DNA from: Phytohabitans rumicis
GTDB taxonomy: Bacteria; Actinomycetota; Actinomycetes; Mycobacteriales; Micromonosporaceae
Assembly (NCBI RefSeq): GCF_011764445.1
Contig: NZ_BLPG01000001.1
Coordinates: 2,418,001 to 2,482,000, forward strand
DNA: 64,000 nucleotides
Direction: 5' to 3'
This document shows positions 1-64,000 of the stretch, piece by piece. Made by a program: the position numbers and the translations under genes. The stretch's first letter is position 1, and each line of letters begins with the position of its first letter. Below the pieces are notes generated by a model, which saw nothing but the letters and a program-made list of their open reading frames with translations, ran no database searches and was not told where the DNA came from.

Positions 1-267
1 CCGCCCAGCAAGGTGACCCTGCGCGACAACCGGGACAGCATCTCGCTCGCGTGGGCGTACCCGGCCGGTGCCAAGGGGCGGGTGCTGGTCTCGGGCGCCC
101 CGGAAGGCCAGCAGCAGCGCCCCTTCCAGGAGCTCCCGGCCGGTGCCACCAGCTACGTCGTGCACGGCCTGGACCAGGACATCGACTTCTGCTTCACAGT
201 GGCCGTCGTCTACTCCGCCCAAAGCGTGGGCCGCGCCAAGCCGGTCTGCACGGCCCGCGAGGGCTAG
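1..267 (+). CDS. C-terminal end of a fibronectin type III-domain protein (5' truncated by window)
   Basis: The frame is open from base 1 to a TAG at 265-267, so only the last 88 codons of a longer gene are present. The visible part resembles one fibronectin type III fold: alternating strands with 'SISLAWAYP' near its start and 'YVVHGLDQDIDFCFTVAVVY' towards its end, the usual position of the conserved Tyr/Leu of strands E and F. Such modules end secreted or membrane-anchored actinobacterial proteins, including some Ser/Thr kinases; the upstream domains are outside the window, so the function is unknown. It converges on the histidine kinase gene with only six bases between the stops. Confidence 0.6.
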   Translation, partial: PPSKVTLRDNRDSISLAWAYPAGAKGRVLVSGAPEGQQQRPFQELPAGATSYVVHGLDQDIDFCFTVAVVYSAQSVGRAKPVCTAREG

Positions 268-273
268 GGAGGG

Positions 274-1624
274 CTAGGCACCGTCCGTCGCGGGGAGGCG
301 GACCTCGGCGCGCAGGCCGGGACCAGCGTCCGCGAGGCGCACCGTGCCGCCGTACCGCCGGACCAGCTCGCGGACGATCGCGAGCCCCAGCCCGGCGCCG
401 CCGGCGTCGCGGGCCCGCGCGTCGTCCAGGCGGGTGAAGCGGTCGAAGACCCGGTCCCGGTCCGCGACCGGGATGCCGGGTCCGTCGTCGGTCACGGTGA
501 TCAAGTGGTACGCCCCGTCCGGCTGGACGGCGACCTCGACCCGGGTACGGGTGTGCCGCAGCGCGTTGTCGAGCAGGTTGGCGACTGCCCGGGCCAGCGC
601 GTCCGGCTCCCCGGTCGTCCACAGTGGATCGTCGGGGCCGCCACCGCGACCGACGGGTACCGCTCGGCCAGCGTGGTGACCAGCTCACCCAGTTCCACCG
701 GCATCGAGCGGACCGCCCGCGCGCCCGCGTCGTCGGCGCGCGCCAGCAGCAGCAGGTCGTCGACCAGGCGGCTGAGCCGCTGCGTGTCGGCGAGCAGGTC
801 CTCCCCACGGCCGGCCAGTCGGTGCGGTCGCCGAGCCGCTGCGCCACCTCCAGTTGGGTACGCATGTTGGCCAGCGGGCTGCGCAGCTCGTGCGCGGCGT
901 CGGCCACGAACGCCCGCTGCTTGGCCCGCGCCGCCTCCAGCCGGTCGAGCATGTCGTTGAGCGTCACGGCCAGCCGGTGGATCTCGTCCCGCGAGTCCGG
1001 CACCGGCAGCTGACCCGGCCGGCCCCCGCCGGTGATCTCCTCGGCCCCGGTGCGCAGCCCCTCCACCGGGCGCAGGGTGAGCCCGACGACCCGCCAGGCC
1101 ACCGCCGCCAGAGCGATCAACAACAGCGGGAACGCGACGAGCAGGATGTTGCGCAGCAGCCGCACGCTCTGCGTGAGGTCGCCCATCGACTTCGCCACGA
1201 GCACGGTCTGCGCGTTGTCCGGGCCGGCGGGCACCGCGACGACCCGCACCGGCCCGCGGATGCCGAGCCGGTCACCGGGGATGAAAAGGTGCTCCCCGTC
1301 CCGGGCCCGCGGCATCTCGTCCCGGTAGAGCACCGGCACCAGCCGGTCGGCGTCGATCGAGGCGGCCAGCACCCGGTGGTCGGCGTCGACGACCTGCACC
1401 CGGACGTCCCCGACGACGGGCAGCGGCTCGGGCACCTCGTTCTCGTTGACCATCGCGGCCACGCCCCGGGCGCTCTGCAGCGCCTCGCTGTCCGCGGTGG
1501 CCTGCAGGGCCAGCCCGAGCGCGAACACCATCCCGACACCGCCCACCGTCAGGCCGACCGCCAGCCCCGCGACGCCGATCAACATCAGCCGCGCACGCAG
1601 GCTGATGCGACGCCACCACCCCAT
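274..1624 (-). CDS. Two-component sensor histidine kinase (two frameshifts as read)
   Basis: Membrane sensor kinase for the regulator at 1696-2352. From ATG 1624 the protein has an N-terminal membrane segment after 'WRRISLRARLMLIGVAG', an extracytoplasmic sensor region, a second membrane segment ('ILLVAFPLLLIALAAVAW'), a HAMP linker, the dimerisation/phospho-acceptor motif 'DAAHELRSPLANMRT' and a C-terminal ATPase domain with 'DDGPGIP' and 'GAGLGLAIV'. The frame breaks twice, at the C run 803-806 and the G run 634-637; adding one G/C at each restores 'EDLLADTQRLSRLVDDLLLL' and 'DDPLWTTGEPDALARAVANL'. All catalytic boxes are present after correction, so the gene is probably intact in the organism. 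The gap to the regulator gene is filled by a perfect hairpin repeat. Confidence 0.85.
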
Positions 1625-1629
1625 CCGCT

Positions 1630-1693
1630 GGCGTGCAAGGAAGGGCCCCTTCCTATCGCTTTTTGAATAGGAAGGGGCCCTTCCTTGCACGCC
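1630..1693. repeat. Hairpin repeat, family 2, copy A (perfect 27-bp inverted repeat)
   Basis: Arms at 1630-1656 and 1667-1693 are perfectly complementary over 27 bp around a 10-base T-rich loop. The core, GGAAGGGCCCC, and a loop containing CGCTTTTTG are shared with copies at 12515-12569 and 39779-39830. Here the element fills almost the whole gap between the response regulator stop and the kinase start, inside an apparent operon, where it could attenuate or protect the downstream mRNA. The other two copies lie between convergent genes. Confidence 0.85.
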
Positions 1694-1695
1694 GC

Positions 1696-2352
1696 TCACG
1701 ACGAGAGACGGTAACCGGCGCCGCGGACCGTCTCCAGGACATCGCGGCCGATCTTGCGGCGCAGGTATCCGACGTACACCTCGACCGCGTTGGGCGCGGT
1801 CTCGATGCTCGCGTCCCACACGTGGTCGAGCAGCTCGGTCTTGGAGACCACCTCGCCGGCCCGGCGCATCAGGTACTCCAGCAGGGCGAACTCCCGCGCG
1901 GTCAGCCCGATCTCGGCGCCGTCCAGGGTCACCCGCCGCTCGGCGGGGTCGAGCCGCAGGCCGCCCGCGGCGAGCACCGTCGGGCGCTGCGGCGCGCCCC
2001 GCCGCAAGAGCGCCCGCAAGCGGGCCAGGAGCACGACATACGAGAACGGCTTCGTCAGGTAATCGTCGGCCCCGCAGTCCAGTCCGTCCGCCTGGTCGTA
2101 CTCGCCGTCCTTGGCGGAGAGCATGAGCACGGGCAGCCAGATCTCCTCGGCCCGCAGCTGGCGCACCACCCGGTAGCCGGACAGGCCGGGCAGCATCACG
2201 TCGAGGATCATCGCGTCGTACCCGCCGTGGCGGGCCATCTCCAGCCCGGTGGGGCCGTCGGCGGCCACGTCGACGGCGAAGCCCTCGCCCTGCAGCCCGC
2301 GCTGCAGCGCCGTCGCCAGCCTGGCCTCATCCTCTACCACCAGCAACCGCAC
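1696..2352 (-). CDS. OmpR/PhoB-family response regulator
   Basis: DNA-binding partner of the downstream kinase. The receiver domain begins 'VRLLVVEDEARLATALQ' (acidic pocket Asp-Glu), has the phospho-acceptor Asp in 'MILDVMLPG' and the conserved Lys in 'LTKPF'. The C-terminal winged helix contains 'LTAREFALLEYLMRR', a hinge typical of OmpR/PhoB proteins, and ends 'VETVRGAGYRLSS'. The start is placed at GTG 2352 because the receiver fold begins there; the frame is open 19 codons further upstream. It is transcribed away from the exporter module at 2450, with a gap of about 100 bp that must hold both promoters. Control of that module is inferred from position only. Confidence 0.88.
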   Translation of the reverse strand: MRLLVVEDEARLATALQRGLQGEGFAVDVAADGPTGLEMARHGGYDAMILDVMLPGLSGYRVVRQLRAEEIWLPVLMLSAKDGEYDQADGLDCGADDYLTKPFSYVVLLARLRALLRRGAPQRPTVLAAGGLRLDPAERRVTLDGAEIGLTAREFALLEYLMRRAGEVVSKTELLDHVWDASIETAPNAVEVYVGYLRRKIGRDVLETVRGAGYRLSS

Positions 2353-2435
2353 GTCACCAAGCGTGCCATCCTGACTGAGTACGCCCACAGCGACTCTCAG
2401 CGCGGTCACAGCGGTGGTTGCGCACGATGAGGGTC

Positions 2436-2441
2436 AGGAGG
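2436..2441 (+). promoter_or_regulatory. Ribosome binding site for the LolA-like gene
   Basis: A full AGGAGG lies eight bases before ATG 2450. It decides between this ATG and the GTG 36 bases upstream, and places the start directly before the export signal. Confidence 0.8.
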
Positions 2442-2449
2442 TGCGAAAC

Positions 2450-3544
2450 ATGTCAGTAATGAGCTCCCGGCCCGCCCTGCGGTGGCTGGTGCCGGCAGCG
2501 GCCGTGGCCGTGGTGATCGGCGGGGGCGCCGCGGTCGGCACGCTCGCGGCGACGGCCGAGCCAAGCCTGCCGGAGCGCAGCGCCGAGCAGCTGCTGGTCG
2601 ACCTGCAGACCGCCCGGCTCGAAGGGCTGTCCGGCACGGTGGTCCAGTCGGCCGACCTCGGACTGCCCGCCCTGGCCAGTCTCACCGGCGGCGGCAGCGG
2701 CAGCGCCGACCTGGCGTCCCTGATCTCCGGCTCCAACACGCTGCGGGTCTGGTACTCCGGTCCGGACAAGGCCCGGGTCGCCCTGATGGGGACGCTGGGC
2801 GAGACCGACGTGATCCGGAACGGCAAGGACGTTTGGATGTGGGAGAGCCGCGCCAACAAGGCCACCCACACCACGCTGTCCCTGGACGACACCGAGCAGC
2901 ACCAGCTGCCCGACGGCCTGCCGACCACCCCGCAAGAGGCGGCGGACCGGGCCTTGGCGGCGGTCAGCCCGAGCACGGAGGTCACCGTCGGGCGGTCCGC
3001 GACGATCGCCGGGCGGGACGCGTACGAGCTCGTGCTCGCCCCGCGCGACAAGACGTCGCTGGTGGGCCAGATCCGTATCGCGATCGACGCCACCGAGCAC
3101 GTGCCGCTGCGGTTCGAGGTCTTCCCGAAGGGGTCGGACCAGACGGCGTTCCAGGTCTCCTTCACCCAGGTCAACTTCGACCGGCCGGACGACCAGCAGT
3201 TCACGTTCAACCCGCCGCCCGGCGCCAAGGTCGAGGAGGGCGCGAAGCCGCCGGCCACCGGCGAGCGGCAGAAGGATTCCACCGACACCTCCGGCTTCAC
3301 CACCGTGGGCGAGGGCTGGACGACCGTGCTGGTGGCCAAGGCGCCGGCCGGCAACGGCGAAGAGAGCGAGCAGGCCGCCGGCGTGCTGCAGGCCCTGCCC
3401 AAGGTCAGCGGCGCGTGGGGCAGCGGACACGTGCTGACCGGCCGGCTCTTCACCGTACTGGTCACCGACGACGGGCGGGTCCTCGCCGGCCTGGTCAGCC
3501 CCGAACGGCTGTACGAGGTGGCGGCCACCAAGGCGGGTAAGTGA
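2450..3544 (+). CDS. Exported LolA/DUF2092-like protein
   Basis: 364-residue protein with an N-terminal signal/anchor ('LRWLVPAAAVAVVIGGGAAVGTLA', residues about 8-32) followed by a beta-rich domain of the LolA/LppX/DUF2092 type: repeated strand motifs such as 'LRVWYSGPDKARVAL', 'VWMWESRANKATHTTL' and 'LPLRFEVFPKG'-like segments. The fold binds lipid acyl chains in characterised relatives; the ligand here is unknown. The stop TGA overlaps the GTG of the ABC ATPase (3541), so the three genes 2450-5302 are translationally coupled. In this setting it may act as the extracytoplasmic partner of the exporter or as a lipid sensor. A role in an outer membrane is excluded by the host lineage. Confidence 0.8.
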   Translation: MSVMSSRPALRWLVPAAAVAVVIGGGAAVGTLAATAEPSLPERSAEQLLVDLQTARLEGLSGTVVQSADLGLPALASLTGGGSGSADLASLISGSNTLRVWYSGPDKARVALMGTLGETDVIRNGKDVWMWESRANKATHTTLSLDDTEQHQLPDGLPTTPQEAADRALAAVSPSTEVTVGRSATIAGRDAYELVLAPRDKTSLVGQIRIAIDATEHVPLRFEVFPKGSDQTAFQVSFTQVNFDRPDDQQFTFNPPPGAKVEEGAKPPATGERQKDSTDTSGFTTVGEGWTTVLVAKAPAGNGEESEQAAGVLQALPKVSGAWGSGHVLTGRLFTVLVTDDGRVLAGLVSPERLYEVAATKAGK

Positions 3545-4473
3545 CCGCCTTCGCGGTCGAGAGCAGCGGGCTCACGAAGCGGTTCGGACGCCAGGTCGCG
3601 GTTGACGCCGTCGACCTGGCGGTCCCCCGTGGGGCGGTCTACGGGTTCCTGGGCCCGAACGGCTCGGGCAAGACCACCACGATCCGCATGCTGCTCGGCC
3701 TGATCCGGCCGACCGCCGGCGGCCACGCGCTGCTCGGCGAGCGGATGCCGGGTGGCGCCGCCGCGGTGCTGCCCCGGGTGGGGGCGCTGGTCGAGGGGCC
3801 GGGCTTCCACCCGTACCTGTCGGGAATGGACAACCTGCGCCGGGTCGACGCGGCGGACCGTACCGTGAAAGCCGCCACCGCGGACGCCCGCATCCGCGCG
3901 GCGCTGGACCGGGTCGGGCTCGGCGCGGCGGCCGGCAAGCGGTACCGGGCGTACTCCCTGGGGATGCGGCAGCGGCTCGCGCTCGCCGCGGCCATGCTCA
4001 CCCCGCGCGAACTGCTGATCCTCGACGAGCCGACCAACGGGCTGGACCCGCAGGGCACCCGCGAGGTCCGCGCCCTGGTGACGGCGCTCGCGTCGGAGGG
4101 CTCCACGATCCTGCTCTCCACGCACCTACTGTCCGAAGTGGAGCAGATCTGCAGCCACGTCGGTGTCATGCACCGCGGCCAGCTCGTGGCACAGTCCACA
4201 CTGGAGGATATGCGGGCCGATTCGGCGCCTCGGGTGCGGGTGGAGACCGACCGGGCCGACGACGCGGCTCGGGTGCTGCGCGAGCTCGGGCTGGACGACG
4301 TGGCAGCGGATATTGGGGAGGCGACCGGGGCGCTCGGGCAGATCGCACCGGAGAAAGTGGTGGCGGCGCTGGTCCACGACGGCGTGCCGGTACGCGGGTT
4401 CGCCGTCGTCGCCCCCGACCTGGAGGACGTCTTCGTCTCGCTGACCGGGGAGGGCTTCGATGTCAGTGGCTGA
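3541..4473 (+). CDS. ABC transporter ATP-binding protein (exporter type)
   Basis: 310-residue ATPase that energises the permease encoded next. It carries Walker A 'GPNGSGKTT', a Q-loop region, the signature 'YSLGMRQRLALAAAM', Walker B 'LLILDEPTNGLDP' and the switch His in 'ILLSTHLLSE', followed by a C-terminal extension of about 90 residues ending 'DLEDVFVSLTGEGFD', typical of the DrrA/CcmA/NodI-like exporter group. The GTG start sits inside the previous gene's stop (GTGA), which indicates translational coupling. The substrate cannot be inferred; drug, lipid or bacteriocin export are all known in this group. Confidence 0.92.
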   Translation: MTAFAVESSGLTKRFGRQVAVDAVDLAVPRGAVYGFLGPNGSGKTTTIRMLLGLIRPTAGGHALLGERMPGGAAAVLPRVGALVEGPGFHPYLSGMDNLRRVDAADRTVKAATADARIRAALDRVGLGAAAGKRYRAYSLGMRQRLALAAAMLTPRELLILDEPTNGLDPQGTREVRALVTALASEGSTILLSTHLLSEVEQICSHVGVMHRGQLVAQSTLEDMRADSAPRVRVETDRADDAARVLRELGLDDVAADIGEATGALGQIAPEKVVAALVHDGVPVRGFAVVAPDLEDVFVSLTGEGFDVSG

Positions 4474-5302
4474 CGCCGTCCTGCCGCTCCGCTTCCTGGG
4501 CTCGGAACTCGGCCTGATCGCCCGCCGCAGGCGCAACCAGGCCGGGCTCGCCGTCCTCGCCGCGATCCCGGTCATCATCGCCATCGCCGTACGGGTATCC
4601 AACCCCTCCTCATCCGGCGGCGGCGAAGGCGGGCCGGAGTTCATCTCGTCGATCACCGGCAACGGCTTCTTCGTGGCGCTCGCCGCCCTGGCCGTCGAAC
4701 TCCAACTCTTCCTGCCCATCGCGGTCGCGGCCGTCGCCGGCGACGCGATCGCGGGCGAGGCCAACGTGGGCACGCTGCGCTACCTGCTCACCGTGCCGGT
4801 ACACCGGACCCGCCTGCTCGCGGTCAAGTACGTGGGCATCGTGTGGGGCGCGTTCGTGGCGGTCCTGACGGTGGCGATCACCGGGCTCGGCGCGGGGCTG
4901 CTGCTCTTCGGCGGCGGCGAGGTGACCATGCTGTCCGGCTCCACCGTGGGCATGGGCGAGGCACTGCTGCGGCTGCTGGCCATCTGCGCGTACCTGACCG
5001 TGTGCCTGGCGGCGCTCGGCGCGATCGGGCTCTTCATCTCGACCCTGACCGAGCAGCCGATGGGCGCCACGATCGCCATCACGATGCTGACCCTGACGAG
5101 CTGGATCCTGGGCGTGATCCCGCAGATCGACTGGCTCCACCCGTACCTGGTCACGTACTGGTGGAACAACTTCGGCGACCTGCTGCGCGACCCGGTCGCC
5201 TGGGACCCCATCCTCCGCGGCCTGCTCTCGGCCGGCGCGTACACCCTGATCTTCCTGACCGCCGCGTGGGCCAGGTTCGGCTCCCGCGACATCACCTCCT
5301 GA
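4460..5302 (+). CDS. ABC-2 type transporter permease
   Basis: 280-residue integral membrane protein with about six hydrophobic segments, starting at ATG 4460 inside the 3' end of the ATPase gene (14-base overlap). It contains the 'LTVPVHRTRLLAVKY' cytoplasmic coupling segment typical of ABC-2 permeases, after 'GDAIAGEANVGTLRY'. With the ATPase it should form a homodimeric exporter in the cytoplasmic membrane. The gene is followed at once by a strong GC hairpin, marking the end of the operon. Confidence 0.9.
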   Translation: MSVADAVLPLRFLGSELGLIARRRRNQAGLAVLAAIPVIIAIAVRVSNPSSSGGGEGGPEFISSITGNGFFVALAALAVELQLFLPIAVAAVAGDAIAGEANVGTLRYLLTVPVHRTRLLAVKYVGIVWGAFVAVLTVAITGLGAGLLLFGGGEVTMLSGSTVGMGEALLRLLAICAYLTVCLAALGAIGLFISTLTEQPMGATIAITMLTLTSWILGVIPQIDWLHPYLVTYWWNNFGDLLRDPVAWDPILRGLLSAGAYTLIFLTAAWARFGSRDITS

Positions 5303-5324
5303 CCCCGCCCGCTGGCGGGCGGGG
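5303..5324 (+). terminator. GC hairpin immediately after the ABC permease stop
   Basis: Perfect 10-bp inverted repeat CCCCGCCCGC / GCGGGCGGGG with a two-base loop, directly after the stop codon. There is no T-run, as usual in high-GC actinomycetes. It abuts the first family-1 hairpin repeat. Confidence 0.6.
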
Positions 5325-5418
5325 ATCAAGGACTTTTGCGTCGATCAAGGGCATACGGCCGTGCTTTGATCTCCAAACCACGACCGTTCGCCCTTGATCG
5401 ACGCAAAAGTCCTTGATC
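5324..5418. repeat. Hairpin repeat, family 1, copy 1 (long form)
   Basis: Perfect 29-bp outer arms (5324-5352 and 5390-5418) each contain GATCAAGG twice, enclosing an inner imperfect stem of the CACGACCG type and the loop TTTGATCTCC. It is the most complete of eight copies in the window (also at 5542, 16773, 28964, 47321, 53418, 62384 and 62884), all intergenic. Confidence 0.85.
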
Positions 5419-5424
5419 GACGCG

Positions 5425-5725
5425 CGGCGTGGGCCGGGCGCGCGTGCAGGCCCGGGGGCGCGGGCGCCGGGCCGCCGCGTGCGGGCGCCGGGCCGCCGCG
5501 CGGCCTGGCGCTTGGCGCGGGAGCGGCCCCTCGCGCGCGACGTCGATCAAGGGCATACGGCCGCGCTTTGATCTCCAAACCACGACCGTTCGCCCTTGAT
5601 CGACGCAAAAGTCCTTGATCGACGCACGGCCTTCGGCCTGGGGCGTCGCGCGGGCCGCAAGCCGTCGCCGCGCGGGCCGCAAGCCGTCGCCGCGCACACG
5701 GCCCAAGCGCGGAGGGGGCTCGCGC
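5425..5725. repeat. Gene-free GC-rich stretch with short tandem repeats and family-1 copy 2
   Basis: No gene is supported here. It holds a 20-bp unit repeated at 5460-5479 and 5481-5500, a second family-1 hairpin at 5542-5625 (with only one of its two outer GATCAAGG arms), and a perfect 22-bp tandem duplication at 5648-5669 / 5670-5691. Open frames crossing it are by-products of high GC. Confidence 0.7.
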
Positions 5726-5983
5726 TCACACGCGGGCGGTCGCGCGGGTGCAGGTGGCGGCGTGTGCGCTCTGCCATGCGTACAGGGCCGCCTTGATCCG
5801 CTCGGTTTCGCCGCGCGCGGAGGCGACCTCGCCGTACAGCCGGGCCATCTCGTCGGCCACGCGGTCGAGGAACGTCCGCACCTCGTCGGCGTCCACCCCG
5901 CCGCGGCGGCGCGGAGCGCGGGCGAAGACGGCGTTGCGCACCTGGTGCGGCCCGAGTCGCAGGTCCACTTGTCCGGTACTCAT
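5726..5983 (-). CDS. Small DivIVA-domain protein
   Basis: 85-residue cytoplasmic protein. After a short N-terminal part ('LGPHQVRNAVFARAPRRRGG') comes the DivIVA signature 'DADEVRTFLDRVADEMARLYGEV' and a predicted coiled helix to about residue 70. DivIVA/Wag31 proteins bind curved membrane at cell poles in actinomycetes, but this one is far shorter than Wag31 and has no long C-terminal coiled coil, so it is a mini-DivIVA of unknown role. Its ATG overlaps the stop of the methyltransferase gene (ATGA), making it the last gene of a three-gene coupled operon with the methyltransferase and a lipoprotein. Confidence 0.75.
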   Translation of the reverse strand: MSTGQVDLRLGPHQVRNAVFARAPRRRGGVDADEVRTFLDRVADEMARLYGEVASARGETERIKAALYAWQSAHAATCTRATARV

Positions 5984-6760
5984 GGTTTGTGCCCCATCGT
6001 CGAGAAGAGCAGATGTCCGCGCAGCACCAGGCCGGAGTCCGGATCTGCGACGAGTTGGTGCAGCCGGTCCAGTTCGCCGGGGTCAGTCCGGCGTCCAGGA
6101 AGCTGCTGCGGAACCGGGCGAGGTCCACGGTAACCAGCAGCGCGCCGGGATCGCCGGCCGTCCATACTGGAGCGTGGATCGTCGTGTCCACTGTGGTCAG
6201 GCCGGCCGCGCGCATGGCGGCGTGCAGCCGGGCGGCCCAGGCCGGATCGACGCCGTGCTCCGGCAGGATTTCCTCGATGAGCAGGCGCCGGTAGCGGGCG
6301 AACAGTCGCGCGTCCCGCGCGCTCGGCGCGGCCAGGATCGCGTCGTCGAGCCACAGGTACCAGTCCTCGACCACCAGGGTCCCGCCGGCCGGCAGCGCGT
6401 CGGCGAGCCGGCGCAGCAGCACTTCCCGGTTGGGCAGGCCCATCAGCAGCAGCCGGGCCCGGATCAGCCGGAACGGCCCGGTCGGCACCGGGTCGACGCG
6501 CGCGTCGTGGGCCAGGGTCCGGATCCGCGGGTGCGCGGCCACCCGGCGCGGGTCGCCCCCGCGGCGACTACCTCTCCCATCGGCCCTACCCGATCGGCCA
6601 GCCATACCGGTACGGCGCTTCCGCCCGCACCCAGTTCCAGGCAGCGCGCGCCGGCCAGGTCTGGCAGCCCGGTGAGCCGCCCGACGCTGAACGGGTCGAG
6701 CGTCGCCGCGAGATAGACCTCGTGCCGCACGTCGCACTCCAGCGGGCTGATGGTCCTCAT
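5980..6760 (-). CDS. Class I SAM-dependent methyltransferase (two frameshifts as read)
   Basis: From ATG 6760 the protein begins 'MRTISPLECDVRHEVYLAAT' and shows the SAM-binding motif I 'CLELGAGGSAVPVWLADRVG', then after correction the post-motifs 'RTLAHDARVDPVPTGPFRLIRARLLL' (split across strand 4) and 'LPAGGTLVVEDWY'. The frame is broken at the C run 6556-6560 and the G run 6079-6082; one extra G/C at each restores 'VVAAGGDPRRVAAHPRIRTL' and 'LTPGELDRLHQLVADPDSG'. About 259 residues when repaired. The substrate is not apparent. Start and stop both overlap the neighbouring genes by ATGA, so it is co-translated with the lipoprotein upstream and the DivIVA-domain protein downstream. Confidence 0.75.
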
Positions 6761-7077
6761 TGGACTCCCCGGGTCACGATGCCGGGCGCCACCAGGTCCT
6801 CCGGCTTCGGGGCGCCGGTAACCACGCCGGCGAGCTTGGCGTACGCGGAAAAGAGCAGCCACGGCACGGTGACGGAATTGAGCGTGGTTTGTTGGATGGC
6901 CCCGACGGCGCCTACGTCCGCGCGGGATTTGCCATTCCCCAACACGATCATCAGGGTCGACAGGGAGCCGGGGCGGATCTCCACCTCGATGTTGGCCGCC
7001 GCGAAAAAGCCCTTCTCCTCGTCACGGCTACAGGCGCCGACGGGCAGCACCAGCAGCAGGGCCAAAAGGAATCTCAT
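6757..7077 (-). CDS. Small putative lipoprotein
   Basis: 106 residues starting at ATG 7077, behind a clear GGAGG seven bases upstream. The N-terminus 'MRFLLALLLVLPVGAC' is a lipoprotein signal with lipobox V-G-A-C, so Cys16 should be lipidated and the protein anchored outside the membrane. The remainder has no recognised domain; it is hydrophilic with one hydrophobic patch ('VPWLLFSAYAKLAGVV'). It is the first gene of the lipoprotein / methyltransferase / DivIVA-domain operon. Longer in-frame extensions upstream lack a ribosome binding site and would bury the signal peptide. Confidence 0.7.
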   Translation of the reverse strand: MRFLLALLLVLPVGACSRDEEKGFFAAANIEVEIRPGSLSTLMIVLGNGKSRADVGAVGAIQQTTLNSVTVPWLLFSAYAKLAGVVTGAPKPEDLVAPGIVTRGVQ

Positions 7078-7704
7078 GTGTTCCTCCGGATATAGAGGGC
7101 GGGCGTGCCCGCGCTTGTGGCGCGTTTGCGGGAGGCGCACGCGAGCACGCCCGCCGGTCTCACCCGACGGCGCGGAGCTTGCGTCGTCACACCGCCGGGG
7201 AGGTCTGGTCAATAGGGGTGGCGGCGCGGCTCGCACCCGCGCGCGCCGGGCAATACGGGCTTCCGCCGGAGCCTTTCCGCCGCTCCTTATCGGCACCGAT
7301 CACGTCGACGTCTTCACTGGAAAACAACGCTGCCAACAGGAGTTCGTTGGAGCAAGCACAGCGATGGGAATGTGGATGGCGCCCATTTGCTTGGCTCGGT
7401 CGCACCAACTCGCGGCGCCCATTTGCGGAATACCAAAAAACTATTCGACACGTCATCCACGCGGTATGGGGTGGCACGCGCCGACCAAGTCGTGGTAGAA
7501 CATCGACGGACCGGGCGGCCGCATCCGTCCGGTCCCAATGTCGGCGATCGGGAGCGATCCCGATCGTGCAATACGGGCCTCCGCCAGAGCCTTTCCGCTG
7601 TCCTTTGAATGGGCGCAGGACAGCGTCGACGACGCCACCGATGGTGCGCCCGCCGCACCATCACCGTGGATTAGCCCCCACATCGGGCTTGTCGAGAGGT
7701 AGAA
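7078..7704. other. 627-bp gene-free region with direct repeats
   Basis: No gene is supported. The stretch is less GC-rich than its surroundings. It contains a 30-bp direct repeat at 7251-7280 and 7569-7598 (two mismatches, core AGCCTTTCCGC), and a 13-bp repeat GGCGCCCATTTGC at 7378-7390 and 7414-7426. It must hold the promoters of the lipoprotein operon (minus) and of the XRE-type regulator (plus). Open frames inside it have no convincing start or codon bias. Confidence 0.6.
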
Positions 7705-8577
7705 ATGCCAACCAAGCGAGAGCAGTTCGTGCAGACCATTCGCGCCCAATGGCTCGGCCAGCGAATGCGCGAGCTACGGGAAGAGCGCGGCCTGACGCTC
7801 AAGTACATCGCCGCGTACCTCGGGGTCGAGTTCTCCACGCTCGCCCGGTACGAGCGGGCCGAGTGGCCGTTCCGGCGCGACCACGTGATCGCCCTGCTGG
7901 ACGTCTACGGCGTGTACGAGGAGCGCGAGCGGACGCAGCTCGTGCAGCTCGCCCAGGACGCCTGGCGGGTCAACCGCTGGGATGACGATTTCGAGGGCAC
8001 CGTCTACGACGCGACGTTCGTGGACTATCCGTGGCTGGAGTCGCGCGCCGAGGAGATCTGCACCTACAGCACGATGGTGTTTCCCGGGCTGCTGCAGACC
8101 CGGGACTACGCCGAGGCCATCATTCGGCACGCCGAGGGCGCGCAATCCAGCCCGCAGAAGATCGACCGCTGGGTCCGGCTGCGGATGGAGCGGCAGCTGA
8201 TCCTGGACGAGAAGCCGCCCAAGCGGCTCGCCGCGCTGGTGGAGGATTCGGTGCTACGCCGGCCGATCGGCGGCCGCCTGGTGCTGCGCGCCCAACTGGA
8301 GCACCTGGCCCGGGCGGTGGAGCGGCCCCACGTCGAGCTGCGGGTGATCCCCACCGGGAGCGGGCTGCACGCAGGGCTGGCCGGCACCTTCACGCTCTTC
8401 AAGATGCAGCGGCCGTATCCGGAGGTGGCCTATGTGGAGCACCTCGGCGGCCGATTGTTCATGGAGGCGAGCCGCGCGGAGCGCTACTCGAAGGCGTACG
8501 ATGGCCTGCGGGAGGTGGCACTCAGCACGGCTGAGTCCATGGCGCTCATCGCAACACTCGCAGAGGAGTTGTCATGA
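7705..8577 (+). CDS. XRE-family regulator with DUF5753 domain
   Basis: 290 residues. The N-terminal helix-turn-helix spans roughly residues 12-70 ('RMRELREERGLTLKYIAAYL ... STLARYERAE'). The rest is the DUF5753 domain common in actinomycetes, with 'ICTYSTMVFPGLLQTRDYA', 'RQLILDEKPPKRLAALVEDS' and a C-terminal beta-rich part. Genes of this type are almost always followed by a DUF397 gene, as here (overlap ATGAG at 8574); in Streptomyces the WhiJ/BldB-like loci act in development, and some are described as antitoxin-like. The start ATG 7705 follows GAGAGG. What it controls is unknown, autoregulation is likely. Confidence 0.9.
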   Translation: MPTKREQFVQTIRAQWLGQRMRELREERGLTLKYIAAYLGVEFSTLARYERAEWPFRRDHVIALLDVYGVYEERERTQLVQLAQDAWRVNRWDDDFEGTVYDATFVDYPWLESRAEEICTYSTMVFPGLLQTRDYAEAIIRHAEGAQSSPQKIDRWVRLRMERQLILDEKPPKRLAALVEDSVLRRPIGGRLVLRAQLEHLARAVERPHVELRVIPTGSGLHAGLAGTFTLFKMQRPYPEVAYVEHLGGRLFMEASRAERYSKAYDGLREVALSTAESMALIATLAEELS

Positions 8578-8792
8578 GCGAGTCAATGCCAGGCGTTGCC
8601 TGGCACGTCAGCACCCGGAGCGACGGCATCGGCGGCAACTGCGTCGAGGCCGGCCCGCTGGCCGACGGCAGCAACCGGGTCGCGGTGCGACACAGCAAGG
8701 CCCCCGACGGCGCGGTGATCGTCTACACCCGCGGCGAGTGGGAGGCGTTCATCGGTGGCGTGAAGGACGGTGAGTTCGACTTCATCGCCTGA
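8574..8792 (+). CDS. DUF397 protein
   Basis: 72-residue protein with the DUF397 hallmarks: 'AWHVSTRSDGIGGNCVEAG' near the N-terminus, 'VAVRHSKAPDGAVIVYTRGEWEAFI' in the middle and a short acidic tail 'GEFDFIA'. It overlaps the XRE gene by four bases (ATGA), which implies fixed-ratio co-translation. In related loci the DUF397 protein modulates its XRE partner, probably by direct binding. No enzyme motif is present. Confidence 0.9.
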   Translation: MSESMPGVAWHVSTRSDGIGGNCVEAGPLADGSNRVAVRHSKAPDGAVIVYTRGEWEAFIGGVKDGEFDFIA

Positions 8793-8840
8793 CGGATCCG
8801 GCGCTGGTGGGGCAGGCGAGCCTGCCCCACCAGCACACCG

Positions 8841-9170
8841 TCAAGGACGCGGCCACCACTCGATTTCGGTGACGGTCGCGCCCGCGACCACCACCGTGCC
8901 GGCCTCTTCGGTCTCGTTGCGCCAGATGACGTACGCGCCGGCCGGCAGCGCCGGAAACACGGCGGTGTACCGCACCCCGTCGGCGACGTGCCGGTCACGT
9001 ACGGCCACGTGCTGCCGTACGGACGGGTCCTGCCCCTTGGGGCTGATCTCGATCTCGTGGCCGTGCCACTCCGGACCGGTGACGATGACCAGCGCCCCGG
9101 TGTTGCCGCCGATGTCCAGCACGACGGTGCCCATGCCGGACGGTCCATAGGTGTGGTGGTGACCGCTCAT
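8841..9170 (-). CDS. Conserved small protein of unknown function (DUF4331 operon)
   Basis: 109 residues beginning 'MSGHHHTYGPSGMGTVVLDIGGNTGALVIV', then a beta-rich core ('HGHEIEISPKG', 'VRYTAVFPALPAGAYVIW') that resembles small sandwich domains such as carboxypeptidase regulatory or transthyretin-like folds. No signal peptide is seen. The His-rich start might bind metal, which is a guess. Its ATG overlaps the stop of the DUF4331 gene (9167-9170), so it is the third gene of that operon. Proteins with this type of opening occur in many actinomycetes; no function is known to me. Confidence 0.7.
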   Translation of the reverse strand: MSGHHHTYGPSGMGTVVLDIGGNTGALVIVTGPEWHGHEIEISPKGQDPSVRQHVAVRDRHVADGVRYTAVFPALPAGAYVIWRNETEEAGTVVVAGATVTEIEWWPRP

Positions 9171-10531
9171 GACGGGTTGTTGAAGCCGTCGTAGGGGATC
9201 CCCAGGTACGGGAAGTGGTTGAGGAACGGCGAGGTCACGTCTTCCGCGCTCAGCCCCTGCTCCAGGGCGGCAACCGCCTCGTCGGGCGTGAAGTTCTTGT
9301 CCACCAAGGCGAACGTGGCGCCGGCGACCGCGCGCAGCGCGATGGAGACCACGTCGTCCCGCACCCGCCGCCCGTTCGGGAAGCCGGCCAGGTCGCCGGC
9401 CAGTACGCCGAACTTGTTCTCCTTCTTCGACGGCGGGATGTGCGTGTTCAGCCGCAGCATGTCGGCCTGCACCTCACCGGTGTTGTTCTCGAAGCCGTCG
9501 ATGAGACCCTCCGGAATGCCGGTCAGCAGGACCGCCACCAGGTCCGCACGGGCCGTCTTGGCCTCGTTGAGCTTGGCCAGGTTGTCGAAGACGCCCGGGT
9601 ACAGGACCGGCAGCAGCTGGGCCAGCTCCGGGTGCTCGACGAAGGCGGCGAAGTTCTTGTCCTCGGTCGGCGGCAGGCTGTTCCACAGGTCCTTTTTGGA
9701 CATCGGCACGATGACCTCGTTGAAGAGGGGGTTGCCGAGCCGGGAGACCTGGACGTTGGGTCCGACGTAGACGTCGTCGGAGCTGTGGCCGTGCAGCACC
9801 CGTACCTGCCGGCGGCTGGCCGAGGTCCACACGCCGATGACCGGGCTGCTCTTGCCGCGCAGGTCCTTGATGGGCACCTGGAGCGCGATGCTGTGCACGT
9901 TGACCCGGTCGGCCGCGTTGACCGCCTCGCCGGCCTCCTGGAAGACCTTCTGGCCCAGCAGGTGCAGGTTCTGGAACGGGCGCAGCGTACCCAGGTCGAA
10001 GATGGACCCCAGGTCGACGAAGAAGCCCTCGGCGCGCTGGCCGGCGAAGACCTTCTCCCCGGACTTCAGCTTGAACGTCGCGTCCGCCGCGAGCCCCTTG
10101 TAGTCCGGAATGGACAGTGGGCCGACGTTGCACGGCGGGCAGGGAACGTTGCGGGCCAGCACCTTGGCCTTGCCGTTACCGTCCACTTTGGTGATGCTGT
10201 AGAACTGGCGGCGGTTCCAGTTCTCGCTGTCCAGCGACTCGATCGGGCCGGTGTTGTAGAGGAACGTGTTGTTGTTGTTCAGCTTCGTCTCGAAGCGGAA
10301 CTGGTACGTCACGTCCGGGTGCCCGTCGCCGTCGTTGTCGACGTGGATCTCGTACAGCACGTCGTCGCCGAACTCGAAGAAGTTCGGCCCGGCGGCGGGC
10401 GTCTGCAACGGCACGTAGTTCGCGATGAGCGTGACCGTGTCTGGGTGGTCCGGGCTCACGAACGCATATAGGTCGGTGCTGTCGGCCACCGGATCCTTGG
10501 AGATCTCCGGGGCCTCACGATGAGAAGACAT
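9167..10531 (-). CDS. DUF4331 domain protein
   Basis: 454-residue protein matching DUF4331 along its length: 'MSSHREAPEISKDPVADSTD' at the start, 'DLYAFVSPD', 'YEIHVDNDGDGHPDVTYQF' (a Ca-binding-like D-N-D-G-D motif), 'FFVDLGSIFDLGTLRPFQ' and 'HSIALQVPIKDLRG'. The family is found in bacteria with no established biochemical activity. There is no N-terminal signal peptide of its own, although an upstream neighbour carries a Tat signal. The start ATG 10531 is preceded by a GAGG-containing leader. It is followed with overlap by the 109-residue gene. Confidence 0.88.
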   Translation of the reverse strand: MSSHREAPEISKDPVADSTDLYAFVSPDHPDTVTLIANYVPLQTPAAGPNFFEFGDDVLYEIHVDNDGDGHPDVTYQFRFETKLNNNNTFLYNTGPIESLDSENWNRRQFYSITKVDGNGKAKVLARNVPCPPCNVGPLSIPDYKGLAADATFKLKSGEKVFAGQRAEGFFVDLGSIFDLGTLRPFQNLHLLGQKVFQEAGEAVNAADRVNVHSIALQVPIKDLRGKSSPVIGVWTSASRRQVRVLHGHSSDDVYVGPNVQVSRLGNPLFNEVIVPMSKKDLWNSLPPTEDKNFAAFVEHPELAQLLPVLYPGVFDNLAKLNEAKTARADLVAVLLTGIPEGLIDGFENNTGEVQADMLRLNTHIPPSKKENKFGVLAGDLAGFPNGRRVRDDVVSIALRAVAGATFALVDKNFTPDEAVAALEQGLSAEDVTSPFLNHFPYLGIPYDGFNNPS

Positions 10532-10585
10532 GGTTGAACCACCTCACAAGGGGGCTGGAAAGGAATCGAGGTCCGTACGCGCGCG

Positions 10586-10861
10586 CTACTTCTTGCGCGC
10601 CGCCTTGGCCAGCTTCGCGGCCAGGTCGCGATCGCGTACCTCGATGCGCCGCTCTCCGACGAACACGTCCAGCCGGCCGTTCTTGACATCCTTGACGTGG
10701 ACCACGATCGCATCGTCGGCAGCTGCACCGGCGTCCTCGAATGCCTCGCTCAGGCTGGCCACGCTGACAACGGCGCCGCCGACCCCCACGGTGGCCGCGC
10801 CGAGCAGCACCTTGCGGCGAGACAGCCTCGGTATCGCATTTGCCCGGTGGGCGTTTCTCAC
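10586..10861 (-). CDS. Small Tat-exported protein upstream of the DUF4331 gene
   Basis: 91 residues from GTG 10861, with AAAGGA upstream. The N-terminus has a twin-arginine signal ('RLSRRKVLLGAATVGVGGAV'), with a likely cleavage near 'SEA'; the mature part of about 55 residues is charged ('VVHVKDVKNGRLDVFVGERRIEVRDRDLAAKLAKAARKK'-like, given here in pieces: 'DVKNGRLDVFVGERR' and 'DRDLAAKLAKAARKK'). It lies 54 bp before the DUF4331 start on the same strand, so the three genes probably form one transcript. The Tat route suggests export in folded form, perhaps with a bound partner. No family recognised. Confidence 0.65.
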   Translation of the reverse strand: MRNAHRANAIPRLSRRKVLLGAATVGVGGAVVSVASLSEAFEDAGAAADDAIVVHVKDVKNGRLDVFVGERRIEVRDRDLAAKLAKAARKK

Positions 10862-10976
10862 GGTCGTCCTTTCCCGAACGAGGGCACGGCCTAGCGCCGC
10901 CTGACACACAGGATTTCCGCCGGCTACCCGCCCCTGTCGCCGGCAACCATGCATACGGAAGCCGGCGTAGGAAAGT

Positions 10977-11959
10977 TCAAACGCGGTGTGCGCGTAAGAG
11001 CTCCAGAAGTCGTACGTCCACCATCCAGCCGTCGCGGGACTCGAAGCGGGCGCCCGGGCGGCGATGGCCCACGACGCCGAACGCGCCGGCGAACTCCCAC
11101 AGTGCGTAACCCCACCGCTCCTGCGCGAATATGCCCAGCAGGTCGGTGAACCACCGCTGCGCCACGTCGTCCGGCGTGTAGTCGTAGCAGCCGAACTCGC
11201 CAATGTGGACCGGTACGCCAGCGCCCGCGAGGTCCCGCCACGGCTGGTAGAACTCGCGCAGCGCGACCGCGTCCCACCGGCGACCATCGTAGTCGACCGG
11301 GTATTCCGGCTCGGGTAGATGCTCGTGCTCGGGCCACCAGCTCGCCCGGTAGTGACTGACCGACATCGGCTGGTAACCGCGTCCACTGTGGATGACGCGG
11401 AGGTCGGCCAGCTCCGGCATGGCGAGGTGGCCGCCGTCGAGACCGTCGATCGCGATCGGCCGGCTCGGGTCGGCCCGCCGGATCTCGGCCACGGTGCGCC
11501 GGATGACCGCCTCGTGCGCCTCCCGCGTGAAGCCGCGCAGGCCGAGCGCGGGTGGCTCGTTGACCAGGTCGAAGGAGAGCGCATTGGGAGGGAGGCCCCG
11601 GTAGCGGGCAGCGAAGGTGCGCCACAGCGCGGCGAAGGCGTCCTGCGCCGGGCCGTCCACCCACAGGTTGTGCGGCTCACTGTCCCAGCCGGTGATCACG
11701 TACCCGGGGCCCGGTGCAGGTTGAGGGACAGGTGCAGCCCGCGCTCGCGGCACGCCATCAGGCAGCGGTCGACCCGGTCCAGGGCCTCCTCGGTGGCCCG
11801 CGGGTAGTCCGGCGCCGTGGTGAAGAAGCGGTAGTCGCACGGCAGGCGGACGAAATTGAACCCCCAGCCGGCGATGGTGTCCAGCACGTGGAGATCCGGC
11901 TCGGCCGGCCCAGCCGGGCGCATGAAGAGCCATTGGAGGTTGAAACCGTAGTGCGGCAT
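10977..11959 (-). CDS. Glycoside hydrolase family 5-like cellulase (one frameshift as read)
   Basis: About 327 residues when repaired. The protein starts 'MPHYGFNLQWLFMRPAG' and shows a TIM-barrel with GH5 landmarks: 'LNLHRAPG', the acid/base Glu in 'FDLVNEPP', 'HYRASWW' and the nucleophile Glu in 'VHIGEFGCYDY', and a final 'YALWEFAGAFG'. The frame shifts at the C/G run 11703-11709; one extra G/C joins 'HRAPG' to 'YVITGWDSEPHN'. No signal peptide is evident, so the enzyme may be cytoplasmic and act on imported oligosaccharides. A CebR-like operator lies about 120 bp upstream. Exact substrate is not determined. Confidence 0.82.
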
Positions 11960-12075
11960 GACTCACCCCACAGCCATGAACCGGTTAAGTCATCGGACGC
12001 TACCGCCTGCTGGTGCACACACGCAACGACCGCCGACGCGAAGGAACGGCGACGGCGGTCGAAGAGAATCGTCGA

Positions 12076-12089
12076 TGGGAGCGCTTCGG
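12076..12089. promoter_or_regulatory. CebR-like operator upstream of the GH5 gene
   Basis: The site TGGGAGCGCTTCGG matches 11 of 14 positions of the TGGGAGCGCTCCCA box bound by the cellobiose-responsive LacI-family repressor CebR in Streptomyces. It sits 117-130 bp before the GH5 start, in the leader/promoter region. The second half-site is degenerate, so binding is uncertain. Confidence 0.45.
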
Positions 12090-12240
12090 CAAGAATAGAA
12101 CCAAATCACTGTCCATGGAAGGCGTCGACACGACCCGGATTCGCCGAGGCGAATAATCCGGATTTTTCGGGTACCTGGCGCTACCTTCGTGTTTCCGGCC
12201 TATGGCAGTCCGGGTTCGGCGCACGGGAGGGGGCTGCACC

Positions 12241-12498
12241 ATGGGCATCAGGCTGATCTGCCGGCTGGCCGCGCTGGCCGTCGTCGTACTCGCGATCCTC
12301 GACCCGCCGGCGGTCGCCGCCGCGGCGGCCTACGGCACCGCCGCCTCCGCCTCGGGCGGCCATGGCGACACGCTCTTCGTCGCCGGCGCGGGCCTGCTCA
12401 TGCTCGTCGCCGTGGGTGCCCTCGCCGCCGCACAGAGCCGCGGCCGCGATGCCGGCCCAACCCCGGACGCGCCGGGCCAGCAGGACCCCGACGCGTAG
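12241..12498 (+). CDS. Small membrane protein, unknown
   Basis: 85 residues from ATG 12241, preceded by a purine-rich GGGAGGGGG. It has an N-terminal hydrophobic segment ('LICRLAALAVVVLAILDPPAVAAAAA', shown by residues about 4-30) that looks like a signal peptide, a Gly/His/Asp linker and a second membrane helix ('TLFVAGAGLLMLVAVGALAA'), then a short polar tail. No family recognised. It ends just before a family-2 hairpin that probably terminates it. Confidence 0.5.
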   Translation: MGIRLICRLAALAVVVLAILDPPAVAAAAAYGTAASASGGHGDTLFVAGAGLLMLVAVGALAAAQSRGRDAGPTPDAPGQQDPDA

Positions 12499-12514
12499 CG
12501 CTGTGATTTGGGGC

Positions 12515-12569
12515 GTTAGGAAGGGCCCCCTGCTATGCAAAAAGCGCTAACAAGGGGCCCTTCCTTGCA
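12515..12569. terminator. Hairpin repeat, family 2, copy B, between convergent genes
   Basis: A stem of AGGAAGGGCCCC against its complement, with the shared loop motif CAAAAAGCG. It lies exactly between the stops of the genes at 12498 (+) and 12570 (-), suggesting a bidirectional terminator. It is nearly identical to the reverse complement of the copy at 39779-39830. Confidence 0.7.
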
Positions 12570-12776
12570 TCAGCTGCGGCGGAAGGCGTAGCGGCGCTGT
12601 TGGGGGCCGCCTTGGCCGCGCGCCGTCACCTTGCCGCGGCCGGACGTGGCCGGTGCGGGCTTGTCCGCGCGCCGCGCGGACCCGGAGGTCGCCTCGGACC
12701 CGTGCACGGCGGCGGCCAGCCGCTGTGCTTCCAGCTCGTCGGGGTCGGCGTGTACGGAGAATGATTCGACAGGCAT
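12570..12776 (-). CDS. Small basic protein, unknown
   Basis: 68 residues from ATG 12776 with AAGGAG nine bases upstream, so translation is well supported. The N-terminus is acidic ('VESFSVHADPDELEAQRLAAAV'), the middle is Ser/Ala-rich and the C-terminus is Arg-rich ('GPQQRRYAFRRS'). No domain or membrane segment. The bipolar charge and small size could suit a nucleic acid-binding or partner-binding peptide; nothing nearby supports a RiPP pathway. Stands alone on its strand. Confidence 0.6.
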   Translation of the reverse strand: MPVESFSVHADPDELEAQRLAAAVHGSEATSGSARRADKPAPATSGRGKVTARGQGGPQQRRYAFRRS

Positions 12777-12936
12777 GGATGACTCCTTCCAAAAGCGAGG
12801 GAGCCTCGGGCGTGCCACAACCAGGGCCGAAACGGAGGCAAGAGGACGCCCGAGACAAGCGGATACGCGGTCTCAGCAAGGGCGTCAGGAGATCATGCGA
12901 CCACGGTAACCCCGGTCGCCGCGGGCCGCCACCGAT

Positions 12937-13857
12937 TTACGAGGCGCCCTCGGCGACGTCCGGCTCCGGTACGCACAGCCACAGCGCCTTCGGCCGCAGC
13001 TCGGCGCGCAGCGTCCGGCCCGGCTCGATGAGGTCCCCGTCCAACTCCCGGGACTGCGGGCGGTTGCTGGTGACCTGGACGCTGCGGCCCTGGAAGACCT
13101 CCATCCGCGGCACCCGCCGGCGGCGCCGCGCCACCGCCCAGGCCAGCGAGGCCCAGTGCCCGAGGGTGCGCGGGGTCAGTACCGCGATGTCGAACGTGCC
13201 GTCGTCGGGCTCGGCGTCGAGCAGCAGCCGGAGCCCGCCCTTGAGCCGGCCGACGTTCCCGATCAGGACGGTACGCGCGCGGCGGCGCATCGGCGGGTGG
13301 TCGTCGATCCGGATGGACACCCGCATCGGGCGGTCCCCGAGGTGGCGCAGCGCCCCGAGGACGTACGCCAGCCAGCCGATCCGCGCCTTGGTCGCCTCCG
13401 ACGTGGCGGCGAGCATCTCCGCGTCGAAGCCCATGCCGGCCATCACCGTGAAGCACTCGTCGCCCACCACACCGACGTCGATCCGGCGCAGCCCGCCCTG
13501 GAGCGCGATCTCCACCCCGGCGACGAGGTCGTGGGTCAGGCCGAGGTTGACCGCGAGCAGGTTGCCCGTGCCGCTCGGCAGCACGGCGAGGGCGACCTCG
13601 GTGCCGACCAGCGCGCCGGCGCAGGAGCGTACGGTGCCGTCGCCCCCGCACGCGAAGACGACCTGCGCGCCGGCCTCGACCGCCTGGCGGGTCTGGCCGC
13701 GCCCGGGGTCCTCCCGCGTGGTCTCGAACCACATCGGGGCCGGCCAGCCCGCGCCGGCGAGCAGGGCCGAGACGGTCTGGCGCAGCTCGACGGGGTCGAA
13801 GACCTTCGAGGGGTTGACCACCACGGCGGAGGGCACGGTCACGGCATGAGTCTGCAC
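12937..13857 (-). CDS. Diacylglycerol kinase-family lipid kinase
   Basis: 306 residues. The catalytic N-terminal domain has 'AVVVNPSKV', the nucleotide-binding 'FACGGDGTVRSCAGAL' (GGDGT signature) and 'LAVLPSGTGNLLAVNL'; the C-terminal domain contains 'VMAGMGFDAEML' and 'RELDGDLIEPG'. This is the complete DAGK_cat/YegS-like arrangement. Such enzymes phosphorylate diacylglycerol, sphingoid bases or other lipids using ATP at the inner membrane face. The actual lipid is unknown. The gene stands alone; ATG 13857 gives a start just before the catalytic domain. Confidence 0.9.
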   Translation of the reverse strand: MQTHAVTVPSAVVVNPSKVFDPVELRQTVSALLAGAGWPAPMWFETTREDPGRGQTRQAVEAGAQVVFACGGDGTVRSCAGALVGTEVALAVLPSGTGNLLAVNLGLTHDLVAGVEIALQGGLRRIDVGVVGDECFTVMAGMGFDAEMLAATSEATKARIGWLAYVLGALRHLGDRPMRVSIRIDDHPPMRRRARTVLIGNVGRLKGGLRLLLDAEPDDGTFDIAVLTPRTLGHWASLAWAVARRRRRVPRMEVFQGRSVQVTSNRPQSRELDGDLIEPGRTLRAELRPKALWLCVPEPDVAEGAS

Positions 13858-13893
13858 GACCCCGGATCACCGCGGTGACGCGGTGTAGCTCCG

Positions 13894-14759
13894 CTAGAAA
13901 ACGCCGAAGAACTCGTCGAAGAAGCGGTCCGGCGACACCCGCGTGGCCACCTCGTGCGGGCCGCCCGGCGCCGGCCGCCATGCGGTGGTCCCGGTGGCCG
14001 CGTCGACCGTGACGGCGCCGGCCTCGAAGCCGCACACGTCGTCGGCGAACAGCGTGACCGCGGCCAGCGGATCGTGGAAGTACAAGCGCTCCTTCTCGGC
14101 GAACCACACCTCGGCGAAGTCCAGCACCGGGCGCAGCAGCGGTACGCCGGCGCACCGCCGCCGGAACTCCGCCGGGTCCATGGCCACCTGGGTCGTCACG
14201 TCCAGGCCGACCGAGCGGTGGCGGCGCACCGGTACGCCGTACACCGCTCTGGCGGCCAGTGGGTCGCAGCGGATGTTCCACTCGGGCTTGCCGGCGGTCG
14301 CGTAGCGGCCGCCCATCAGAACCAGTGCCTTCAAGAGTGCCGGCAGCGAGGGGTCACGGGCGAAGAGCAGCGCCACGTTGGTGAGCGGGCCGATCGCGAG
14401 CAGCGTGACCTCACCCGGGTGCGCGCGGATCGTCCGGCGCAGGAACTCGACGGCGCCGCCCTCCGGGAAGCGCGTCTCGTGGTCCCAGCCGGCCAGCCGT
14501 TCGGCCTGCGGGGCGCGCGCCTGCGGTGACAGGTCGCCGGCCACCGTCGCCTCCGCCCCGGATGGATCGGCACGTCGACGCCCGCGGCCCGGCACAGCGC
14601 GCTGGCCATCATCGCCCGCCGGGTCGCCTCGCCGGTGACCGTGGTGACGCCGAGCAGCTCGCATCGGGGCTGCGCCAGCAGGTACGCCAGGCATACCGCA
14701 TCGTCGATATCGGATCCGATATCTGTATCGAGCAAGATCTTGTGGCGCACGTCGCCCAT
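13894..14759 (-). CDS. Nucleoside hydrolase family protein (one frameshift as read)
   Basis: About 288 residues after repair. Its N-terminus has the Ca-binding '[20 protein letters not shown]', and later '[17 protein letters not shown]', '[11 protein letters not shown]', '[15 protein letters not shown]' and '[12 protein letters not shown]', the usual order of the IU-nucleoside hydrolase fold. The frame breaks at the C run 14556-14559; one extra base restores '[18 protein letters not shown]'. The enzyme should split N-glycosidic bonds of ribonucleosides, though many relatives have other substrates. Start ATG 14759 is chosen because it precedes the first strand directly; an ATG 54 bases upstream is possible. 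A paralogue lies at 40960. Confidence 0.82.
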
Positions 14760-14896
14760 GGTGCCAGGGGTAAATGGGTTTGCCGACCCCGCGTACCCCG
14801 ATGCATGCTGCACATGTGACCTATCGCGCGCCGCGATTTAGCCGCCCCCGGATGACCGGTGGGCGATCGCCGCTGCGCTGATGGAGATGGCGTGAG

Positions 14897-14924
14897 CAGG
14901 GCCCCCGGCCATGGCCGGGGCCCT
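14897..14924 (+). promoter_or_regulatory. Strong leader hairpin before the PheRS-like gene
   Basis: A 13-bp GC stem (CAGGGCCCC.GGCC against GGCCGGGGCCCTG, with one bulged C) lies 37-65 bases before ATG 14962. No plus-strand gene ends upstream, so it is not an ordinary terminator. Transcription attenuation or control of translation of the synthetase-like gene is a reasonable reading, not shown. Confidence 0.5.
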
Positions 14925-14961
14925 GTCCCTATTTCGCCCTACTCCCGCGAAGGCCAAGAAC

Positions 14962-16028
14962 ATGTCACCCGACGAACTGCGCGCGGCCCTGAGCCTGCGC
15001 GACCTGACCGACCCCTCCAGCGGCGAACACGCCGTCCAGCACGTGGTCGCCGCCATCGAGGGCGCGCTCGCCCAGGCGTGGGCGATCCCGGTACGCCGCG
15101 ACCCCGGCCCCGGATCGTGCCCGTCGCCCACAACTACGACCGGCTGCGGTACGACGCCGAGGCGGTCACCCGCGACCGCCGCTACAGCCGGTACGTCGAC
15201 GTCGACCGGATGCTGCGCTCGCACACCACCGCCCGGATCCCCGCCCTGCTGGACGTCATCCACGAGCGCGACGTGCTGCTCAGCGTCCCGGGCATCACCT
15301 ACCGCCGGGACGCGATCGGCCGGCACCACGTCGGCGAGCCGCACCAGATGGACGTGTGGCGGATCCGCCGCGACGACCCGCCGCTGACCGAGGTCGACCT
15401 CGTCGACATGATCGGCATGGTGGTCGAGGCGGTGCTGCCCGGCCAGCGGTGGCACACCGTGCCCAACGTCCACCCGTACACGATCGCCGGGCGGGAGATC
15501 TACGTCGGCGACGTCGAGATCGGCGAGTGCGGGCTGGGCCACCCCGAGGTCGTGGGCGGCGGCAGCGGGCTCGCGATGGGCCTCGGGCTGGACCGCTTGG
15601 CCATGCTGGCCAAGGGCATCGACGACATCCGGCTGCTGCGCTCGCCCGACCTCCGGGTGGCCGCGCAGATGCGCGACCTGGCGCCGTACCGGCCGGTGTC
15701 CGCCATGCCGGCCGTCCACCGCGACCTGTCCCTCGCCGTGGCCGCCGGCCTCGACGCCGAGTTGCTCGGCGACCGGGTTCGCGAACTGCTCGGCCCGGAC
15801 GCCGAGGCGGTCGAGGAGGTAGCGGTACGCGCCGAGACCGGGTACCCGGACCTGCCGGAGGCGGCGCGTACCCGGATGGGCCTGCGCCCTGGGCAGAAGA
15901 ACGTGCTGCTCCGGGTCGTCCTGCGCGACCTGCGGCGCACGCTGACGGCCGAGGAGGCCAACGCGCTGCGCGACCGGATCTACGCCGGCCTGCACGAGGG
16001 CTCCGCGTACGAGTGGGCGGCGCCGTAG
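14962..16028 (+). CDS. PheRS alpha-like orphan ligase with FDX-ACB-like domain (one frameshift as read)
   Basis: About 355 residues after repair. It resembles the catalytic core of class II phenylalanyl-tRNA synthetase: 'HTTARIPALLDVIHERDVLL' and 'RRDAIGRHHVGEPHQMDVWRI' (motif 2-like, with the F/H-x-Q-x-[DE]G region altered), 'GECGLGHPEVV' and motif 3-like 'GSGLAMGLGLDRLAMLAKGI'. The C-terminal 100 residues ('HRDLSLAVAAGL', 'LRPGQKNVLLRVVLRDLRRTLT') look like the ferredoxin-fold anticodon-binding domain usually found at the end of PheT. No tRNA-binding coiled coil is present. A frame break at 15102-15105 is repaired by one C. I recall an uncharacterised actinobacterial group described as PheS-related ligases; the substrate is unknown. 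Confidence 0.75.
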
Positions 16029-16065
16029 CGTAGCACTTCGTAGCACCTGTCGATAGGATGGCTCC

Positions 16066-16332
16066 ATGGCCGAGCATGCCCGCGAAATCAGCCAGCGCGA
16101 ACTCCGCAACGACTCTGGCGCCATCATGCGCGGCGTCGAGCGGGGCGAGTCATTCACGATCACCCGCAATGGCACGCCGATCGGGCGGCTGATCCCACTG
16201 CGGCGACGCACGTTCGTGCCACGCGAGGAGGTCCTGGCGGCGTTCTCGACGGCTCCGATCGTCGACCCCGAAGCGTTCCGCCGCGACATCGACGCGATCG
16301 CCGACCAGGACCCCTTCGACCGTGAGTGGTGA
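16066..16332 (+). CDS. vapB: Phd/YefM-type antitoxin
   Basis: 88-residue antitoxin. The N-terminal dimeric DNA-binding half reads 'REISQRELRNDSGAIMRGVE' and 'SFTITRNGTPIGRLIPL', the typical Phd/YefM pattern. The C-terminal tail ('DPEAFRRDIDAIADQDPFDREW') should wrap around and block the active site of the PIN toxin encoded next. The gene overlaps the toxin by 11 bases. Autorepression of the operon by the antitoxin is the rule in this family. The name vapB is by function as partner of a VapC toxin. Confidence 0.88.
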   Translation: MAEHAREISQRELRNDSGAIMRGVERGESFTITRNGTPIGRLIPLRRRTFVPREEVLAAFSTAPIVDPEAFRRDIDAIADQDPFDREW

Positions 16333-16744
16333 CCGGGGCACTCGCGGTTTGATCGACACCAACATCGTCATCCAGCTGCCGGTGCTCGAAGCAGTACAAC
16401 TGCCTGACGAGATGGTCATCAGTGCGGTCACGCTCGCGGAGTTGTCGGCCGGGCCGCACCACGCCGACGGCCCGGCGGAACGCGCCCGCCGCACCGCGGT
16501 CCTCCAACACGTCGAGGCGACGTTCGATCCGCTGCCGTTCGACGCGGAGGCGGCTCGCGCGTTCGGGCTGGTGTCCGCCGCCGTGCTCGCCGCTGGCCGA
16601 AAGCCGCGTAGCCGCATCGCGGATCTGATGATCGCTTCCATCGCGATCGTGAATCGGCTACCCGTGTACACGACCAATCCCGCCGACTTCGCCGGACTGG
16701 GGGATCTGGTCACGGTGGTGGCCGTTCGCCGGCCTACGTCTTAG
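16322..16744 (+). CDS. vapC: VapC-type PIN-domain ribonuclease toxin
   Basis: 140 residues from GTG 16322. The PIN acidic residues are all visible: Asp in 'LIDTNIVIQL', Glu in 'LAELSAGP', Asp in 'RIADLMIASIA' and the final Asp in 'TTNPADFAGL'. VapC toxins cleave tRNA or rRNA with Mg2+, stopping translation when the antitoxin is degraded. Start overlaps the antitoxin gene. No frame damage, so the pair is likely functional. Confidence 0.9.
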   Translation: MSGDRGTRGLIDTNIVIQLPVLEAVQLPDEMVISAVTLAELSAGPHHADGPAERARRTAVLQHVEATFDPLPFDAEAARAFGLVSAAVLAAGRKPRSRIADLMIASIAIVNRLPVYTTNPADFAGLGDLVTVVAVRRPTS

Positions 16745-16772
16745 CGGCGTTGACCAGCGCGGCGCCGGCGCC

Positions 16773-16853
16773 GATCAAGGAATTCCACGCCGATCAAGGG
16801 CAAAGGGTCGTGGATCGGAGATCAAACCACGGCCATACGCCCTTGATCGACGC
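16773..16853. repeat. Hairpin repeat, family 1, copy 3
   Basis: Carries GATCAAGG arms, an inner arm CGTGG...CCACG and the loop GATCGGAGATCAAA. Lies between the VapC stop and the MBL-fold gene, both on the plus strand, and is followed by a G/A-rich tandem-like stretch. Confidence 0.75.
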
Positions 16854-16910
16854 AGAGACGGGCGGAGAAGGGCGCGGAGAGGGGCGGAGGGCGTCGAGTA
16901 CGGTGTCGCA

Positions 16911-17675
16911 GTGACGTTCAAGGTCCAGGTCACCTGGTGGGGGCACAGCACCGTCTGGGTCGAGGACTCCGGCGTGCGGCTCGTCACCGACCCGATTCTC
17001 GGCGACCGGATCGCTCACCTGCGCCGCATGCGTGGCGGCACTCCGCGCTTGCCGGGCACGCCGGACGCCGTACTCGTGTCGCATCTGCACGCCGACCACC
17101 TGGATGTCGCGTCGCTGCGCCGGGTGGGGCCGGAGGCCGCGCTGGTCGTGCCGGCCGGGGCCGGCGCGTTCGTGCGGCAGCGGCTCGGGCCGGCCTTCGC
17201 CCGGAACTGCGTGGAGCTCGCCGCCGGCGAGGGCTTCACCCTCAACGGGGTACGGATCAAGGCGGTCCCGGCGGCCCATGACGGCGCGCGCGGGCCGTGG
17301 TCGCGGCACCGGGCGCCGGCGGTCGGCTACACCGTGCACGGGGCGGCGAACACCTGGTTCGCCGGGGACACCGGGCTCTTCGAGGGCATGTCCGACCTGG
17401 GGCCGCTGGACCTGGCGCTGGTGCCGGTCGGCGGCTGGGGGCCAACGCTGGGGCGGGGGCACCTGGATCCGCACACGGCGGCGGAGGCGATGCGGCGGGC
17501 CGCGCCGCGGGAGGCGGTGCCGGTGCATTTCGGGACGTTCTGGCCGGTGGGGTTTGGCCGGGTACGGCCGGACCGGTTCCACAACCCGGGCCCGGACTTC
17601 GCCCGGCTCGCCAAGGGGACGGGCACCCGCGTCACGGTGCTCGCTCCGGGCGAGTCGATGACGGTCACCCCGTAA
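16911..17675 (+). CDS. MBL-fold metal-dependent hydrolase (UlaG-like)
   Basis: 254 residues from GTG 16911. It contains 'VTWWGHSTVWVED', the metal-binding 'LVSHLHADHLDVASL' (H-x-H-x-D-H), 'AAHDGARGPW' and 'FAGDTGLFEGM', 'PVHFGTFWP'. This set matches the UlaG / NAPE-PLD-like branch of the metallo-beta-lactamase superfamily, which acts on phosphodiesters, lactones or lipids. No signal peptide. The stop codon TAA overlaps the ATG of the DedA gene (TAATG), so the two are coupled; a joint role in membrane lipid metabolism is an inference. Confidence 0.85.
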   Translation: MTFKVQVTWWGHSTVWVEDSGVRLVTDPILGDRIAHLRRMRGGTPRLPGTPDAVLVSHLHADHLDVASLRRVGPEAALVVPAGAGAFVRQRLGPAFARNCVELAAGEGFTLNGVRIKAVPAAHDGARGPWSRHRAPAVGYTVHGAANTWFAGDTGLFEGMSDLGPLDLALVPVGGWGPTLGRGHLDPHTAAEAMRRAAPREAVPVHFGTFWPVGFGRVRPDRFHNPGPDFARLAKGTGTRVTVLAPGESMTVTP

Positions 17676-18229
17676 TGGCCACGGTAAGCACGCTGGTCTG
17701 GCTGACCGTCGTCGTGACGTTCGGCGCGGTGGTGCCGATCGTGCCGACCGGGGCGGCGGTCAGCGGCGCGGCGGCGTACGCGGCGCACCAGAACCCGCTG
17801 CACGTCCTGCTCGTGGTGCTCTTCGGCGCGGCCGGGGCGTACGTCGGCGACCTGGCCATGTACGCGATCTGCCGGTGGGGCGGGGAGCAGTTCGCCCGGC
17901 GGGTGCGCTGGCTGCGCGACCCGGAGCGGATGGAGAAGATGGGCAAGAAGCTGCGCGAACGGCAGATCTCGGTGCTGCTGGTCTCCCGGCTGCTGCCGGG
18001 CGGGCGGGTGCCGGTGCTGCTGGCGGCGGCGCTGATGGGCCTGGACTGGCGCCGCTTCGCGATCACCAACGCGCCGGCCTGCCTGCTGTGGTCGGCCGTC
18101 TACGCGGGCATCGGCATCTTCGGGTACGCCATCTTCCCCGAGCCGTGGCAGAGCGTGCTCGCCGCGGTGCTCCTGGTGCTGGTGATCTCGCAGGTGGCGG
18201 CGGTGGTCAGCCGGCGACGGGAAGCGTGA
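17675..18229 (+). CDS. DedA-family membrane protein
   Basis: 184 residues with about five hydrophobic segments. DedA features: 'VVPIVPTGAAVSGAAAYAA' (re-entrant loop), 'GAYVGDLAMYAICRWGG' and the conserved Arg/Gly motif 'VSRLLPGGRVPVLLAAALMGL'. DedA proteins act as proton-dependent lipid transporters or scramblases, for example of undecaprenyl phosphate or phospholipids. Coupled to the MBL-fold hydrolase gene. Its last 23 bases overlap the 3' end of the opposite-strand phosphatase gene. Confidence 0.85.
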   Translation: MATVSTLVWLTVVVTFGAVVPIVPTGAAVSGAAAYAAHQNPLHVLLVVLFGAAGAYVGDLAMYAICRWGGEQFARRVRWLRDPERMEKMGKKLRERQISVLLVSRLLPGGRVPVLLAAALMGLDWRRFAITNAPACLLWSAVYAGIGIFGYAIFPEPWQSVLAAVLLVLVISQVAAVVSRRREA

Positions 18230-20372
18230 CCCGTTCGTCGTCGCGCTTGCGCAGCCCCAGCTGGACCAGCCACTCCACCAGCGTGGCGTGCACGGCGTCC
18301 GGCCCGATGAGAGGGTCGGGGGCGGGTGTCCAGCCGGACGGGTACAGCAGCACCGCCTCGGTCTGCCAGCCGCCGAGCCCGCCGTGGCTGCCGACCAGTT
18401 CCTCGAACGCGGCCACCTCGTCGGTGCCCGGCTCGACCATGCTGAGCAGCACCAGGTCGCCCACGTGGTCCATCTGCTGGTGGCGCAGCAGGTCGGCGGC
18501 GGCCAGCGGGCCGTACGGGGCGAGCGGGTCCTCGCCCTCGACGTGCCCGTCGCACAGCCGGTGCCGGCCGCGCCGGCCGAGCGCCACCGGGCCGCCGTCC
18601 TCGTCGACCACCACGATGCCGATGCCCGGGTGCGCGACCAGGCCGTCCACCAGATCCGGGTACGCCGCGTCGATGCGGTCGCGGGTCAGCTTCTCGGGGG
18701 CGCGGGTGAGATAGACCATGCCGAGGTTGCCGGAGGCGATCACCACGGTCTCCGGGTCGCCTTCTGCGATGGCCTTGGCCTCCTCGTCCGCCGGGCCGAG
18801 CGTCACCTCACCGTCGGTGGTGTGCTTGCGGATCGCGGCCCGGGTGGCCGCAGCGGTCGGGCCCTGCCGGCGTACGGCCTCGGTGAGCAGGGCGTTGACC
18901 CGGCCCCACTCCTCCACGGTGCCGGTCGCGGCGCCGTGCCGGTGGCCGTTCTCGGCGCCGCCGCGGACCAGCTTTCCGACCACCTCCTCCAGCGACTCGT
19001 CGAACCGCTGCCGGAACGTCGCCCCCTGGCTCTGCCCGTGGTCGGACAGCACGACCAGGTGGTAGCGGCGGGCCGCCTCCTTCGACAGCCGCTCCAGGAT
19101 GCCGAGCGTCTGGTCGAGCGACTCCAGGGCGTCCAGCGCCTCCGGCCGGGCCGGGCCGGCGTGGTGGGCCACCTCGTCGTAGTCCACGAAGTCGCAGTAG
19201 ATGATCGGCGCGCCGCGGGCCATCTGCTCGGCGATGAGCGTGACGTTCAGGTCGCGCAGCAGCGTCGTCGCGGGCCGCAGCGCCAGGAACGCGCCGCCGC
19301 GGCTGACCCGCGGGCGGACGTCGCGGCGCCGCTGCACGCGCGCCTGGTGCAGCTCGCGGATCAATTCCCCGATCCCGAGTACGACGGCGCGCGTGAAGCC
19401 GTACGGGCTGGTCATGAACGCGGCGTAGCCCCGGGCGGAGCGGCCGGGCAGGGCGGCGTGGCTGACCGTGAGCAGGCAGCTCTCCGCGTCGCCGGAGAAG
19501 ACGTTGCTGATGCTGACCCCGCCGTCGCGCAGCAGCCCCCGGTCGCCGGCCAGGCGCCGCTCCACCTCGGCGGCGTCGCGCGGGCGGCTGGTCACCAGCA
19601 GGCGCCGGGTGTCCTTCTCGTACCAGCGGAACGCGGGCACCCGGCGGGTGTCGCCGTACAGGATGCCGGCCTGGGCCGCGGGGGTGGTGGCGGGTAGCCC
19701 GGTGTGCCACGCGCCCAACCGGTGGCTGCGGGTCCGCAGCCAGCGGCCGATGTTCGGCAGGTTGCCGGCGCGTACCGCCCAGCGCAGCAGCGGCGCGGGC
19801 ACCCCGTCGAGCTGGACCACCAGCAGGCCATCGGGGCAGGGCACGTTCTGCCCCCGGCCGCCGCGCTCCTCGATGCGGCGCACCCGGGCCATCAGCCGGA
19901 TCGTCTCGCTGATGAACGTGTCGTCGGTGCCGGCGTCGGCGAACCAGTTGACCAGCGCGGCCAGCGCCACCGCCACCCACGAGGCGCCGAACACCACCGG
20001 CAGGTTGGCGACCTCGGTGTCGGGGGCGAACCACAGCGCCACGTACAGGACGATGGCCTGCACCAGCGCGCCCAGCACCAGCGCGCCGAACCCGCCGAGC
20101 ATCGTCGCCAGGGCCATCAGCAGCGGCCGCAGCAGCGCGCCGACGCCGGCCACGAGCACGACCAGGCCGAGCAGCGCGACCAGCCCGCTCGCGGTCACGC
20201 CGGGCAGCAGCCAGAACGTGCCGGCCAGCACGATGAACGAGGTCACCGCGTTGCGGACGAGCGACCGCAGCCGGCGTAAGGTCGGCCGCCAGTCGCGCAG
20301 GGCCCGCAGCCCGACGCGGATCCGCCCGGGCCGGGCCGCGGTCGTTTCCGGCACCGGCTTCACGATGGCCAC
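18207..20372 (-). CDS. Membrane-anchored alkaline phosphatase-superfamily protein with holin-like N-terminus
   Basis: About 721 residues. Residues roughly 25-150 form four hydrophobic helices of the Phage_holin_4_2 type ('LRNAVTSFIVLAGTFWLLPG'-like region, 'LLGLVVLVAGVGALLRPLL'). The remainder is an alkaline phosphatase/phosphodiesterase-type domain: 'LLVVQLDGVPAPLLRWAV' (first metal Asp), 'LPATTPAAQAGILYG' (nucleophile Thr region), 'IYCDFVDYDEVAHHAGP' and 'VVLSDHGQSQGATF'. The catalytic domain probably faces one side of the membrane next to the helices; substrate unknown. Start GTG 20372 is tentative, since GTG 20363 is equally good. As read, the frame continues into the AraC gene upstream, but that is due to a frameshift there. 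Confidence 0.8.
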   Translation of the reverse strand: MAIVKPVPETTAARPGRIRVGLRALRDWRPTLRRLRSLVRNAVTSFIVLAGTFWLLPGVTASGLVALLGLVVLVAGVGALLRPLLMALATMLGGFGALVLGALVQAIVLYVALWFAPDTEVANLPVVFGASWVAVALAALVNWFADAGTDDTFISETIRLMARVRRIEERGGRGQNVPCPDGLLVVQLDGVPAPLLRWAVRAGNLPNIGRWLRTRSHRLGAWHTGLPATTPAAQAGILYGDTRRVPAFRWYEKDTRRLLVTSRPRDAAEVERRLAGDRGLLRDGGVSISNVFSGDAESCLLTVSHAALPGRSARGYAAFMTSPYGFTRAVVLGIGELIRELHQARVQRRRDVRPRVSRGGAFLALRPATTLLRDLNVTLIAEQMARGAPIIYCDFVDYDEVAHHAGPARPEALDALESLDQTLGILERLSKEAARRYHLVVLSDHGQSQGATFRQRFDESLEEVVGKLVRGGAENGHRHGAATGTVEEWGRVNALLTEAVRRQGPTAAATRAAIRKHTTDGEVTLGPADEEAKAIAEGDPETVVIASGNLGMVYLTRAPEKLTRDRIDAAYPDLVDGLVAHPGIGIVVVDEDGGPVALGRRGRHRLCDGHVEGEDPLAPYGPLAAADLLRHQQMDHVGDLVLLSMVEPGTDEVAAFEELVGSHGGLGGWQTEAVLLYPSGWTPAPDPLIGPDAVHATLVEWLVQLGLRKRDDERVTLPVAG

Positions 20373-20421
20373 CAGCAAACCATGGCATAGGCGGTCACGC
20401 CGGGTCGCGGCATATCTCGTA

Positions 20422-21379
20422 TCACTTTGTCCGATTTGGGGCGTCAAGGGCCTGGCGGTACGCCCCGGCGTCACCCCATAGCAGCGAAGAAACCACCTGG
20501 TCAGGTGGCTTTGGTCGGCGAACCCGGCCAGCGCGGCCGACTCGGCGATCCCGTGCCCGGCGACGAGCATCCGCCGCGCCGACCGCAGCCGCAGTTGCCG
20601 CTGGTAGTCGCTCGGCGAGAGACCGTACGCCTCCCGGAACGCCCGGTACACCGCGTACCGGCTGGTGCCCGCGGCGGCGGCCAGGTCGTCGGCGGTGAGG
20701 TCGCGGGCGTACCCCTCGTCGATCATGTCGCGGACCCGCCGCGCCGCCTGCTTGCCGCGCGGCGGCCGCGCCGCGACCGGCCCGGCGTAGCTGGACATGG
20801 CCGCCACCGCGGCGGCCAGCCGCTCGTCCCGGGCGAGCGCGGTGGCCGGGCTCTGCCAGTTGGCGCTCGCTCCGCTCGCGCGGGCTCCGGCGCCTGGGAG
20901 GCGCCGTCTTCCCTCGTCGCTTCGCTCCTCAGTCCAGACAGCGCCGGCTCCGGAGCCAACCAGCGCCGCGTGCAGCGCGGACACCGCCCGGCCCAGGACC
21001 GGGTCGGACACCACCGGATCGTCGAAGAGCGGCAGCCCGACCGGGCGTCCCGCCCGGTCGGCGAGCAGGTCGCGGACCAGGTCAGGGGGATGTGCACGAT
21101 CCGGTACGTGAAGCCGCGCTCGTCGGCGGCGTGCCCGTCGTGCGGATCGTCCGGGTTGAAGGCCATCACCATGCCGGCGCTGCTGGTGTGCGCCCCGCCC
21201 CGGCACCGGAAGGACTGCGCGCCGGCCTCGGTCACCCCGAAGGAGTACGTCTCGTGGCTGTGCCGGTGATAGACGTGCCGCTCGAAGTGCGCATGTAGCG
21301 CCTCCACCGGCCGATCGGCCGCGCGCCAGTACCTCGCCCACTCCCCCACACGGTCCAGTATCCCCGCACATGCGTTCAA
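20422..21379 (-). CDS. AraC-family transcriptional regulator (two frameshifts as read)
   Basis: About 319 residues after repair. The N-terminal cupin domain carries 'HAHFERHVYHRHSHETYSFG' and 'FNPDDPHDGHAADERGFTYRI'; the C-terminal domain has two helix-turn-helices ('DLTADDLAAAAGTSRYAVYR', 'IAESAALAGFADQSHLTRWF'). Breaks lie at 21085-21089 and 20463-20466. Adding one C or G gives 'HIPPDLVRDLLADRAG' and a normal end 'YGVTPGAYRQALDAPNRTK' with TGA at 20422-20424; without this the frame runs into the phosphatase gene. It is divergent from the DUF2000 gene, 34 bp away, which it probably controls. Confidence 0.85.
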
Positions 21380-21413
21380 GACGCTCGTCGCGGCGCGGCG
21401 TGATCATGGCCGC

Positions 21414-21824
21414 ATGCGCCCAACCACCAAGATCGCCATCGTGGTACGCGATGACCTGGCCACCTGGCAGAAGCTGAACGTGACCGCCTTCCTCGCCTCC
21501 GGCGTGGCCGGCGCCCTGCCCGAGACGGTGGGACAGCCGTACGAGGACGGCTCCGGCACCCCCTACCTGCCGATGTTCGGCCAGCCGGTGCTGGTGTACG
21601 CCGCCGATCTGGCCGGGCTCGCCGAGGTCCGGGCCAAGGCGGCGGCGCGCGAACTGGCCGTCGGCGTCTACACCGAGGAGCTCTTCACCAGCAACAACGA
21701 CGACGACAACCGGGCGGCGGTGCGGGCCGTGCCGGCCGAGAAGCTCCGTCTGGTCGGCCTCTCGGTGCACGGCCCGCGCAATGCCGTGGACAAGGTGCTG
21801 AAGGGGCTACCGCTTCATCCGTAG
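21414..21824 (+). CDS. DUF2000 family protein
   Basis: 136 residues. Begins 'KIAIVVRDDLATWQKLNVTAF' and contains 'YLPMFGQPVLVYAAD' and 'AVGVYTEELFTSNNDDDNR', matching DUF2000, a peptidyl-tRNA hydrolase-like fold without a proven activity. The gene is divergent to an AraC regulator, a common arrangement for DUF2000 genes. Its last six codons overlap, on the opposite strand, the last codons of the M1 peptidase gene (21807-21824). Confidence 0.85.
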   Translation: MRPTTKIAIVVRDDLATWQKLNVTAFLASGVAGALPETVGQPYEDGSGTPYLPMFGQPVLVYAADLAGLAEVRAKAAARELAVGVYTEELFTSNNDDDNRAAVRAVPAEKLRLVGLSVHGPRNAVDKVLKGLPLHP

Positions 21825-23309
21825 CCGCTGGTCGAGGCTCTTGACCGCGTTCGGCTTGTCCGCCGCCGCGGCGCTGAGCGTGGCCGCACCGCCCGGGTGG
21901 GCGGGCTTGGTGTCGGTGAACAGCCACGCCTGGAACAGGGCGTCGAGCTGCTCGCCGGAGACCCGCTCGGCCAGCCGGACGAACTCGGCGGTCGAGCCGT
22001 GGCCGTTGCGGTTCCGGGCGTACCACTGCCGGACGATCTTCCAGAAGTCCGCGTCGCCCACGGTGACCCGCAGCGCCTGCAGCGTCATCGCGCCCCGGGT
22101 GTAGACCGAGTCGTCGAACAGGTCCACCGGGCCCGGGTCACCCGGCGGCGGGGCCCAGTACGGCGCGGTCAGCGGCTGGGCGTACAGGAAGTCGAAGATC
22201 TCCTGCGGGGTGCCCTCGCCGAGCTTCTCGCTCCACAGCCACTCCGCGTACGTGGCGAAGCCCTCGTTGAGCCAGATGTCGTCCCACTGCTCGACGGCCA
22301 CGCTGTCGCCGAACCACTGGTGCGCCAGTTCGTGCGCCACCACGTACGTCTCGCCGGTGGTCGCGCCCGAGTCGAAGAAGAACTTCGAGTAGATCGAGCG
22401 GGTCTGGTTCTCCAGCGCGAAGAACAGGTTGTCGTAGTCGTCGACGATCGCGCCGTTCGCCTCGAACGGGTACGGCCCGAACTTGCTGGCCAGGAAGTCG
22501 GTGATCTCGTTGGTACGACCGACAGCGTCGTCCGCCAGGTCCGGCGGCAGGTCGGGGTCGATCGCGATGATGGTCGGCTTGCCGTTGTGCTTCGTGGTGC
22601 TGATCCGGAACTCACCGATGGTCGCCGTGGCCAGGTAGCTGATCATCGGCGTGCGCTGCTCCCACTTCCATGTGGTCCAGTTGCCCCGGGTCTTGTGGCC
22701 CTTCGGCACGCCGTTCGAGATCGCCGCCAGCCCGGCCGGCACCGTCACCGCGAAGCTGTAGCTGGCCTTGTCCTTCGGGTGGTCGTTGACCGGGAACCAG
22801 CTCGCGGCCACCTCGGGCTGGCCGGCCACCACCGCGCCGTCGTCGGTGTGGATGAACCCGGCCTCCAGCACGATGCCGGGAACCGGGATCTGCAAGGTCT
22901 GCGGCACGCCGTGGTAGCGCACGTCGACGCGGAACGCGCTGCCCTTGCGGATCTTCCGCTTGATGCTGAGCTCCTGGCCGGACCGCGTGTAGGACGCCGC
23001 GCGGCCGTTGACGGCCAGCTTGTCGATCGTCAGACCGAGGAAGTCCAGGTTGAAGCTGGACAGGTTTTGCGTGGCCCGCGCGTAGATCACCGCGTGCCCG
23101 GTGAGCAGGTCGGTGCTCGGTTGGTAGCGGACGTTGAGGTCGTAGTGCTTGACGTCGTATCCCCCGTTGCCATAGCCCGGGAAGTACGGGTCGCCGACAC
23201 CCGGGGCGCCGGGACGGAACGATCCTCCCGCGCTGGCGGGGACCGCGCTCACCGGCACGAGGACGAGGACGCCCACGGCCGCGGCGAGCAGACTCCTGAG
23301 TGGCTTCAT
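21807..23309 (-). CDS. Secreted M1-family metallopeptidase
   Basis: 500 residues from ATG 23309. The N-terminus is a Sec signal peptide ('LRSLLAAAVGVLVLVPVSAV', cleavage near 'ASA|GG'). The body has the M1 fold: N-terminal beta domain, then the zinc site 'VVAHELAHQWFGD' with the third ligand Glu in 'DIWLNEGFATYAEW' 18 residues on, and a helical end ('YTRGAMTLQALRVTVGD'). M1 enzymes remove N-terminal amino acids from peptides; here outside the cell, probably for peptide nutrition. It lacks the large C-terminal ARM domain of PepN, consistent with the shorter secreted subgroup. Confidence 0.92.
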   Translation of the reverse strand: MKPLRSLLAAAVGVLVLVPVSAVPASAGGSFRPGAPGVGDPYFPGYGNGGYDVKHYDLNVRYQPSTDLLTGHAVIYARATQNLSSFNLDFLGLTIDKLAVNGRAASYTRSGQELSIKRKIRKGSAFRVDVRYHGVPQTLQIPVPGIVLEAGFIHTDDGAVVAGQPEVAASWFPVNDHPKDKASYSFAVTVPAGLAAISNGVPKGHKTRGNWTTWKWEQRTPMISYLATATIGEFRISTTKHNGKPTIIAIDPDLPPDLADDAVGRTNEITDFLASKFGPYPFEANGAIVDDYDNLFFALENQTRSIYSKFFFDSGATTGETYVVAHELAHQWFGDSVAVEQWDDIWLNEGFATYAEWLWSEKLGEGTPQEIFDFLYAQPLTAPYWAPPPGDPGPVDLFDDSVYTRGAMTLQALRVTVGDADFWKIVRQWYARNRNGHGSTAEFVRLAERVSGEQLDALFQAWLFTDTKPAHPGGAATLSAAAADKPNAVKSLDQRLRMKR

Positions 23310-23352
23310 GCAGCTGACCCTAGGTGCTGCGCCGCCAGCCGACAGTAAAGTC

Positions 23353-24123
23353 ATGGACATGCGCCTAGCGACGTGGAACGTCAACTCGCTGCGCAGCCGG
23401 CTCCCCCGGCTGCTCCCGTGGCTGGCCGAGACGCATCCGGACATCGTCTGCCTACAAGAGACCAAGACCGCCGCGGGCGCGTTCCCGACGGACGAGCTCC
23501 GCGCCGCGGGGTACGAGTCGGCCGCCCACAGCGAGGGCCGGTGGAACGGGGTCGCGATCCTCTCCCGGGTCGGCATCACCGACGTGACCACGGGATTCGA
23601 CAAGGAGCCGGGCTTCCCCGACCCCGAGGCGCGCGCGATCTCCGCCACCTGCGACGGCCTGCGGGTCTGGTCCGTGTACGTGCCGAACGGGCGCACGCCC
23701 GACTCGCCCCACTACGCGTACAAGCTGAGCTGGCTGGCCGCCCTGCGCGACGCGCTCACCCCCGCGCTGGCCGCCGGGCCCGTGGTCGTGTGCGGCGACT
23801 TCAACGTCGCGCCGACCGACGCCGACGTCTGGGACCCGGCCGCGTTCGCCGGCGCCACCCACGTGACCGTGCCCGAGCGGGAGGCGCTGGCCCAGATCCT
23901 GGCCGCCGGCTTCACCGACGTCGTACCGCGGCCGATGAAGGGGCCGCACCCCTTCACGTACTGGGATTATCGTGCCGGGATGTTCCACCAGAACATGGGC
24001 ATGCGCATCGACCTCGTGTACGCGAGCGCGGGCGTGACCGTCGAATCCGCGTACATCGACCGGGAGGCCCGCAAGGGCAAGGCCCCGTCCGACCACGCCC
24101 CGATCGTGGTTGACTTGTCATGA
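23353..24123 (+). CDS. xthA: Exodeoxyribonuclease III
   Basis: About 256 residues. Full exonuclease III/AP endonuclease pattern: 'RLATWNVNSLRSRLPRLLPW', catalytic Glu in 'VCLQETKTAAG', 'NGVAILSRVG', 'SVYVPNGRT', 'VVCGDFNVAPTDADVWD', and the final His in 'PSDHAPIVVDL'. The enzyme cuts DNA at abasic sites and degrades 3' ends during base-excision repair. Start ATG 23353 or 23359; neither has a strong ribosome binding site. It ends in ATGA overlap with the HMGL-like gene, so the two share a transcript, though the functions are unrelated. Confidence 0.93.
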   Translation: MDMRLATWNVNSLRSRLPRLLPWLAETHPDIVCLQETKTAAGAFPTDELRAAGYESAAHSEGRWNGVAILSRVGITDVTTGFDKEPGFPDPEARAISATCDGLRVWSVYVPNGRTPDSPHYAYKLSWLAALRDALTPALAAGPVVVCGDFNVAPTDADVWDPAAFAGATHVTVPEREALAQILAAGFTDVVPRPMKGPHPFTYWDYRAGMFHQNMGMRIDLVYASAGVTVESAYIDREARKGKAPSDHAPIVVDLS

Positions 24124-25052
24124 TGAACCCGCAGCGAGTGCCCATGCCTGGCCTGCCGTCATCCGTAACGATCTGGGAGGTCGGCCCGCGCGACGGCCTG
24201 CAGAACGAGTCGACGATCGTGCCCGTCGACGTCAAGGTCGAGTTCATCGACCGGCTCGCCGCCGCCGGCCTGCGCGTCATCGAGGCGACCAGCTTCGTGC
24301 ACCCGTCCTGGGTGCCGCAGCTCGCCGACGCCGAAGACCTCCTCACCCGGCTGCAACCCGCCCCCGGCGTGCGCTACCCCGTGCTCGTCCCCAACGACCG
24401 CGGCCTCGACCGCGCGCTCGCGCTCGGCGTCCGCGAGATCGCCATCTTCGGCAGCGCCACCGAGACGTTCGCGAAGAACAACCTCAACCGGACCGTGGAC
24501 GAGTCGCTGCGGATGTTCGACCCGGTCGTGCGCCGCGCCCGCTCCTCCGGTTTGCGGGTACGTGGGTACCTGTCCATGTGCTTCGGCGACCCCTGGGAAG
24601 GCGAGGTCCCCATCGAGCAGGTGGTCTCGGTAGCCCGCCGCCTTATCGACCTCGGCTGCGACCAGCTCTCGCTCGGCGACACCATCGGCGTCGGCACACC
24701 CGGCCACGTCAGCGCCCTCATCCGCGCCCTCGACGCGGCCGGGGTGGCCCCCGACCGGCTGGCCGTCCACTTCCACGACACGTACGGGCAGGCGCTGGCC
24801 AACACCCTCGCCGCCCTCCAGGCTGGAGTGAGCACAGTGGACGCCTCGGCGGGTGGCCTGGGCGGCTGCCCGTACGCCAAGAGCGCCACCGGCAACCTCG
24901 CCACCGAAGACCTCGTCTGGCAGCTGAACGGGCTGGGCGTGGAGACGGGCGTGGACCTGCGCGCGCTGGTGCGTACGAGCCTGTGGATGGCGCAGCGACT
25001 GGGCCGCCAGAGCCCCTCCGCCGTCGTCCGCGCCCTCGCCACCGAGGTGTAA
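24120..25052 (+). CDS. Hydroxymethylglutaryl-CoA lyase-like enzyme
   Basis: 310 residues of the HMGL-like TIM-barrel family. Motifs: 'IWEVGPRDGLQNEST' (catalytic Asp/Arg), 'VIEATSFVHPSWVPQLADAE', 'FGSATETFAKNNLN', 'SLGDTIGVGTPGHV', the metal-binding 'HFHDTYGQALAN' and the Cys loop 'GGLGGCPYAKSATGN'. Together these are diagnostic of HMG-CoA lyase, which splits HMG-CoA to acetoacetate and acetyl-CoA in leucine catabolism; other members use related 3-hydroxyacyl-CoA substrates. No leucine-catabolic genes are adjacent. ATG 24120 overlaps the xthA stop. Confidence 0.88.
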   Translation: MMNPQRVPMPGLPSSVTIWEVGPRDGLQNESTIVPVDVKVEFIDRLAAAGLRVIEATSFVHPSWVPQLADAEDLLTRLQPAPGVRYPVLVPNDRGLDRALALGVREIAIFGSATETFAKNNLNRTVDESLRMFDPVVRRARSSGLRVRGYLSMCFGDPWEGEVPIEQVVSVARRLIDLGCDQLSLGDTIGVGTPGHVSALIRALDAAGVAPDRLAVHFHDTYGQALANTLAALQAGVSTVDASAGGLGGCPYAKSATGNLATEDLVWQLNGLGVETGVDLRALVRTSLWMAQRLGRQSPSAVVRALATEV

Positions 25053-25107
25053 AGCTTTGTATGCGGCAGTGCCGATCATCCTGCCTGCGGGTTCATGCTG
25101 AAGGACG

Positions 25108-27963
25108 ATGCGTGACCCCATTGAGACCCTGTTTGAGGAGATCCGGCTGCTTCATCGGCGGGCCGGCGAGCCGAGCACGCGCACGATCGCGCGTAGCCTC
25201 GGGCGAGGCGTGCTGAGCCACACCACCGTCAACGCGGTGCTCCGAGGGTCCCGCGTGCCGCACTGGGGGCCGCTGGAACTCGTCGTCCAGGCACTCGGCG
25301 GGGATGTCGAGCGCTTCAAGGAGCTGTGGCTGGAGGCCCGCGGCGCCTCCGACTCGCCCGCCGCCGTGCCACCACCGCGGATGGCCTCGCCCGCTTCGTT
25401 GATCGGCCGGCGGCAAGAGCTCCGGCTCATGCAGGACTGGGTCACCGACCTGACGACCGGGCAGGGGCGTGCCGTCCTGGTGGAGGGCGCACCTGGCATC
25501 GGCAAATCGGCGCTGCTGCGGACCGCCGCCTCGGAGGCGGTGGCCGCCGGCTGCCAGGTGTTCTGGACCGCGTGCGACGAGCTGAGCCAGGCGTTCCCGC
25601 TGTTGCCGCTGCTCAGCACCATCGACTCTCCCGCAGCCGCCGCCGGCCGGGGCAGGGCCAGGATCGCGGACATCTTCCGCGCCGAGTCCGCCCCGGGCAA
25701 CCAGATGGACCTCGTCGCCGCGGCCACGGAGCGGCTCCTCGCGCTGATCGACGAGCTGTGTACGGCCTCGTCGGTGCTGCTCGTGGTCGACGACCTGCAG
25801 TGGGCGGACCCGGCGACCGTCCGGTGCCTGGGCCGGCTCACGCATACCACCCAGCGACTTCCGCTCCTGGTCGCGGCGGTGACGCGTACCGTCCCGCAGC
25901 GGGCCGACCTGCGCGCGCTGCGCCGCTCGATCGAACCGGCCGCCCGCGTCCGCCTGCACGGCCTCACCGAAGCGGAGGTGACCGAGTTCGTCGCGGGAAC
26001 GGTGGGCGGGGTCCCGGGCCCGCGGCTGCTCAAGCTGGCCTCTGACGCCGGCGGCAACCCGCTGTACCTGACCGAACTTGTCGACGCGCTCGTCCGGGGC
26101 GGCACCGTGACCACCGACATGGGCCAAGTCGAGTTCGCCGCCGGCCGGCCGCCCGAGTCCCTGTCTGCAGCCATCGCCAGCCGGCTGGAGTTCTTGTCGC
26201 CGCTGGTCCGTACCGTGCTGCGGACGGCGGCCCTGCAGGGCGTGAGCTTCTCGGTGGCCGAACTCGCGGTGGTGTCCGGCAAGAGCCTCGGCGAGTTGGT
26301 CCCCCTCCTGAACGAGGCGTCCGACGCCGGCGTGCTCCGCGACGACGGCCACGAGCTGGCGTTCCACCACCCGCTCATCCGGGCGGCGCTCTACGAGGAG
26401 ACATCCGTCCCGACGCGGGCGGCCTGGCACCGCGACGCCGCACGCAAGCTGGCCGAAACGGGCGCGTCGGCGGACCGCGTCGCCCGGCAGCTACTACCGT
26501 CGCTGGAGGCCGCCGGCGGCGACGGGCCGTCTGACGAGTGGATCGTGCGGTGGCTCGCCGAGGTCGGGCAGTCGCTGGTCAACCGGGCTCCCCAGGCGGC
26601 GATATCCCTACTGCGCGTGGCCATGCGCGGGATGCCCGCCGGCGTACGCCCGCGCGACCGGCTGACCGCCACGCTCGCTGACGCCCTCTACCGGGTGGGC
26701 GACGCCGCCGAGGCGGCCCGGGTGGCCGGCGACGCGCTCGACCACGTGTCTGATCCTGACCTGTTGGTCAGCCTGCTGTGGACGCTGACCCAGAGCCGTG
26801 CCGTGCATGGCCGGCATGCGGACTCCCTGGCCACGCTGGAAAGCGCGCTCGACTCGCCGTCGATCGCGCCCCGTCACCGAGCCCGCCTGCTCGTCCTCGC
26901 CGCACGCACACACTGCTTCGCCGGCCGCGTCGACGCCGCCGGCCGGCTCGCCGACGCCGCCTTGGCCACGGCGCTGGCCGCCAACGACCGGTGGGCCACC
27001 AGTTGGGCGCTGGCCGCCCAGACCGTCGTACTCGGGATGAAGGGTGATTCAGCGGCGTCGTTGCCGCTGTACGACCGCGCACTCGCACTGGCCGGCGGCG
27101 ATCCCGCACTCGCCGATCTCCGCCTCGTACTGGGCATCAACCGTGCCGTGGCGCTGGGTAACCTCGACCGCCATGGCGATGCCATCAAGGCGGCGGAACA
27201 GGTGCGCCAGCTGGCCGACGACGCCGGAAACGCCGTCCGGCGGCTCCAGGCGCAGTCCGTCCTGAGTGAGCTGCTGTTCGAGACCGGCCAGTGGGACGAC
27301 GCCCTTGTCGAGACCGACATCGAACGCCACCAGTCGAATGAGCCGGTGACCCTGTGCGTCAGCCTGAGCCTCGCTGCCTTGATCGGGCTGCATCGCGGCG
27401 ACGCGTCGGCGGCCCAACGCCTGGCGAGCGCCGATCGGTACGCAAGCCGGCTCGGCGATCGGGTCCTCGGCCCGTACGTGCTGGCCAAGAGCCTGGCACA
27501 CGAACGTTCAGGTGCGCCCGAGGCGGCCCTCGGTGTCCTGCTCGCCACGCTCGCCAGGACCGAGGACGTGGAGACGGTCGTCGCGGTGCTGGCAAACGCC
27601 GCTCGGCTCGCCGTCGCGGTCGGCGACAAGGCGACCGCTCGATCCGCCGCGGACCGGGCCGTGACCGTGGCGGGTCGGTCGGATATGCCGCGCCGGCAGG
27701 CGATCCTGGCGTACTGCCGTGGCCTGGTCGGCAACGACCAAGCCCTTCTTCTTCAGGCCGCCCGCTACTACCAGGTCGGCAGCCAGGTCCTACCCCGCGC
27801 GCAGGCCCTTGAAGCGGCCGCCGCGGCCGCGGCTGACGCCGGCGACATGGCAGCCGCGCGTTCCCACTTCACCAACGCGCTGTTCCTCTACACGGTCCTG
27901 CACGCCGACTGGGACCTCGGCCGGGTCCACGCCCGGATCCGCGGGTACGGCATCAGCTTGTAA
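25108..27963 (+). CDS. Giant AAA/TPR regulator with an N-terminal HTH, lacking the LuxR domain
   Basis: 951 residues. Residues 1-75 form a helical DNA-binding-like domain ('RTIARSLGRGVLSHTTVNAVLRG' region) also seen in front of other actinobacterial ATP-binding regulators. An AAA ATPase follows: Walker A 'GAPGIGKSALL' near residue 130, Walker B 'LLVVDDLQWADPATV' near 225, then a long TPR-like helical region. It aligns end to end with the protein at 49917-52733 but stops exactly where that protein enters its LuxR helix-turn-helix ('RIRGYGISL' against 'KFRSYGIRRG'). So the two share an ATPase/TPR core with DNA-binding parts at opposite ends. Its stop overlaps the HxlR gene by 11 bases. Confidence 0.82.
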   Translation: MRDPIETLFEEIRLLHRRAGEPSTRTIARSLGRGVLSHTTVNAVLRGSRVPHWGPLELVVQALGGDVERFKELWLEARGASDSPAAVPPPRMASPASLIGRRQELRLMQDWVTDLTTGQGRAVLVEGAPGIGKSALLRTAASEAVAAGCQVFWTACDELSQAFPLLPLLSTIDSPAAAAGRGRARIADIFRAESAPGNQMDLVAAATERLLALIDELCTASSVLLVVDDLQWADPATVRCLGRLTHTTQRLPLLVAAVTRTVPQRADLRALRRSIEPAARVRLHGLTEAEVTEFVAGTVGGVPGPRLLKLASDAGGNPLYLTELVDALVRGGTVTTDMGQVEFAAGRPPESLSAAIASRLEFLSPLVRTVLRTAALQGVSFSVAELAVVSGKSLGELVPLLNEASDAGVLRDDGHELAFHHPLIRAALYEETSVPTRAAWHRDAARKLAETGASADRVARQLLPSLEAAGGDGPSDEWIVRWLAEVGQSLVNRAPQAAISLLRVAMRGMPAGVRPRDRLTATLADALYRVGDAAEAARVAGDALDHVSDPDLLVSLLWTLTQSRAVHGRHADSLATLESALDSPSIAPRHRARLLVLAARTHCFAGRVDAAGRLADAALATALAANDRWATSWALAAQTVVLGMKGDSAASLPLYDRALALAGGDPALADLRLVLGINRAVALGNLDRHGDAIKAAEQVRQLADDAGNAVRRLQAQSVLSELLFETGQWDDALVETDIERHQSNEPVTLCVSLSLAALIGLHRGDASAAQRLASADRYASRLGDRVLGPYVLAKSLAHERSGAPEAALGVLLATLARTEDVETVVAVLANAARLAVAVGDKATARSAADRAVTVAGRSDMPRRQAILAYCRGLVGNDQALLLQAARYYQVGSQVLPRAQALEAAAAAAADAGDMAAARSHFTNALFLYTVLHADWDLGRVHARIRGYGISL

Positions 27964-28288
27964 CGAGCGGGACGCCCGTGCGCTCGGCACGCGCTGCACC
28001 CCAGTCGTAGAGCGCTTGCAACACCGGCGCCAGGCTCCGACCCTCGTCGGTAAGGCGGTACTCGACCCACGGCGTCGAGGCGTCCCGCTCCTGCCGGCTC
28101 ACCAGCCCGTCCGCCTCCAGCTCGCGCAGCCGCTGGACCAGCATCTTCTCGCTCACGTCCGGCATGAGTTTGCGCAGCTCGCCGTACCGGTGCACGCCCT
28201 GCTTCAGATGCGCCAGGATCACCGGCCGCCACTTCCCGCCGACCACGTCGACCGCCAGCTCGACCGGGCAGTGGTAGCGCTTGGCCAT
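27953..28288 (-). CDS. HxlR-family transcriptional regulator
   Basis: 111 residues from ATG 28288, with AGGAG nine bases before it. The winged helix reads 'CPVELAVDVVGGKWRPVILAHL', 'YGELRKLMPDVSEKMLVQRLRELEADGLV' and 'EYRLTDEGRSLAPVL', typical HxlR/DUF24. The single Cys in 'RYHCPVE' matches the redox-sensitive N-terminal Cys of HypR/YodB-type regulators, which respond to quinones, aldehydes or hypochlorite. It is divergent from a truncated haemoglobin gene, 64 bp apart, with a perfect palindrome in the gap. Confidence 0.92.
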   Translation of the reverse strand: MAKRYHCPVELAVDVVGGKWRPVILAHLKQGVHRYGELRKLMPDVSEKMLVQRLRELEADGLVSRQERDASTPWVEYRLTDEGRSLAPVLQALYDWGAARAERTGVPLVTS

Positions 28289-28315
28289 CCGTGGGCTCCT
28301 TACCAAATGGTGCGT

Positions 28316-28327
28316 ACTTGATCAAGT
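28316..28327. promoter_or_regulatory. Candidate HxlR operator (12-bp perfect palindrome)
   Basis: ACTTGATCAAGT, in the 64-bp space between hxlR-type (28288, minus) and truncated haemoglobin (28353, plus) starts. Extended by one base it reads TACT...AGT, like the half-sites of HypR/YodB operators. Position and symmetry fit control of both genes. Confidence 0.55.
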
Positions 28328-28352
28328 GGATCGGGCATGTTGGGCTGTACCC

Positions 28353-28814
28353 ATGGTGCACCCACCGACGCTGTACGAATGGGCCGGCGGCACGGACGCG
28401 TTCGTCCGGCTGTGCGACGCCTTCTACCGGCGAGTCGTCGCGGACGACCTGCTGGCACCCCTGTTCGCGCACATGGATCCCGAGCACGCCCGGTACGTGG
28501 CACTCTGGCTCGCCGAGGTCTTCGGCGGCCCGGCGGCGTACTCGCAGGAGCGGGGCGGCTATCCGACCATGGTGCGCCGGCATGTCGGCAAGGCGATCAC
28601 CGAGCCGCAACGGCGGCGCTGGGTCAACCTGATGATGGACGCCGCCGACGAGGTCGACCTGCCGGCCGACCCGGAGTTCCGGTCCGCGTTCGCCAGCTAC
28701 ATCGAGTGGGGCACCCGACTCGCGGTGCAAAACTCCCAGCCTGACGCCGACGTCGTGCGCGAAGCCCCCGTACCGCGCTGGGGTTGGGGCGTCGCCCCGC
28801 CGTACCAGCCATGA
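28353..28814 (+). CDS. glbO: Group II truncated haemoglobin
   Basis: 153 residues from ATG 28353. The 2-on-2 globin fold is seen in 'LYEWAGGTDAFVRLCDAFYRRV', 'LAPLFAHMDPEHARYVALWLAEVFGG', 'RGGYPTMVRRHVGKAITEPQRRRWVNLM' (proximal His in 'RRHVGKAIT') and a C-terminal helix. The 'YPTMVRRH' and Trp in 'RRWVNL' fit group II (trHbO), with roles in O2/NO chemistry or peroxide detoxification. The Pro/Trp-rich tail 'VPRWGWGVAPPYQP' is unusually long. Divergent HxlR regulator suggests stress-controlled expression. Confidence 0.9.
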   Translation: MVHPPTLYEWAGGTDAFVRLCDAFYRRVVADDLLAPLFAHMDPEHARYVALWLAEVFGGPAAYSQERGGYPTMVRRHVGKAITEPQRRRWVNLMMDAADEVDLPADPEFRSAFASYIEWGTRLAVQNSQPDADVVREAPVPRWGWGVAPPYQP

Positions 28815-28845
28815 CTCGGCCCGCGACGCCGGGGTCCACATCGAC

Positions 28846-28913
28846 CTGCGGTGATCATGGAGTTAGCGTCAGAGGGAGCGCTCTCCCGGACGCTAACTCC
28901 ATGATCACCGCAG
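28846..28913. repeat. Perfect 25-bp inverted repeat after the haemoglobin gene
   Basis: Arms at 28846-28870 and 28889-28913 are perfectly complementary (core GTGATCATGGAGTTAGCGTC) around an 18-base loop. It lies 31 bp after the haemoglobin stop and may end its transcript. No other copy was seen in the window. Confidence 0.75.
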
Positions 28914-28963
28914 CGATTTGAGGGCGCGCGACGCCTACCGGGGCGAGCCCGCCACGGCGCGCC

Positions 28964-29046
28964 GATCAAGGACTTTCGCGTCGATCAAGGGCAAACGGTC
29001 GTGGATCGGAGATCAAAGCACGACCGTTTGCCCTTGATCGACGACA
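28964..29046. repeat. Hairpin repeat, family 1, copy 4
   Basis: Inner stem GGGCAAACGGTCGTG / CACGACCGTTTGCCC is perfectly paired. Lies between the haemoglobin gene and the sugar-importer operon stop at 29104. Confidence 0.8.
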
Positions 29047-29103
29047 AGAGCCGGCGGGCGGCGCGAGCGGGCGACAAGAGCGGGCGGAGCGGGCGGGAGG
29101 GGG

Positions 29104-29943
29104 TTAGCCCTTTACGGCGCCGGCGGTTAGGCCCACGGCTATGTGGCGTTGGATCATGAGGAAGAAGGCGACCACGGGTAGCGCCGTGATGATGGCGCCG
29201 GCCATCAACGGGCCCCAGGCGGTGCCGCGGTTGGTCTGGTTCTGCAGGAGCCAGGCCATCAGGTTCTGCTTCTCCGGGTTGTTGAGCGTGTTGATGATGA
29301 TGAACTCGTTCCACGCCTGGATGAACCCGTAGATCGACGTGGCCACCAGCCCCGGCCCGGTCAGCGGCAGGATGATCCGGTAGAACGTCTGCCACCGGCT
29401 GCAGCCGTCGACCAGGGCGGCCTCGTCGAGTTCGCGGGGCACCGCGGCGATGAAGCCGCGCAGCGTCCACACCGTGTACGGCAGGATCAGCACCAGGTAC
29501 GTGATGCTGACGCCGATGAGGCTGTTGGTGAGGTCGACCCGGTTGAGCATCAGGTAGAGCGGGATGAGCAGGGCGAGCAGCGGCACGAGCTGCACGCCGA
29601 GGATCACCATGATGAACGCGCGCCGCCCGTAGAACCGGAAGCGCGCGATCGCCAGCGCCGCGAGGAAGCCGACGACCAGCGCGCCGGCGACCGCGAACGC
29701 GGTGACGATCATCCCGTTGCGCAGGTCCACCAGGAAGTATGGCGCCTTGATGGCGGACCTGAAGTTGTCGAGGGTCGGGTGCTCCGGCAGGAACGACGGG
29801 GTGAACGACAGCACCTCGGAGGCCGGCTTGAACGCGGTGTTGAGCACCCAGTAGACCGGAAACGCCATGAGCACGACGAAGACGACGCCGACCGTGTTGG
29901 CCAGGATGGTGCCCGCCCGGGAGCGGTGCGAGGTAGCGCTCAT
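29104..29943 (-). CDS. Carbohydrate ABC transporter permease (MalG type)
   Basis: 279 residues with six hydrophobic segments. It has the EAA loop 'DEAALVDGCSRWQTFYRIILPLTGPGL' and the MalG-like C-terminus 'FFLMIQRHIAVGLTAGAVKG'. The gene starts at ATG 29943, overlapping the upstream permease stop by ATGA. Together with the partner permease and the solute-binding protein it forms a CUT1-type sugar importer; no ATPase is encoded here, so the shared MsiK-type ATPase of actinomycetes is probably used. Confidence 0.92.
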   Translation of the reverse strand: MSATSHRSRAGTILANTVGVVFVVLMAFPVYWVLNTAFKPASEVLSFTPSFLPEHPTLDNFRSAIKAPYFLVDLRNGMIVTAFAVAGALVVGFLAALAIARFRFYGRRAFIMVILGVQLVPLLALLIPLYLMLNRVDLTNSLIGVSITYLVLILPYTVWTLRGFIAAVPRELDEAALVDGCSRWQTFYRIILPLTGPGLVATSIYGFIQAWNEFIIINTLNNPEKQNLMAWLLQNQTNRGTAWGPLMAGAIITALPVVAFFLMIQRHIAVGLTAGAVKG

Positions 29944-30899
29944 CAGTCCACGTCTCCAATCATGAACATCTGGCGTACGTAGAAGGCCATCACGCCCAGC
30001 ATCAGCAGCACGGTGATCACCGAGATCGCCGAGCCGAGGCTGTACTCGTTGCGCCCGAACGCCTGCGTGAACGCGTACGTGGCGAGCGTCTGGTACTCCT
30101 GCTCGGGCTTGCTGTCGCGGACCACCCACACCTGGGTGAAGAGGCCGAAGTTCCAGATCACCGACAGCGTGGTGACGATGATGATCAGGGGTCGCAGGAT
30201 CGGCAGGGTGATGTGGCGCAGCGTCTGCCACGGGCCGGCCCCGTCGACGGTGGCCGCCTCGGTCAGCTCGCGCGGCACCTGGGTGAGGCCGGCGTTCAGG
30301 GTGATCGCGAGGAACGGGATGCCGGCCCACACGACCAGCGTGGTGATGACCGCCCAGCCCTGGATCGGGTCGGCGAACCAGCTGTGGTTGGCGAAGTCCA
30401 CGCCGGGGATCTGGTCGATCATGTAGTTGACCACGCCGAAGTCGGCGTCGACCATCCACTTGAAGATCTGCGCGGAGACGAGCTGCGGGATCGCCCAGAC
30501 GAACATCATGGCGACCATCATGGCCAGCCGTACGGGCTTGCTCACCCGGCGCATGAGCAGCGCGACCGCCATGCCGAGCACCACCGAGATCGCCACCGAC
30601 ACGACCGTGAAGATCGCGGTGCGCCGTACCACGCTCCAGAAGACGCCGTCGGTGAGGATCTCTTTGTAGTTCTCGAAGCCCACCCACGGCGGGGACGTGC
30701 CGGCGAAGAGGTTGCGCAGCTGCATGTCCTGAAAGGACAGTACGAGCATGCGGGCGAGCGGGTACGCCAGCAGGCCCGCCAGCAGCACGAGCGCGGGCAT
30801 GGTGAGCAGCAGCGGCATCCGGTTCGGCCGTCGACGGCGCACCCGAATGGGGTCACCCAAGCGCGGTGTCTGCACAACCCGTTCGTCGACGGCCTGCAT
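29943..30899 (-). CDS. Carbohydrate ABC transporter permease (MalF type)
   Basis: 318 residues. After a basic cytoplasmic N-terminus ('RLGDPIRVRRRRPNRMP') there are six membrane helices and the EAA loop 'ELTEAATVDGAGPWQTLRHITLPIL'. The first helix 'LLLTMPALVLLAGLLAYPLARM' and 'LSFQDMQLRNLF' are typical of MalF/UgpA-like CUT1 permeases. It lies 66 bp after the binding-protein gene and overlaps the MalG-type gene. Confidence 0.92.
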   Translation of the reverse strand: MQAVDERVVQTPRLGDPIRVRRRRPNRMPLLLTMPALVLLAGLLAYPLARMLVLSFQDMQLRNLFAGTSPPWVGFENYKEILTDGVFWSVVRRTAIFTVVSVAISVVLGMAVALLMRRVSKPVRLAMMVAMMFVWAIPQLVSAQIFKWMVDADFGVVNYMIDQIPGVDFANHSWFADPIQGWAVITTLVVWAGIPFLAITLNAGLTQVPRELTEAATVDGAGPWQTLRHITLPILRPLIIIVTTLSVIWNFGLFTQVWVVRDSKPEQEYQTLATYAFTQAFGRNEYSLGSAISVITVLLMLGVMAFYVRQMFMIGDVD

Positions 30900-30965
30900 C
30901 GCACTCCTTTCACCAGAGGTAGGGGCCGCGCCGCCGCACAGAGCGGCGGCGCGGCCAAACCGGAC

Positions 30966-32270
30966 TCAGCCGTTGAGGGTCTTGGTTATCTCGGCGTCGG
31001 CCCACTGCGCGGCCTCGGCCACCGTCTTCTTGCCGGTGACGATGTCCCGCAGCGCCTGCTGCAACACGCCCGCCTTCTCGACGTCGGCCCACTTCTCGGC
31101 CATCGGCACGAACCAGCTGCTCTTCGCGGCCAGCGCGGTGGCCTCGTTGCCCTTCACGGCCGCGGCCTTGTCCAGCAGCGAGGTGGCGTTGGGCAGTACG
31201 CCCTTGGCCAGCAGCGCCTCCTGGGCCTTCGCGTCGGTGAAGTACTTGATCCACTCAGCGGCGAGGGCCTGGTTCTGGCTCTTGGCGGTCACGCCCAGGT
31301 CGGAGCCGCCGAGGAAGGACGGGATGCCCGGCATCGGCGCCGACGCGACCTTGCCCTTGACCTTGGTGGCCACCAGGGCGGAGTTCGGGTCGTTGGGGTC
31401 CTTGCGCTGCTCCTGCGCCGCGCCGGCCTCCCAGCCGTTGCCGTAGAACATCGCCGACTGGCCCTGGGCGAAGATGGCGGCCTGGTCGTTCTCGTCCTTG
31501 GTCACGTCGCCGGACGAGTACTTCTTGACCAGGTCGGCCCACTTCTGCAAGCCGGCCTGCGCGGTCGGCTCGGACAGGGTGCCGGCCCACTTGTCGCCGT
31601 CCTTCTTGGCGATCTGGCCGCCCTCGCCGTACACCCAGGACATCGCGGCGTACCAGTACGCGCCGGGCATGTAGAACGCGGCGAACTTGGCGTTGCTGCC
31701 GTTCTTGGCCTTGAGCGAGTCGGCCGCGGCGGTCAGCTCGGCGTAGCTGGTCGGCGGCTTGATCCCGGCGGCCTCGAAGAGGTCCGTGCGGTAGATCAGC
31801 ACGCGCGCGCCGGCGTAGTAGGGCACGCAGTACGTCTTGCTGTCCAGCTCGCACGGGCCGGAAAGGCCCTTGAGCCAGGTGGCCGAGTTCTCGAAGCGGC
31901 TCTTGTCGAGCTCGGCGAACGCGCCGCTGAAGACGTACTTGGGCATCTCGGTGTTGCCCAGCTCGACGACGTCCGGCACGTCGCTGCCGGCCAGGGTCGC
32001 GTCCAGCTTGGTCAGGTGGTTGGCCCACTGCTGGTACTCGACCTGCACGTTCGCCTTGGTGGCCGCGGTGAAGCGCGCGTTGGCGTCCTCGACGACCTCC
32101 TTCCAGCTCGACTGCGCGTCGACCATGAGCCAGACCTTGATGGTCTTGCCGGTGCCGTCGAGTGCCTGTGCCGACGTGTCGTTGGCGCCACTGTCGTCCG
32201 AGCCGCCACACGCGGCCGCACCCAGCAGCGTCGCGGCGAGCGCCGCGGCAATCGCGATCCTGCGTTTCAC
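30966..32270 (-). CDS. Sugar ABC transporter solute-binding lipoprotein
   Basis: 434 residues from GTG 32270, behind GGAGG. Lipoprotein signal 'KRRIAIAAALAATLLGAAACGG' has its lipobox A-A-A-C at about residue 21. The mature part is a cluster-1 (family 1) substrate-binding protein: 'KTIKVWLMVDAQSSWKE', 'FTAATKANVQVEYQQW', 'VPDVVELGNTEMPKYV', 'YCVPYYAGARVLIYRTDLFEAAG'. The ligand is a sugar or oligosaccharide; the Trp/Tyr-rich 'AFYMPGAYWYAAMSWVYGE' region suits stacking on sugars. It is the first transport gene after the RpiR regulator. Confidence 0.92.
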   Translation of the reverse strand: MKRRIAIAAALAATLLGAAACGGSDDSGANDTSAQALDGTGKTIKVWLMVDAQSSWKEVVEDANARFTAATKANVQVEYQQWANHLTKLDATLAGSDVPDVVELGNTEMPKYVFSGAFAELDKSRFENSATWLKGLSGPCELDSKTYCVPYYAGARVLIYRTDLFEAAGIKPPTSYAELTAAADSLKAKNGSNAKFAAFYMPGAYWYAAMSWVYGEGGQIAKKDGDKWAGTLSEPTAQAGLQKWADLVKKYSSGDVTKDENDQAAIFAQGQSAMFYGNGWEAGAAQEQRKDPNDPNSALVATKVKGKVASAPMPGIPSFLGGSDLGVTAKSQNQALAAEWIKYFTDAKAQEALLAKGVLPNATSLLDKAAAVKGNEATALAAKSSWFVPMAEKWADVEKAGVLQQALRDIVTGKKTVAEAAQWADAEITKTLNG

Positions 32271-32299
32271 TGGATCCTCCAAAGGGGGGTGAGGGTGTT

Positions 32300-33124
32300 T
32301 CAGGGGGATGTGCGGTGGGCGACCGCCACGTACAGCAGGTCGAGCACGACCAGCTGCGGGTGGCGGGCGGAGAGTGCGTCGGGCCGGAACGTGGTGGCCT
32401 GGCTGGCCGTCAGCAGGACGATGTCCGCCAACTCGGCCAGCGTGGAATGCGGAAAGCTGGTCAACGCGATGGTGGTGGCGCCGTGGCAGCCCGCCTCGGC
32501 AAGGGTTTCGATGGTCTCCCGCGTCTGTCCACTGTGGGAGATCGCGAGCGCGACGTCGCCGGGACGGGAGAGGGCGGCGCTGGCGAGTCCATTGTGTACG
32601 TCGGTCCAGGCCCACGCCGCCACGCCGATGCGGTGCAGACTGAACTGCATCTCCTCACCGACCAGCGCGCTACCGCTGGCGCCGAAGATGCTCACCCGGG
32701 AAGCACCCGCGAGCGCGTCGGCAGCGCGTTCCACTTCGGACAGATCGAGCAGGGCGACGGTGTCGTGCATGGCCCGCGTGTCGGCGGCCATCACCTGCTC
32801 GAGCACTTTTTCGATGGGGTCGCTGGGCTCGATCGCCCGGCCGATGTCGACGGCCCAGCCGGCGGCCCGCGCGCGTCCGGTCTCGGCGGCGATGGCGAGC
32901 CGGAGTTCGGCGTAGCCCTCGAAGCCGAGCGCCCGGCAGAACCGGGTGACCGTCGCCGCGGAGGTGCCGCTGCGCTCGCCCAACTCGACGATCGTGGACC
33001 GGGCGGCGCCGCCCGGGTCGGCGAGCACGTGCTCGGCCACCCGGCGTACCGCCCCGGTGAGCTCCGGCAGCTTGGCGCGGAGGGTCGGCACCACCCCGTC
33101 CACGACCACCGGCGTCTCGACCAT
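32300..33124 (-). CDS. RpiR/MurR-family transcriptional regulator
   Basis: 274 residues from ATG 33124. The N-terminal HTH_6 is 'AVRRVAEHVLADPG ... SGTSAATVTRFCRALGFEGYAELR', and the C-terminal SIS domain ('RVSIFGASGSALVGEEMQFSLHRIG', 'DVALAISHSGQTRETIETLAEA') binds phosphosugars. Such regulators sense sugar phosphates. It is 29 bp upstream of the solute-binding protein gene on the same strand, so regulator and importer form one operon. A two-layer dyad lies in front of it (33131-33185), and the likely ribosome binding site GAAGGG is inside one arm. Confidence 0.92.
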   Translation of the reverse strand: MVETPVVVDGVVPTLRAKLPELTGAVRRVAEHVLADPGGAARSTIVELGERSGTSAATVTRFCRALGFEGYAELRLAIAAETGRARAAGWAVDIGRAIEPSDPIEKVLEQVMAADTRAMHDTVALLDLSEVERAADALAGASRVSIFGASGSALVGEEMQFSLHRIGVAAWAWTDVHNGLASAALSRPGDVALAISHSGQTRETIETLAEAGCHGATTIALTSFPHSTLAELADIVLLTASQATTFRPDALSARHPQLVVLDLLYVAVAHRTSP

Positions 33125-33130
33125 GGGCAA

Positions 33131-33185
33131 CGCCCTTCAGAAAAGAAAGTTAACTAATAGTGGTAATATTTCTTACTGAAGGGCG
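33131..33185. promoter_or_regulatory. Nested dyad in front of the RpiR regulator
   Basis: Outer perfect arms CGCCCTTCAG (33131-33140) and CTGAAGGGCG (33176-33185) share their centre with an inner imperfect dyad, AAGAAAGTTAACTA (33143-33156) and TGGTAATATTTCTT (33161-33174). The region is AT-rich. The outer arm contains the GAAGGG ribosome binding site of the regulator. The inner dyad suits an autoregulatory RpiR operator. Confidence 0.6.
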
Positions 33186-33219
33186 CGCTCTTGTCAAGAG
33201 GCGGAACTCGAAACGTTAT

Positions 33220-35907
33220 TTACTGCGGCAGGATGTCGCGCAGTTGCGCCCGGTTCGTGATGCCGAGCTTGGGAAACGACCGGTACAGGTGGGTTGCCAC
33301 GGTCCGGGGGGAGACGAAGAGCCGTTCGGCGATCTCGCGGTTGGTCAGGCCCCGGGCGGCGAGCCGGATGATCTGCTGCTGTTGCGGCGTCAGCTCGGCG
33401 AACGCGTCGGGCTCGGCCGGCGCCAGGCTGACGCCCGAGGCGCGCAGCTCGGCCTGGGCCAGCTCCTCCCACGGCCGCGCGCCCAGCCGGTGAAACGTCT
33501 CCAGCGCGGCGAGCAGGTACGGCCGGGCGTCGGCGGCCCGGCGGCGCTGCCGGCGCAGCCACTGGGCGTACTCCAGCTCGGTCTGCGCCCGCTCGAACGG
33601 CCACTGCCGGCCCTCCGGGTCGGCCAGCGCGCCGGCGAAGTGGCGTTCGGCGGCGTCCGGGTCGGCGAGCAGGGCGCGGCCGCGCTCGACCAGCAGGGCG
33701 AGCCGCGGCGAGGCGGTGCCGTCCAGGCGCGCGGCCACCAGGTCCACCACCTGCCGGGCCCGGTCCCGCCGGCCGGTACGCGCCGCCGCGGCGGCCAGCC
33801 CGGCCAGCCCGTAGCAGGACGCGTGGAAGTGCACCGGCGTGCCGTCCGCGTGGAAGAGCATCCGGAGCTGCTCGTACGCCAGCTCGTGGTCGCCGTCCGC
33901 CACCGCGGCCAACCCGGCGGCGTGCCGCGCGCGTACCGCGATGGCCCGGCTCTCCTGCGGGTCGATGGCGGCGAGCGCGGCGGCCGCCTGTCGCCGGCCG
34001 GCGGCGGTGTCCCCGCGTACCCCGGAAAGCTCTGCCTCCAGGGCGTGGGTGGCCGCGGTGACGAGCTCAAGCCGGCCCTCGGCGGCGATCGCGCCCGCCG
34101 CCGCGGCGGCCACCTGTGCCTCCGCCCAGCGCCCCTGATCGGCGTACGCCCACCCGAGGCACAGGTACGTCGATGCGCTCCCGCCCAGCGCGCCCTCGGC
34201 GCGGCGGCCGTCCAGCGCGGCGGTGAGCAGGTCGACCGCGCAGGCGGTGTGGTCGATGGCCCACGCGGCGGCGCCGAGCGCGCCGAGTTGCAGCGAGTCG
34301 CGCACCCCGACCGCGCCGTCGAGGTCGGCGAGCACCTCGGCCCGGCTGCCGAACGGGTCGGTGGCCGCCAGGATCCAGGTGCGCCACGGGTTGCCGGCCG
34401 GCAGCCCGAGCCGGGCGGCCGCGTCGCGCACCCGGTGCCGGTCCTCCTCCTCGCCCACGTGGTACGCGACGAGGGCGGCGTTGACCAGCGCCACGGCGGC
34501 GTGCGGGGTGCCGAGGTCGGCGGTGCGCAGCAGCACCATGAGGGCGGCGCGGTGCCGGGTGGTCTGGGACAGCGCCCAGCCGCGCGAGTGCGACGCCAGC
34601 GCGCGTACGCCGGGGTCGTCGGTGCCGGCGGCGGCCTGCCCGGCCAGCTCCTGGACCCACTCCACCTGCCCGGCGAACGTGGCCGCGTCGGCGCCCAGCG
34701 CGAGCCGCCGGGCCCGCTGCGCCGGGTCCGGGCTGAGCTGGGCCGCCCGTTCCAGCGCGCGGGCCGCGGCCGCGTAGCCGCCGCGCTGCCGGGCCCGCTG
34801 CGCGCTGGCCTCCAGGGCCGCGGCGACCGGCTCGTCCGGCCCGGCGCTGGCCGCGGCGAGGTGCCATGCGCGCCGGTCGGGCTCGTCGCGCAGCGCCATG
34901 GCCAGGGCGAGGTGAGCCTCGCGCCGCGCCACGAGGGGCGCCGCGTGGTAGACGCCGGAGCGCATGAGCGGGTGCCGGAAGCGGACCCGCTGGCCGTCGA
35001 GGCGCACCAGCCCGGCCTCTTCCGCGGCCGCCCAGTCCTCCACGTTCCACTCCAGACCGGCCAGGTCACCGCCGTCCGCGGCGGCGGCCAGCAGGAGCAG
35101 CCGGCGGGTCGGCGCGGGCAGGGCGGCCACCTGGGCGGCGAAGATCCGTTCGAGCCGCTCGGTCAGCGGGAGCGCGTCCGCCTCGATCTCCGCCGCCGTC
35201 TTCGCGAACTCGACCAGCGCGAGGGGGTTGCCGCCGGCCTCGGTGAGCACCCGCAGCCGGGCCCCGCCGGCCGGCGGGCGCGGCTGCCGGTCCAGCAGTT
35301 GGTTGGAGGCGTCCCGGGCCAGCGGTTCGAGCGTGAGCGCGGGCAGACCCCGGTCCAGGCCCGCCGGCGCCGCCGTGCCGCGGGCCGCCAGGAGCGCCGC
35401 GCTGGGCGAGGCGTCGAGCCGCCGCGCCGCGTACGCGAGGGCGTCCAGCGAGCCCCGGTCGATCCACTGTGCATCGTCGACGACCACGAGCACCGGCCGT
35501 TCCTCGGCCAGGTCGGACAGCAGGGTCAGCAGGGCGGCGCCGATCAGCAGCTGGTCGGGCGCCCGCAACCCGTCGCCTTCGAGCCCGAACGCGCCCAGCA
35601 GTGCGGCGCGTTGCCGGTCCGGCAGCCGGGTCGCGGCCTTCAGCACCGGCCCGAGCAGCTGGTGCAGCGCGGCGAAGGCGAGCCCGGTCTCGCGCTCGCT
35701 GCCGTCCGCGCGGAGCACCCGCCACCCGCACGCGCGGGCGTGCGCGGCCGCCGCCTCCAGCAGCGTGCTCTTGCCTATCCCGGCGTCGCCGAGGACCACC
35801 AGCGCCCGCGCGGCGTCCGCGTCGCCGCCGAGGAGCCGGAGTACGGCGTCCAGCTCTCGTTCCCGGCCCACGATGACCGCGGAAAACGAGGCGATTTCAT
35901 GTCTCAA
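33220..35907 (-). CDS. Giant LuxR-family ATP-binding regulator (LAL type)
   Basis: 895 residues. N-terminal AAA: Walker A 'GDAGIGKSTLLEAA' near residue 39, Walker B 'VLVVVDDAQWIDRGSL' near 148. A long helical repeat region follows, then a C-terminal LuxR helix-turn-helix 'LTPQQQQIIRLAARGLTNRE' / 'AERLFVSPRTVATHLYRSF' in the last 65 residues. LAL proteins switch on carbohydrate or secondary-metabolite genes in actinomycetes. The start TTG 35907 is uncertain; a GTG closer to the AAA domain is possible. It is upstream of the RpiR/importer operon on the same strand, and divergent to the unknown gene at 35970. Confidence 0.88.
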   Translation of the reverse strand: MRHEIASFSAVIVGRERELDAVLRLLGGDADAARALVVLGDAGIGKSTLLEAAAAHARACGWRVLRADGSERETGLAFAALHQLLGPVLKAATRLPDRQRAALLGAFGLEGDGLRAPDQLLIGAALLTLLSDLAEERPVLVVVDDAQWIDRGSLDALAYAARRLDASPSAALLAARGTAAPAGLDRGLPALTLEPLARDASNQLLDRQPRPPAGGARLRVLTEAGGNPLALVEFAKTAAEIEADALPLTERLERIFAAQVAALPAPTRRLLLLAAAADGGDLAGLEWNVEDWAAAEEAGLVRLDGQRVRFRHPLMRSGVYHAAPLVARREAHLALAMALRDEPDRRAWHLAAASAGPDEPVAAALEASAQRARQRGGYAAAARALERAAQLSPDPAQRARRLALGADAATFAGQVEWVQELAGQAAAGTDDPGVRALASHSRGWALSQTTRHRAALMVLLRTADLGTPHAAVALVNAALVAYHVGEEEDRHRVRDAAARLGLPAGNPWRTWILAATDPFGSRAEVLADLDGAVGVRDSLQLGALGAAAWAIDHTACAVDLLTAALDGRRAEGALGGSASTYLCLGWAYADQGRWAEAQVAAAAAGAIAAEGRLELVTAATHALEAELSGVRGDTAAGRRQAAAALAAIDPQESRAIAVRARHAAGLAAVADGDHELAYEQLRMLFHADGTPVHFHASCYGLAGLAAAAARTGRRDRARQVVDLVAARLDGTASPRLALLVERGRALLADPDAAERHFAGALADPEGRQWPFERAQTELEYAQWLRRQRRRAADARPYLLAALETFHRLGARPWEELAQAELRASGVSLAPAEPDAFAELTPQQQQIIRLAARGLTNREIAERLFVSPRTVATHLYRSFPKLGITNRAQLRDILPQ

Positions 35908-35929
35908 TGGCTCTACCAGGGCAAAGTGT

Positions 35930-35941
35930 AGTCAAGTGACT
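35930..35941. promoter_or_regulatory. 12-bp palindrome between divergent genes
   Basis: AGTCAAGTGACT lies in the 62 bp between the LuxR-type gene start (35907, minus) and the unknown gene (35970, plus). A site for the LuxR regulator or a separate factor is possible; no further support. Confidence 0.35.
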
Positions 35942-35969
35942 GACGAGCGGCGATGACGAAGATCGCACA

Positions 35970-36566
35970 ATGAAAATCATGAACATACCGGGTGCGCCTT
36001 CGACCGCGGTTGCCCCACCTGTGCTCGACACCACCGGGTACCTGCTGCTCGCGGCCGAAGTGGACGGCCACAGCGGCCCGCCGAGCGAGGCCAAGCGCCG
36101 GCTCGTCGCCGACCTCAAGGGCCGCGCGTCCCAGCTGCGCCGGGACATGTTCGCGAACGTCCTGATCTTCACGGCCTGCCACCTGCGCGCCGACCCGGGC
36201 CTGCTGCCCCGGTACGACGTCGGCGTCCTCATACAAGCCCCTACGGTCGAATCCGCGCATTGGCTCAAGGGCGACCCCGCGTTCGCCGCCCTCTACCAGC
36301 GGGTGCACGAGCCGGCCCGGTCCACCCGCGTCGTGGTCACCTACAACGCCCGCCGCAACGCCTGCGAGTACGGCCCCCGGCTGCCCCGCATCTATGTGCT
36401 GATGCGCTACGTCCTCGGCGACGAGCGCGAGGTCGTGCCGGGCTGGGGCTGGACATACCGCCGGCACCTCTGGACCGACCTGCTCCTCAACCGCGAGCTG
36501 CACCGCTACCTGCGGCCGGGCGGCCAGACCGCCCCGGCCCAGTCGATCATGTACCGCTTGGCCTAG
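35970..36566 (+). CDS. Protein of unknown function, ending in the MITE
   Basis: 198 residues from ATG 35970 (or 35979). No family recognised. The protein is soluble, with 'GYLLLAAEVDGHSGPPSEAK', 'MFANVLIFTACHLRADPG', 'YDVGVLIQAPTVESAHWLKGDPAFAALYQRVHE' in separate strands/helices, a layout reminiscent of dimeric ferredoxin-like (EthD/Dabb) folds, which is a guess. The stop codon TAG at 36564-36566 is made of the TA target site plus the first G of the MITE, so the original C-terminus may have been different. Divergent to the LAL regulator gene. Confidence 0.6.
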   Translation: MKIMNIPGAPSTAVAPPVLDTTGYLLLAAEVDGHSGPPSEAKRRLVADLKGRASQLRRDMFANVLIFTACHLRADPGLLPRYDVGVLIQAPTVESAHWLKGDPAFAALYQRVHEPARSTRVVVTYNARRNACEYGPRLPRIYVLMRYVLGDEREVVPGWGWTYRRHLWTDLLLNRELHRYLRPGGQTAPAQSIMYRLA

Positions 36567-36731
36567 GGCGTGTCTGGTGGATCTTGTGGGTGCGAGGCGA
36601 GGTCCAGGCGGCGGTCCGGTGGTGCTGGGCGGAAGGTCGCATACCGGTGTTGTATGCGGCCTTTCGACCGGTGCCGCCGGTCGTCGTCTGGGCCCGCCGC
36701 AGCCCCACAAAGATCCGCCAGACGCGCCCTA
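36564..36731. mobile_element. MITE with TA target duplication (164 bp)
   Basis: The element spans 36566-36729 and is flanked by TA on both sides (36564-36565, 36730-36731). Terminal inverted repeats of about 25 bp are visible: GGGCGTGTCTGGTGGATC on the left, and the right end reads GGGCGCGTCTGGCGGATC on the opposite strand. The inside is also largely palindromic around GCATACCGG. No transposase gene; such elements are moved in trans by an IS630/Tc1 or IS5-type transposase. Both flanking genes use its TA+G as stop codon. Confidence 0.8.
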
Positions 36732-37973
36732 AAGGACAAAGGCCGTCGCGGGTCCTTCGCCGTCGCCCAGGCGCCGTGCGTCTTCCGGGTCAATTCCGGG
36801 TACGCCGTGCAACTGCTCCGCCGCCCCCAGGACGATCGCGTAGCGGGTGTCGCCGCGCCGGGTGAACCGCACCGGCAGGCCGTCCGCCGTGGTGGCCTCG
36901 GCGGTGGTCCACGGCCGGGTGCCGTAGATCGCCTCGCCGTTGGCCGCCAGCCACCGCCCCACCTCGCGCAGCACGTCCGCCTGCCCGGCCGGGATCTCGC
37001 CGCGGTCGTCCGGGGCCACGCCGAGCAGCAGGTTTCCGTTCTTGCTCACCACGTCGACGAGCAGGTGCACCAGCTCGGTCGCCGACAGCAGCTGCGCCGC
37101 GGTCTCCTGCCTGTTCCAGCCGAACGACAGGCCCAGCCCGCGCACCGTCTCCCACACATGCGGGTCGATGTCGGGCCGGATCTCGTACTCGGGGCTGCGG
37201 ATGTCGCTGTGCTCGGACATGAACCGGTCGTTGACGACGCCGTCCGGCACGCGCGCGTAGTACTCCGCGAACAGCCGCTCCGGGTCGCCGCCGGCCGGGT
37301 AGCCGATGTCGTTCCAGAGCATGCTCGGCTCGTACCGGTCGATCAGCTCGCGCCAGTGCGCGTTGACGTAGCGGGCGTACTCGGGGGTGTTCGGGATGCT
37401 GAACTCCACGTCGATCTGGCGGTGGATCGGCACGTTGCCGAAGGTCCAGTCCAGGCCGCCGGAGTAGTACAGCCCGTACCGCATGCCCTGGGCCCGGACC
37501 GCGGCGCCCAGTTCGCCGACCACGTCGCGCTCCGTCGACCAGCCGTCCCGGTACGGGTTGGGCGTACGCGACGGCCACAGCGCGAACCCGTCGTGGTGCT
37601 TGGTCACGGGTACGACGTACCGGGCGCCGGCCGCGGCGAACAGGTCGGCCCAGCCGGCCGCGTCCCACCCCTCGACGGCCGCCCGGAAGTCGCCGGCGAA
37701 GTCCTCGTACGGCCGGTCGCCGTACACCTCCTTGTGGTGGTGCCAGGTGGGACTGCCCGTCAAAAGGTAGGAGTTTTGATACCACTCCGCGTAACAGTTT
37801 CGGAATAGTGGGTCACTTTCCGGGTCTCCGTCGGGGCTGTGACCACCCTGCGACAACACCCGAACGACCGCGTCATCCAGGGGTGCCCACGCCGGGATCG
37901 AGTAAAGACCCCAGTGGATCATGATGCCGAACTTGGCATCGCGGAACCAATCTGCCGTCACGCGCACCACCAT
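36729..37973 (-). CDS. GH29 alpha-L-fucosidase
   Basis: 414 residues from ATG 37973. GH29 landmarks are 'DWFRDAKFGIMIHWGLYSIP', 'EWYQNSYLL', 'GARYVVPVTKHHDGFALWPS', 'MRYGLYYSGGLDW', and the nucleophile region 'PSMLWNDIGYP', with 'LVDVVSKNGNLLLGVAPDDRGEI' in the C-terminal part. No signal peptide, so it is probably intracellular and removes terminal alpha-L-fucose from imported oligosaccharides. Its final codons 'ATAFVL' end with TAG formed at the MITE insertion site, and the protein lacks the C-terminal beta-sandwich extension of some longer relatives. A 7-1-7 palindrome covers its start. Confidence 0.9.
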   Translation of the reverse strand: MVVRVTADWFRDAKFGIMIHWGLYSIPAWAPLDDAVVRVLSQGGHSPDGDPESDPLFRNCYAEWYQNSYLLTGSPTWHHHKEVYGDRPYEDFAGDFRAAVEGWDAAGWADLFAAAGARYVVPVTKHHDGFALWPSRTPNPYRDGWSTERDVVGELGAAVRAQGMRYGLYYSGGLDWTFGNVPIHRQIDVEFSIPNTPEYARYVNAHWRELIDRYEPSMLWNDIGYPAGGDPERLFAEYYARVPDGVVNDRFMSEHSDIRSPEYEIRPDIDPHVWETVRGLGLSFGWNRQETAAQLLSATELVHLLVDVVSKNGNLLLGVAPDDRGEIPAGQADVLREVGRWLAANGEAIYGTRPWTTAEATTADGLPVRFTRRGDTRYAIVLGAAEQLHGVPGIDPEDARRLGDGEGPATAFVL

Positions 37974-37986
37974 ACATCCGATGTAT
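37972..37986. promoter_or_regulatory. Palindrome covering the fucosidase start
   Basis: ATACATC C GATGTAT, a perfect 7-bp dyad with a one-base centre. It covers the fucosidase start codon and lies in the 31-bp gap to the divergent gene at 38005; binding here would block both. Confidence 0.5.
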
Positions 37987-38004
37987 TTGGCTAAGGCAGT
38001 ATCG

Positions 38005-39777
38005 ATGCCCATGGAAAGTGCGGCGCCCACCGTCGACCGGGAACCCAGTCCAGCCCCGCCACCGGCACGGTCCGGGGTGAGCGCCGCGATCTGGCGCGTC
38101 CTGCGCCACGAGTGGACCCTCGCGGTGCTCGGCGGGCTCCTGCTCGCGGTCGTGCTGACCTGGCCGACCATGCGCCACCCGGCCACCACCATCCCGGGCG
38201 ACCTCGGCGACCCGACCGTGCAGGCGTGGCAGATGGCCTGGGCCGGGCACGCGCTGCTCACCGACCCGCTGCACCTGTGGGACTCGAACACCTTCTACCC
38301 GGAGACGTACACGTACGTGTACACCGACACCCTGCTCGGGTACGCCCCGGCGGGCATGATCGGCTCCGGTGTCGAGGCCGCCATCATCCGCTACAACATC
38401 ATGTACGTCCTGCTCTACGCGCTCGCGTTCATCGGCGCGTACGCCCTGATCCGCCAGCTCGGCGTGGGCCGGGTCGGGGCGGCGGTCGGCGGCATCGCCT
38501 GGGCGTTCTCCCCCTGGCGGCTGGCCCACGGCGGGCACATGAACATCCTGTCCACCGGCGGCATCGCACTGTCCCTGGCCATGCTGGCGCGCGGCCACGG
38601 CTGGTCGCTGACCCACGGCTACCGTCCCGAACTGCGCAAGCCCGGCTGGGTGGTGGCCGGCTGGCTCACCGCCACTTGGCAGATCAGCCTCGGCTTCGGC
38701 ATCGGCCTGCCGTTCGCGTACTTCCTGATCGCCGCCTGCCTGTTGGCCGCCGCGACGTACGCGATCAGCTGGTGGCGGAAGAAGGCCCGGCCGCCGTTCG
38801 GACGGCGCCTGCTCGTCGCGAACATCATCGGTGGCGCGGTCTTCAGTGTCGTCACGGTCTGGATGGCGCTGGCCTACCTGAAGGTCGTCGAGCTGAACCC
38901 GCAGGGCAAGCGCGGTCTGGAGTGGACGGTGCTGTTCTCGCCGCCGCTCAAGGGCTACTTCACCGCGCCGTGGGAGAACTGGTTCTGGGGCGACCGCCAT
39001 ACCGTCGCCCGCGAGCAGCTGGGCTGGGCCGCCGAGATGGCGCTGCTGCCCGGCATCACGCTGATCGTGCTGGCCAGCGCCGGGCTGTTCTTCTCGGTCT
39101 TCAAGCTGCGGCACCGGATCCTGCTCGGCGCCGGCGTCGTCGGCACCGGCCTGCTCGGGCTCGGCGCCAACCTGGGCGACGACGGCGACCCCGGCTACAT
39201 CACGCTGTCCAGGCACCTGCCCGGCTGGGACGCGCTGCGCACGCCCGGGCGGCTGATGATCTGGATCAGCCTGCTGCTGGCCATCCTCGCCGCGGGCGCC
39301 GTGTGCGCGGCCGCCCGCCAGGCGTCCTTGATCAAACAGCCGGCCGCGTTGGTGCTCCGCGCCGCCCTGGTGGTCCCGCTGGCGCTCGTCTTCGTCGAGG
39401 GCATCAACCGGACCCCGCACCCCGTCGTACCGACCGCCCCGGCCGCCATGAGCGCCGCCCGCGAGCCGCTGCTCATCCTGCCCAGCGACGGGCTCCTGGA
39501 GCTCCACTTCATGCTCTGGACGACCGACGGCTTCCCCCGCATCGCGAACGGGTTGGCCGGCTTCGAGCCCACCACGCAGAGCCAGACCCGGGCCGCCACG
39601 GTGTCCTTCCCGGACCCGACGAGCATCGCGTACCTGCGCGGGATCGGCATCAAGGACGTCCTGGTCCTGCCCCACCTCATCACTGGTACGCCGTGGGAGG
39701 CGGTGCCCACCCGCCCGGTGGACGGCCTAGGCATCACCCGCGAGGAAATCGACGGCGCCATCCTCTTCCACCTCTAG
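38005..39777 (+). CDS. Multi-pass membrane protein, GT-C glycosyltransferase-like
   Basis: 590 residues from ATG 38005. It has about ten hydrophobic segments beginning 'EWTLAVLGGLLLAVVLTWPTM', with a conserved first loop 'GDLGDPTVQAWQMAWAGHALL' and 'LWDSNTFYPETYTYVYTDTL', acidic residues at the place where GT-C enzymes bind metal and lipid-linked sugar, then 'AFSPWRLAHGGHMNILSTGG', and a soluble C-terminal part of about 120 residues ('PLLILPSDGLLELHFMLWTT'). This suggests a lipid-phosphosugar-dependent glycosyltransferase; the substrate is unknown. Divergent to the fucosidase with only 31 bp between the starts. Confidence 0.75.
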   Translation: MPMESAAPTVDREPSPAPPPARSGVSAAIWRVLRHEWTLAVLGGLLLAVVLTWPTMRHPATTIPGDLGDPTVQAWQMAWAGHALLTDPLHLWDSNTFYPETYTYVYTDTLLGYAPAGMIGSGVEAAIIRYNIMYVLLYALAFIGAYALIRQLGVGRVGAAVGGIAWAFSPWRLAHGGHMNILSTGGIALSLAMLARGHGWSLTHGYRPELRKPGWVVAGWLTATWQISLGFGIGLPFAYFLIAACLLAAATYAISWWRKKARPPFGRRLLVANIIGGAVFSVVTVWMALAYLKVVELNPQGKRGLEWTVLFSPPLKGYFTAPWENWFWGDRHTVAREQLGWAAEMALLPGITLIVLASAGLFFSVFKLRHRILLGAGVVGTGLLGLGANLGDDGDPGYITLSRHLPGWDALRTPGRLMIWISLLLAILAAGAVCAAARQASLIKQPAALVLRAALVVPLALVFVEGINRTPHPVVPTAPAAMSAAREPLLILPSDGLLELHFMLWTTDGFPRIANGLAGFEPTTQSQTRAATVSFPDPTSIAYLRGIGIKDVLVLPHLITGTPWEAVPTRPVDGLGITREEIDGAILFHL

Positions 39778-39778
39778 T

Positions 39779-39830
39779 GCAAGGAAGGGCACCCTGTTAA
39801 CGCTTTTTGCATAGCAGGGGGCCCTTCCTA
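39779..39830. terminator. Hairpin repeat, family 2, copy C, between convergent genes
   Basis: The sequence is almost the reverse complement of copy B at 12515-12569, with the same loop motif (CGCTTTTTG). It sits between the stops of the membrane protein (39777) and the flavoenzyme (39828), and probably terminates both. Confidence 0.75.
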
Positions 39831-40940
39831 ACCTCCCAGGGCGGAGAGGGCGGCGCGGACGCCGCGGCGACGGACGGCGTCGACCAGGGCGGGTTCGCCG
39901 GCGCAGAAGCGCTTGAAGAGGTGCCAGCCCACCGGGGTCGCCAGCACGGTGTGGAACGTCCCCGGGTGCTTGGCGAACGCCGCGAGCAGCCGCCGGCCGG
40001 CGTGCATCTCCGGGGCGAGCGTCTCCTGCACGGCGACCGGGTACGCGCCGAGGTCGCCGGCCGCCGCGGCCGCCCCGGCGAGCTCGCCCGAGCGCAGCGC
40101 GAAGCTGATGCCCTCGCGCGTCCACGGTTCCAGCAGGCCGGCCGCGTCGCCGGCGACCACCACGCGGCCCTGGCGGAGCGGGGAGTCGTCGGCCCGGCAG
40201 CGGGTCAGGTGGCCCGAGTCGTGCACCGGCTCGATGCCGGACAGGCCCAGCCGCTCGACGAAGCGCCGCAGGTAGCCCTTTGTCTCCTCGCCCTGCCCGC
40301 GCGAGGCGATCACGCCCACGGTGAGCCGGTCGCCCTTGGGGAAGACCCACGCGTACGAGCCGGGGATCGGGCCCCAGTCGAGCAGGAGCCGCCCGCGCCA
40401 CCGCGCTTGCTGGGCCGGCGGGATCGGCAGTTCCACCTCCAGGCCGAGGTCGACCTGGGTGTAGCGGACACCGACGTGACGGGCCGTGATGCCCGATGAG
40501 CCATCCGCTCCGACCACGGCGCGGGCCCGCATCGGCGTACCAGAAGCTAGTCGGACCTCGACGTGGCCGGCGGATTCGTGCAGGCCACGGACGGTGACCC
40601 GCTCGCGGACCTCGGCGCCGGCGTCGGCCGCGGCCTTGCGCAGCGCGTGGTCGAACTCCTCCCGGCGGACCATCGTGAGCAGCCCGTCGTGACGGCGGGT
40701 GAACTCGCGCCGGCCGTCGCAGGTGAACGTGGCCCGGCCGACGCGGTCGTCGGCCGGCACGTCGATGCGGTCCGCGACGGCGGCGAGCGACGTGCCGATC
40801 AGGCCGCCGCCGCAGGTCTTGTAGCGGGGATGCGTGGCCTTTTCGAGTACGACCGTTCGCGCCCCGGCCCGGGCCGCGGCGTGCGCGGCGGACAGCCCGG
40901 CCGGCCCTCCGCCGACAACGGCGACATCCCATGTTTCCAC
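39828..40940 (-). CDS. Geranylgeranyl reductase-family FAD flavoprotein
   Basis: About 370 residues. The FAD-binding Rossmann motif 'WDVAVVGGGPAGLSAAHAAARAG' stands at the N-terminus, then 'PRYKTCGGGLIGTSL' (the Cys-Gly-Gly motif diagnostic for geranylgeranyl reductases), 'RAVVGADGSSGITARH', 'GSYAWVFPKGDRLTVGVI' and 'GRVVVAGDAAGLLEPWTREGI'. The enzymes saturate isoprenoid chains such as menaquinone or lipid side chains with NAD(P)H. GTG 40940 chosen; GTG 40943 or 40958 possible. The nucleoside hydrolase starts divergently 19 bp away, and neither has a ribosome binding site, so both may be leaderless. Confidence 0.88.
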   Translation of the reverse strand: METWDVAVVGGGPAGLSAAHAAARAGARTVVLEKATHPRYKTCGGGLIGTSLAAVADRIDVPADDRVGRATFTCDGRREFTRRHDGLLTMVRREEFDHALRKAAADAGAEVRERVTVRGLHESAGHVEVRLASGTPMRARAVVGADGSSGITARHVGVRYTQVDLGLEVELPIPPAQQARWRGRLLLDWGPIPGSYAWVFPKGDRLTVGVIASRGQGEETKGYLRRFVERLGLSGIEPVHDSGHLTRCRADDSPLRQGRVVVAGDAAGLLEPWTREGISFALRSGELAGAAAAAGDLGAYPVAVQETLAPEMHAGRRLLAAFAKHPGTFHTVLATPVGWHLFKRFCAGEPALVDAVRRRGVRAALSALGG

Positions 40941-40959
40941 CACGAGCAGAATAGCCACC

Positions 40960-41919
40960 GTGGCTTTCCCGATCATCCTCGACTGCGACCCCGGGCACGA
41001 CGACGCGCTGGCCATCATGCTGGCGGCGGCTGACCCGCGACTCAACCTGCTGGCGATCACCACGGTGGCCGGCAACCAGACACTGGACAAGACCACGCTG
41101 AACGCGCGGCGGGTCTGCACGATCGCCGGCATCACCGGCGTGCCGGTCGCGGCCGGGTACGACCGGCCGCTGGTCGGCGAGCTGCATGTCGCCGACGACA
41201 TCCACGGCTCGACCGGCCTGGACGGGCCGGCGTTCGGCGAGCCGACCGTGCCGCTGGCGGACGAGCACGCCGTCGCGCTCATGCGCCGCCTGCTGCTCGC
41301 GCATCCGGAGCCGGTCACGCTGGTGCCGACCGGACCGCTGACCAACGTCGCGGTGCTGCTGCGGGACCATCCCGAGGTACGACCGAAGGTCCGCGAAATC
41401 GTGCTCATGGGCGGCTCGACGGAGCGCGGGAACGTGACGCCGTACGCGGAGTTCAACATCGCGGTGGACCCGGAGGCCGCCGACCTTGTGCTCCGGTCGG
41501 GCCTGCCGGTGACGGTCGTCGGCCTGAACGTCACCCATCAGGCACTCGTGACGCCGGACGTCGTGGCGCGGTTCCGGGCGCTGGGCACGCCGCTCGCCGA
41601 CGCATGTGTCGAGCTGATGACGTTCTTCGCGTCGGCGTACGAGCGGGTTTTCGGACTGCCCGACCCGCCGCTGCACGACCCGGTGGCGATCGCCCGCGTG
41701 ATCGACCCATCGCTGGTGGAGTGCGTGGACGTGCCGGTCGTGGTGGAGCTGACCGGCACGCACACGCGCGGCGCCACGGTGGTCGACCTGCACCACAAGA
41801 CGGGTCTCGCGCCCAACGCCCGGGTGGCGGTGCGGCTGCGGGCCGCGCCGTTCTGGGACCTGGTGGTCGACGCGGTCAGCCGGCTGTCAGGATCCCCAAC
41901 CGCTGGGTCGCCCGGGTGA
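40960..41919 (+). CDS. Nucleoside hydrolase
   Basis: 319 residues from GTG 40960. It has the canonical metal-binding 'ILDCDPGHDDALAIMLAA', 'LLAITTVAGNQTLDKTTLNA', 'LVPTGPLTNVAVLLRDHPEV', 'EIVLMGGSTERGNVTPYAEFNIAVDPEAA' and active-site His in 'LHDPVAIARVIDP'. It hydrolyses ribonucleosides to base and ribose. Unlike the paralogue at 13894, the frame is intact and DPGHDDA is standard. The 3' end overlaps the helicase gene on the other strand by 44 bases. Confidence 0.92.
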   Translation: MAFPIILDCDPGHDDALAIMLAAADPRLNLLAITTVAGNQTLDKTTLNARRVCTIAGITGVPVAAGYDRPLVGELHVADDIHGSTGLDGPAFGEPTVPLADEHAVALMRRLLLAHPEPVTLVPTGPLTNVAVLLRDHPEVRPKVREIVLMGGSTERGNVTPYAEFNIAVDPEAADLVLRSGLPVTVVGLNVTHQALVTPDVVARFRALGTPLADACVELMTFFASAYERVFGLPDPPLHDPVAIARVIDPSLVECVDVPVVVELTGTHTRGATVVDLHHKTGLAPNARVAVRLRAAPFWDLVVDAVSRLSGSPTAGSPG

Positions 41920-44127
41920 GGGCGACGTAGAGGTCGTTCTGGCCGCGCGGGGACTCGGCGACGATCGCATCCGGGTCGACCACGATGACCGAGTCGAACT
42001 CCAGCCCCTTGGCCTGCTTGACGGTCAGGACGGCGACGTCGCCCTCCAGGTCGGACCGCTCGCCGCCCAGCTCGTCGAGGCGCCCGGCCGGGACGATCAC
42101 GCCGAGCTTGCCCTCGGCCTCCTGCTCTCGCATGAGCTTGGTGAGCAGCCCCGGCTCCAGCGGCCGGGTCCACGGCTCGACGCCGGACTGCCGTACCGAC
42201 CGGGGCGGTTCGAGCGTCGGGTCGATCTTGGCGAGGACCTCCGCGGCCACCGCCATGATCTCGGCGGGCGTGCGGTAGTTGACCCGCAGCTCGGCCAGCC
42301 GCCACCGGCCGCCGACGTACGGCTCGAACACCTCGCCCCACGAGGACGTGCCGGCCAGGTCGCCGGTCTGGGCCACGTCGCCGACCACGGTCATCGACCG
42401 GCTCGGGCAGCGCCGCATCAGCAGCCGCCACGCCATCGGCGACAGCTCCTGCGCCTCGTCGACGATCACATGACCGAACGCCCAGGAGCGGTCGGCCGCC
42501 GCCCGTTGCGCCGCGGTCAGGCGGTCGCCGTCGACGTGGCGCTCGGCCAGTTCGCTCGCCTGGACCAGGTCGGCCGCGGCCAGGATCTCGTTTTCGACCT
42601 CGTCCTCGGAGTCGGTGGCCGCGGAGCCGCGGGTGATGTCCAGCACCCCTCGGCGTACTCGATCCGGGCCCGGCGCAGCCGCTCGACCCGCGCCGCCGCG
42701 CTGGCCTCGTCCTCGCCGAGCAGCTCCGCGGCCTCGTCCAGCAGGGGCACGTCGGCGGGGCTCCAGCCACCTCTCGGCTCCCTTTGTAGCCGCGCGTCGC
42801 CCGCGGCTCTGGCCAACCGCTCGGGCGACGCGAACAGCCCGGCCACCAGCTGCTCCGGCGTGAGGATCGGCCAGAGCCAGTCCAGCGTGCCCAGCAGTTC
42901 GGGCTCCTTGCGCAGTTCGCGGCGGATCTCGGCCATGTCGGCGTCGTCGAAAATGATCTCCTCGCCGGGCGCGTCACCCTCACCGAGCGGGTCGTGCGCG
43001 TACGGGTCGAACCCGATCTTCTCGGCGAGCTGGGCCGCGAGCGCGTGCACGATCTCGGTGTCGAACACCGGCCGGGCCAGGTTGTGCGGCTTGCCCGAGC
43101 GGCGCGCCCGCTCCCGCGCCCGGCGTACCGTCTCCGGGTCGAGCCACAGCGTCTCCTGCTCGACCGCGACGGGCAGCGGCTCGTCCGGCACCCGCTGCCG
43201 GTCCCGCACCGCCGCCGCCAACACGTCCACCATGGACAGCCGGCCCTTGAGCTCGGCGACCTCGGCCGCCTCGGCGCGGCGCGCCGTCACGCCCGGAAAG
43301 AGGTCGCCGACCGTGCCCAGCAACACGCCCGTCTCGGCGAGCGACGGCAACACCTGGGAGATGTACCGCAGGAACGTCTCATTAGGACCCACCACCAGCA
43401 CGGCCCGCGTGGTCAGCTCGCGCCGGTGGGTGTAGAGCAGATACGCGGCCCGGTGCAGGGCCACCGCCGTCTTGCCGGTGCCGGGTCCACCTTGGACCAC
43501 GAGTACGCCGTCCAGCGGCGCCCGGATCACCTGGTCCTGCTCGGCCTGGATCGTCTCGACGATGTCCCGCATCCGGCCGGTGCGACTCGCGTTCAGCGCC
43601 GACAGCAGGGCTGCCTCGCCGGTCAGTCCCTCGTGGACCTCGTGCGCCTCCTCCAGGTCGAGCACCTCGTCGTCGAGGCCGACGACGGTGCGGCGGCGGG
43701 TCCGGATGTGTCGCCGCCGCCGCACTCCGTCCGGGGACGCCGCGGTCGCCAGGTAGAACGGGCGGGCCGCCGGCGCCCGCCAGTCCAGCAGCATCGCCCG
43801 GTAGTCGTGGCGCTCGTCGAAGATGCCGATCCGCCCGATGTACCGGGTGTCGCCGTCGTCGGTGTCGCTTTTGTGGAAGTCCAGGCGGCCGAAGCACAGC
43901 CCGTGCTCCACCGCGCCGTACTGGGCCACCTGGTCGGTGTAGAGGGCGACCCCGCTCTCCCGTTCCGACCGGGCCTGCGGCGTGCCACCGGTCTGCCGCA
44001 ACACCCTGGCCAACCGGTTCGCGGACTGCTCGCGCATCTCGTCCAGCCGCTCGTAGAGCGCCGAGACGTACTCCTGCTCCTGGCCGATATCCTGCTCCCG
44101 GCCGATATCCGCGGAATTGCTTGACAA
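41876..44127 (-). CDS. helD: HelD-type SF1 helicase, RNA polymerase-recycling factor (one frameshift as read)
   Basis: About 750 residues after repair. N-terminal coiled part ('EYVSALYERLDEMREQSANRLARVL'), HelD-specific 'YIGRIGIFDERHDYRAMLLDWRAPAARPFYLA' and 'RRRRHIRTRRRTVVGLDDE', Walker A 'VQGGPGTGKTAVALHRAAYLLY', and after the break 'HVIVDEAQELSPMAWRLLMRRCP', 'AELRVNYRTPAEIM', 'VLTVKQAKGLEFDSVIVVDP' and 'LYVALTRATQRLGIL'. HelD releases stalled RNA polymerase from nucleic acid; related HelR proteins protect against rifamycins. Frame break at 42646-42649 is repaired by one base to 'EYAEGVLDITRG'. TTG 44127 is used as the start, with AGGGAG before it. A repeat 'DIGREQ' / 'DIGQEQ' lies at residues 7-19. 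Confidence 0.85.
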
Positions 44128-44215
44128 AGCCGCTCCCTGGTGGTCTATACTTTGTCGGTCAAGAGGTCAGTTTTCGCTGCCCTCTTTTTTGTTGTTCAAC
44201 CGACAAAGATACATC
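44121..44215. promoter_or_regulatory. AT-rich dyads and promoter-like boxes upstream of helD
   Basis: GACAAAG occurs three times: direct at 44123-44129 and 44202-44208, inverted (CTTTGTC) at 44150-44156. CTTTGTCGGT and ACCGACAAAG form a 10-bp inverted repeat. On the plus strand there is TTGACA (44121-44126) and TATACT (44146-44151), 19 bp apart, followed by AAGAGG...CCTCTTTTTT. On the minus strand TATAGA could be the -10 of helD. Control region of helD; details uncertain. Confidence 0.5.
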
Positions 44216-46445
44216 CTACGGCTCGCCGTAGATGATCCCCTTCCGTTGGTGGCCAGGTACACGCGGCCGTACACGCGGGGGTCGCCGGTGATGGCGGCGC
44301 CGGTCCAGGCGTACTGGTGGCGGTCGTCGTTGATGCGCTGCCAGCGCCGGCCGGCGTCGGCCGAGCGGAAGATGCCGCGGACGCCGCGGACCTTCGCGGT
44401 GATGAAGATGTTTCCGCCCTTGCCAAAGCCGACAGCGTCGGCCTCGTCTACGTTGGACAGTCGGGTGAAGGACGCGCCCCCGTCGGTGGAGTGCCACAGG
44501 CCGTAGACGCCGCTCGTCGCGTTGCCGCCAGCCAGCCAGACGTCACCGGCCTTGCCGGGCAGCGCCTTGAAGCGCACGTTGCCCTCGGCCGGCAGGCCCG
44601 TTGCGGGCGTGGCCGCGAACGTCGCACCGCCGTCCGCGCTGGCGTAGAACACTCCGCCCGCCACCGCGTAGAAGCGGGCCGGGTCGACCCGGTCGGACTC
44701 GACGGTCGCGCCCTGCGGCACGCCCGCCGCGGCCGTCCACGTCGCGCCGCCGTCGGCGGACCAGCTCACCGGAGCACCGCCGGGCGCCCACACGGTACGG
44801 CTGCCGTCCGCGCCCACCGCGACCGTCCCGCCACCGCTGACCCCGGGCGGCTCGGTGGCGGCCGGAGTCCACGTCGTACCCCCGTCGGTGGAGATACCGA
44901 ACCGCGGCGCGTTGCCGTTGCCGGACCGGACGATGACGGCGGGGGCGAGCCCGGCGAAGTCCAGGCTCGTGGTGCTGCTGATGGTCGGGTTGGCGTACAT
45001 GGTGCCCGGCCGGGTGAAGTCCGTGTGCACGAAGCCGCCCACGTCGAGGACGGCCGACAGCAGGTGCGCGCCCTCCGGCGGGCTGATCAGGTCCTGCACC
45101 GCGGTCTCCTCCAGCCCGCGCGCCCGTACGGAGATGTGCACCGTCCCGCCGGCGTCCCAGTCGGTGAGGTTGTCGGTGCCGTAGACGGTCGCGCCGGTGC
45201 CGTAGAGCAGGTGGTCGGAGTCGAACGGGTCGATCTCCACCGACTCGGTCATCCAGCCCAGCTTCGGCGCCTGCTCGGGCGGCGCGGGCGTGCTGTTCCA
45301 GGTCAGCCAGGGCGACTCGGAGATGTCGATGTCGTACCGGTTGGCCCGGTCCGGCCAGCCGAGGAAGTCCCAGGCCCGGGTCCACGTCGCGCCGCGGTCC
45401 GTGCTGCGGAAGAAGACGGTGTCCGGCCACCAGGAGATCTGCGTCGCCACCATGAGGGTGGTGGGGTTCTGCCGGTCGATGGTGAGTCCGCTGTAGCCCC
45501 ATCCGCCGTTTGGATCTGGGGTGATCCGCGCCCACTCGCCCGTGCCCGTGTTCAGCCGCCACACCTCGCCCCTGCCCCCGTCGTACGGCCCGGCGGTGTC
45601 GCTCGTCGCGAGGTAGAGGAAGCCGCCCACGTGGTCCAGGACGCCCTTGTGCGGGAGGTAGCCGGTTGGCTGACCGGGCACCCGCTCCCAGGTCGCGCCG
45701 GCGTCGGTGGAGCGGTAGAGGATGTTCTCCTTGTCCGCGACGCCGACGTAGATGGTGCGCCTCGTCGGATCGGGCGTCACCCAGAGGATGCCCTGGTTGT
45801 CGCTGGAGTAGCCGCTGGTGTCGTTCGGGTCCGGTACGTAGTTGCCCGGGTTCGGGAAGCTGCTCACCGGTTGCCAGGTCGCCCCGAAGTTGGTGCTCCG
45901 CCACAGCCCGTTCCCCCGCGTACGCCCAGGTAGAGCACGTTGTTGCGGTGCGGGTCCACGGCCAGCCGCTCCCCCATGCCGCGCCCCGGCATGTTGCCGC
46001 CCAGCTTGAACGGCAGCGGGCTCGCCCGCCACGTCGCACCCCGGTCGCGGGAGCGCAGGATGGCGCCGTTGTTCGGATCCCAATCATTCGTGTATGTGCC
46101 GACGGCCGCGTACACCCGATCGGGGTCGACCGGGTCGGTGGCGAGGCTGACCACGCCGGTGTAGCCCCACTGGTCCCAGCCCACCCAGTCGAGCAGCGGG
46201 ACCCACCGCTTCTTCGCCCGACTCCAGCGGTACGCGCCGCCGATGTCGGTACGGGCGTACACCAGGCCGGGCTCGGTCTGGTTGAAGACGATGCCGGGCA
46301 CGAACCCGCCACCGACGATCTCGACGTTTCGCCATGTGTAGCCGCTGGATCCGGCCTTTGCTGGTTCGGATATGAGGGCCTGAGCCGCCGCCCCGGCGGC
46401 CCCCGCCGCCAGCAGGCCGCGGCGGGAGATGTGCGCACCTGTCAT
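44216..46445 (-). CDS. GH74 xyloglucanase, Tat-exported (two frameshifts as read)
   Basis: About 743 residues after repair. Tat signal 'ISRRGLLAAGAAGAAAQALI' at the N-terminus, then two seven-bladed propeller halves with the GH74 features 'WRNVEIVGGGFVPGIVFNQTEPGLVYARTDIGGAYRW' (in pieces), 'PVDPDRVYAAVGTYTN', and many Asp-box repeats ('SRDRGATWRAS', 'STDAGATWERV', 'SADGGATWTAAAG'). Breaks at 45913-45917 and 44237-44240; one G each restores 'VRGGNGLWRSTNFGATW' and the usual end 'ATNGRGIIYGEP', with the stop at 44216. The enzyme cleaves the xyloglucan backbone outside the cell. A 6-9-6 dyad lies upstream. Confidence 0.88.
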
Positions 46446-46483
46446 GGGCCAGATTCGACATCCTCGATGGAGGTGCCGTCAAT

Positions 46484-46504
46484 AGTTGGGACGGTAAACC
46501 AACT
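46484..46504. promoter_or_regulatory. Dyad upstream of the GH74 gene
   Basis: AGTTGG and CCAACT (6-bp arms, 9-base spacer) stand 39-59 bp before the GH74 start, with GGTTAACC 26 bp further up. Operator-like, owner unknown. Confidence 0.4.
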
Positions 46505-46638
46505 CCGGACTGAGCTCGGTGGGGTTAACCGACTCGGCGGTAACCTAGTGGCCGTACCGCCGAATGCGAAAGCTTGCCAAGGTGGCCGATGATGGGACGG
46601 AAGCCCTGCTCAGAGGCTGTCAAACGGAGGGAAACGCT

Positions 46639-46830
46639 GTGACAGATGCGACACCGTCGGTGAACGACCCCGCGGCCACCACCCCGACGGAAGCGACCTG
46701 CCAGCACTGCGGCCTGTCCCTGGCCCTGGACGACATCTGGGGCTGGGTCCACAAGAACGGCCAGTACCTCTGCTACGACCCCAACACCGGCGAGCCGATG
46801 TCGCTGCCGGCCCAGCCCGCGTACGTCTGA
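46639..46830 (+). CDS. Small Cys-containing protein, unknown
   Basis: 63 residues from GTG 46639 with GGAGGG ten bases upstream. The N-terminus is disordered and acidic/Thr-rich; the second half reads 'ATCQHCGLSLALDDIWGWVHKNGQYLCYD', with C-x-x-C and a third Cys, so one metal or disulfide site of a broken zinc-ribbon type is possible. No family known to me. Downstream gene on the same strand begins 18 bp later. Confidence 0.6.
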   Translation: MTDATPSVNDPAATTPTEATCQHCGLSLALDDIWGWVHKNGQYLCYDPNTGEPMSLPAQPAYV

Positions 46831-46848
46831 CGGCGGTAGGGTGTCGGC

Positions 46849-47210
46849 GTGGAGGTCGGCGCCAAGCTGCAGATCCGTACCGGCCAGCGGGTAGCCGTGC
46901 TGGACGCCCCGCCGAGGTCGCGGTCGCGCTGCCGGACGGCGCCACCCGAGTCACCGAGGCCGGCGAGGCCGACGCGGTGATCGCGTTCGTCCTGGACAAC
47001 GCCGGACTGGCCGGCCAGGCCACCGCCGCCACCCTCGACGCCGCCCGCGCCGACCGGCTGGCCTGGATCGCGTACCCGAAGGCCGGCCAGCTCGGCACCG
47101 ACCTCAACCGCGACCGGCTCGCGGCGACGCTCGCCGGCCGCGGCGTCCGGCCGGTACGCCAGGTCTCGATCGATCCAGTCTGGTCCGCGCTCCGCTTCCG
47201 CCCCGCCTGA
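46849..47210 (+). CDS. Conserved hypothetical protein (one frameshift as read)
   Basis: About 120 residues after repair. From GTG 46849 it reads 'VEVGAKLQIRTGQRVAVLDA', then 'EVAVALPDGATRVTEAGEAD', 'VIAFVLDNAGLAGQATAATL', 'LAWIAYPKAGQLGTDLNRD', 'ATLAGRGVRPVRQVSID' and 'WSALRFRPA'. The strings 'WIAYPK..', 'TDLNRD' and the final 'WSALRFRP' are shared by a widespread bacterial protein of unknown function, sometimes labelled DUF3052-like. Frame break at 46907-46910 is repaired by one C. Likely cytoplasmic. Confidence 0.65.
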
Positions 47211-47582
47211 CCACTCCCGCTCGCTCGCCGCGCCCTCCCCGCGAGCTCTCCTCGCGGGCTCTTCTCGCGCGGGCCGCGCCCTCCTCGCGCGGGCCGCGCC
47301 CTCCTCGCGCTGGCCGCGTCGATCAAGGGCTCCCTCGCCGATCAAGGGCATATGGCCGCGGTTTGATCTCCGATCCACGACCGTATGCCCTTGATCGACG
47401 CACAAATCCTTGATCGACGCGGCGGGAGGCGGCGCGGTGTCGCGCCATGCGCGGCGCATCGCGCCGCGAGCCGCGGCGGCGCCGCGAGGTCGGCGGGCCG
47501 CGGAGGCGGGCGGACGGGGTGATGGGGTCGCGGGACGGGGGTTTCGGGTCCACGATGGAAAGGTCAGGCCAAGGGAGGCAGC
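47211..47582. repeat. 372-bp gene-free stretch: 20-bp tandem repeat and family-1 copy 5
   Basis: A 20-bp unit (CTCCTCGCGCGGGCCGCGCC) is present three times at 47261-47320, the outer copies with one to two changes. It runs directly into a family-1 hairpin at 47321-47420 (inner arms of type GGGCATATGG). The rest is GC-rich with no supported gene. Confidence 0.7.
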
Positions 47583-48194
47583 ATGCCGCGTCTGTTGCCG
47601 CGCATCTCGCCCGAGCCGCCGCCGGAGTACGTGGCGTTCGTCGAGCACCATCTCGACGCGCTCCGGCGCGACGCGGCCCGGGTCGTGGGTACCGAGCGGG
47701 ACGCCGACCACCTCTATCCCGACGTGCTGACCGATGTCGCGACCCGGTGGCGCTGGCTGGAGTTGCAGCGCACCCGCCTGCGCCAGCCGGGGGCCACCGA
47801 TCTGTACCTGCGGCGTGCGTTCAGCCGCCGGGCGGAGCACTGGCAGGCGCCCGAGTTGCTGCCGCTCGACGCCGACGTGTGGCCGGTGGAGGTGCAGGTG
47901 TGGTCCGCCGGCACGGTCGAGCCGCCGGGACCGCCGCTGCGCCCGGCCCTGTCGAGCGTCGCCCTCCGGCTCGCGCCGCACCTGGACCCGACGCAGCGCC
48001 CCAGGGCTGGGCCGCTGGGCGAGGCGGCGGTGGCGTGGTGGCACGCCTGCGAGACACACCGGCGCCGGCGCAGGATCGCCGCGGTCGTCGTCGCCCTCGT
48101 CCTGCTCGCGCTCACCAACCGGCTGCCGCAGGACGAGCGGGTACGCGCGGAGGGGGTTGCGCTCCGGCCGGATCGGAGTACTGTATCGATTTAG
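47583..48194 (+). CDS. Putative membrane-associated protein, unknown
   Basis: 203 residues from ATG 47583, purine-rich GGGAGGCA before it. The first 165 residues are soluble and Arg/Leu-rich ('YVAFVEHHLDALRRDAARVVG', 'DHLYPDVLTDVATRWRWLEL', 'YLRRAFSRRAEHW'), which resembles the N-terminal helices of sigma-factor-like or DUF-type proteins but without the DNA-binding part. Near the C-terminus is one helix 'RRIAAVVVALVLLALTNRL'. A tail-anchored protein is likely. The stop lies within the LacI operator region; LacI starts 37 bp on. Confidence 0.65.
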   Translation: MPRLLPRISPEPPPEYVAFVEHHLDALRRDAARVVGTERDADHLYPDVLTDVATRWRWLELQRTRLRQPGATDLYLRRAFSRRAEHWQAPELLPLDADVWPVEVQVWSAGTVEPPGPPLRPALSSVALRLAPHLDPTQRPRAGPLGEAAVAWWHACETHRRRRRIAAVVVALVLLALTNRLPQDERVRAEGVALRPDRSTVSI

Positions 48195-48213
48195 AAGCAC
48201 TGGATCGATACAG
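48181..48213. promoter_or_regulatory. Candidate LacI operator
   Basis: Perfect arms CTGTATCGAT (48181-48190) and ATCGATACAG (48204-48213), separated by 13 bp and ending 18 bp before ATG 48232. Probably an autoregulatory site for the LacI-family protein. Confidence 0.6.
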
Positions 48214-48231
48214 AAGGACCGGCCCGACGCC

Positions 48232-49301
48232 ATGAAGCCCACGCTGCAGACCATCGCCGATGCCGTCGGCGTATCGCGCAGCACCGTCTCCAACGCGTAC
48301 GGCCGGCCGGACCAGCTCTCCCCGAGCTGCGCGAGCGGATCTTCGCGGCGGCTCGGGAGCTGGGCTACTCGGGGCCCAACCCGACGGCCCGCTCGCTGCG
48401 CCGGGGTCGCGCCGGGGCGATTGGAGTGCTGTTCACACCAGCCCTGTCGTACGCGTTCACCGACCCGTACGCGGTGCAGTATCTGCGCGGGCTGGCCGAG
48501 GTCGCCGAGCGTCACGAGACAGGGCTGCTGCTCGTGCCGCTGGCTGCCGACCCCGAGGGCGCCCTGAGCGCCGTGCAGAACGCGGCTGTCGACGGCTTCT
48601 GCTTCTACTGCGTCCCGGAGTGGTACCGGGCGATGGCCGCCGCCCAGGCACGCGGCCTGCCGGTGGTGAGCTCCGAGCAGCCGGGCGAGAGCTGGCCGGA
48701 CGCGTACTTCGTCGGCGTCGACGAGGTGGCAGCCACCCGCGTGGCAGGCGAGCACATCGTCCACCTCGGACACCGGCGCATCGCGGTGATCGGCGACTAC
48801 CTGAGCACCGACCGCGCGACCCGCCTGCTGAGTGTGCCGGCGCCCGAGGACCTGCCGTCGTACGTGAGTCGCGAGCGGCTGCGTGGCTACCGCGACGCGT
48901 TTCGCGCCGGTGGTCTGGAGTGGACGGAGATCGTCACCGTCAACGCCCACGGCAACAGTCGCGAGGAGGGTGCGGCCGCCGCGGCGTACGCGCTCGATCG
49001 CGCACCGCGCCCCACGGCGGTGGTGGCGCTGACCGACATCCTCGCGCTGGGGGTCCTGGACGCGGTCGCCGCGCGGGGCCTGCAACCGGGGCGGGACGTG
49101 TCGGTCGTCGGCTTCGACGACATCCCGGATGCGGATGGCGCTCACCTGACCACCGTCCGGCAGCCGGCCTTCGAGCGGGGCCGCATCGCCGGAGCACTGT
49201 TGCTCGAACCGCCGACCGACCCGGCTGGCCGGCACGTCGTCCTGCCCACCGAACTCATCGTCCGGGCCTCCACCGGTCCGGCACCGACAAGGGGTATCTG
49301 A
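48232..49301 (+). CDS. LacI-family transcriptional regulator (one frameshift as read)
   Basis: About 356 residues after repair. N-terminal LacI HTH 'TLQTIADAVGVSRSTVSNAYGRPDQLSP', hinge helix 'ERIFAAARELGYSGPNPTAR', then the periplasmic-binding-like effector domain ('GAIGVLFTPALSYAFTDPYAVQYLRGLAEVAERHETGLLLVPL', split across strands; 'VDGFCFYCVPEW', 'FVGVDEVAATRVAGEHIVHLGHRRIAVIGD', 'DVSVVGFDDIPDADGAHLTTVRQP'). The break at 48320-48323 is repaired by one C. Sugar-sensing repressor; its own operator lies just upstream. It has no transport or enzyme gene beside it, so targets are elsewhere. Confidence 0.88.
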
Positions 49302-49504
49302 TGTTGGATCCAACCGCCATGATCCTCGCTGACAAGGCGACCCGGCACCACGTCATGTCCGCCCGGCCGGCAGCGCCTACCGCGCCCGAACGCCCGCCGC
49401 GGCAGCGCGCCGAGGGCATGCGTCTCGCCGCCGCCGTGGTGCTGCGCCGGCTGGCCGACCGGGTTGAGCCGCGCCGCGTGGAGACCTGCGTACCCGCGTC
49501 GTAG
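49301..49504 (+). CDS. Small protein coupled to LacI, unknown
   Basis: 67 residues. The ATG 49301 shares its A with the LacI stop (TGATG), a sign of translational coupling. The sequence 'MLDPTAMILADKATRHHVMS' followed by a Pro/Arg-rich linker and 'AAAVVLRRLADRVEPRRVE' has no recognised domain. Basic, soluble. Confidence 0.45.
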   Translation: MLDPTAMILADKATRHHVMSARPAAPTAPERPPRQRAEGMRLAAAVVLRRLADRVEPRRVETCVPAS

Positions 49505-49569
49505 GCGGCCTTCGTAAGTCACTAAGGTGGCGGATTTCTCGTACGTCCCGCTCCGCGACGCTAGGTCAT

Positions 49570-49782
49570 GTGAGCGTTATGCATCGAGGCGACGAGGACC
49601 TCCACTACAGCGACAACTCCCACCGCTGGATCGCCCCGCCGGAGATCGACCAGGCCATCTGGGAGGCGGGTCTCCGGGCGCACATGGCCCAGCACCGTTC
49701 GACAATGGGTGGCCCCTTCAACATCAACGAGCTGATAGAGGTGCCGCCTCCGCGGCGCATTCCGCGGCAGCGGGCAGCTTAA
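49570..49782 (+). CDS. Small protein, unknown
   Basis: 70 residues from GTG 49570 or, more likely, the ATG nine bases later. It reads 'HRGDEDLHYSDNSHRWIAPPEIDQAIWEAGLRAHMAQHRS' (in two parts), 'GPFNINELIEVPPPRRIP'. Tyr/Trp/His-rich first half, no membrane segment. Codon use is GC3-rich like true genes. It converges on the LAL regulator, with a 31-nt palindrome between them. No family recognised. Confidence 0.5.
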   Translation: MSVMHRGDEDLHYSDNSHRWIAPPEIDQAIWEAGLRAHMAQHRSTMGGPFNINELIEVPPPRRIPRQRAA

Positions 49783-49833
49783 CCAGTCGTCAGTCACGCA
49801 GCGGCAGGTCTTGGATTTCCAGGGCCTGCCGCG

Positions 49834-49864
49834 CTCTGCGTTTTGCATTATGCAAAATGCAGAG
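49834..49864. terminator. 31-nt palindrome between convergent genes
   Basis: CTCTGC-TTTTGCAT-T-ATGCAAAA-GCAGAG, one mismatched pair. AT-rich core, unusual for the region. It lies between the small gene (ends 49782) and the LAL gene stop (49917), so it may terminate either; a similar 13-mer occurs at 53258-53270. Confidence 0.5.
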
Positions 49865-49916
49865 CGATTCGCCCTGTTTGCCGTCCGTTAACCTTGCCAC
49901 CCGCCCTTAACGAACG

Positions 49917-52733
49917 CTAAGCGGTGGCGCGCAGGCTCACCTCGCGCGCAATCTCGGTGCGCGAATGCAGGTTGAGCTTGGCGAGGATGTGCGATACGTG
50001 CGTCTGGACGGTGCGCCGGCTCAGGAAAAGGTGGGCCGCGATCTGCGGGTTCGACATTCCGTCCGCGACCAGCCCGGCAACCTTGATCTCGGTCGGGGTA
50101 AGGCTGCTCCAGCCGTGGTCGGCCCGACGGTGCCGCACGTGCGGCCCGCGCCGGATGCCGTACGACCGGAATTTGGCCTGCGTACGGGCCAGATCCCACT
50201 CGGCGCCCAGGTCGCTGTAGAGGGAGAACGCGGTGGTGAAGTGGGCTCGCGCGCCGGCGACGTCACCGCGCTCGGCCAGCGCCGCGCCGGCGGCCTCCAG
50301 CGCCTGTGCCCGCGGCAGCGGCCGGCCGGCGGCCTCGTAGTGCTGGGCGGCGCTGAGCAACAGCTCTGGGTCGCGGTCGAGCAGGCCACGGCAGTGCGGC
50401 GGCAGTGCGATGTGGTGCGGCACGTCGGACGTACGCGCGACTTCCTCGGCCTGCTTGACGACCGTGCGGGCGGCCTCGAAGTCGCCGACCTCGATGGCGA
50501 GCCGGACGGCGTCGGCAAGCAGGTCGGCGGTTGTCTCGGTGTCCTCGGTCTCGGACAGCCCGGCCATGAGCACCGCGAGCGCCTCGACCGGATCGTCGGC
50601 CTGCTCCCGGTTGAGGCTCTTGGCTAGCGCCAGCACACCGATGACCCGATCGCCGAGTTGCGCGGCGTATCGCTCGGCGTCCGCGAGATCCTGCCCGGCC
50701 GTCGGGTCCCCACGATGGAGCCGAATGACGGCGGCCACGCCCCGGTCGCAGCACTCCACCACTGGGCTCTTGGAAGCGCCCGGCGCGGGCTCGATCTCCA
50801 CCAGCGCGTCGTCCCAGCGCCCGGCCAGGAATAGGAGCTCGCCGAGAACGCTCTGCGCCTGCCCGAGCCGGACCATGTTTCCGGCCTCGTCGGCCAGCTG
50901 ACGCCCGTGCTCGGCCGCGCCGATGGCCGCGTCCAAGCGATCGAGATGGACGAGAGCAACGGCGTGGTTGATATGCAGCGACAGCCGGAGGTCGGCCAGG
51001 CCCGGGTGTCCCTCGGCGACGGCGAGGGCCCTGTCGAAGAGCGGCAGGCTTCGGGCCGCCTCGCCACGCATGCCCTGCACGACGGTCTGCAACCCGAGCG
51101 CCCACCCGGTGGCCCACCGATCCCCGGACTCGGTGGCCGCGGCGAGCGCGGTGGTCGCGACCTGGCCGGCCGTGTCCACACGGCCAAGGAGGCACTGGGT
51201 ACGCGCCTTCAGCACCAGCAGCCGGGTGCGGTGCTGCCGGCCCACCATGGGCCCGTCCAGCGCACGGTCCAGCGCGGCGAGCGCCTCCTCAGCCCTACCC
51301 TGCATGCTGCGGCATTGCGTCAACGTCCAGTGCAGGTCGACGAGGTAGTCCGGGCGGGTCACGTATTCGAGCGCGCTCGTCGCCACCTCAGCCGCACTGG
51401 CGGCGTCGCCCGTCCGGTAGAGGGCATCGGCGAGGCGGCAGGCAAGCAGGTCGTGCGGTGCCACCCCGGCGGGTATCGCCGCCACCGCTCGGCGCAGGAG
51501 CGGGATCGCGGCACCCGGCGCACGAGCCACCAGCCGCTGGCCGGTGTCGACCAGCCACTGCACCATCCACTCGTCGGCCACGCCGGCGGTGCCCTCATCC
51601 TGGAACGCGGGCAGCAACTGCCGGGCCACCCGCTCGGCCGGGGCACCATTGTCGGCGAGTGCGCGAGCGGCGTCGCGGTGCCAGGCAGCCCGGACGGCGA
51701 TCGGCAGCTCCTCGTAGAGGGCGGTGCGGATCAGCGGGTGCCGGAACGCCAGGGCGAAGTCGTTTTCCCGCAGGACGCCCGCGAGGATCGCCTCGTCGAG
51801 GACCGGCATCAGCTCGGTCACCGTCTGGCCCGACGCCATCGCGAGCTCGGACACCGAGAAGTCCACGCCCAGCAGCGCCGCGGCGCGCAGCGTGCCGCGC
51901 CCGGCCGGGGAGAGGAACTCGAGCCGGTCGGCGATGACGGCGGCCAGCGAGCCCGGCGTCTTCGTACCGGTTGCCTCGATCGTGCCGTTGTCGGTGGTCA
52001 GCGCGCCTGCCCGATCCAGTGCCGCGACCAGCTCGGTGATGTACAGCGGGTTGCCGGCAGCGCCAGCGGCCAACCGGAGCAGGCGGGGGCCCGGCGTGCT
52101 GCCGGCTGCGTTGGCGACCAGCTCGCCAACCTCGACTTCGGAGAGGCTGTGCAGCCGCATGCGGGACGCCGGCTCGATCGTGCGACCCAGCGCCTTCAGG
52201 TCTTCCCGCCGCGGTACCGGGCGCATGACGCCGACCACGAACAGGGGAAGCTGGCGCACCGACCGCACCAGCCGGCCCAACATCTGCACGGTGGCGGGGT
52301 CGGCCCACTGGAGGTCGTCAACGACCAGCATGACCGGGATGTCCGTGCACAGCTCGTCGACCAGCGCCAGCAATCGCTCGGTGGCGGCGGCGACGTGATC
52401 GACGCCGTTGCCCGGCGCGGACTCGATGCGGAGCAGCTCCAGGATCTCGGCCTGACCGCCGCTGTCGACGGGCGCGGACTCCAGGGCGTCGAGCAGGGGA
52501 AGCAACGGGAACGCGTGGCTCAGCTCGTCGCAGGACGCCCAGAAGACCTGGCAGCCGGCCGACTTCGCCTCGTCCGCAGCGGCGCGCATCAGCGACGACT
52601 TACCGATACCCGGCTCGCCCTCGACAAGGACGGCCCGACCGCGCCCGGCGGCGAGGTCCGAAATCCAGCTCCGCGTCCGATCGAGATGACGCTGACGCCC
52701 GATTAGCGATGGGGCAAACCGCGTCTCGACCAT
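49917..52733 (-). CDS. Giant LuxR-family ATP-binding regulator (LAL type)
   Basis: 938 residues from ATG 52733. AAA domain with Walker A 'GEPGIGKSSLMRAA' near residue 38 and Walker B 'LVVDDLQWADPATV' near 133; then a long TPR-like region and a C-terminal LuxR HTH 'LTPTEIKVAGLVADGMSNPQ' / 'AAHLFLSRRTVQTHVSHILAKL'. It is a full-length homologue of the regulator at 25108-27963 but has its DNA-binding domain at the other end. It probably activates a target regulon in response to a ligand bound by the AAA/TPR part. Upstream, divergently, is a short possible peptide gene (53023). Confidence 0.9.
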   Translation of the reverse strand: MVETRFAPSLIGRQRHLDRTRSWISDLAAGRGRAVLVEGEPGIGKSSLMRAAADEAKSAGCQVFWASCDELSHAFPLLPLLDALESAPVDSGGQAEILELLRIESAPGNGVDHVAAATERLLALVDELCTDIPVMLVVDDLQWADPATVQMLGRLVRSVRQLPLFVVGVMRPVPRREDLKALGRTIEPASRMRLHSLSEVEVGELVANAAGSTPGPRLLRLAAGAAGNPLYITELVAALDRAGALTTDNGTIEATGTKTPGSLAAVIADRLEFLSPAGRGTLRAAALLGVDFSVSELAMASGQTVTELMPVLDEAILAGVLRENDFALAFRHPLIRTALYEELPIAVRAAWHRDAARALADNGAPAERVARQLLPAFQDEGTAGVADEWMVQWLVDTGQRLVARAPGAAIPLLRRAVAAIPAGVAPHDLLACRLADALYRTGDAASAAEVATSALEYVTRPDYLVDLHWTLTQCRSMQGRAEEALAALDRALDGPMVGRQHRTRLLVLKARTQCLLGRVDTAGQVATTALAAATESGDRWATGWALGLQTVVQGMRGEAARSLPLFDRALAVAEGHPGLADLRLSLHINHAVALVHLDRLDAAIGAAEHGRQLADEAGNMVRLGQAQSVLGELLFLAGRWDDALVEIEPAPGASKSPVVECCDRGVAAVIRLHRGDPTAGQDLADAERYAAQLGDRVIGVLALAKSLNREQADDPVEALAVLMAGLSETEDTETTADLLADAVRLAIEVGDFEAARTVVKQAEEVARTSDVPHHIALPPHCRGLLDRDPELLLSAAQHYEAAGRPLPRAQALEAAGAALAERGDVAGARAHFTTAFSLYSDLGAEWDLARTQAKFRSYGIRRGPHVRHRRADHGWSSLTPTEIKVAGLVADGMSNPQIAAHLFLSRRTVQTHVSHILAKLNLHSRTEIAREVSLRATA

Positions 52734-53022
52734 CTCGTGAACCTCACCTTTCGTCCGCCGCCACGAACCCGTCGTTCACCCGCCGTATGCCTGCAACAAT
52801 CGCGCCCACCCCTGAGCCAAAGATCCGATGAACATGAATAATCGACAGTGTCCGCTTGCCTGCGATTAGGCAATCGTTTCACTGCTGTTAACCTGCCGTT
52901 CACCCGCCTACCCGACCGTAATCAATACCTAGCTGGGTGTATTTGGAGGCAGGGAAAACCGCACGGGCGACGTGGCCGTCGCCCAATGTCTGGTTTACCC
53001 GTACGCTTGGCAGGAGCGTGCA
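52734..53022. promoter_or_regulatory. AT-richer intergenic region between LAL regulator and peptide ORF
   Basis: 289 bp, less GC-rich than its surroundings. GTTCACCCGCC occurs twice in the same orientation (52774-52784 and 52894-52904), 120 bp apart. Contains promoters for the LAL gene (minus) and probably the peptide ORF (plus). The repeated 11-mer could be a site for the LAL regulator. Confidence 0.45.
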
Positions 53023-53136
53023 ATGTATAAATTCAGAAGGACAGCCATCGCCGTAACGGTGATGGCCATTAGCGCACTGGCAGCAGCAGCCGCGACCGCT
53101 GGCACGGTCGCACTGGCAGCCGTTTACCACCCGTGA
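53023..53136 (+). CDS. Candidate 37-residue exported peptide
   Basis: ATG 53023 lies six bases after AGGAG. The product begins 'MYKFRRTAIAVTVMAISALA' (basic start, hydrophobic core, A-x-A sites) and ends 'AGTVALAAVYHP', so nearly the whole peptide looks like a Sec signal, with a short releasable tail. In frame, a GTG at 52972 would add 17 residues but would spoil the signal. Divergent to the LAL regulator, 289 bp apart. A signalling or small membrane peptide is possible; no homologue known to me. Short length makes chance occurrence a real alternative. Confidence 0.4.
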   Translation: MYKFRRTAIAVTVMAISALAAAAATAGTVALAAVYHP

Positions 53137-53681
53137 ACCCTAGGGCCATCACCGCCCTGGTAGATCCCCTCTCCGAAGCGGCTTCAGAGCAACACCAACG
53201 AGAAGTAATGATGCCGCCTCGGGAGCCGGATGGGAAGGTTTCACGGCCGCCAATTTTGCAAATTGCAGAGAGCATCTGCGCAAGGGACCTTGCATCCCCC
53301 CGGTCCTGAAGAGAGCGGCGGTACGACCCGGGCGACATGGGTCGACACGGTCGCCCGGCACGTCCGCCGCTCTGACCAGGAATCTTAGGCACCGCCGCAC
53401 CGGCGGAGACCCTCCCCGATCAAGGATTTTCGCGTCGATCAAGGGCAAATGGTCGCGGATCAGAGATCAAAGCACGACCATTTGCCCTTGATCGACGCGG
53501 CGGCGGGGCCGACGCACGGCGCGGGACGCGGCGGCGGGGCCGACGCACGGCGCGGGACGCGGCGACGGGGCCAGCACGCGGCGCGGGCGCGGAGACGGGG
53601 CCGGCGCGGAAGGCGCGGGACGCGGGACGCGGGACGCGGGACGCGGGGACGGGGGCGGCGCGGGACGCGGCGGGGTGGGGG
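53137..53681. other. 545-bp gene-free stretch with repeats
   Basis: No gene supported. It contains GCAAATTGCAGAG at 53258-53270, matching 12 of 13 bases at 49852-49864; a family-1 hairpin at 53418-53498 (copy 6); a near-exact repeated unit of about 30 bp beginning at 53500; and the heptamer GCGGGAC repeated in tandem around 53617-53650. Confidence 0.65.
53418..53498. repeat. Hairpin repeat, family 1, copy 6
   Basis: Inner stem GGGCAAATGGTCG / CGACCATTTGCCC pairs perfectly. Compared with copy 4 (AAACGG/CCGTTT) both sides have changed together (AAATGG/CCATTT), a compensatory change supporting a real secondary structure. Confidence 0.85.
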
Positions 53682-54557
53682 TTAGAGCGGCTTTTGGGCT
53701 ACGGCGGCGTGCATGCCGGAGCGCTCTGGGTGGCCGTCGAAGGGGTCGGACTCGTGGCCCGACTCGGGACGCCAGGCCGGCGCCCACACGAGCCCTGGCG
53801 GTACGACCTCGAAGTCGTCGCCGAAGAATCGAAGCACCTCGTCCGCCGTACGCAGACCGCCCGGGGTCGCCGTCCGTTGCTTGTAGACACCCTGCACGGC
53901 CTGTGCCTGGCTCGCCAGGAACCCCTCGGCCGCCCCGTGTGACAGCACCAGCCAGCTGCCCGGCGCCAGCCGCTCGCGGACCTTCCGGACGGCCGTGTAG
54001 GCGAGGGCGTCGTCGGGTACGAAGTGGAGCACCGCGACCAGCAGCACGGCGACCGGCCGGTCCAGGTCGATGACGGCGCGCAGGTCGGGGTGGTCCAGCA
54101 GCTCCAGCAGGTCGTCCGGGCGGCACAGGTCGCCGAGGACGGCGGCCGCCCGCTCGTTGCCCTCCAGCAGGCCCCGGCTGTGCATGACCGCCACCGGGTC
54201 GATGTCCACGTAGACCACCCGGGCGTCCGGGTTGGCCGCCTGCGCGACCTGGTGCACGTTCCCTTGCGTCGGCATCCCGGATCCAATATCCAGGAACTGA
54301 TGTACGCCCTGCGCGACCAGGTGCCGCACGGCCCGGCCCAGGAACTCCCGGTTGGCCCGCGCGATTGACGGCACCAGCGGCATCGACGCGATCACGTTCT
54401 CGGCCGCCTGCCGGTCGGCCGCGAAGTTGTGCACCCCGCCCAGGTAGTAGTCGTACATGCGGGCCGCGGTGGCCGTGTTGACGTCGTCGCCGAGCCGCTC
54501 GCGGGCCTGCGCCCAGTTGCGCTCGTCCACCTCGCCGTACTGTCCACTACTGACCAC
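53682..54557 (-). CDS. SAM-dependent methyltransferase, DUF574 family
   Basis: 291 residues from GTG 54557 behind GGGAGG. Family pattern: 'NTATAARMYDYYLGGVHNFAADRQAAENV', 'IARANREFLGRAVRHLVAQGVHQFLDIGSGMPTQGNVHQVAQ' (SAM motif I, given in parts), 'ARVVYVDIDPVAVMHSRGLL', 'LLVAVLHFVPDD' and 'LAPGSWLVLSHG'. DUF574 proteins adopt a class I methyltransferase fold and are very abundant in actinomycetes; substrates are unknown. It overlaps the SARP gene stop by 11 bases and is thus translated with it. Confidence 0.9.
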   Translation of the reverse strand: MVSSGQYGEVDERNWAQARERLGDDVNTATAARMYDYYLGGVHNFAADRQAAENVIASMPLVPSIARANREFLGRAVRHLVAQGVHQFLDIGSGMPTQGNVHQVAQAANPDARVVYVDIDPVAVMHSRGLLEGNERAAAVLGDLCRPDDLLELLDHPDLRAVIDLDRPVAVLLVAVLHFVPDDALAYTAVRKVRERLAPGSWLVLSHGAAEGFLASQAQAVQGVYKQRTATPGGLRTADEVLRFFGDDFEVVPPGLVWAPAWRPESGHESDPFDGHPERSGMHAAVAQKPL

Positions 54558-57500
54558 TGCCGTTCCTCCCCAACCGAGTAGCGATCTCCTGCGCCTCGGC
54601 GAAAGCACCGTCCGCGGCCGGCGAGCCCGCCGCGGCGTACGCCCGCCCGAGACTCACCAGCGCCGCCGCCAGGAATGACAGCCAGCCGCGGGTGCGCCAC
54701 ATCGCCACCGACTCCTCCAGGTACGCGACCGCGCGCTCCGGGTCGCCGCCGGCCAGCTCGATCTCGCCCAGCACGCCGAGCGCGTCGGCGACGTGATGGG
54801 TCATGTTGTATTCGCGGCCGAGCGCGAGCGACGACTCCGCCGCCGACCGGGCCTGCGGGTCGCCGCGGCGCAGGTGCAGCCGGGCCAGCGCGAGCATGGT
54901 GAGCACCTTGGTGTAGTTGTCCCGGTAGCGGTGCGAGATGGCCAGCGACTCGCCCAGCCGCTGCTCGCTCGCGTCGAGGTCACCCGCTTCCCGGTGCGCG
55001 ATGCCGAGGAACTGCAGCACCGCGGACTCGTACCGGGGATTGCCGAGCGCGCGGGCGGCGGCGAGCGCGTGGTGTAGATGCTGGATCGCGGAGACTATAT
55101 CCAATTGCTCGCCGCGGGCGAGCGCCAGCGCCACGTGCGCACGGGCCTCGCCGCCCTTGTGGCCGGACTCCTCGGCCAGCCGCAGCGCCCGCGTCCCGTA
55201 GTCCACCGCTTCCGGGTACGCGGCTTGCGCGGTCAGCGCCCACGAGCACATGACCGCCGCGTCGGACATCCCGCGCGGCTCGGCCAGCTCGGTGAACATC
55301 TCCAGCAGTTGGAACGCGTCCGTGTGGAAGCGGGTCGTCGCGTCGCCGCCCTCGGGCGTGGTGTTCCAGGTGACCACGTCGATGAGGCCGCGCAGCATGA
55401 CCGCCGCGCCGAGCCGGTTGCCCGCCCGCCGGCACGCGCCGAGGACCAGCGTGTTGATGGCGTTCCAGTCGGCGTACATGCCGCGGATGTCGAAGTACTT
55501 CTCCAGCCGCCCCGCCAGGTCGAACGCCAACTCGTCCAGGCCCAGTTCGCACGCCTGCCGCACCGCCGGCAGCAGCGCCGCCCGTTCCGCGTCGAACCAC
55601 TGCAGCGGGTCGACGTCGTCCAGCGGCCAGTCGACCGGCGGCCGCGGGACCGAGCCGCCGATCGCCGCGTAACACGGCCCGGGCACCTGCGCCGCCATCC
55701 GCTCCGCCACCCCGAGCCAGGCCGCGAAGCCGCGCTCCAGCGCATGAGTGCGCTCCTGCGACGGATCTTCGATCTCGGCGCGCTCCTGGGCGTACAAGCG
55801 GACCAGGTCATGGAACCGGTAGCGGATCTGGCCCGCGGCATCGACCCCCGCGGCGGCCAATAGCTGCGCGTCGAACAGCGCCTCCAGGTGCGCGGCGGCG
55901 TCCGCCGGGCCGTCGAGCACGGCGCCGGCCAGCCATCCCGGGAAATCGGGTACGTCGAAGAGTCCCAGCCTGCGAAAGAGCAGCCGGGTCGCGCCGTCCA
56001 GCCCGTCATAGCTCAGTGCGAGCGAGGCGCGCACCTCGAGGTCGCCGGTCGCGAGCCGGTCCAGCCGGCGGCGCTCGTCCCGCAGCATGCCGGCGAGGTG
56101 GGCCAGCCGCCAGCTGGGCCGGGCGGTCAGCCGGGCCCCGGCGACGCGCACCGCCAGCGGGAGGCCGCCGCAGAGCCGAACGATCTCGGCCGCGTCCGCC
56201 GGCTGGGTCGCGACCCGGTCGTCCCCGGTGACCCGGCCGAGCAGCCGGATGGCCTCGCCGCTGGCGAAGACCTCTAAATCGATCCAGCGGGCGCCCTCGA
56301 CGCCGGTGAGCCGGGCCCGGCTGGTCACCAGGACCGCGCACGACGCGGCGCCCGGCAGCAGCGGGCGCACCTGCTCCTCGGACGCCGCGTTGTCCAGCAC
56401 GACGAGCACCCGGCGCCCGGCCAGCCGGGTGCGATAGAGCTCGGCCCGCTCGACCACGTCCTCCGGGATCGCCCGGCTGTCCACGCCCAGCGCGCGCAGG
56501 AAGCGGGCCAGCACGTCCGCGGCGTCCAGCGGGACCGCTTCGGCGCCGCGCAGGTTGGCGTAGAGCTGCCCGTCCGGGTACGCGGGCGCGGCCTGGTGCG
56601 CCACGTGCACGGCGAGCGTGGTCTTGCCGACGCCGCCCATGCCCGCCACGCCGGCGATCGCGAGCGCGGCGGCCGGGCGCCCGTCGGTGAGCAGCTTGCG
56701 GAGGTCGTCGACCGCGGCGTCCCGTCCGGTGAAGTCCGGGATGTCGGGCGGCAGGAGCGCCGGCGCCGCCACGGTCTGCGGTGTCGCCAGCCCTGAGTCG
56801 GCGCGCAGGATCAGGCGCTCCAGTTCGGCGATCTCCCGCCCCGGGTCGAGCCCTTCGTGCTCGGCCAGCAGGTTCCGGTACACCCGGTAGGTCTGCAGCG
56901 CCTCGACCTGCCGCCCGGAGCGGTAGAGCGCGGTCATCTGGCGGACCCGCAGCCGCTCCCGCATCGGGTGCGCGTCCACGAGCGGGGCCAACTCCGCGGC
57001 GATGGCCTCGGCGCGGCCGAGGTCCAGCTCCAGGTCGGCGAGGTCCTCGACCGCGGTGAGCCGGCGCTCGACCAGCCGGGCCCGAGCGGCGTCCACGAAG
57101 GATCCGGTGGCGTCGGCGAGCGGCTCCCCGGTCCACAGGTCCAGCGCGCCGCGCAGCAGCCGTACCGCCTCTTTGGCCTCGCCTCGCGCGGCCGCGTCGC
57201 GGGCCAGCCGCACGCGCTCGTCGAACCGGGCCGCGTCGACCTGGTGCGGCTCCACGAGAAGTTCGTAGCCGGACGGGTCGCTCGCGAACACCTCCGGCGC
57301 GCCGATCTCGGCCAGCCGCCCGCGGATCACCGTGACCGCGTTGTGCACCTGCGAGCGCGCGGTGGACGGCGGGGTGCCGCCCCACATCGCCTCGATCACC
57401 GCCTCCCGGGACACCCGCCGGCCGAGGTTCAGCAGCATGAGCGCGAGGAGCCCGCGGGTCTGTGCGCGGGGAATCCGATGCTGGCGCCCGCCGGTCACAA

Positions 57501-57570
57501 CCGTGACGGGTCCGAGCACCGTGAACTGAGTGTGAGCTGTGTGTGCCACGTGTATGAGCGTTTGTATCAC
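54547..57570 (-). CDS. SARP-family regulator (BTAD, NB-ARC, TPR)
   Basis: About 1007 residues. Order: OmpR-like winged helix ('FTVLGPVTVVTGGRQHRIPRAQTRGLLALMLL' in parts, 'EAVIEAMWGGTPPSTARSQVHNAVTVIRGRL'), bacterial transcriptional activation domain ('LWTGEPLADATGSFV', 'LYRSGRQVEALQTYRVYRNLL'), NB-ARC ATPase (Walker A 'GMGGVGKTTLAVH', 'RRVLVVLDNAASEEQVRPLL', 'GLPLAVRVAGARL') and C-terminal TPRs. This is the AfsR arrangement; such proteins activate secondary metabolism, often under kinase control. Start GTG 57570 is tentative, GTG 57549 is also possible. A nested inverted repeat lies upstream. Confidence 0.9.
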   Translation of the reverse strand: MIQTLIHVAHTAHTQFTVLGPVTVVTGGRQHRIPRAQTRGLLALMLLNLGRRVSREAVIEAMWGGTPPSTARSQVHNAVTVIRGRLAEIGAPEVFASDPSGYELLVEPHQVDAARFDERVRLARDAAARGEAKEAVRLLRGALDLWTGEPLADATGSFVDAARARLVERRLTAVEDLADLELDLGRAEAIAAELAPLVDAHPMRERLRVRQMTALYRSGRQVEALQTYRVYRNLLAEHEGLDPGREIAELERLILRADSGLATPQTVAAPALLPPDIPDFTGRDAAVDDLRKLLTDGRPAAALAIAGVAGMGGVGKTTLAVHVAHQAAPAYPDGQLYANLRGAEAVPLDAADVLARFLRALGVDSRAIPEDVVERAELYRTRLAGRRVLVVLDNAASEEQVRPLLPGAASCAVLVTSRARLTGVEGARWIDLEVFASGEAIRLLGRVTGDDRVATQPADAAEIVRLCGGLPLAVRVAGARLTARPSWRLAHLAGMLRDERRRLDRLATGDLEVRASLALSYDGLDGATRLLFRRLGLFDVPDFPGWLAGAVLDGPADAAAHLEALFDAQLLAAAGVDAAGQIRYRFHDLVRLYAQERAEIEDPSQERTHALERGFAAWLGVAERMAAQVPGPCYAAIGGSVPRPPVDWPLDDVDPLQWFDAERAALLPAVRQACELGLDELAFDLAGRLEKYFDIRGMYADWNAINTLVLGACRRAGNRLGAAVMLRGLIDVVTWNTTPEGGDATTRFHTDAFQLLEMFTELAEPRGMSDAAVMCSWALTAQAAYPEAVDYGTRALRLAEESGHKGGEARAHVALALARGEQLDIVSAIQHLHHALAAARALGNPRYESAVLQFLGIAHREAGDLDASEQRLGESLAISHRYRDNYTKVLTMLALARLHLRRGDPQARSAAESSLALGREYNMTHHVADALGVLGEIELAGGDPERAVAYLEESVAMWRTRGWLSFLAAALVSLGRAYAAAGSPAADGAFAEAQEIATRLGRNGSGQ

Positions 57571-57611
57571 GGGCGCTGGCAGGCTGGAAAATGCCCATGG
57601 GGTTCCCGCGC

Positions 57612-57683
57612 GCATGCCAACGGTCACTGTCGGTGACGTACACCGGGGGGAGTGCGAACCGACAGTGTTCCTGTGTGGCATGC
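57612..57683. promoter_or_regulatory. Nested inverted repeats upstream of the SARP gene
   Basis: GCATGCCA (57612-57619) pairs with TGGCATGC (57676-57683), and inside, CACTGTCGGT (57625-57634) pairs with ACCGACAGTG (57658-57667); both perfect. Lies between the upstream regulator stop (57715) and the SARP start (57570). Operator or terminator. Confidence 0.6.
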
Positions 57684-57714
57684 AAACCCGGGGGGCGCGG
57701 GAGCCCTGTGATTC

Positions 57715-58692
57715 TCAGGCCCAGCCGTTGCGGGCCGCATGCCAGCCGAGCTGCATCCGCGTCTCCACGCCCGCGAGGTCGAGCAGATGGCGCACCCGCC
57801 GCTGTAGCGTCCGCAGCGACAGGCCGAGTTGGGTCGCCACTGCCTGATCGGTCAGTCCGGCCAGCAGCAGGGCCAGGATCCGGCGATCCAGCTCGGTAGG
57901 TCCGCCGCCGTCGCGCTCCACGACGCCGTTTCCGGCCAGCTCCAACGGGTACGCGTGCCGCCACACCTGCTCGAACAACGCCTCCAGGGCGGCCAGCAGC
58001 CCACTGCGGTGCAGCAGGACGGCGCCCGGCTCGCCGTCCGGCTCAGCCGCCAGCGGCACCAGGCCAAGGTCGTCGTCGGCCAGCACCAGCTTCATCGGCA
58101 GCGCGTCCACCACCCGTACCCCGACGCCGTTGCGCAGCGACGACGCCGTCTCGGCGACGGCGCCCGGCTGCCCGAGCACCGTCCGTTCCACGACCGCGCG
58201 AAACCGCACCCCGCGGCCGATGGCCGCGTCCTCCGCGGGGTTGTCGCCCGGCCGCACCGCGACAAACGGCGCGGTGACAAAAGTTCTTATCTGAGTACGC
58301 GCCGCCGCCTGCACCTGCAGGAACCGGTGCCGGATGGCATCGACGCCGGTGACCACCTCGAAGAGCTCGCCGATCGAACGCCCGGCCACCGCCGCCCGAT
58401 GCTCCTCGGCGAGGACCACCAGCGCCTGCTCGGCCGCCCGCAACTCGTCGCGGCGCGCCCCGATCAGCGTGCCGAGCGCCATCGCGGGCGGCGCGGCGGC
58501 GTACCCGTCCCCGCCGGCGGGAATGGCGAGGCCGAGGTCGACGAGCCGGGCCAGGATGGCGGTGTCACCGAGCTCGCCGGCGTGTGCGTGGGGCCGGCCC
58601 AGCAGGGTGCGGTACGCCGACTCCTCCTCGTGGCTCAGGCCCAGCGCGGCCAACGCCGGCCGGCTGCTCCACCCATCCTCGAAGGGCCTCAT
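57715..58692 (-). CDS. TrmB-like / LuxR-type HTH regulator
   Basis: 325 residues. The N-terminus ('LAALGLSHEEESAYRTLLGR') resembles the winged helix of TrmB sugar regulators; the middle carries a helical linker ('RRDELRAAEQALVVLAEEHRAAV') and a domain with 'RTQIRTFVTAPFVAVRPGDNP', like TrmB-associated effector domains. The last 60 residues are a LuxR helix-turn-helix ('LDRRILALLLAGLTDQAVAT', 'LSLRTLQRRVRHLLDLAG'). ATG 58692 overlaps the protease stop (ATGA), so it is co-translated with the secreted subtilisin. Family pairs of S8 protease plus such a regulator recur in actinomycetes. Confidence 0.82.
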   Translation of the reverse strand: MRPFEDGWSSRPALAALGLSHEEESAYRTLLGRPHAHAGELGDTAILARLVDLGLAIPAGGDGYAAAPPAMALGTLIGARRDELRAAEQALVVLAEEHRAAVAGRSIGELFEVVTGVDAIRHRFLQVQAAARTQIRTFVTAPFVAVRPGDNPAEDAAIGRGVRFRAVVERTVLGQPGAVAETASSLRNGVGVRVVDALPMKLVLADDDLGLVPLAAEPDGEPGAVLLHRSGLLAALEALFEQVWRHAYPLELAGNGVVERDGGGPTELDRRILALLLAGLTDQAVATQLGLSLRTLQRRVRHLLDLAGVETRMQLGWHAARNGWA

Positions 58693-61600
58693 CGCAGGCC
58701 GTACGCCCGGATGACTTCCTGACTGATCCGCCAGCCAGCGTCGGTGGCCGCCGACGCGCGTACCGAGACGTAGCCGCGCTTCGGGAGCTTCAGGCTGCCA
58801 ACTCCATTGTGGAGGGAGACCTTCTGCCAGGTGGCGCCGTCGTCGTACGACACGTCGAGGGTCAGCGAGGTGACCCGGCCGGTGCCGGTGCCGCCGGGCT
58901 GCGGGCCAGCCCGCACACCGATCCGCTGGGTGGTCCCGCCCTTCACGTCGCCGCGCAGGTCGGTCTCCAGCCGGTAGTCGAGCTGCAGCAGCGCGAACGG
59001 CACAAAGTCCTCGGCCTCGTTGGAGCCGGAGACGAAGTCCCACTCGGTGTGCGTACGCGTCGAGAGCCGCCACTGCTCCGCCGGGCGGGACGCGTCCAGC
59101 ACCAGCCGGTACGGCAGCCGGCCGGCCGGCACCTCCGCCCACTGCAGGTCGGCGCCGAACTCGTTCTCGTGCAGGAGCTTGCCGCCCTGGTAGAGCTTCA
59201 TGTTGGTCGGCACCTCGCCCCAGTCGATGTAGCCGCCGTGCTCCAGCGTCTCCCCCGACGGGCTCCACGTCTGCACGTTGACCGTCATGAAGTCCCGGTA
59301 CCGTCCATTCTGGACCGCGTAGGTGCGGCTGAACGCCGGCCGGGTGGCCGGGGCGAACCAGTCCAGCCGCGTGGTGCTGCCCTTGGCGTACGCGTTGCGG
59401 TGCGCGGCGTCCATCCAGACGCCCTGCTGATGCTGCTCATGCCAGACCTGGCCGGGCGTGACCCACTCCGTGCGGGTGCCCGGGTACCACTCCCGCTCCC
59501 GGAAGCCGACGGACGGCGTGAACGTCATGTCGTACCGGAAGCCGGCCCCATCGACGTCCCTGACGGCGTAGTAGCGCGCGTCGATCCGAGCCAGATCCCG
59601 ATGGCTCGGCCGGTATTGAAGGGGCCGGTCCGGCACCGCACCCGCGTAGTTGCGGGTGAGGTCGTAGATGACCGCCGTGGCCGGCCGCTGGGTGACGCCC
59701 AGGGTCAGCCGGCCGGTCTTCGCCAGGGCGACGAGCGCGGCGCCCGCGTCCCGGTGCACCGAGGCTACCGGGATCGGCTGCTCCCCGACGTACTCGCTGA
59801 GGCCGCCGGGGGCGTCGTGCACGACGAGGAGAAGCTTGGCACCGGCCTCGACGGCCTTGGCCGCACGCTCCTCCGGGCTCACCGCGTCACTTCGGGTCAC
59901 CACGACGATCTTTCCCTTGGCGTTGACTCCGGCGTAGTCCGCGCCGTCGCCCGCGTACACCACCTTGCGCCTGTCTGAGCCCTCAGTCAGCGAGCTGCCC
60001 GCCTGCACGATCGTGTCGAACCAGCTCACCGACAGCGGCGGCTCGCCCTTGCGCCACCGGGTCGCCAGCTCGAACGTCGACCGGGTGACCTTCTTCGTCG
60101 GTAGGACATACAGGTCGTCGTACCACAGCGGGATCACGTACGCGTCGCGGTACTCGCCGCCGTCGGCGTACCCGACGGAGAAGTCAAGGCGGCGCTGGCG
60201 GTCCTGCGTACGGCCCGGTGCGGCGGTGTCCAGCCGGCGCGCCTTCCGTGCGTCGAGCGTGACCTCGGTGGTGCCGCCCAGGACGGTCTCGGGCGCGACC
60301 AACAGGGCCAGGCCGAGCGAGTCGGCCCGCTCACCGGGGACGTCCAGATAGGACGCCAGCGAGTACGTCCCCGGGGGCAGCCGCAGGGTCAGCGCGCCGT
60401 TCACCTCGTACACCCCGGGCCAGACGTCGCCGGCCCGGTTGACGACCACCCGGTCCCGCGCCGGCTTGCCGACCCGGTCCACCAGCTTGATGGTGAGGTT
60501 GTAGCGCTCGTCCTCCTTGACCAGCCCCAGGGCCGTACGGGTGACCGGCGTACCCGTGCCGGCGTCCGTGGCCACCAGATAGCCGGCGTGCCGACCCGGG
60601 TCCACTGTGGTGGGATCGCCGGTGACGGTGACGTCCGCGGAGCCCTTGGCCGGCACGGTCACCTGAGCCGGCGCCGCGAAGGGCTCCTGCGTCGCGAGCG
60701 CGAGCGTGCGCGCGGTGGCCCCGTCGTTGGTGAACCGGACCGTCCGCGCGACCGGCCCGTCACCGGGCTCGTGCGGCCAGTCGAACGCTCCGAAGTAGAC
60801 GGATCCGGTGGCGGTCACCGTGCCCGTCACCGCCGCCGCGACGTCGAGCCGCCCGGCACCCACCTCGTACGGCGAGTTGTCCAGGCCCTTGGCGCTGCTC
60901 ATCAGGGCGTCCTTGAGACGCTGCCCGGACCAGTCCGGATGCTGCTGCGCCAGGATCGCCGCCGCGCCGGACACGTGCGGGGTGGCCATCGACGTACCGC
61001 TCAGAGCCTGGTACATCCCGCTGCCCTCGGCCGCCTGCTGCGAGCGGGCGGCGTTGATGTCCACACCGGGCGCGGCGATGTCCGGCTTGATGGCCCCCGA
61101 CCCGAAGACCGGGCCGGTGCTGGAGAAGTACGCCAGCGCGTCCTGCTTGTCGACTGCGCCGACAGTCAGCGCGCTCGCGGCGGCCGCGGGCGTCCCGATC
61201 GTCTCCGGACCGTCGTTGCCGGCCGCGACGACGAAGAGCGTGCCGTACTTGGTGGACAGCGCGTCCACCGCCGCCGACATCGGATCGGTGCCGTCCGTGG
61301 GCACGTTGTCGCCGAGGCTCATGCTGACCACGTCCGCGCCCGACTCGGCCGCCCACTGCATGCCCGCCAGCACCCACGAGTCCGCCCCGTAGCCGTCGTT
61401 GCCGAGCACCTTGCCCACGATGAGGTCGGCGCCGGGCGCCACCCCCTTCAGCGTCCCGCCGCTCGCCGCTCCCGTGCCGGCGACCGTCGAGGCCACGTGG
61501 GTTCCGTGCCCGTTGACGTCCGAGGTGTCCTCCCCCGGTACGAAGCTGACCTTCTCCCCGATCTGGCCCACCAGGTCCGGGTGGGTGGCGTCCACGCCGG

Positions 61601-62258
61601 TGTCCAGCACGGCCACCGTCACGCCCGACCCGTCGTACCCGGCGACCCACGCCTGCGGCGCGCCCACCTGCGGCACGCTCTCCGCCAGCGCCGCCTCGAC
61701 CCGGCCGTCGAGCCACAACTTGGTAATCCCCGCGTTCTGCTCCGCCTCGGCCCAGAAGGCCCGCACCTGCTTCTTGTCCGCGGTCAGCGCGGCGCCGCCG
61801 ACACTGGCCAACTGGCGTACGACCCGGCTGCCGACCGGCGCGGCCTTGGTCTTCGCCTTCGTGGCGTAGGTCGCGATGAGGGGTACGGCACTGGTCTTCG
61901 CGTCGTCGTACCCCATCTCGATGAGGTCGGTGACGTTGAAGAGCCGCCGGTCCAGCCGGTTCGTGGACAGCAGCGGAAAGACCTCGTCCGGCAGTACGTA
62001 GAGGTCGCCGCCGCTCTCCTGGACGTGCACCCCGCCGGTCGCGTCATCGGGCCGGTCCACCTCGGCGGTCTGCTCACCCCCGGCAAGCGTGGTGACGGTG
62101 ACGACGTCGCCGGTGACCAGCGTGACGGTGTGGGTGACCGCCTGCGCCCTTCCTTGGACCACCGATGGGCGCGCGGGCGCGGCGTACGCGGGCGCGCTTG
62201 CGGTCGCCGCCACGATGGTGAGCGCAGCGACGCAGGTGAGGAGCTTTGTGCGGGGCAT
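58689..62258 (-). CDS. Large secreted subtilisin-like serine peptidase (S8)
   Basis: 1189 residues. Sec signal 'LLTCVAALTIVAATASAPAYA' at the N-terminus, a propeptide-like region to about 200, then the S8 domain with Asp in 'VTVAVLDTGVDATHPDL', His in 'DVNGHGTHVASTVAG', and Ser in 'SGTSMATPHVSGAAAIL'; the oxyanion Asn in 'FVVAAGNDGPETIG'. The following 650 residues are beta-rich, with a protease-associated-like segment ('GKIVVVTRSDAV...AAKAVEAGAKLLLVVHDAPG'). It degrades proteins outside the cell. First gene of an operon with the TrmB/LuxR regulator. Confidence 0.93.
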   Translation of the reverse strand: MPRTKLLTCVAALTIVAATASAPAYAAPARPSVVQGRAQAVTHTVTLVTGDVVTVTTLAGGEQTAEVDRPDDATGGVHVQESGGDLYVLPDEVFPLLSTNRLDRRLFNVTDLIEMGYDDAKTSAVPLIATYATKAKTKAAPVGSRVVRQLASVGGAALTADKKQVRAFWAEAEQNAGITKLWLDGRVEAALAESVPQVGAPQAWVAGYDGSGVTVAVLDTGVDATHPDLVGQIGEKVSFVPGEDTSDVNGHGTHVASTVAGTGAASGGTLKGVAPGADLIVGKVLGNDGYGADSWVLAGMQWAAESGADVVSMSLGDNVPTDGTDPMSAAVDALSTKYGTLFVVAAGNDGPETIGTPAAAASALTVGAVDKQDALAYFSSTGPVFGSGAIKPDIAAPGVDINAARSQQAAEGSGMYQALSGTSMATPHVSGAAAILAQQHPDWSGQRLKDALMSSAKGLDNSPYEVGAGRLDVAAAVTGTVTATGSVYFGAFDWPHEPGDGPVARTVRFTNDGATARTLALATQEPFAAPAQVTVPAKGSADVTVTGDPTTVDPGRHAGYLVATDAGTGTPVTRTALGLVKEDERYNLTIKLVDRVGKPARDRVVVNRAGDVWPGVYEVNGALTLRLPPGTYSLASYLDVPGERADSLGLALLVAPETVLGGTTEVTLDARKARRLDTAAPGRTQDRQRRLDFSVGYADGGEYRDAYVIPLWYDDLYVLPTKKVTRSTFELATRWRKGEPPLSVSWFDTIVQAGSSLTEGSDRRKVVYAGDGADYAGVNAKGKIVVVTRSDAVSPEERAAKAVEAGAKLLLVVHDAPGGLSEYVGEQPIPVASVHRDAGAALVALAKTGRLTLGVTQRPATAVIYDLTRNYAGAVPDRPLQYRPSHRDLARIDARYYAVRDVDGAGFRYDMTFTPSVGFREREWYPGTRTEWVTPGQVWHEQHQQGVWMDAAHRNAYAKGSTTRLDWFAPATRPAFSRTYAVQNGRYRDFMTVNVQTWSPSGETLEHGGYIDWGEVPTNMKLYQGGKLLHENEFGADLQWAEVPAGRLPYRLVLDASRPAEQWRLSTRTHTEWDFVSGSNEAEDFVPFALLQLDYRLETDLRGDVKGGTTQRIGVRAGPQPGGTGTGRVTSLTLDVSYDDGATWQKVSLHNGVGSLKLPKRGYVSVRASAATDAGWRISQEVIRAYGLR

Positions 62259-62383
62259 GGCAGAGGTCTACCGTGCCGCCCACCACCAGGTGAATAGCTG
62301 ACCTTGGCGGAATCGCGCCATGACACAATCCCGCCACCCTCCCCGCTCCCCTCCCCGCTCCTCCGCGCTCTCCGCGCTCTCCG

Positions 62384-62468
62384 CGTCGATCAAGGGCATA
62401 TGGTCGTGCTTTGATCTCTAAACCACGACCGTTTGCCCTTGATCGACGGTGAAGTCCTTGATCGACGA
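62384..62468. repeat. Hairpin repeat, family 1, copy 7
   Basis: Loop TTTGATCTCTAAACC and outer GATCAAGGGC arms; the inner stem has mismatches (GGGCATATGG against CCGTTTGCCC), so it is the least well paired of the copies. Confidence 0.8.
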
Positions 62469-62755
62469 GGCGCGGCGCAAGGCCCGCGCGGCTCAGCGCG
62501 GGTGGGGCTCAGCGCGGACGGGGCTCGACGGCTGCGGGCTTCGGGGCGCGGCGCCCGCGGCGGCGTCCATGCACCGCGCCGCCGACCTGCGCGTCGACGC
62601 CTACCTGCCGGCGCCCGCCCAACTCAGGCCGGGTCGCTTATCCCCCAAGTCGCCACCACCAAGATCGTGGGCGATGTCCCCGACTTCGCCCTATCCGGCG
62701 AGTGCCGCGCCGCGGGTGACCCGTGAGTAGGGGTCCCCTTACTGGGGACCCGGCC

Positions 62756-62809
62756 GTGAGTAGGGCGCCCCTATACAGCTCAGCGCGGGTATAGGGGCGC
62801 CCTACTCAC
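62756..62809. repeat. Perfect 20-bp inverted repeat
   Basis: GTGAGTAGGGCGCCCCTATA and its exact complement with a 14-base loop. Neighbouring sequence contains GTGAGTAGGGG again (62723-62733), so the element may be a compound of related palindromes. Confidence 0.75.
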
Positions 62810-62883
62810 GTCGCAGCCACCAACAGGGGACCCCTACTGGGGCTCAACCCCACCCACGCGCCCCACACCCAACCCGCTCCCGC

Positions 62884-62964
62884 CGATCAAGGACTTCGAC
62901 GCCGATCAAGGGCAAACGGTCGTGGATTGGAGATCAAAGCACGACCATATGCCCTTGATCGACG
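62884..62964. repeat. Hairpin repeat, family 1, copy 8
   Basis: Arms GATCAAGG and CCTTGATC around GGGCAAACGG / CCATATGCCC and the loop GATTGGAGATCAAAG. Close to the quinone oxidoreductase promoter; followed by G/A-rich tandem repeats at about 63002-63050. Confidence 0.8.
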
Positions 62965-63100
62965 AGGAGACCGAGGCCGCGCGCACACACCGCGGCGCGG
63001 GGCGAGCGGGCGAGCGCGGAGCGAGCGCGGAGCGAGCGCGGAGGGGAAGGGGAGGGAGATGGGTTGACCTTGAGTGGGGTTGAGGTTGGAGGGTAGGGGC

Positions 63101-64000
63101 ATGCGTGTGGTGTGGTTGACGGAGTTTGGTGGGCCGGACGTGTTGGTCGCGGGCGAGGCGCCCGATCCCACGCCCGTGCCGGGGCAGGTGCTGATCGACG
63201 TTGAGTTCGCGAACATCACGTTCGTGGAGACGCAGTTCCGGGCGACCGGCATGGGGCCGTTTCCGGTTCAGCCGCCGATCGTCCCGGGCAACGGCGTGGG
63301 CGGCGTGATCACGGCGGTCGGGCCGGGCACCGATCCGGGGCTGGTCGGCAGGCGGGTGGTCAGCAGCCTCAACGGCTCCGGCGGGTACGCGGAACGCGTC
63401 GTCGTGGACGCCGCCGCGCCGTTCGAGGTGCCGGAGGGCGTCGGGCTGGACACCGCGGTGGCACTGCTGGCCGATGGTCGTACCGCGATGATGCTGGCCA
63501 CGATGGCCGCGCCGCGCGCCGGAGAGCGCGTGCTCGTGGAGGCCGCCGCGGGTGGCGTGGGGAGCCTCGCGGTCCAGCTCGCGCGGGCGGCCGGCGCCCG
63601 TGTGGTCGCGGCCGCCGGGGGCGAGCGCAAGCTCGCCGTCGCGCGCGAGCTGGGTGCGGACGTCGCGGTCGACTACCGGGACCCGGACTGGACCGATCGA
63701 GTACGCGCCGCGGTCGGCGGCCTCGACGTCGTGCTGGACGGGGTGGGTGGCGCGATCGGGCGGGCCGCGTTCGAGCTGCTCGACCCGGGCGGCCGCATGA
63801 TCAGCTACGGGCTGGCGAGCGGCACGTGGGCGGACGTGCCGGAGCAGGACGCGGCGGACCGCAAGGTGACACTGTTGCGCCCGCGGCCGACCCCCGAGGA
63901 CCTGCGCGCGTGGGTGAAGGGTGCCCTCGCCGAGGCCGCCGCCGGCCGGCTGCACCCGGTGATCGGGCAGCGCTTCCCGCTGGAGCGGGCGGCCGACGCG
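63101..64000 (+). CDS. Zinc-binding dehydrogenase / quinone oxidoreductase (3' truncated by window)
   Basis: ATG 63101 follows GGAGGG; 300 codons are open to the window edge. It is an MDR-family NADPH-dependent oxidoreductase: GroES-like start 'VVWLTEFGGPDVLVAGEAPDP', 'PPIVPGNGVGGVI', 'GRRVVSSLNGSGGYAERVVV', nucleotide-binding 'VLVEAAAGGVGSLAVQLARAAGARVVAAAGG', given here as the AAAGGVGS motif, and 'DVVLDGVGGAIGRAAFELL', 'GGRMISYGLASGTW'. No zinc-binding Cys cluster is seen, so it belongs to the quinone oxidoreductase (QOR) branch, which reduces quinones or enones. The last 10-30 residues lie outside. Confidence 0.9.
   Translation, partial: MRVVWLTEFGGPDVLVAGEAPDPTPVPGQVLIDVEFANITFVETQFRATGMGPFPVQPPIVPGNGVGGVITAVGPGTDPGLVGRRVVSSLNGSGGYAERVVVDAAAPFEVPEGVGLDTAVALLADGRTAMMLATMAAPRAGERVLVEAAAGGVGSLAVQLARAAGARVVAAAGGERKLAVARELGADVAVDYRDPDWTDRVRAAVGGLDVVLDGVGGAIGRAAFELLDPGGRMISYGLASGTWADVPEQDAADRKVTLLRPRPTPEDLRAWVKGALAEAAAGRLHPVIGQRFPLERAADA

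Follow-up and report, generated by a model that had tools for sequence, protein, structure and literature searches.

A LuxR-less, XRE-headed relative of a LAL regulator in Phytohabitans rumicis supports output-domain exchange on a common STAND core

Two genes for large regulators in a 64,000-nucleotide stretch of Phytohabitans rumicis DNA (contig NZ_BLPG01000001.1, positions 2,418,001 to 2,482,000; hereafter the window) raise the question of how two proteins of one genome came to resemble each other through most of their length while differing at both ends. The first-pass annotation described them as "giant" paralogues with DNA-binding domains at opposite ends and proposed that an output module had been swapped between the ends of a shared sensor/ATPase core. 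The two proteins, P1 and P2, and their parts are as follows.

25108..27963, plus strand: P1, XRE-headed STAND/LAL-type protein of 951 aa without a LuxR domain (intact frame; model pLDDT 86)
25108..25341, plus strand: predicted N-terminal head of P1, residues 1-78 (AlphaFold2, PDB matches, HTH_31 in aligned sequences)
25342..25398, plus strand: predicted flexible linker of P1, residues 79-97 (pLDDT <50 at 81-95)
25399..26142, plus strand: STAND/AAA_16 NTPase of P1, about residues 98-345 (PF13191; strand/helix pattern of the model)
25486..25509, plus strand: Walker A of P1, residues 127-134, GAPGIGKS (sequence, alignment)
25777..25794, plus strand: Walker B of P1, residues 224-229, LLVVDD (sequence, alignment)
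26407..27948, plus strand: helical TPR solenoid of P1, about residues 434-947 (PF13424; helical hairpins in the model)
49917..52733, minus strand: P2, LuxR-headed LAL regulator of 938 aa in which the N-terminal domain is absent
52233..52706, minus strand: AAA_16 domain of P2, residues 10-167 (PF13191, E 3.4e-24)
49944..50108, minus strand: C-terminal LuxR/GerE HTH of P2, residues 876-930 (PF00196, E 4.6e-18)

BLASTP aligned residues 97-949 of P1 with residues 9-860 of P2, with 505 identities in 853 columns (59%) and one gap. Because the alignment covers these ranges, the homology spans both the NTPase and the TPR parts, as the annotation had claimed, and a homology confined to the AAA domain is ruled out by the 853 aligned columns. 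When the whole genome (10.7 Mb, three contigs) was searched with P2, P1 was followed among the long matches by one protein at 39% identity, with the rest mostly at 27-35%, and matches to the LuxR domain alone were short, at up to 55%. Given 59% against 39% for the next long match, P1 and P2 are a true close pair amid many LAL-type proteins. The coordinates and the lengths of 951 and 938 aa were read correctly, but "giant" does not describe an unusual size: LAL regulators commonly have about 950 aa, and most of the LuxR-headed relatives that we compared have 900-980 aa.

Pfam matched PF13191 at residues 98-255 of P1 (E 1.2e-22) and the TPR family PF13424 in both proteins. Across 20 aligned proteins, Walker A residues G127, G130, G132 and K133 are invariant, as is D229 of Walker B, with D228 nearly so. 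Searching with the whole P1 model, Foldseek placed the STAND-TPR protein 6mfv at rank 1 (E 2.6e-11) and MalT 8bob at rank 4 (E 2.4e-6), with many TPR proteins among the matches. The model thus predicts the NTPase-helical-TPR order of STAND proteins with a TPR sensor as the overall fold of P1.

The C-terminus of P1 lies just two residues beyond the last aligned residue, precisely where the LuxR linker would start, and the linker and GerE domain of P2 have no counterpart in P1, in which Pfam detected no PF00196. The first-pass description of P1 as halting just before a LuxR domain is therefore borne out, as is that of P2 as a protein with a LuxR HTH at its C-terminus and no N-terminal domain. 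So exact a termination is also what would be seen if a missed frameshift, arising from assembly or annotation, concealed the LuxR end of P1. However, three frames over 800 bases 3' of P1, L023, L031, L141, L201a and L201b contained no LuxR match, and the LuxR end is likewise missing in three genomes of the family. The 800 bases 5' of P2 held no XRE remnant. With neither remnant found and the P1-type frames open in three genomes, a missed frameshift or pseudogene was rejected, and we give an artefact practically no chance. Since P1 has no GerE domain and no remnant of one downstream, we regard it as LAL-derived and not as a LAL member. Across the whole window, tblastn with the P1 head gave matches below E 0.28 at P1 alone; with the LuxR end of P2, matches below E 0.6 were confined to P2 itself, 33241-33402 (E 1e-8) and 57745-57900 (E 1e-4), the last a LuxR-domain-like stretch on the minus strand with 31% identity to the P2 LuxR end.

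Two further regulators were seen in the window. Between P1 and P2 lies a third, distant LAL protein (33241-35886, minus strand) with 30% identity to P2, an AAA_16 domain and a C-terminal GerE domain. Near P2, a large SARP-NB-ARC-TPR regulator (54547-57681, minus strand; BTAD, E 9.5e-38) adjoins a PF04672 S-adenosyl methyltransferase.

What, then, sits at the other end of P1? AlphaFold2, supplied with 37 sequences including the P1 head, modelled the first 78 or so residues as a five-helix XRE-type HTH (pLDDT 90), with helices at 4-18, 24-31, 38-46 (the recognition-helix position), 53-62 and 67-77 or -82. PDB matches of the model fell mostly in the XRE/Cro-C1 class with weak E-values; a search of solved structures with the head alone gave no match at E 10. 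Against the Pfam HTH models the head itself scored best with HTH_50, at a sub-threshold E of 0.04, and 12 of the 37 aligned sequences matched HTH_31 at E <=0.1 (best 6.6e-8). For P1, Pfam listed 15 families at E <=1, and neither BTAD nor Trans_reg_C was one of them. Taken as a prediction, the head has the XRE/Cro-C1 five-helix fold with its HTH at helices 2-3, in agreement with the N-terminal HTH-like domain of about 75 residues that had been proposed. It follows that heads of DNA-binding type do stand at opposite ends of P1 and P2, but they belong to different HTH families and are not the same module at both ends.

Conservation within the head is highest at and after the recognition-helix position, and LSHTTV.AVL.G.RVP.W is invariant in the three heads of P1 and its relatives. 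Identities among these relatives are 72, 61 and 54% for the heads versus 48, 49 and 45% for the cores; to P1 itself, heads are 61-72% and cores 48-49% identical. In a comparison of 47 heads, the P1 head was nearest to those of G090 (68%) and G002 (63%), and the G090 head to those of P1 and G002; the G002 head was nearest to that of P1 (63%), followed by that of the peptide-deformylase protein L077 (60%) and of G090 (58%). The head of L141 reached only 30-37% identity to the three Micromonosporaceae heads. This head family also occurs on NB-ARC, NACHT, GT4-conflict, pentapeptide, YukD and peptide-deformylase proteins. Because it caps L087 (GT4-conflict), L077 (peptide deformylase), L084 (pentapeptide) and L078 (YukD) as well, the XRE-type head is a widely shuffled N-terminal module.

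To place this architecture among its relatives, we compiled a census of 113 related cores, 35 from family genomes and 78 from a scan of named genomes, dropping core matches below 180 bits or 700 residues and near-copies of the 35. LuxR-only proteins made up 76 of these, SARP+LuxR 17, SARP-only 15 and XRE-only four, with one of no class and none combining XRE and LuxR, proportions that are not population frequencies because members were chosen by similarity to P1 or P2. Proteins cut by a locus end, such as L154_1, may seem headless on that account; L189_8855, in which no head was found, was excluded from the tree. Of eight proteins scanned with Pfam, six contained BTAD, and a family match that begins inside the span of the P1 head (G020, 54-949) turned out to have a SARP head and no LuxR domain. 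Strict mutual exclusion of XRE and LuxR heads does not hold: none of the 113 has both, but in the distant protein L200 (554-3649, minus strand) a single AAA_16-TPR core has an XRE-type head at its N-terminus and a GerE HTH at its C-terminus. More distant AAA_16 relatives in L201 are XRE-only and stand in tandem.

A tree of 35 rows paired the two XRE forms of Phytohabitans (support 100/99) among LuxR forms, and in a 112-row tree the XRE forms fell into two separate LuxR-headed clades, with recounted states requiring three changes for XRE and six for SARP-only. A single origin of all four XRE forms was rejected in the 112-row test (p-AU 8e-101), in which one clade of the three Micromonosporaceae forms was preferred (p-AU 0.586); the 35-row mixture-model tree split G090 from the two Phytohabitans forms, although one clade was not rejected there either (p-AU 0.095). 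XRE-headed cores have thus arisen at least twice, nested among LuxR forms, which is most simply read as a fusion in Micromonosporaceae and an independent one in a Nocardiopsaceae line. Tip branches measure 0.35-0.74 for XRE forms versus 0.05-0.14 for five of six Phytohabitans LuxR forms (0.30 in G004). From these long tips and from head identity exceeding core identity, we conclude that the core diverges fast while the head is held, which agrees better with a re-purposed sensor than with decay.

XRE-headed cores were found in few genomes. All six Phytohabitans genomes have the LuxR-type orthologue, and two of them (G000 and G002) the XRE form; one further XRE form was found among 150 family genomes, in G090. 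A search with the head through 300 family genomes recovered the same three (E 2.1e-48 or better), the next match (1.5e-27) being on another kind of protein, and no further P1-type protein appeared in 397 genomes of the order (1e-22) or 394 of the class (1e-14). A first scan of named genomes with the head gave 22 pattern matches and no relatives; the named genomes yielded a fourth XRE-headed, LuxR-less core, L141, from a Nocardiopsaceae MAG that also has a LuxR form, L131. As only the best five candidates per genome were scored in the 150-genome search, and 13-18 in the searches of 300 family genomes, the order and the class, rare forms may have been missed. The suggestion that the two forms occur together in genomes is correct in one direction, since a LuxR-headed relative is present in all four genomes with these XRE-only cores, but most genomes with a LuxR form have no XRE form.

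Their genomic surroundings differ as well. Three neighbouring genes enter the comparison:

27953..28306, minus strand: HxlR regulator, convergent with P1 (PF01638, E 9.4e-31)
28281..28814, plus strand: truncated-haemoglobin (Bac_globin) gene of the P1 block (PF01152, E 1.3e-17)
49570..49779, plus strand: small conserved ORF of about 70 aa, start provisional, with the motif HYSD.SHRW.(A/S)PP, tail to tail with P2

P1, HxlR and globin lie together as a block, flanked by an HMGL-like lyase gene (PF00682) on one side and ABC-transporter genes (PF00528/PF01547) on the other. Among the six Phytohabitans genomes, the whole block is found only in G000 and G002, with P1 inverted in the latter. In G001 and G005 the lyase immediately adjoins the ABC genes; in G004 the gene after it is a different one from the region (resembling window 37906-39774), with no match to either the block or the ABC genes. 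The gap between lyase and ABC genes in G003 (L071) holds a shortened globin match beside a sequence that, read by eye, resembles the end of the HxlR gene; the G003 lineage therefore probably once carried all or part of the block, and these traces suggest that it was lost there. With tblastn, the small ORF, for which Pfam gave no match, was found beside LuxR-type genes in a tail-to-tail arrangement in all six Phytohabitans (window included), Asanoa and Virgisporangium. Seven of 80 named loci hold it, and no tblastn match lay in L052, L054 or L141, the XRE-form loci covered by the search, so that it stands as a candidate partner of the LuxR-type protein. The only long conserved block recovered 5' of the P2-type genes, 15 bases (window 53004-53018) shared by the five Phytohabitans compared and present once in the window, is possibly an operator. 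Among fully conserved runs of at least 11 bases in five of six genomes (the G002 region was not located), no upstream motif was common to P1 and P2.

Taken together, the alignment, structure model, trees and census support modular exchange of output domains on a common sensor/ATPase core. We consider it likely that P1 and P2 are paralogous STAND-type regulators and that P1 is a LuxR-headed duplicate that lost its LuxR head and gained an XRE-type N-terminal HTH. What had been described as an output-module swap between ends thus stands as an exchange on a shared core and not as the relocation of one module. P1 could instead be a converted receptor, possibly for defence or cell death, that is no longer a transcription factor and whose head serves as a protein-interaction adaptor, as on actinobacterial STAND and conflict-system proteins. 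An adaptor role is conceivable because the same head caps NB-ARC, NACHT and conflict-type proteins and two of the four XRE forms have a NACHT gene close by (L054, 16468-18276, minus strand; L141, 2205-4523, minus strand). Yet both of these NACHT neighbours lack the XRE head, conservation in the head peaks at and after the recognition-helix position, P1 had no PADLOC match at E 0.001, and the window copy sits beside HMGL-like, HxlR and globin genes, which form no recognisable defence locus. We regard this reading as unlikely.

A further alternative is that P1, as a decaying or dominant-negative copy, acts mainly by modulating P2 through mixed oligomers, a form of cross-talk for which the 59% identity of the cores, the long branches of the XRE forms and the failure to find P1-type proteins in four of six Phytohabitans could be cited. 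Intact frames in three genomes, retained Walker motifs and a head conserved above its core, which is not expected of a decaying gene, argue otherwise, as do the distance of more than 1 Mb between the P1- and P2-type genes in G090 and the lack before P1 of the conserved 15-base block found upstream of P2. We therefore hold this possibility to be distinctly improbable, and the cross-talk between the two loci that the first-pass annotation raised finds no support here.

If P1 is indeed a re-headed duplicate, P2 would keep the ancestral layout with the LuxR HTH after the TPR solenoid, and the XRE-type head of P1 would be joined directly to the NTPase through a flexible linker of about 19 residues. 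STAND proteins are presumably restrained in an inactive state by NTPase-sensor contacts, from which an inducer and nucleotide exchange free them. In P1, an inducer would bind the TPRs, ADP/ATP exchange would lift autoinhibition, and oligomerising NTPases may then gather the DNA-binding heads on an operator other than that of P2. A second output would in this way be coupled to the same sensor class, as in SARP-LAL regulators and AfsR.

In published accounts, the SARP-LAL regulators PimR, SanG, PolR and FilR carry an N-terminal DNA-binding head on a LAL-type ATPase core without a C-terminal LuxR HTH (PMC3367932, PMC10972967); PimR in particular joins an N-terminal SARP to a LAL half that lacks the LuxR HTH and functions without it (PMC3367932), and AfsR shows control of an N-terminal DNA-binding head by the NTPase and TPR region to be possible (PMC10936776). 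The published precedent is set by the SARP-LAL regulators, PimR among them, to which P1 would add an XRE-type head. Like them, P1 has an N-terminal head on a LAL core without LuxR HTH, and the census contains 15 SARP-only cores of this kind. However, the PimR head is a SARP (OmpR-type HTH plus BTAD), whereas that of P1 is predicted to be an XRE-type HTH of about 78 residues without BTAD, and the P1 core lies on a different tree branch from the SARP-headed cores found here. P2 fully fits the LAL/MalT-type LuxR regulators (AAA_16 NTPase, TPR solenoid, C-terminal GerE); P1 has the same core without the LuxR HTH that names the family. AfsR (SARP-NOD-TPR) resembles P1 in its N-terminal head on a STAND NTPase with a TPR sensor, but has a SARP head and a different NTPase/TPR core. 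Conversely, actinobacterial XRE-headed NB-ARC/NACHT-TPR proteins share the head family of P1 but differ in their NTPase family and are not closely related to the LAL core. A literature search by title and the start of abstracts found no XRE-headed LAL.

A bolder generalisation, to which we assign a low probability, is that STAND cores of the LAL family swap heads repeatedly, with the XRE module, common to NACHT/NB-ARC and conflict-type proteins, able to capture the sensor of a LuxR regulator via a two-headed stage (compare L200) and so to yield a receptor on the other network, while the LuxR form alone keeps the small tail-to-tail gene. The recurrence of XRE-headed cores, with at least two origins and, further off, a relative that carries both heads, suggests that a C-terminal head can become dispensable through an N-terminal one, and the SARP-LAL precedent would be extended to a second head type. 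P1 and P2 constitute a natural experiment, in which 59%-identical STAND cores in one genome carry unrelated heads of DNA-binding type at opposite ends, and the pair permits a direct test of whether the STAND switch signals regardless of the end at which its output sits.
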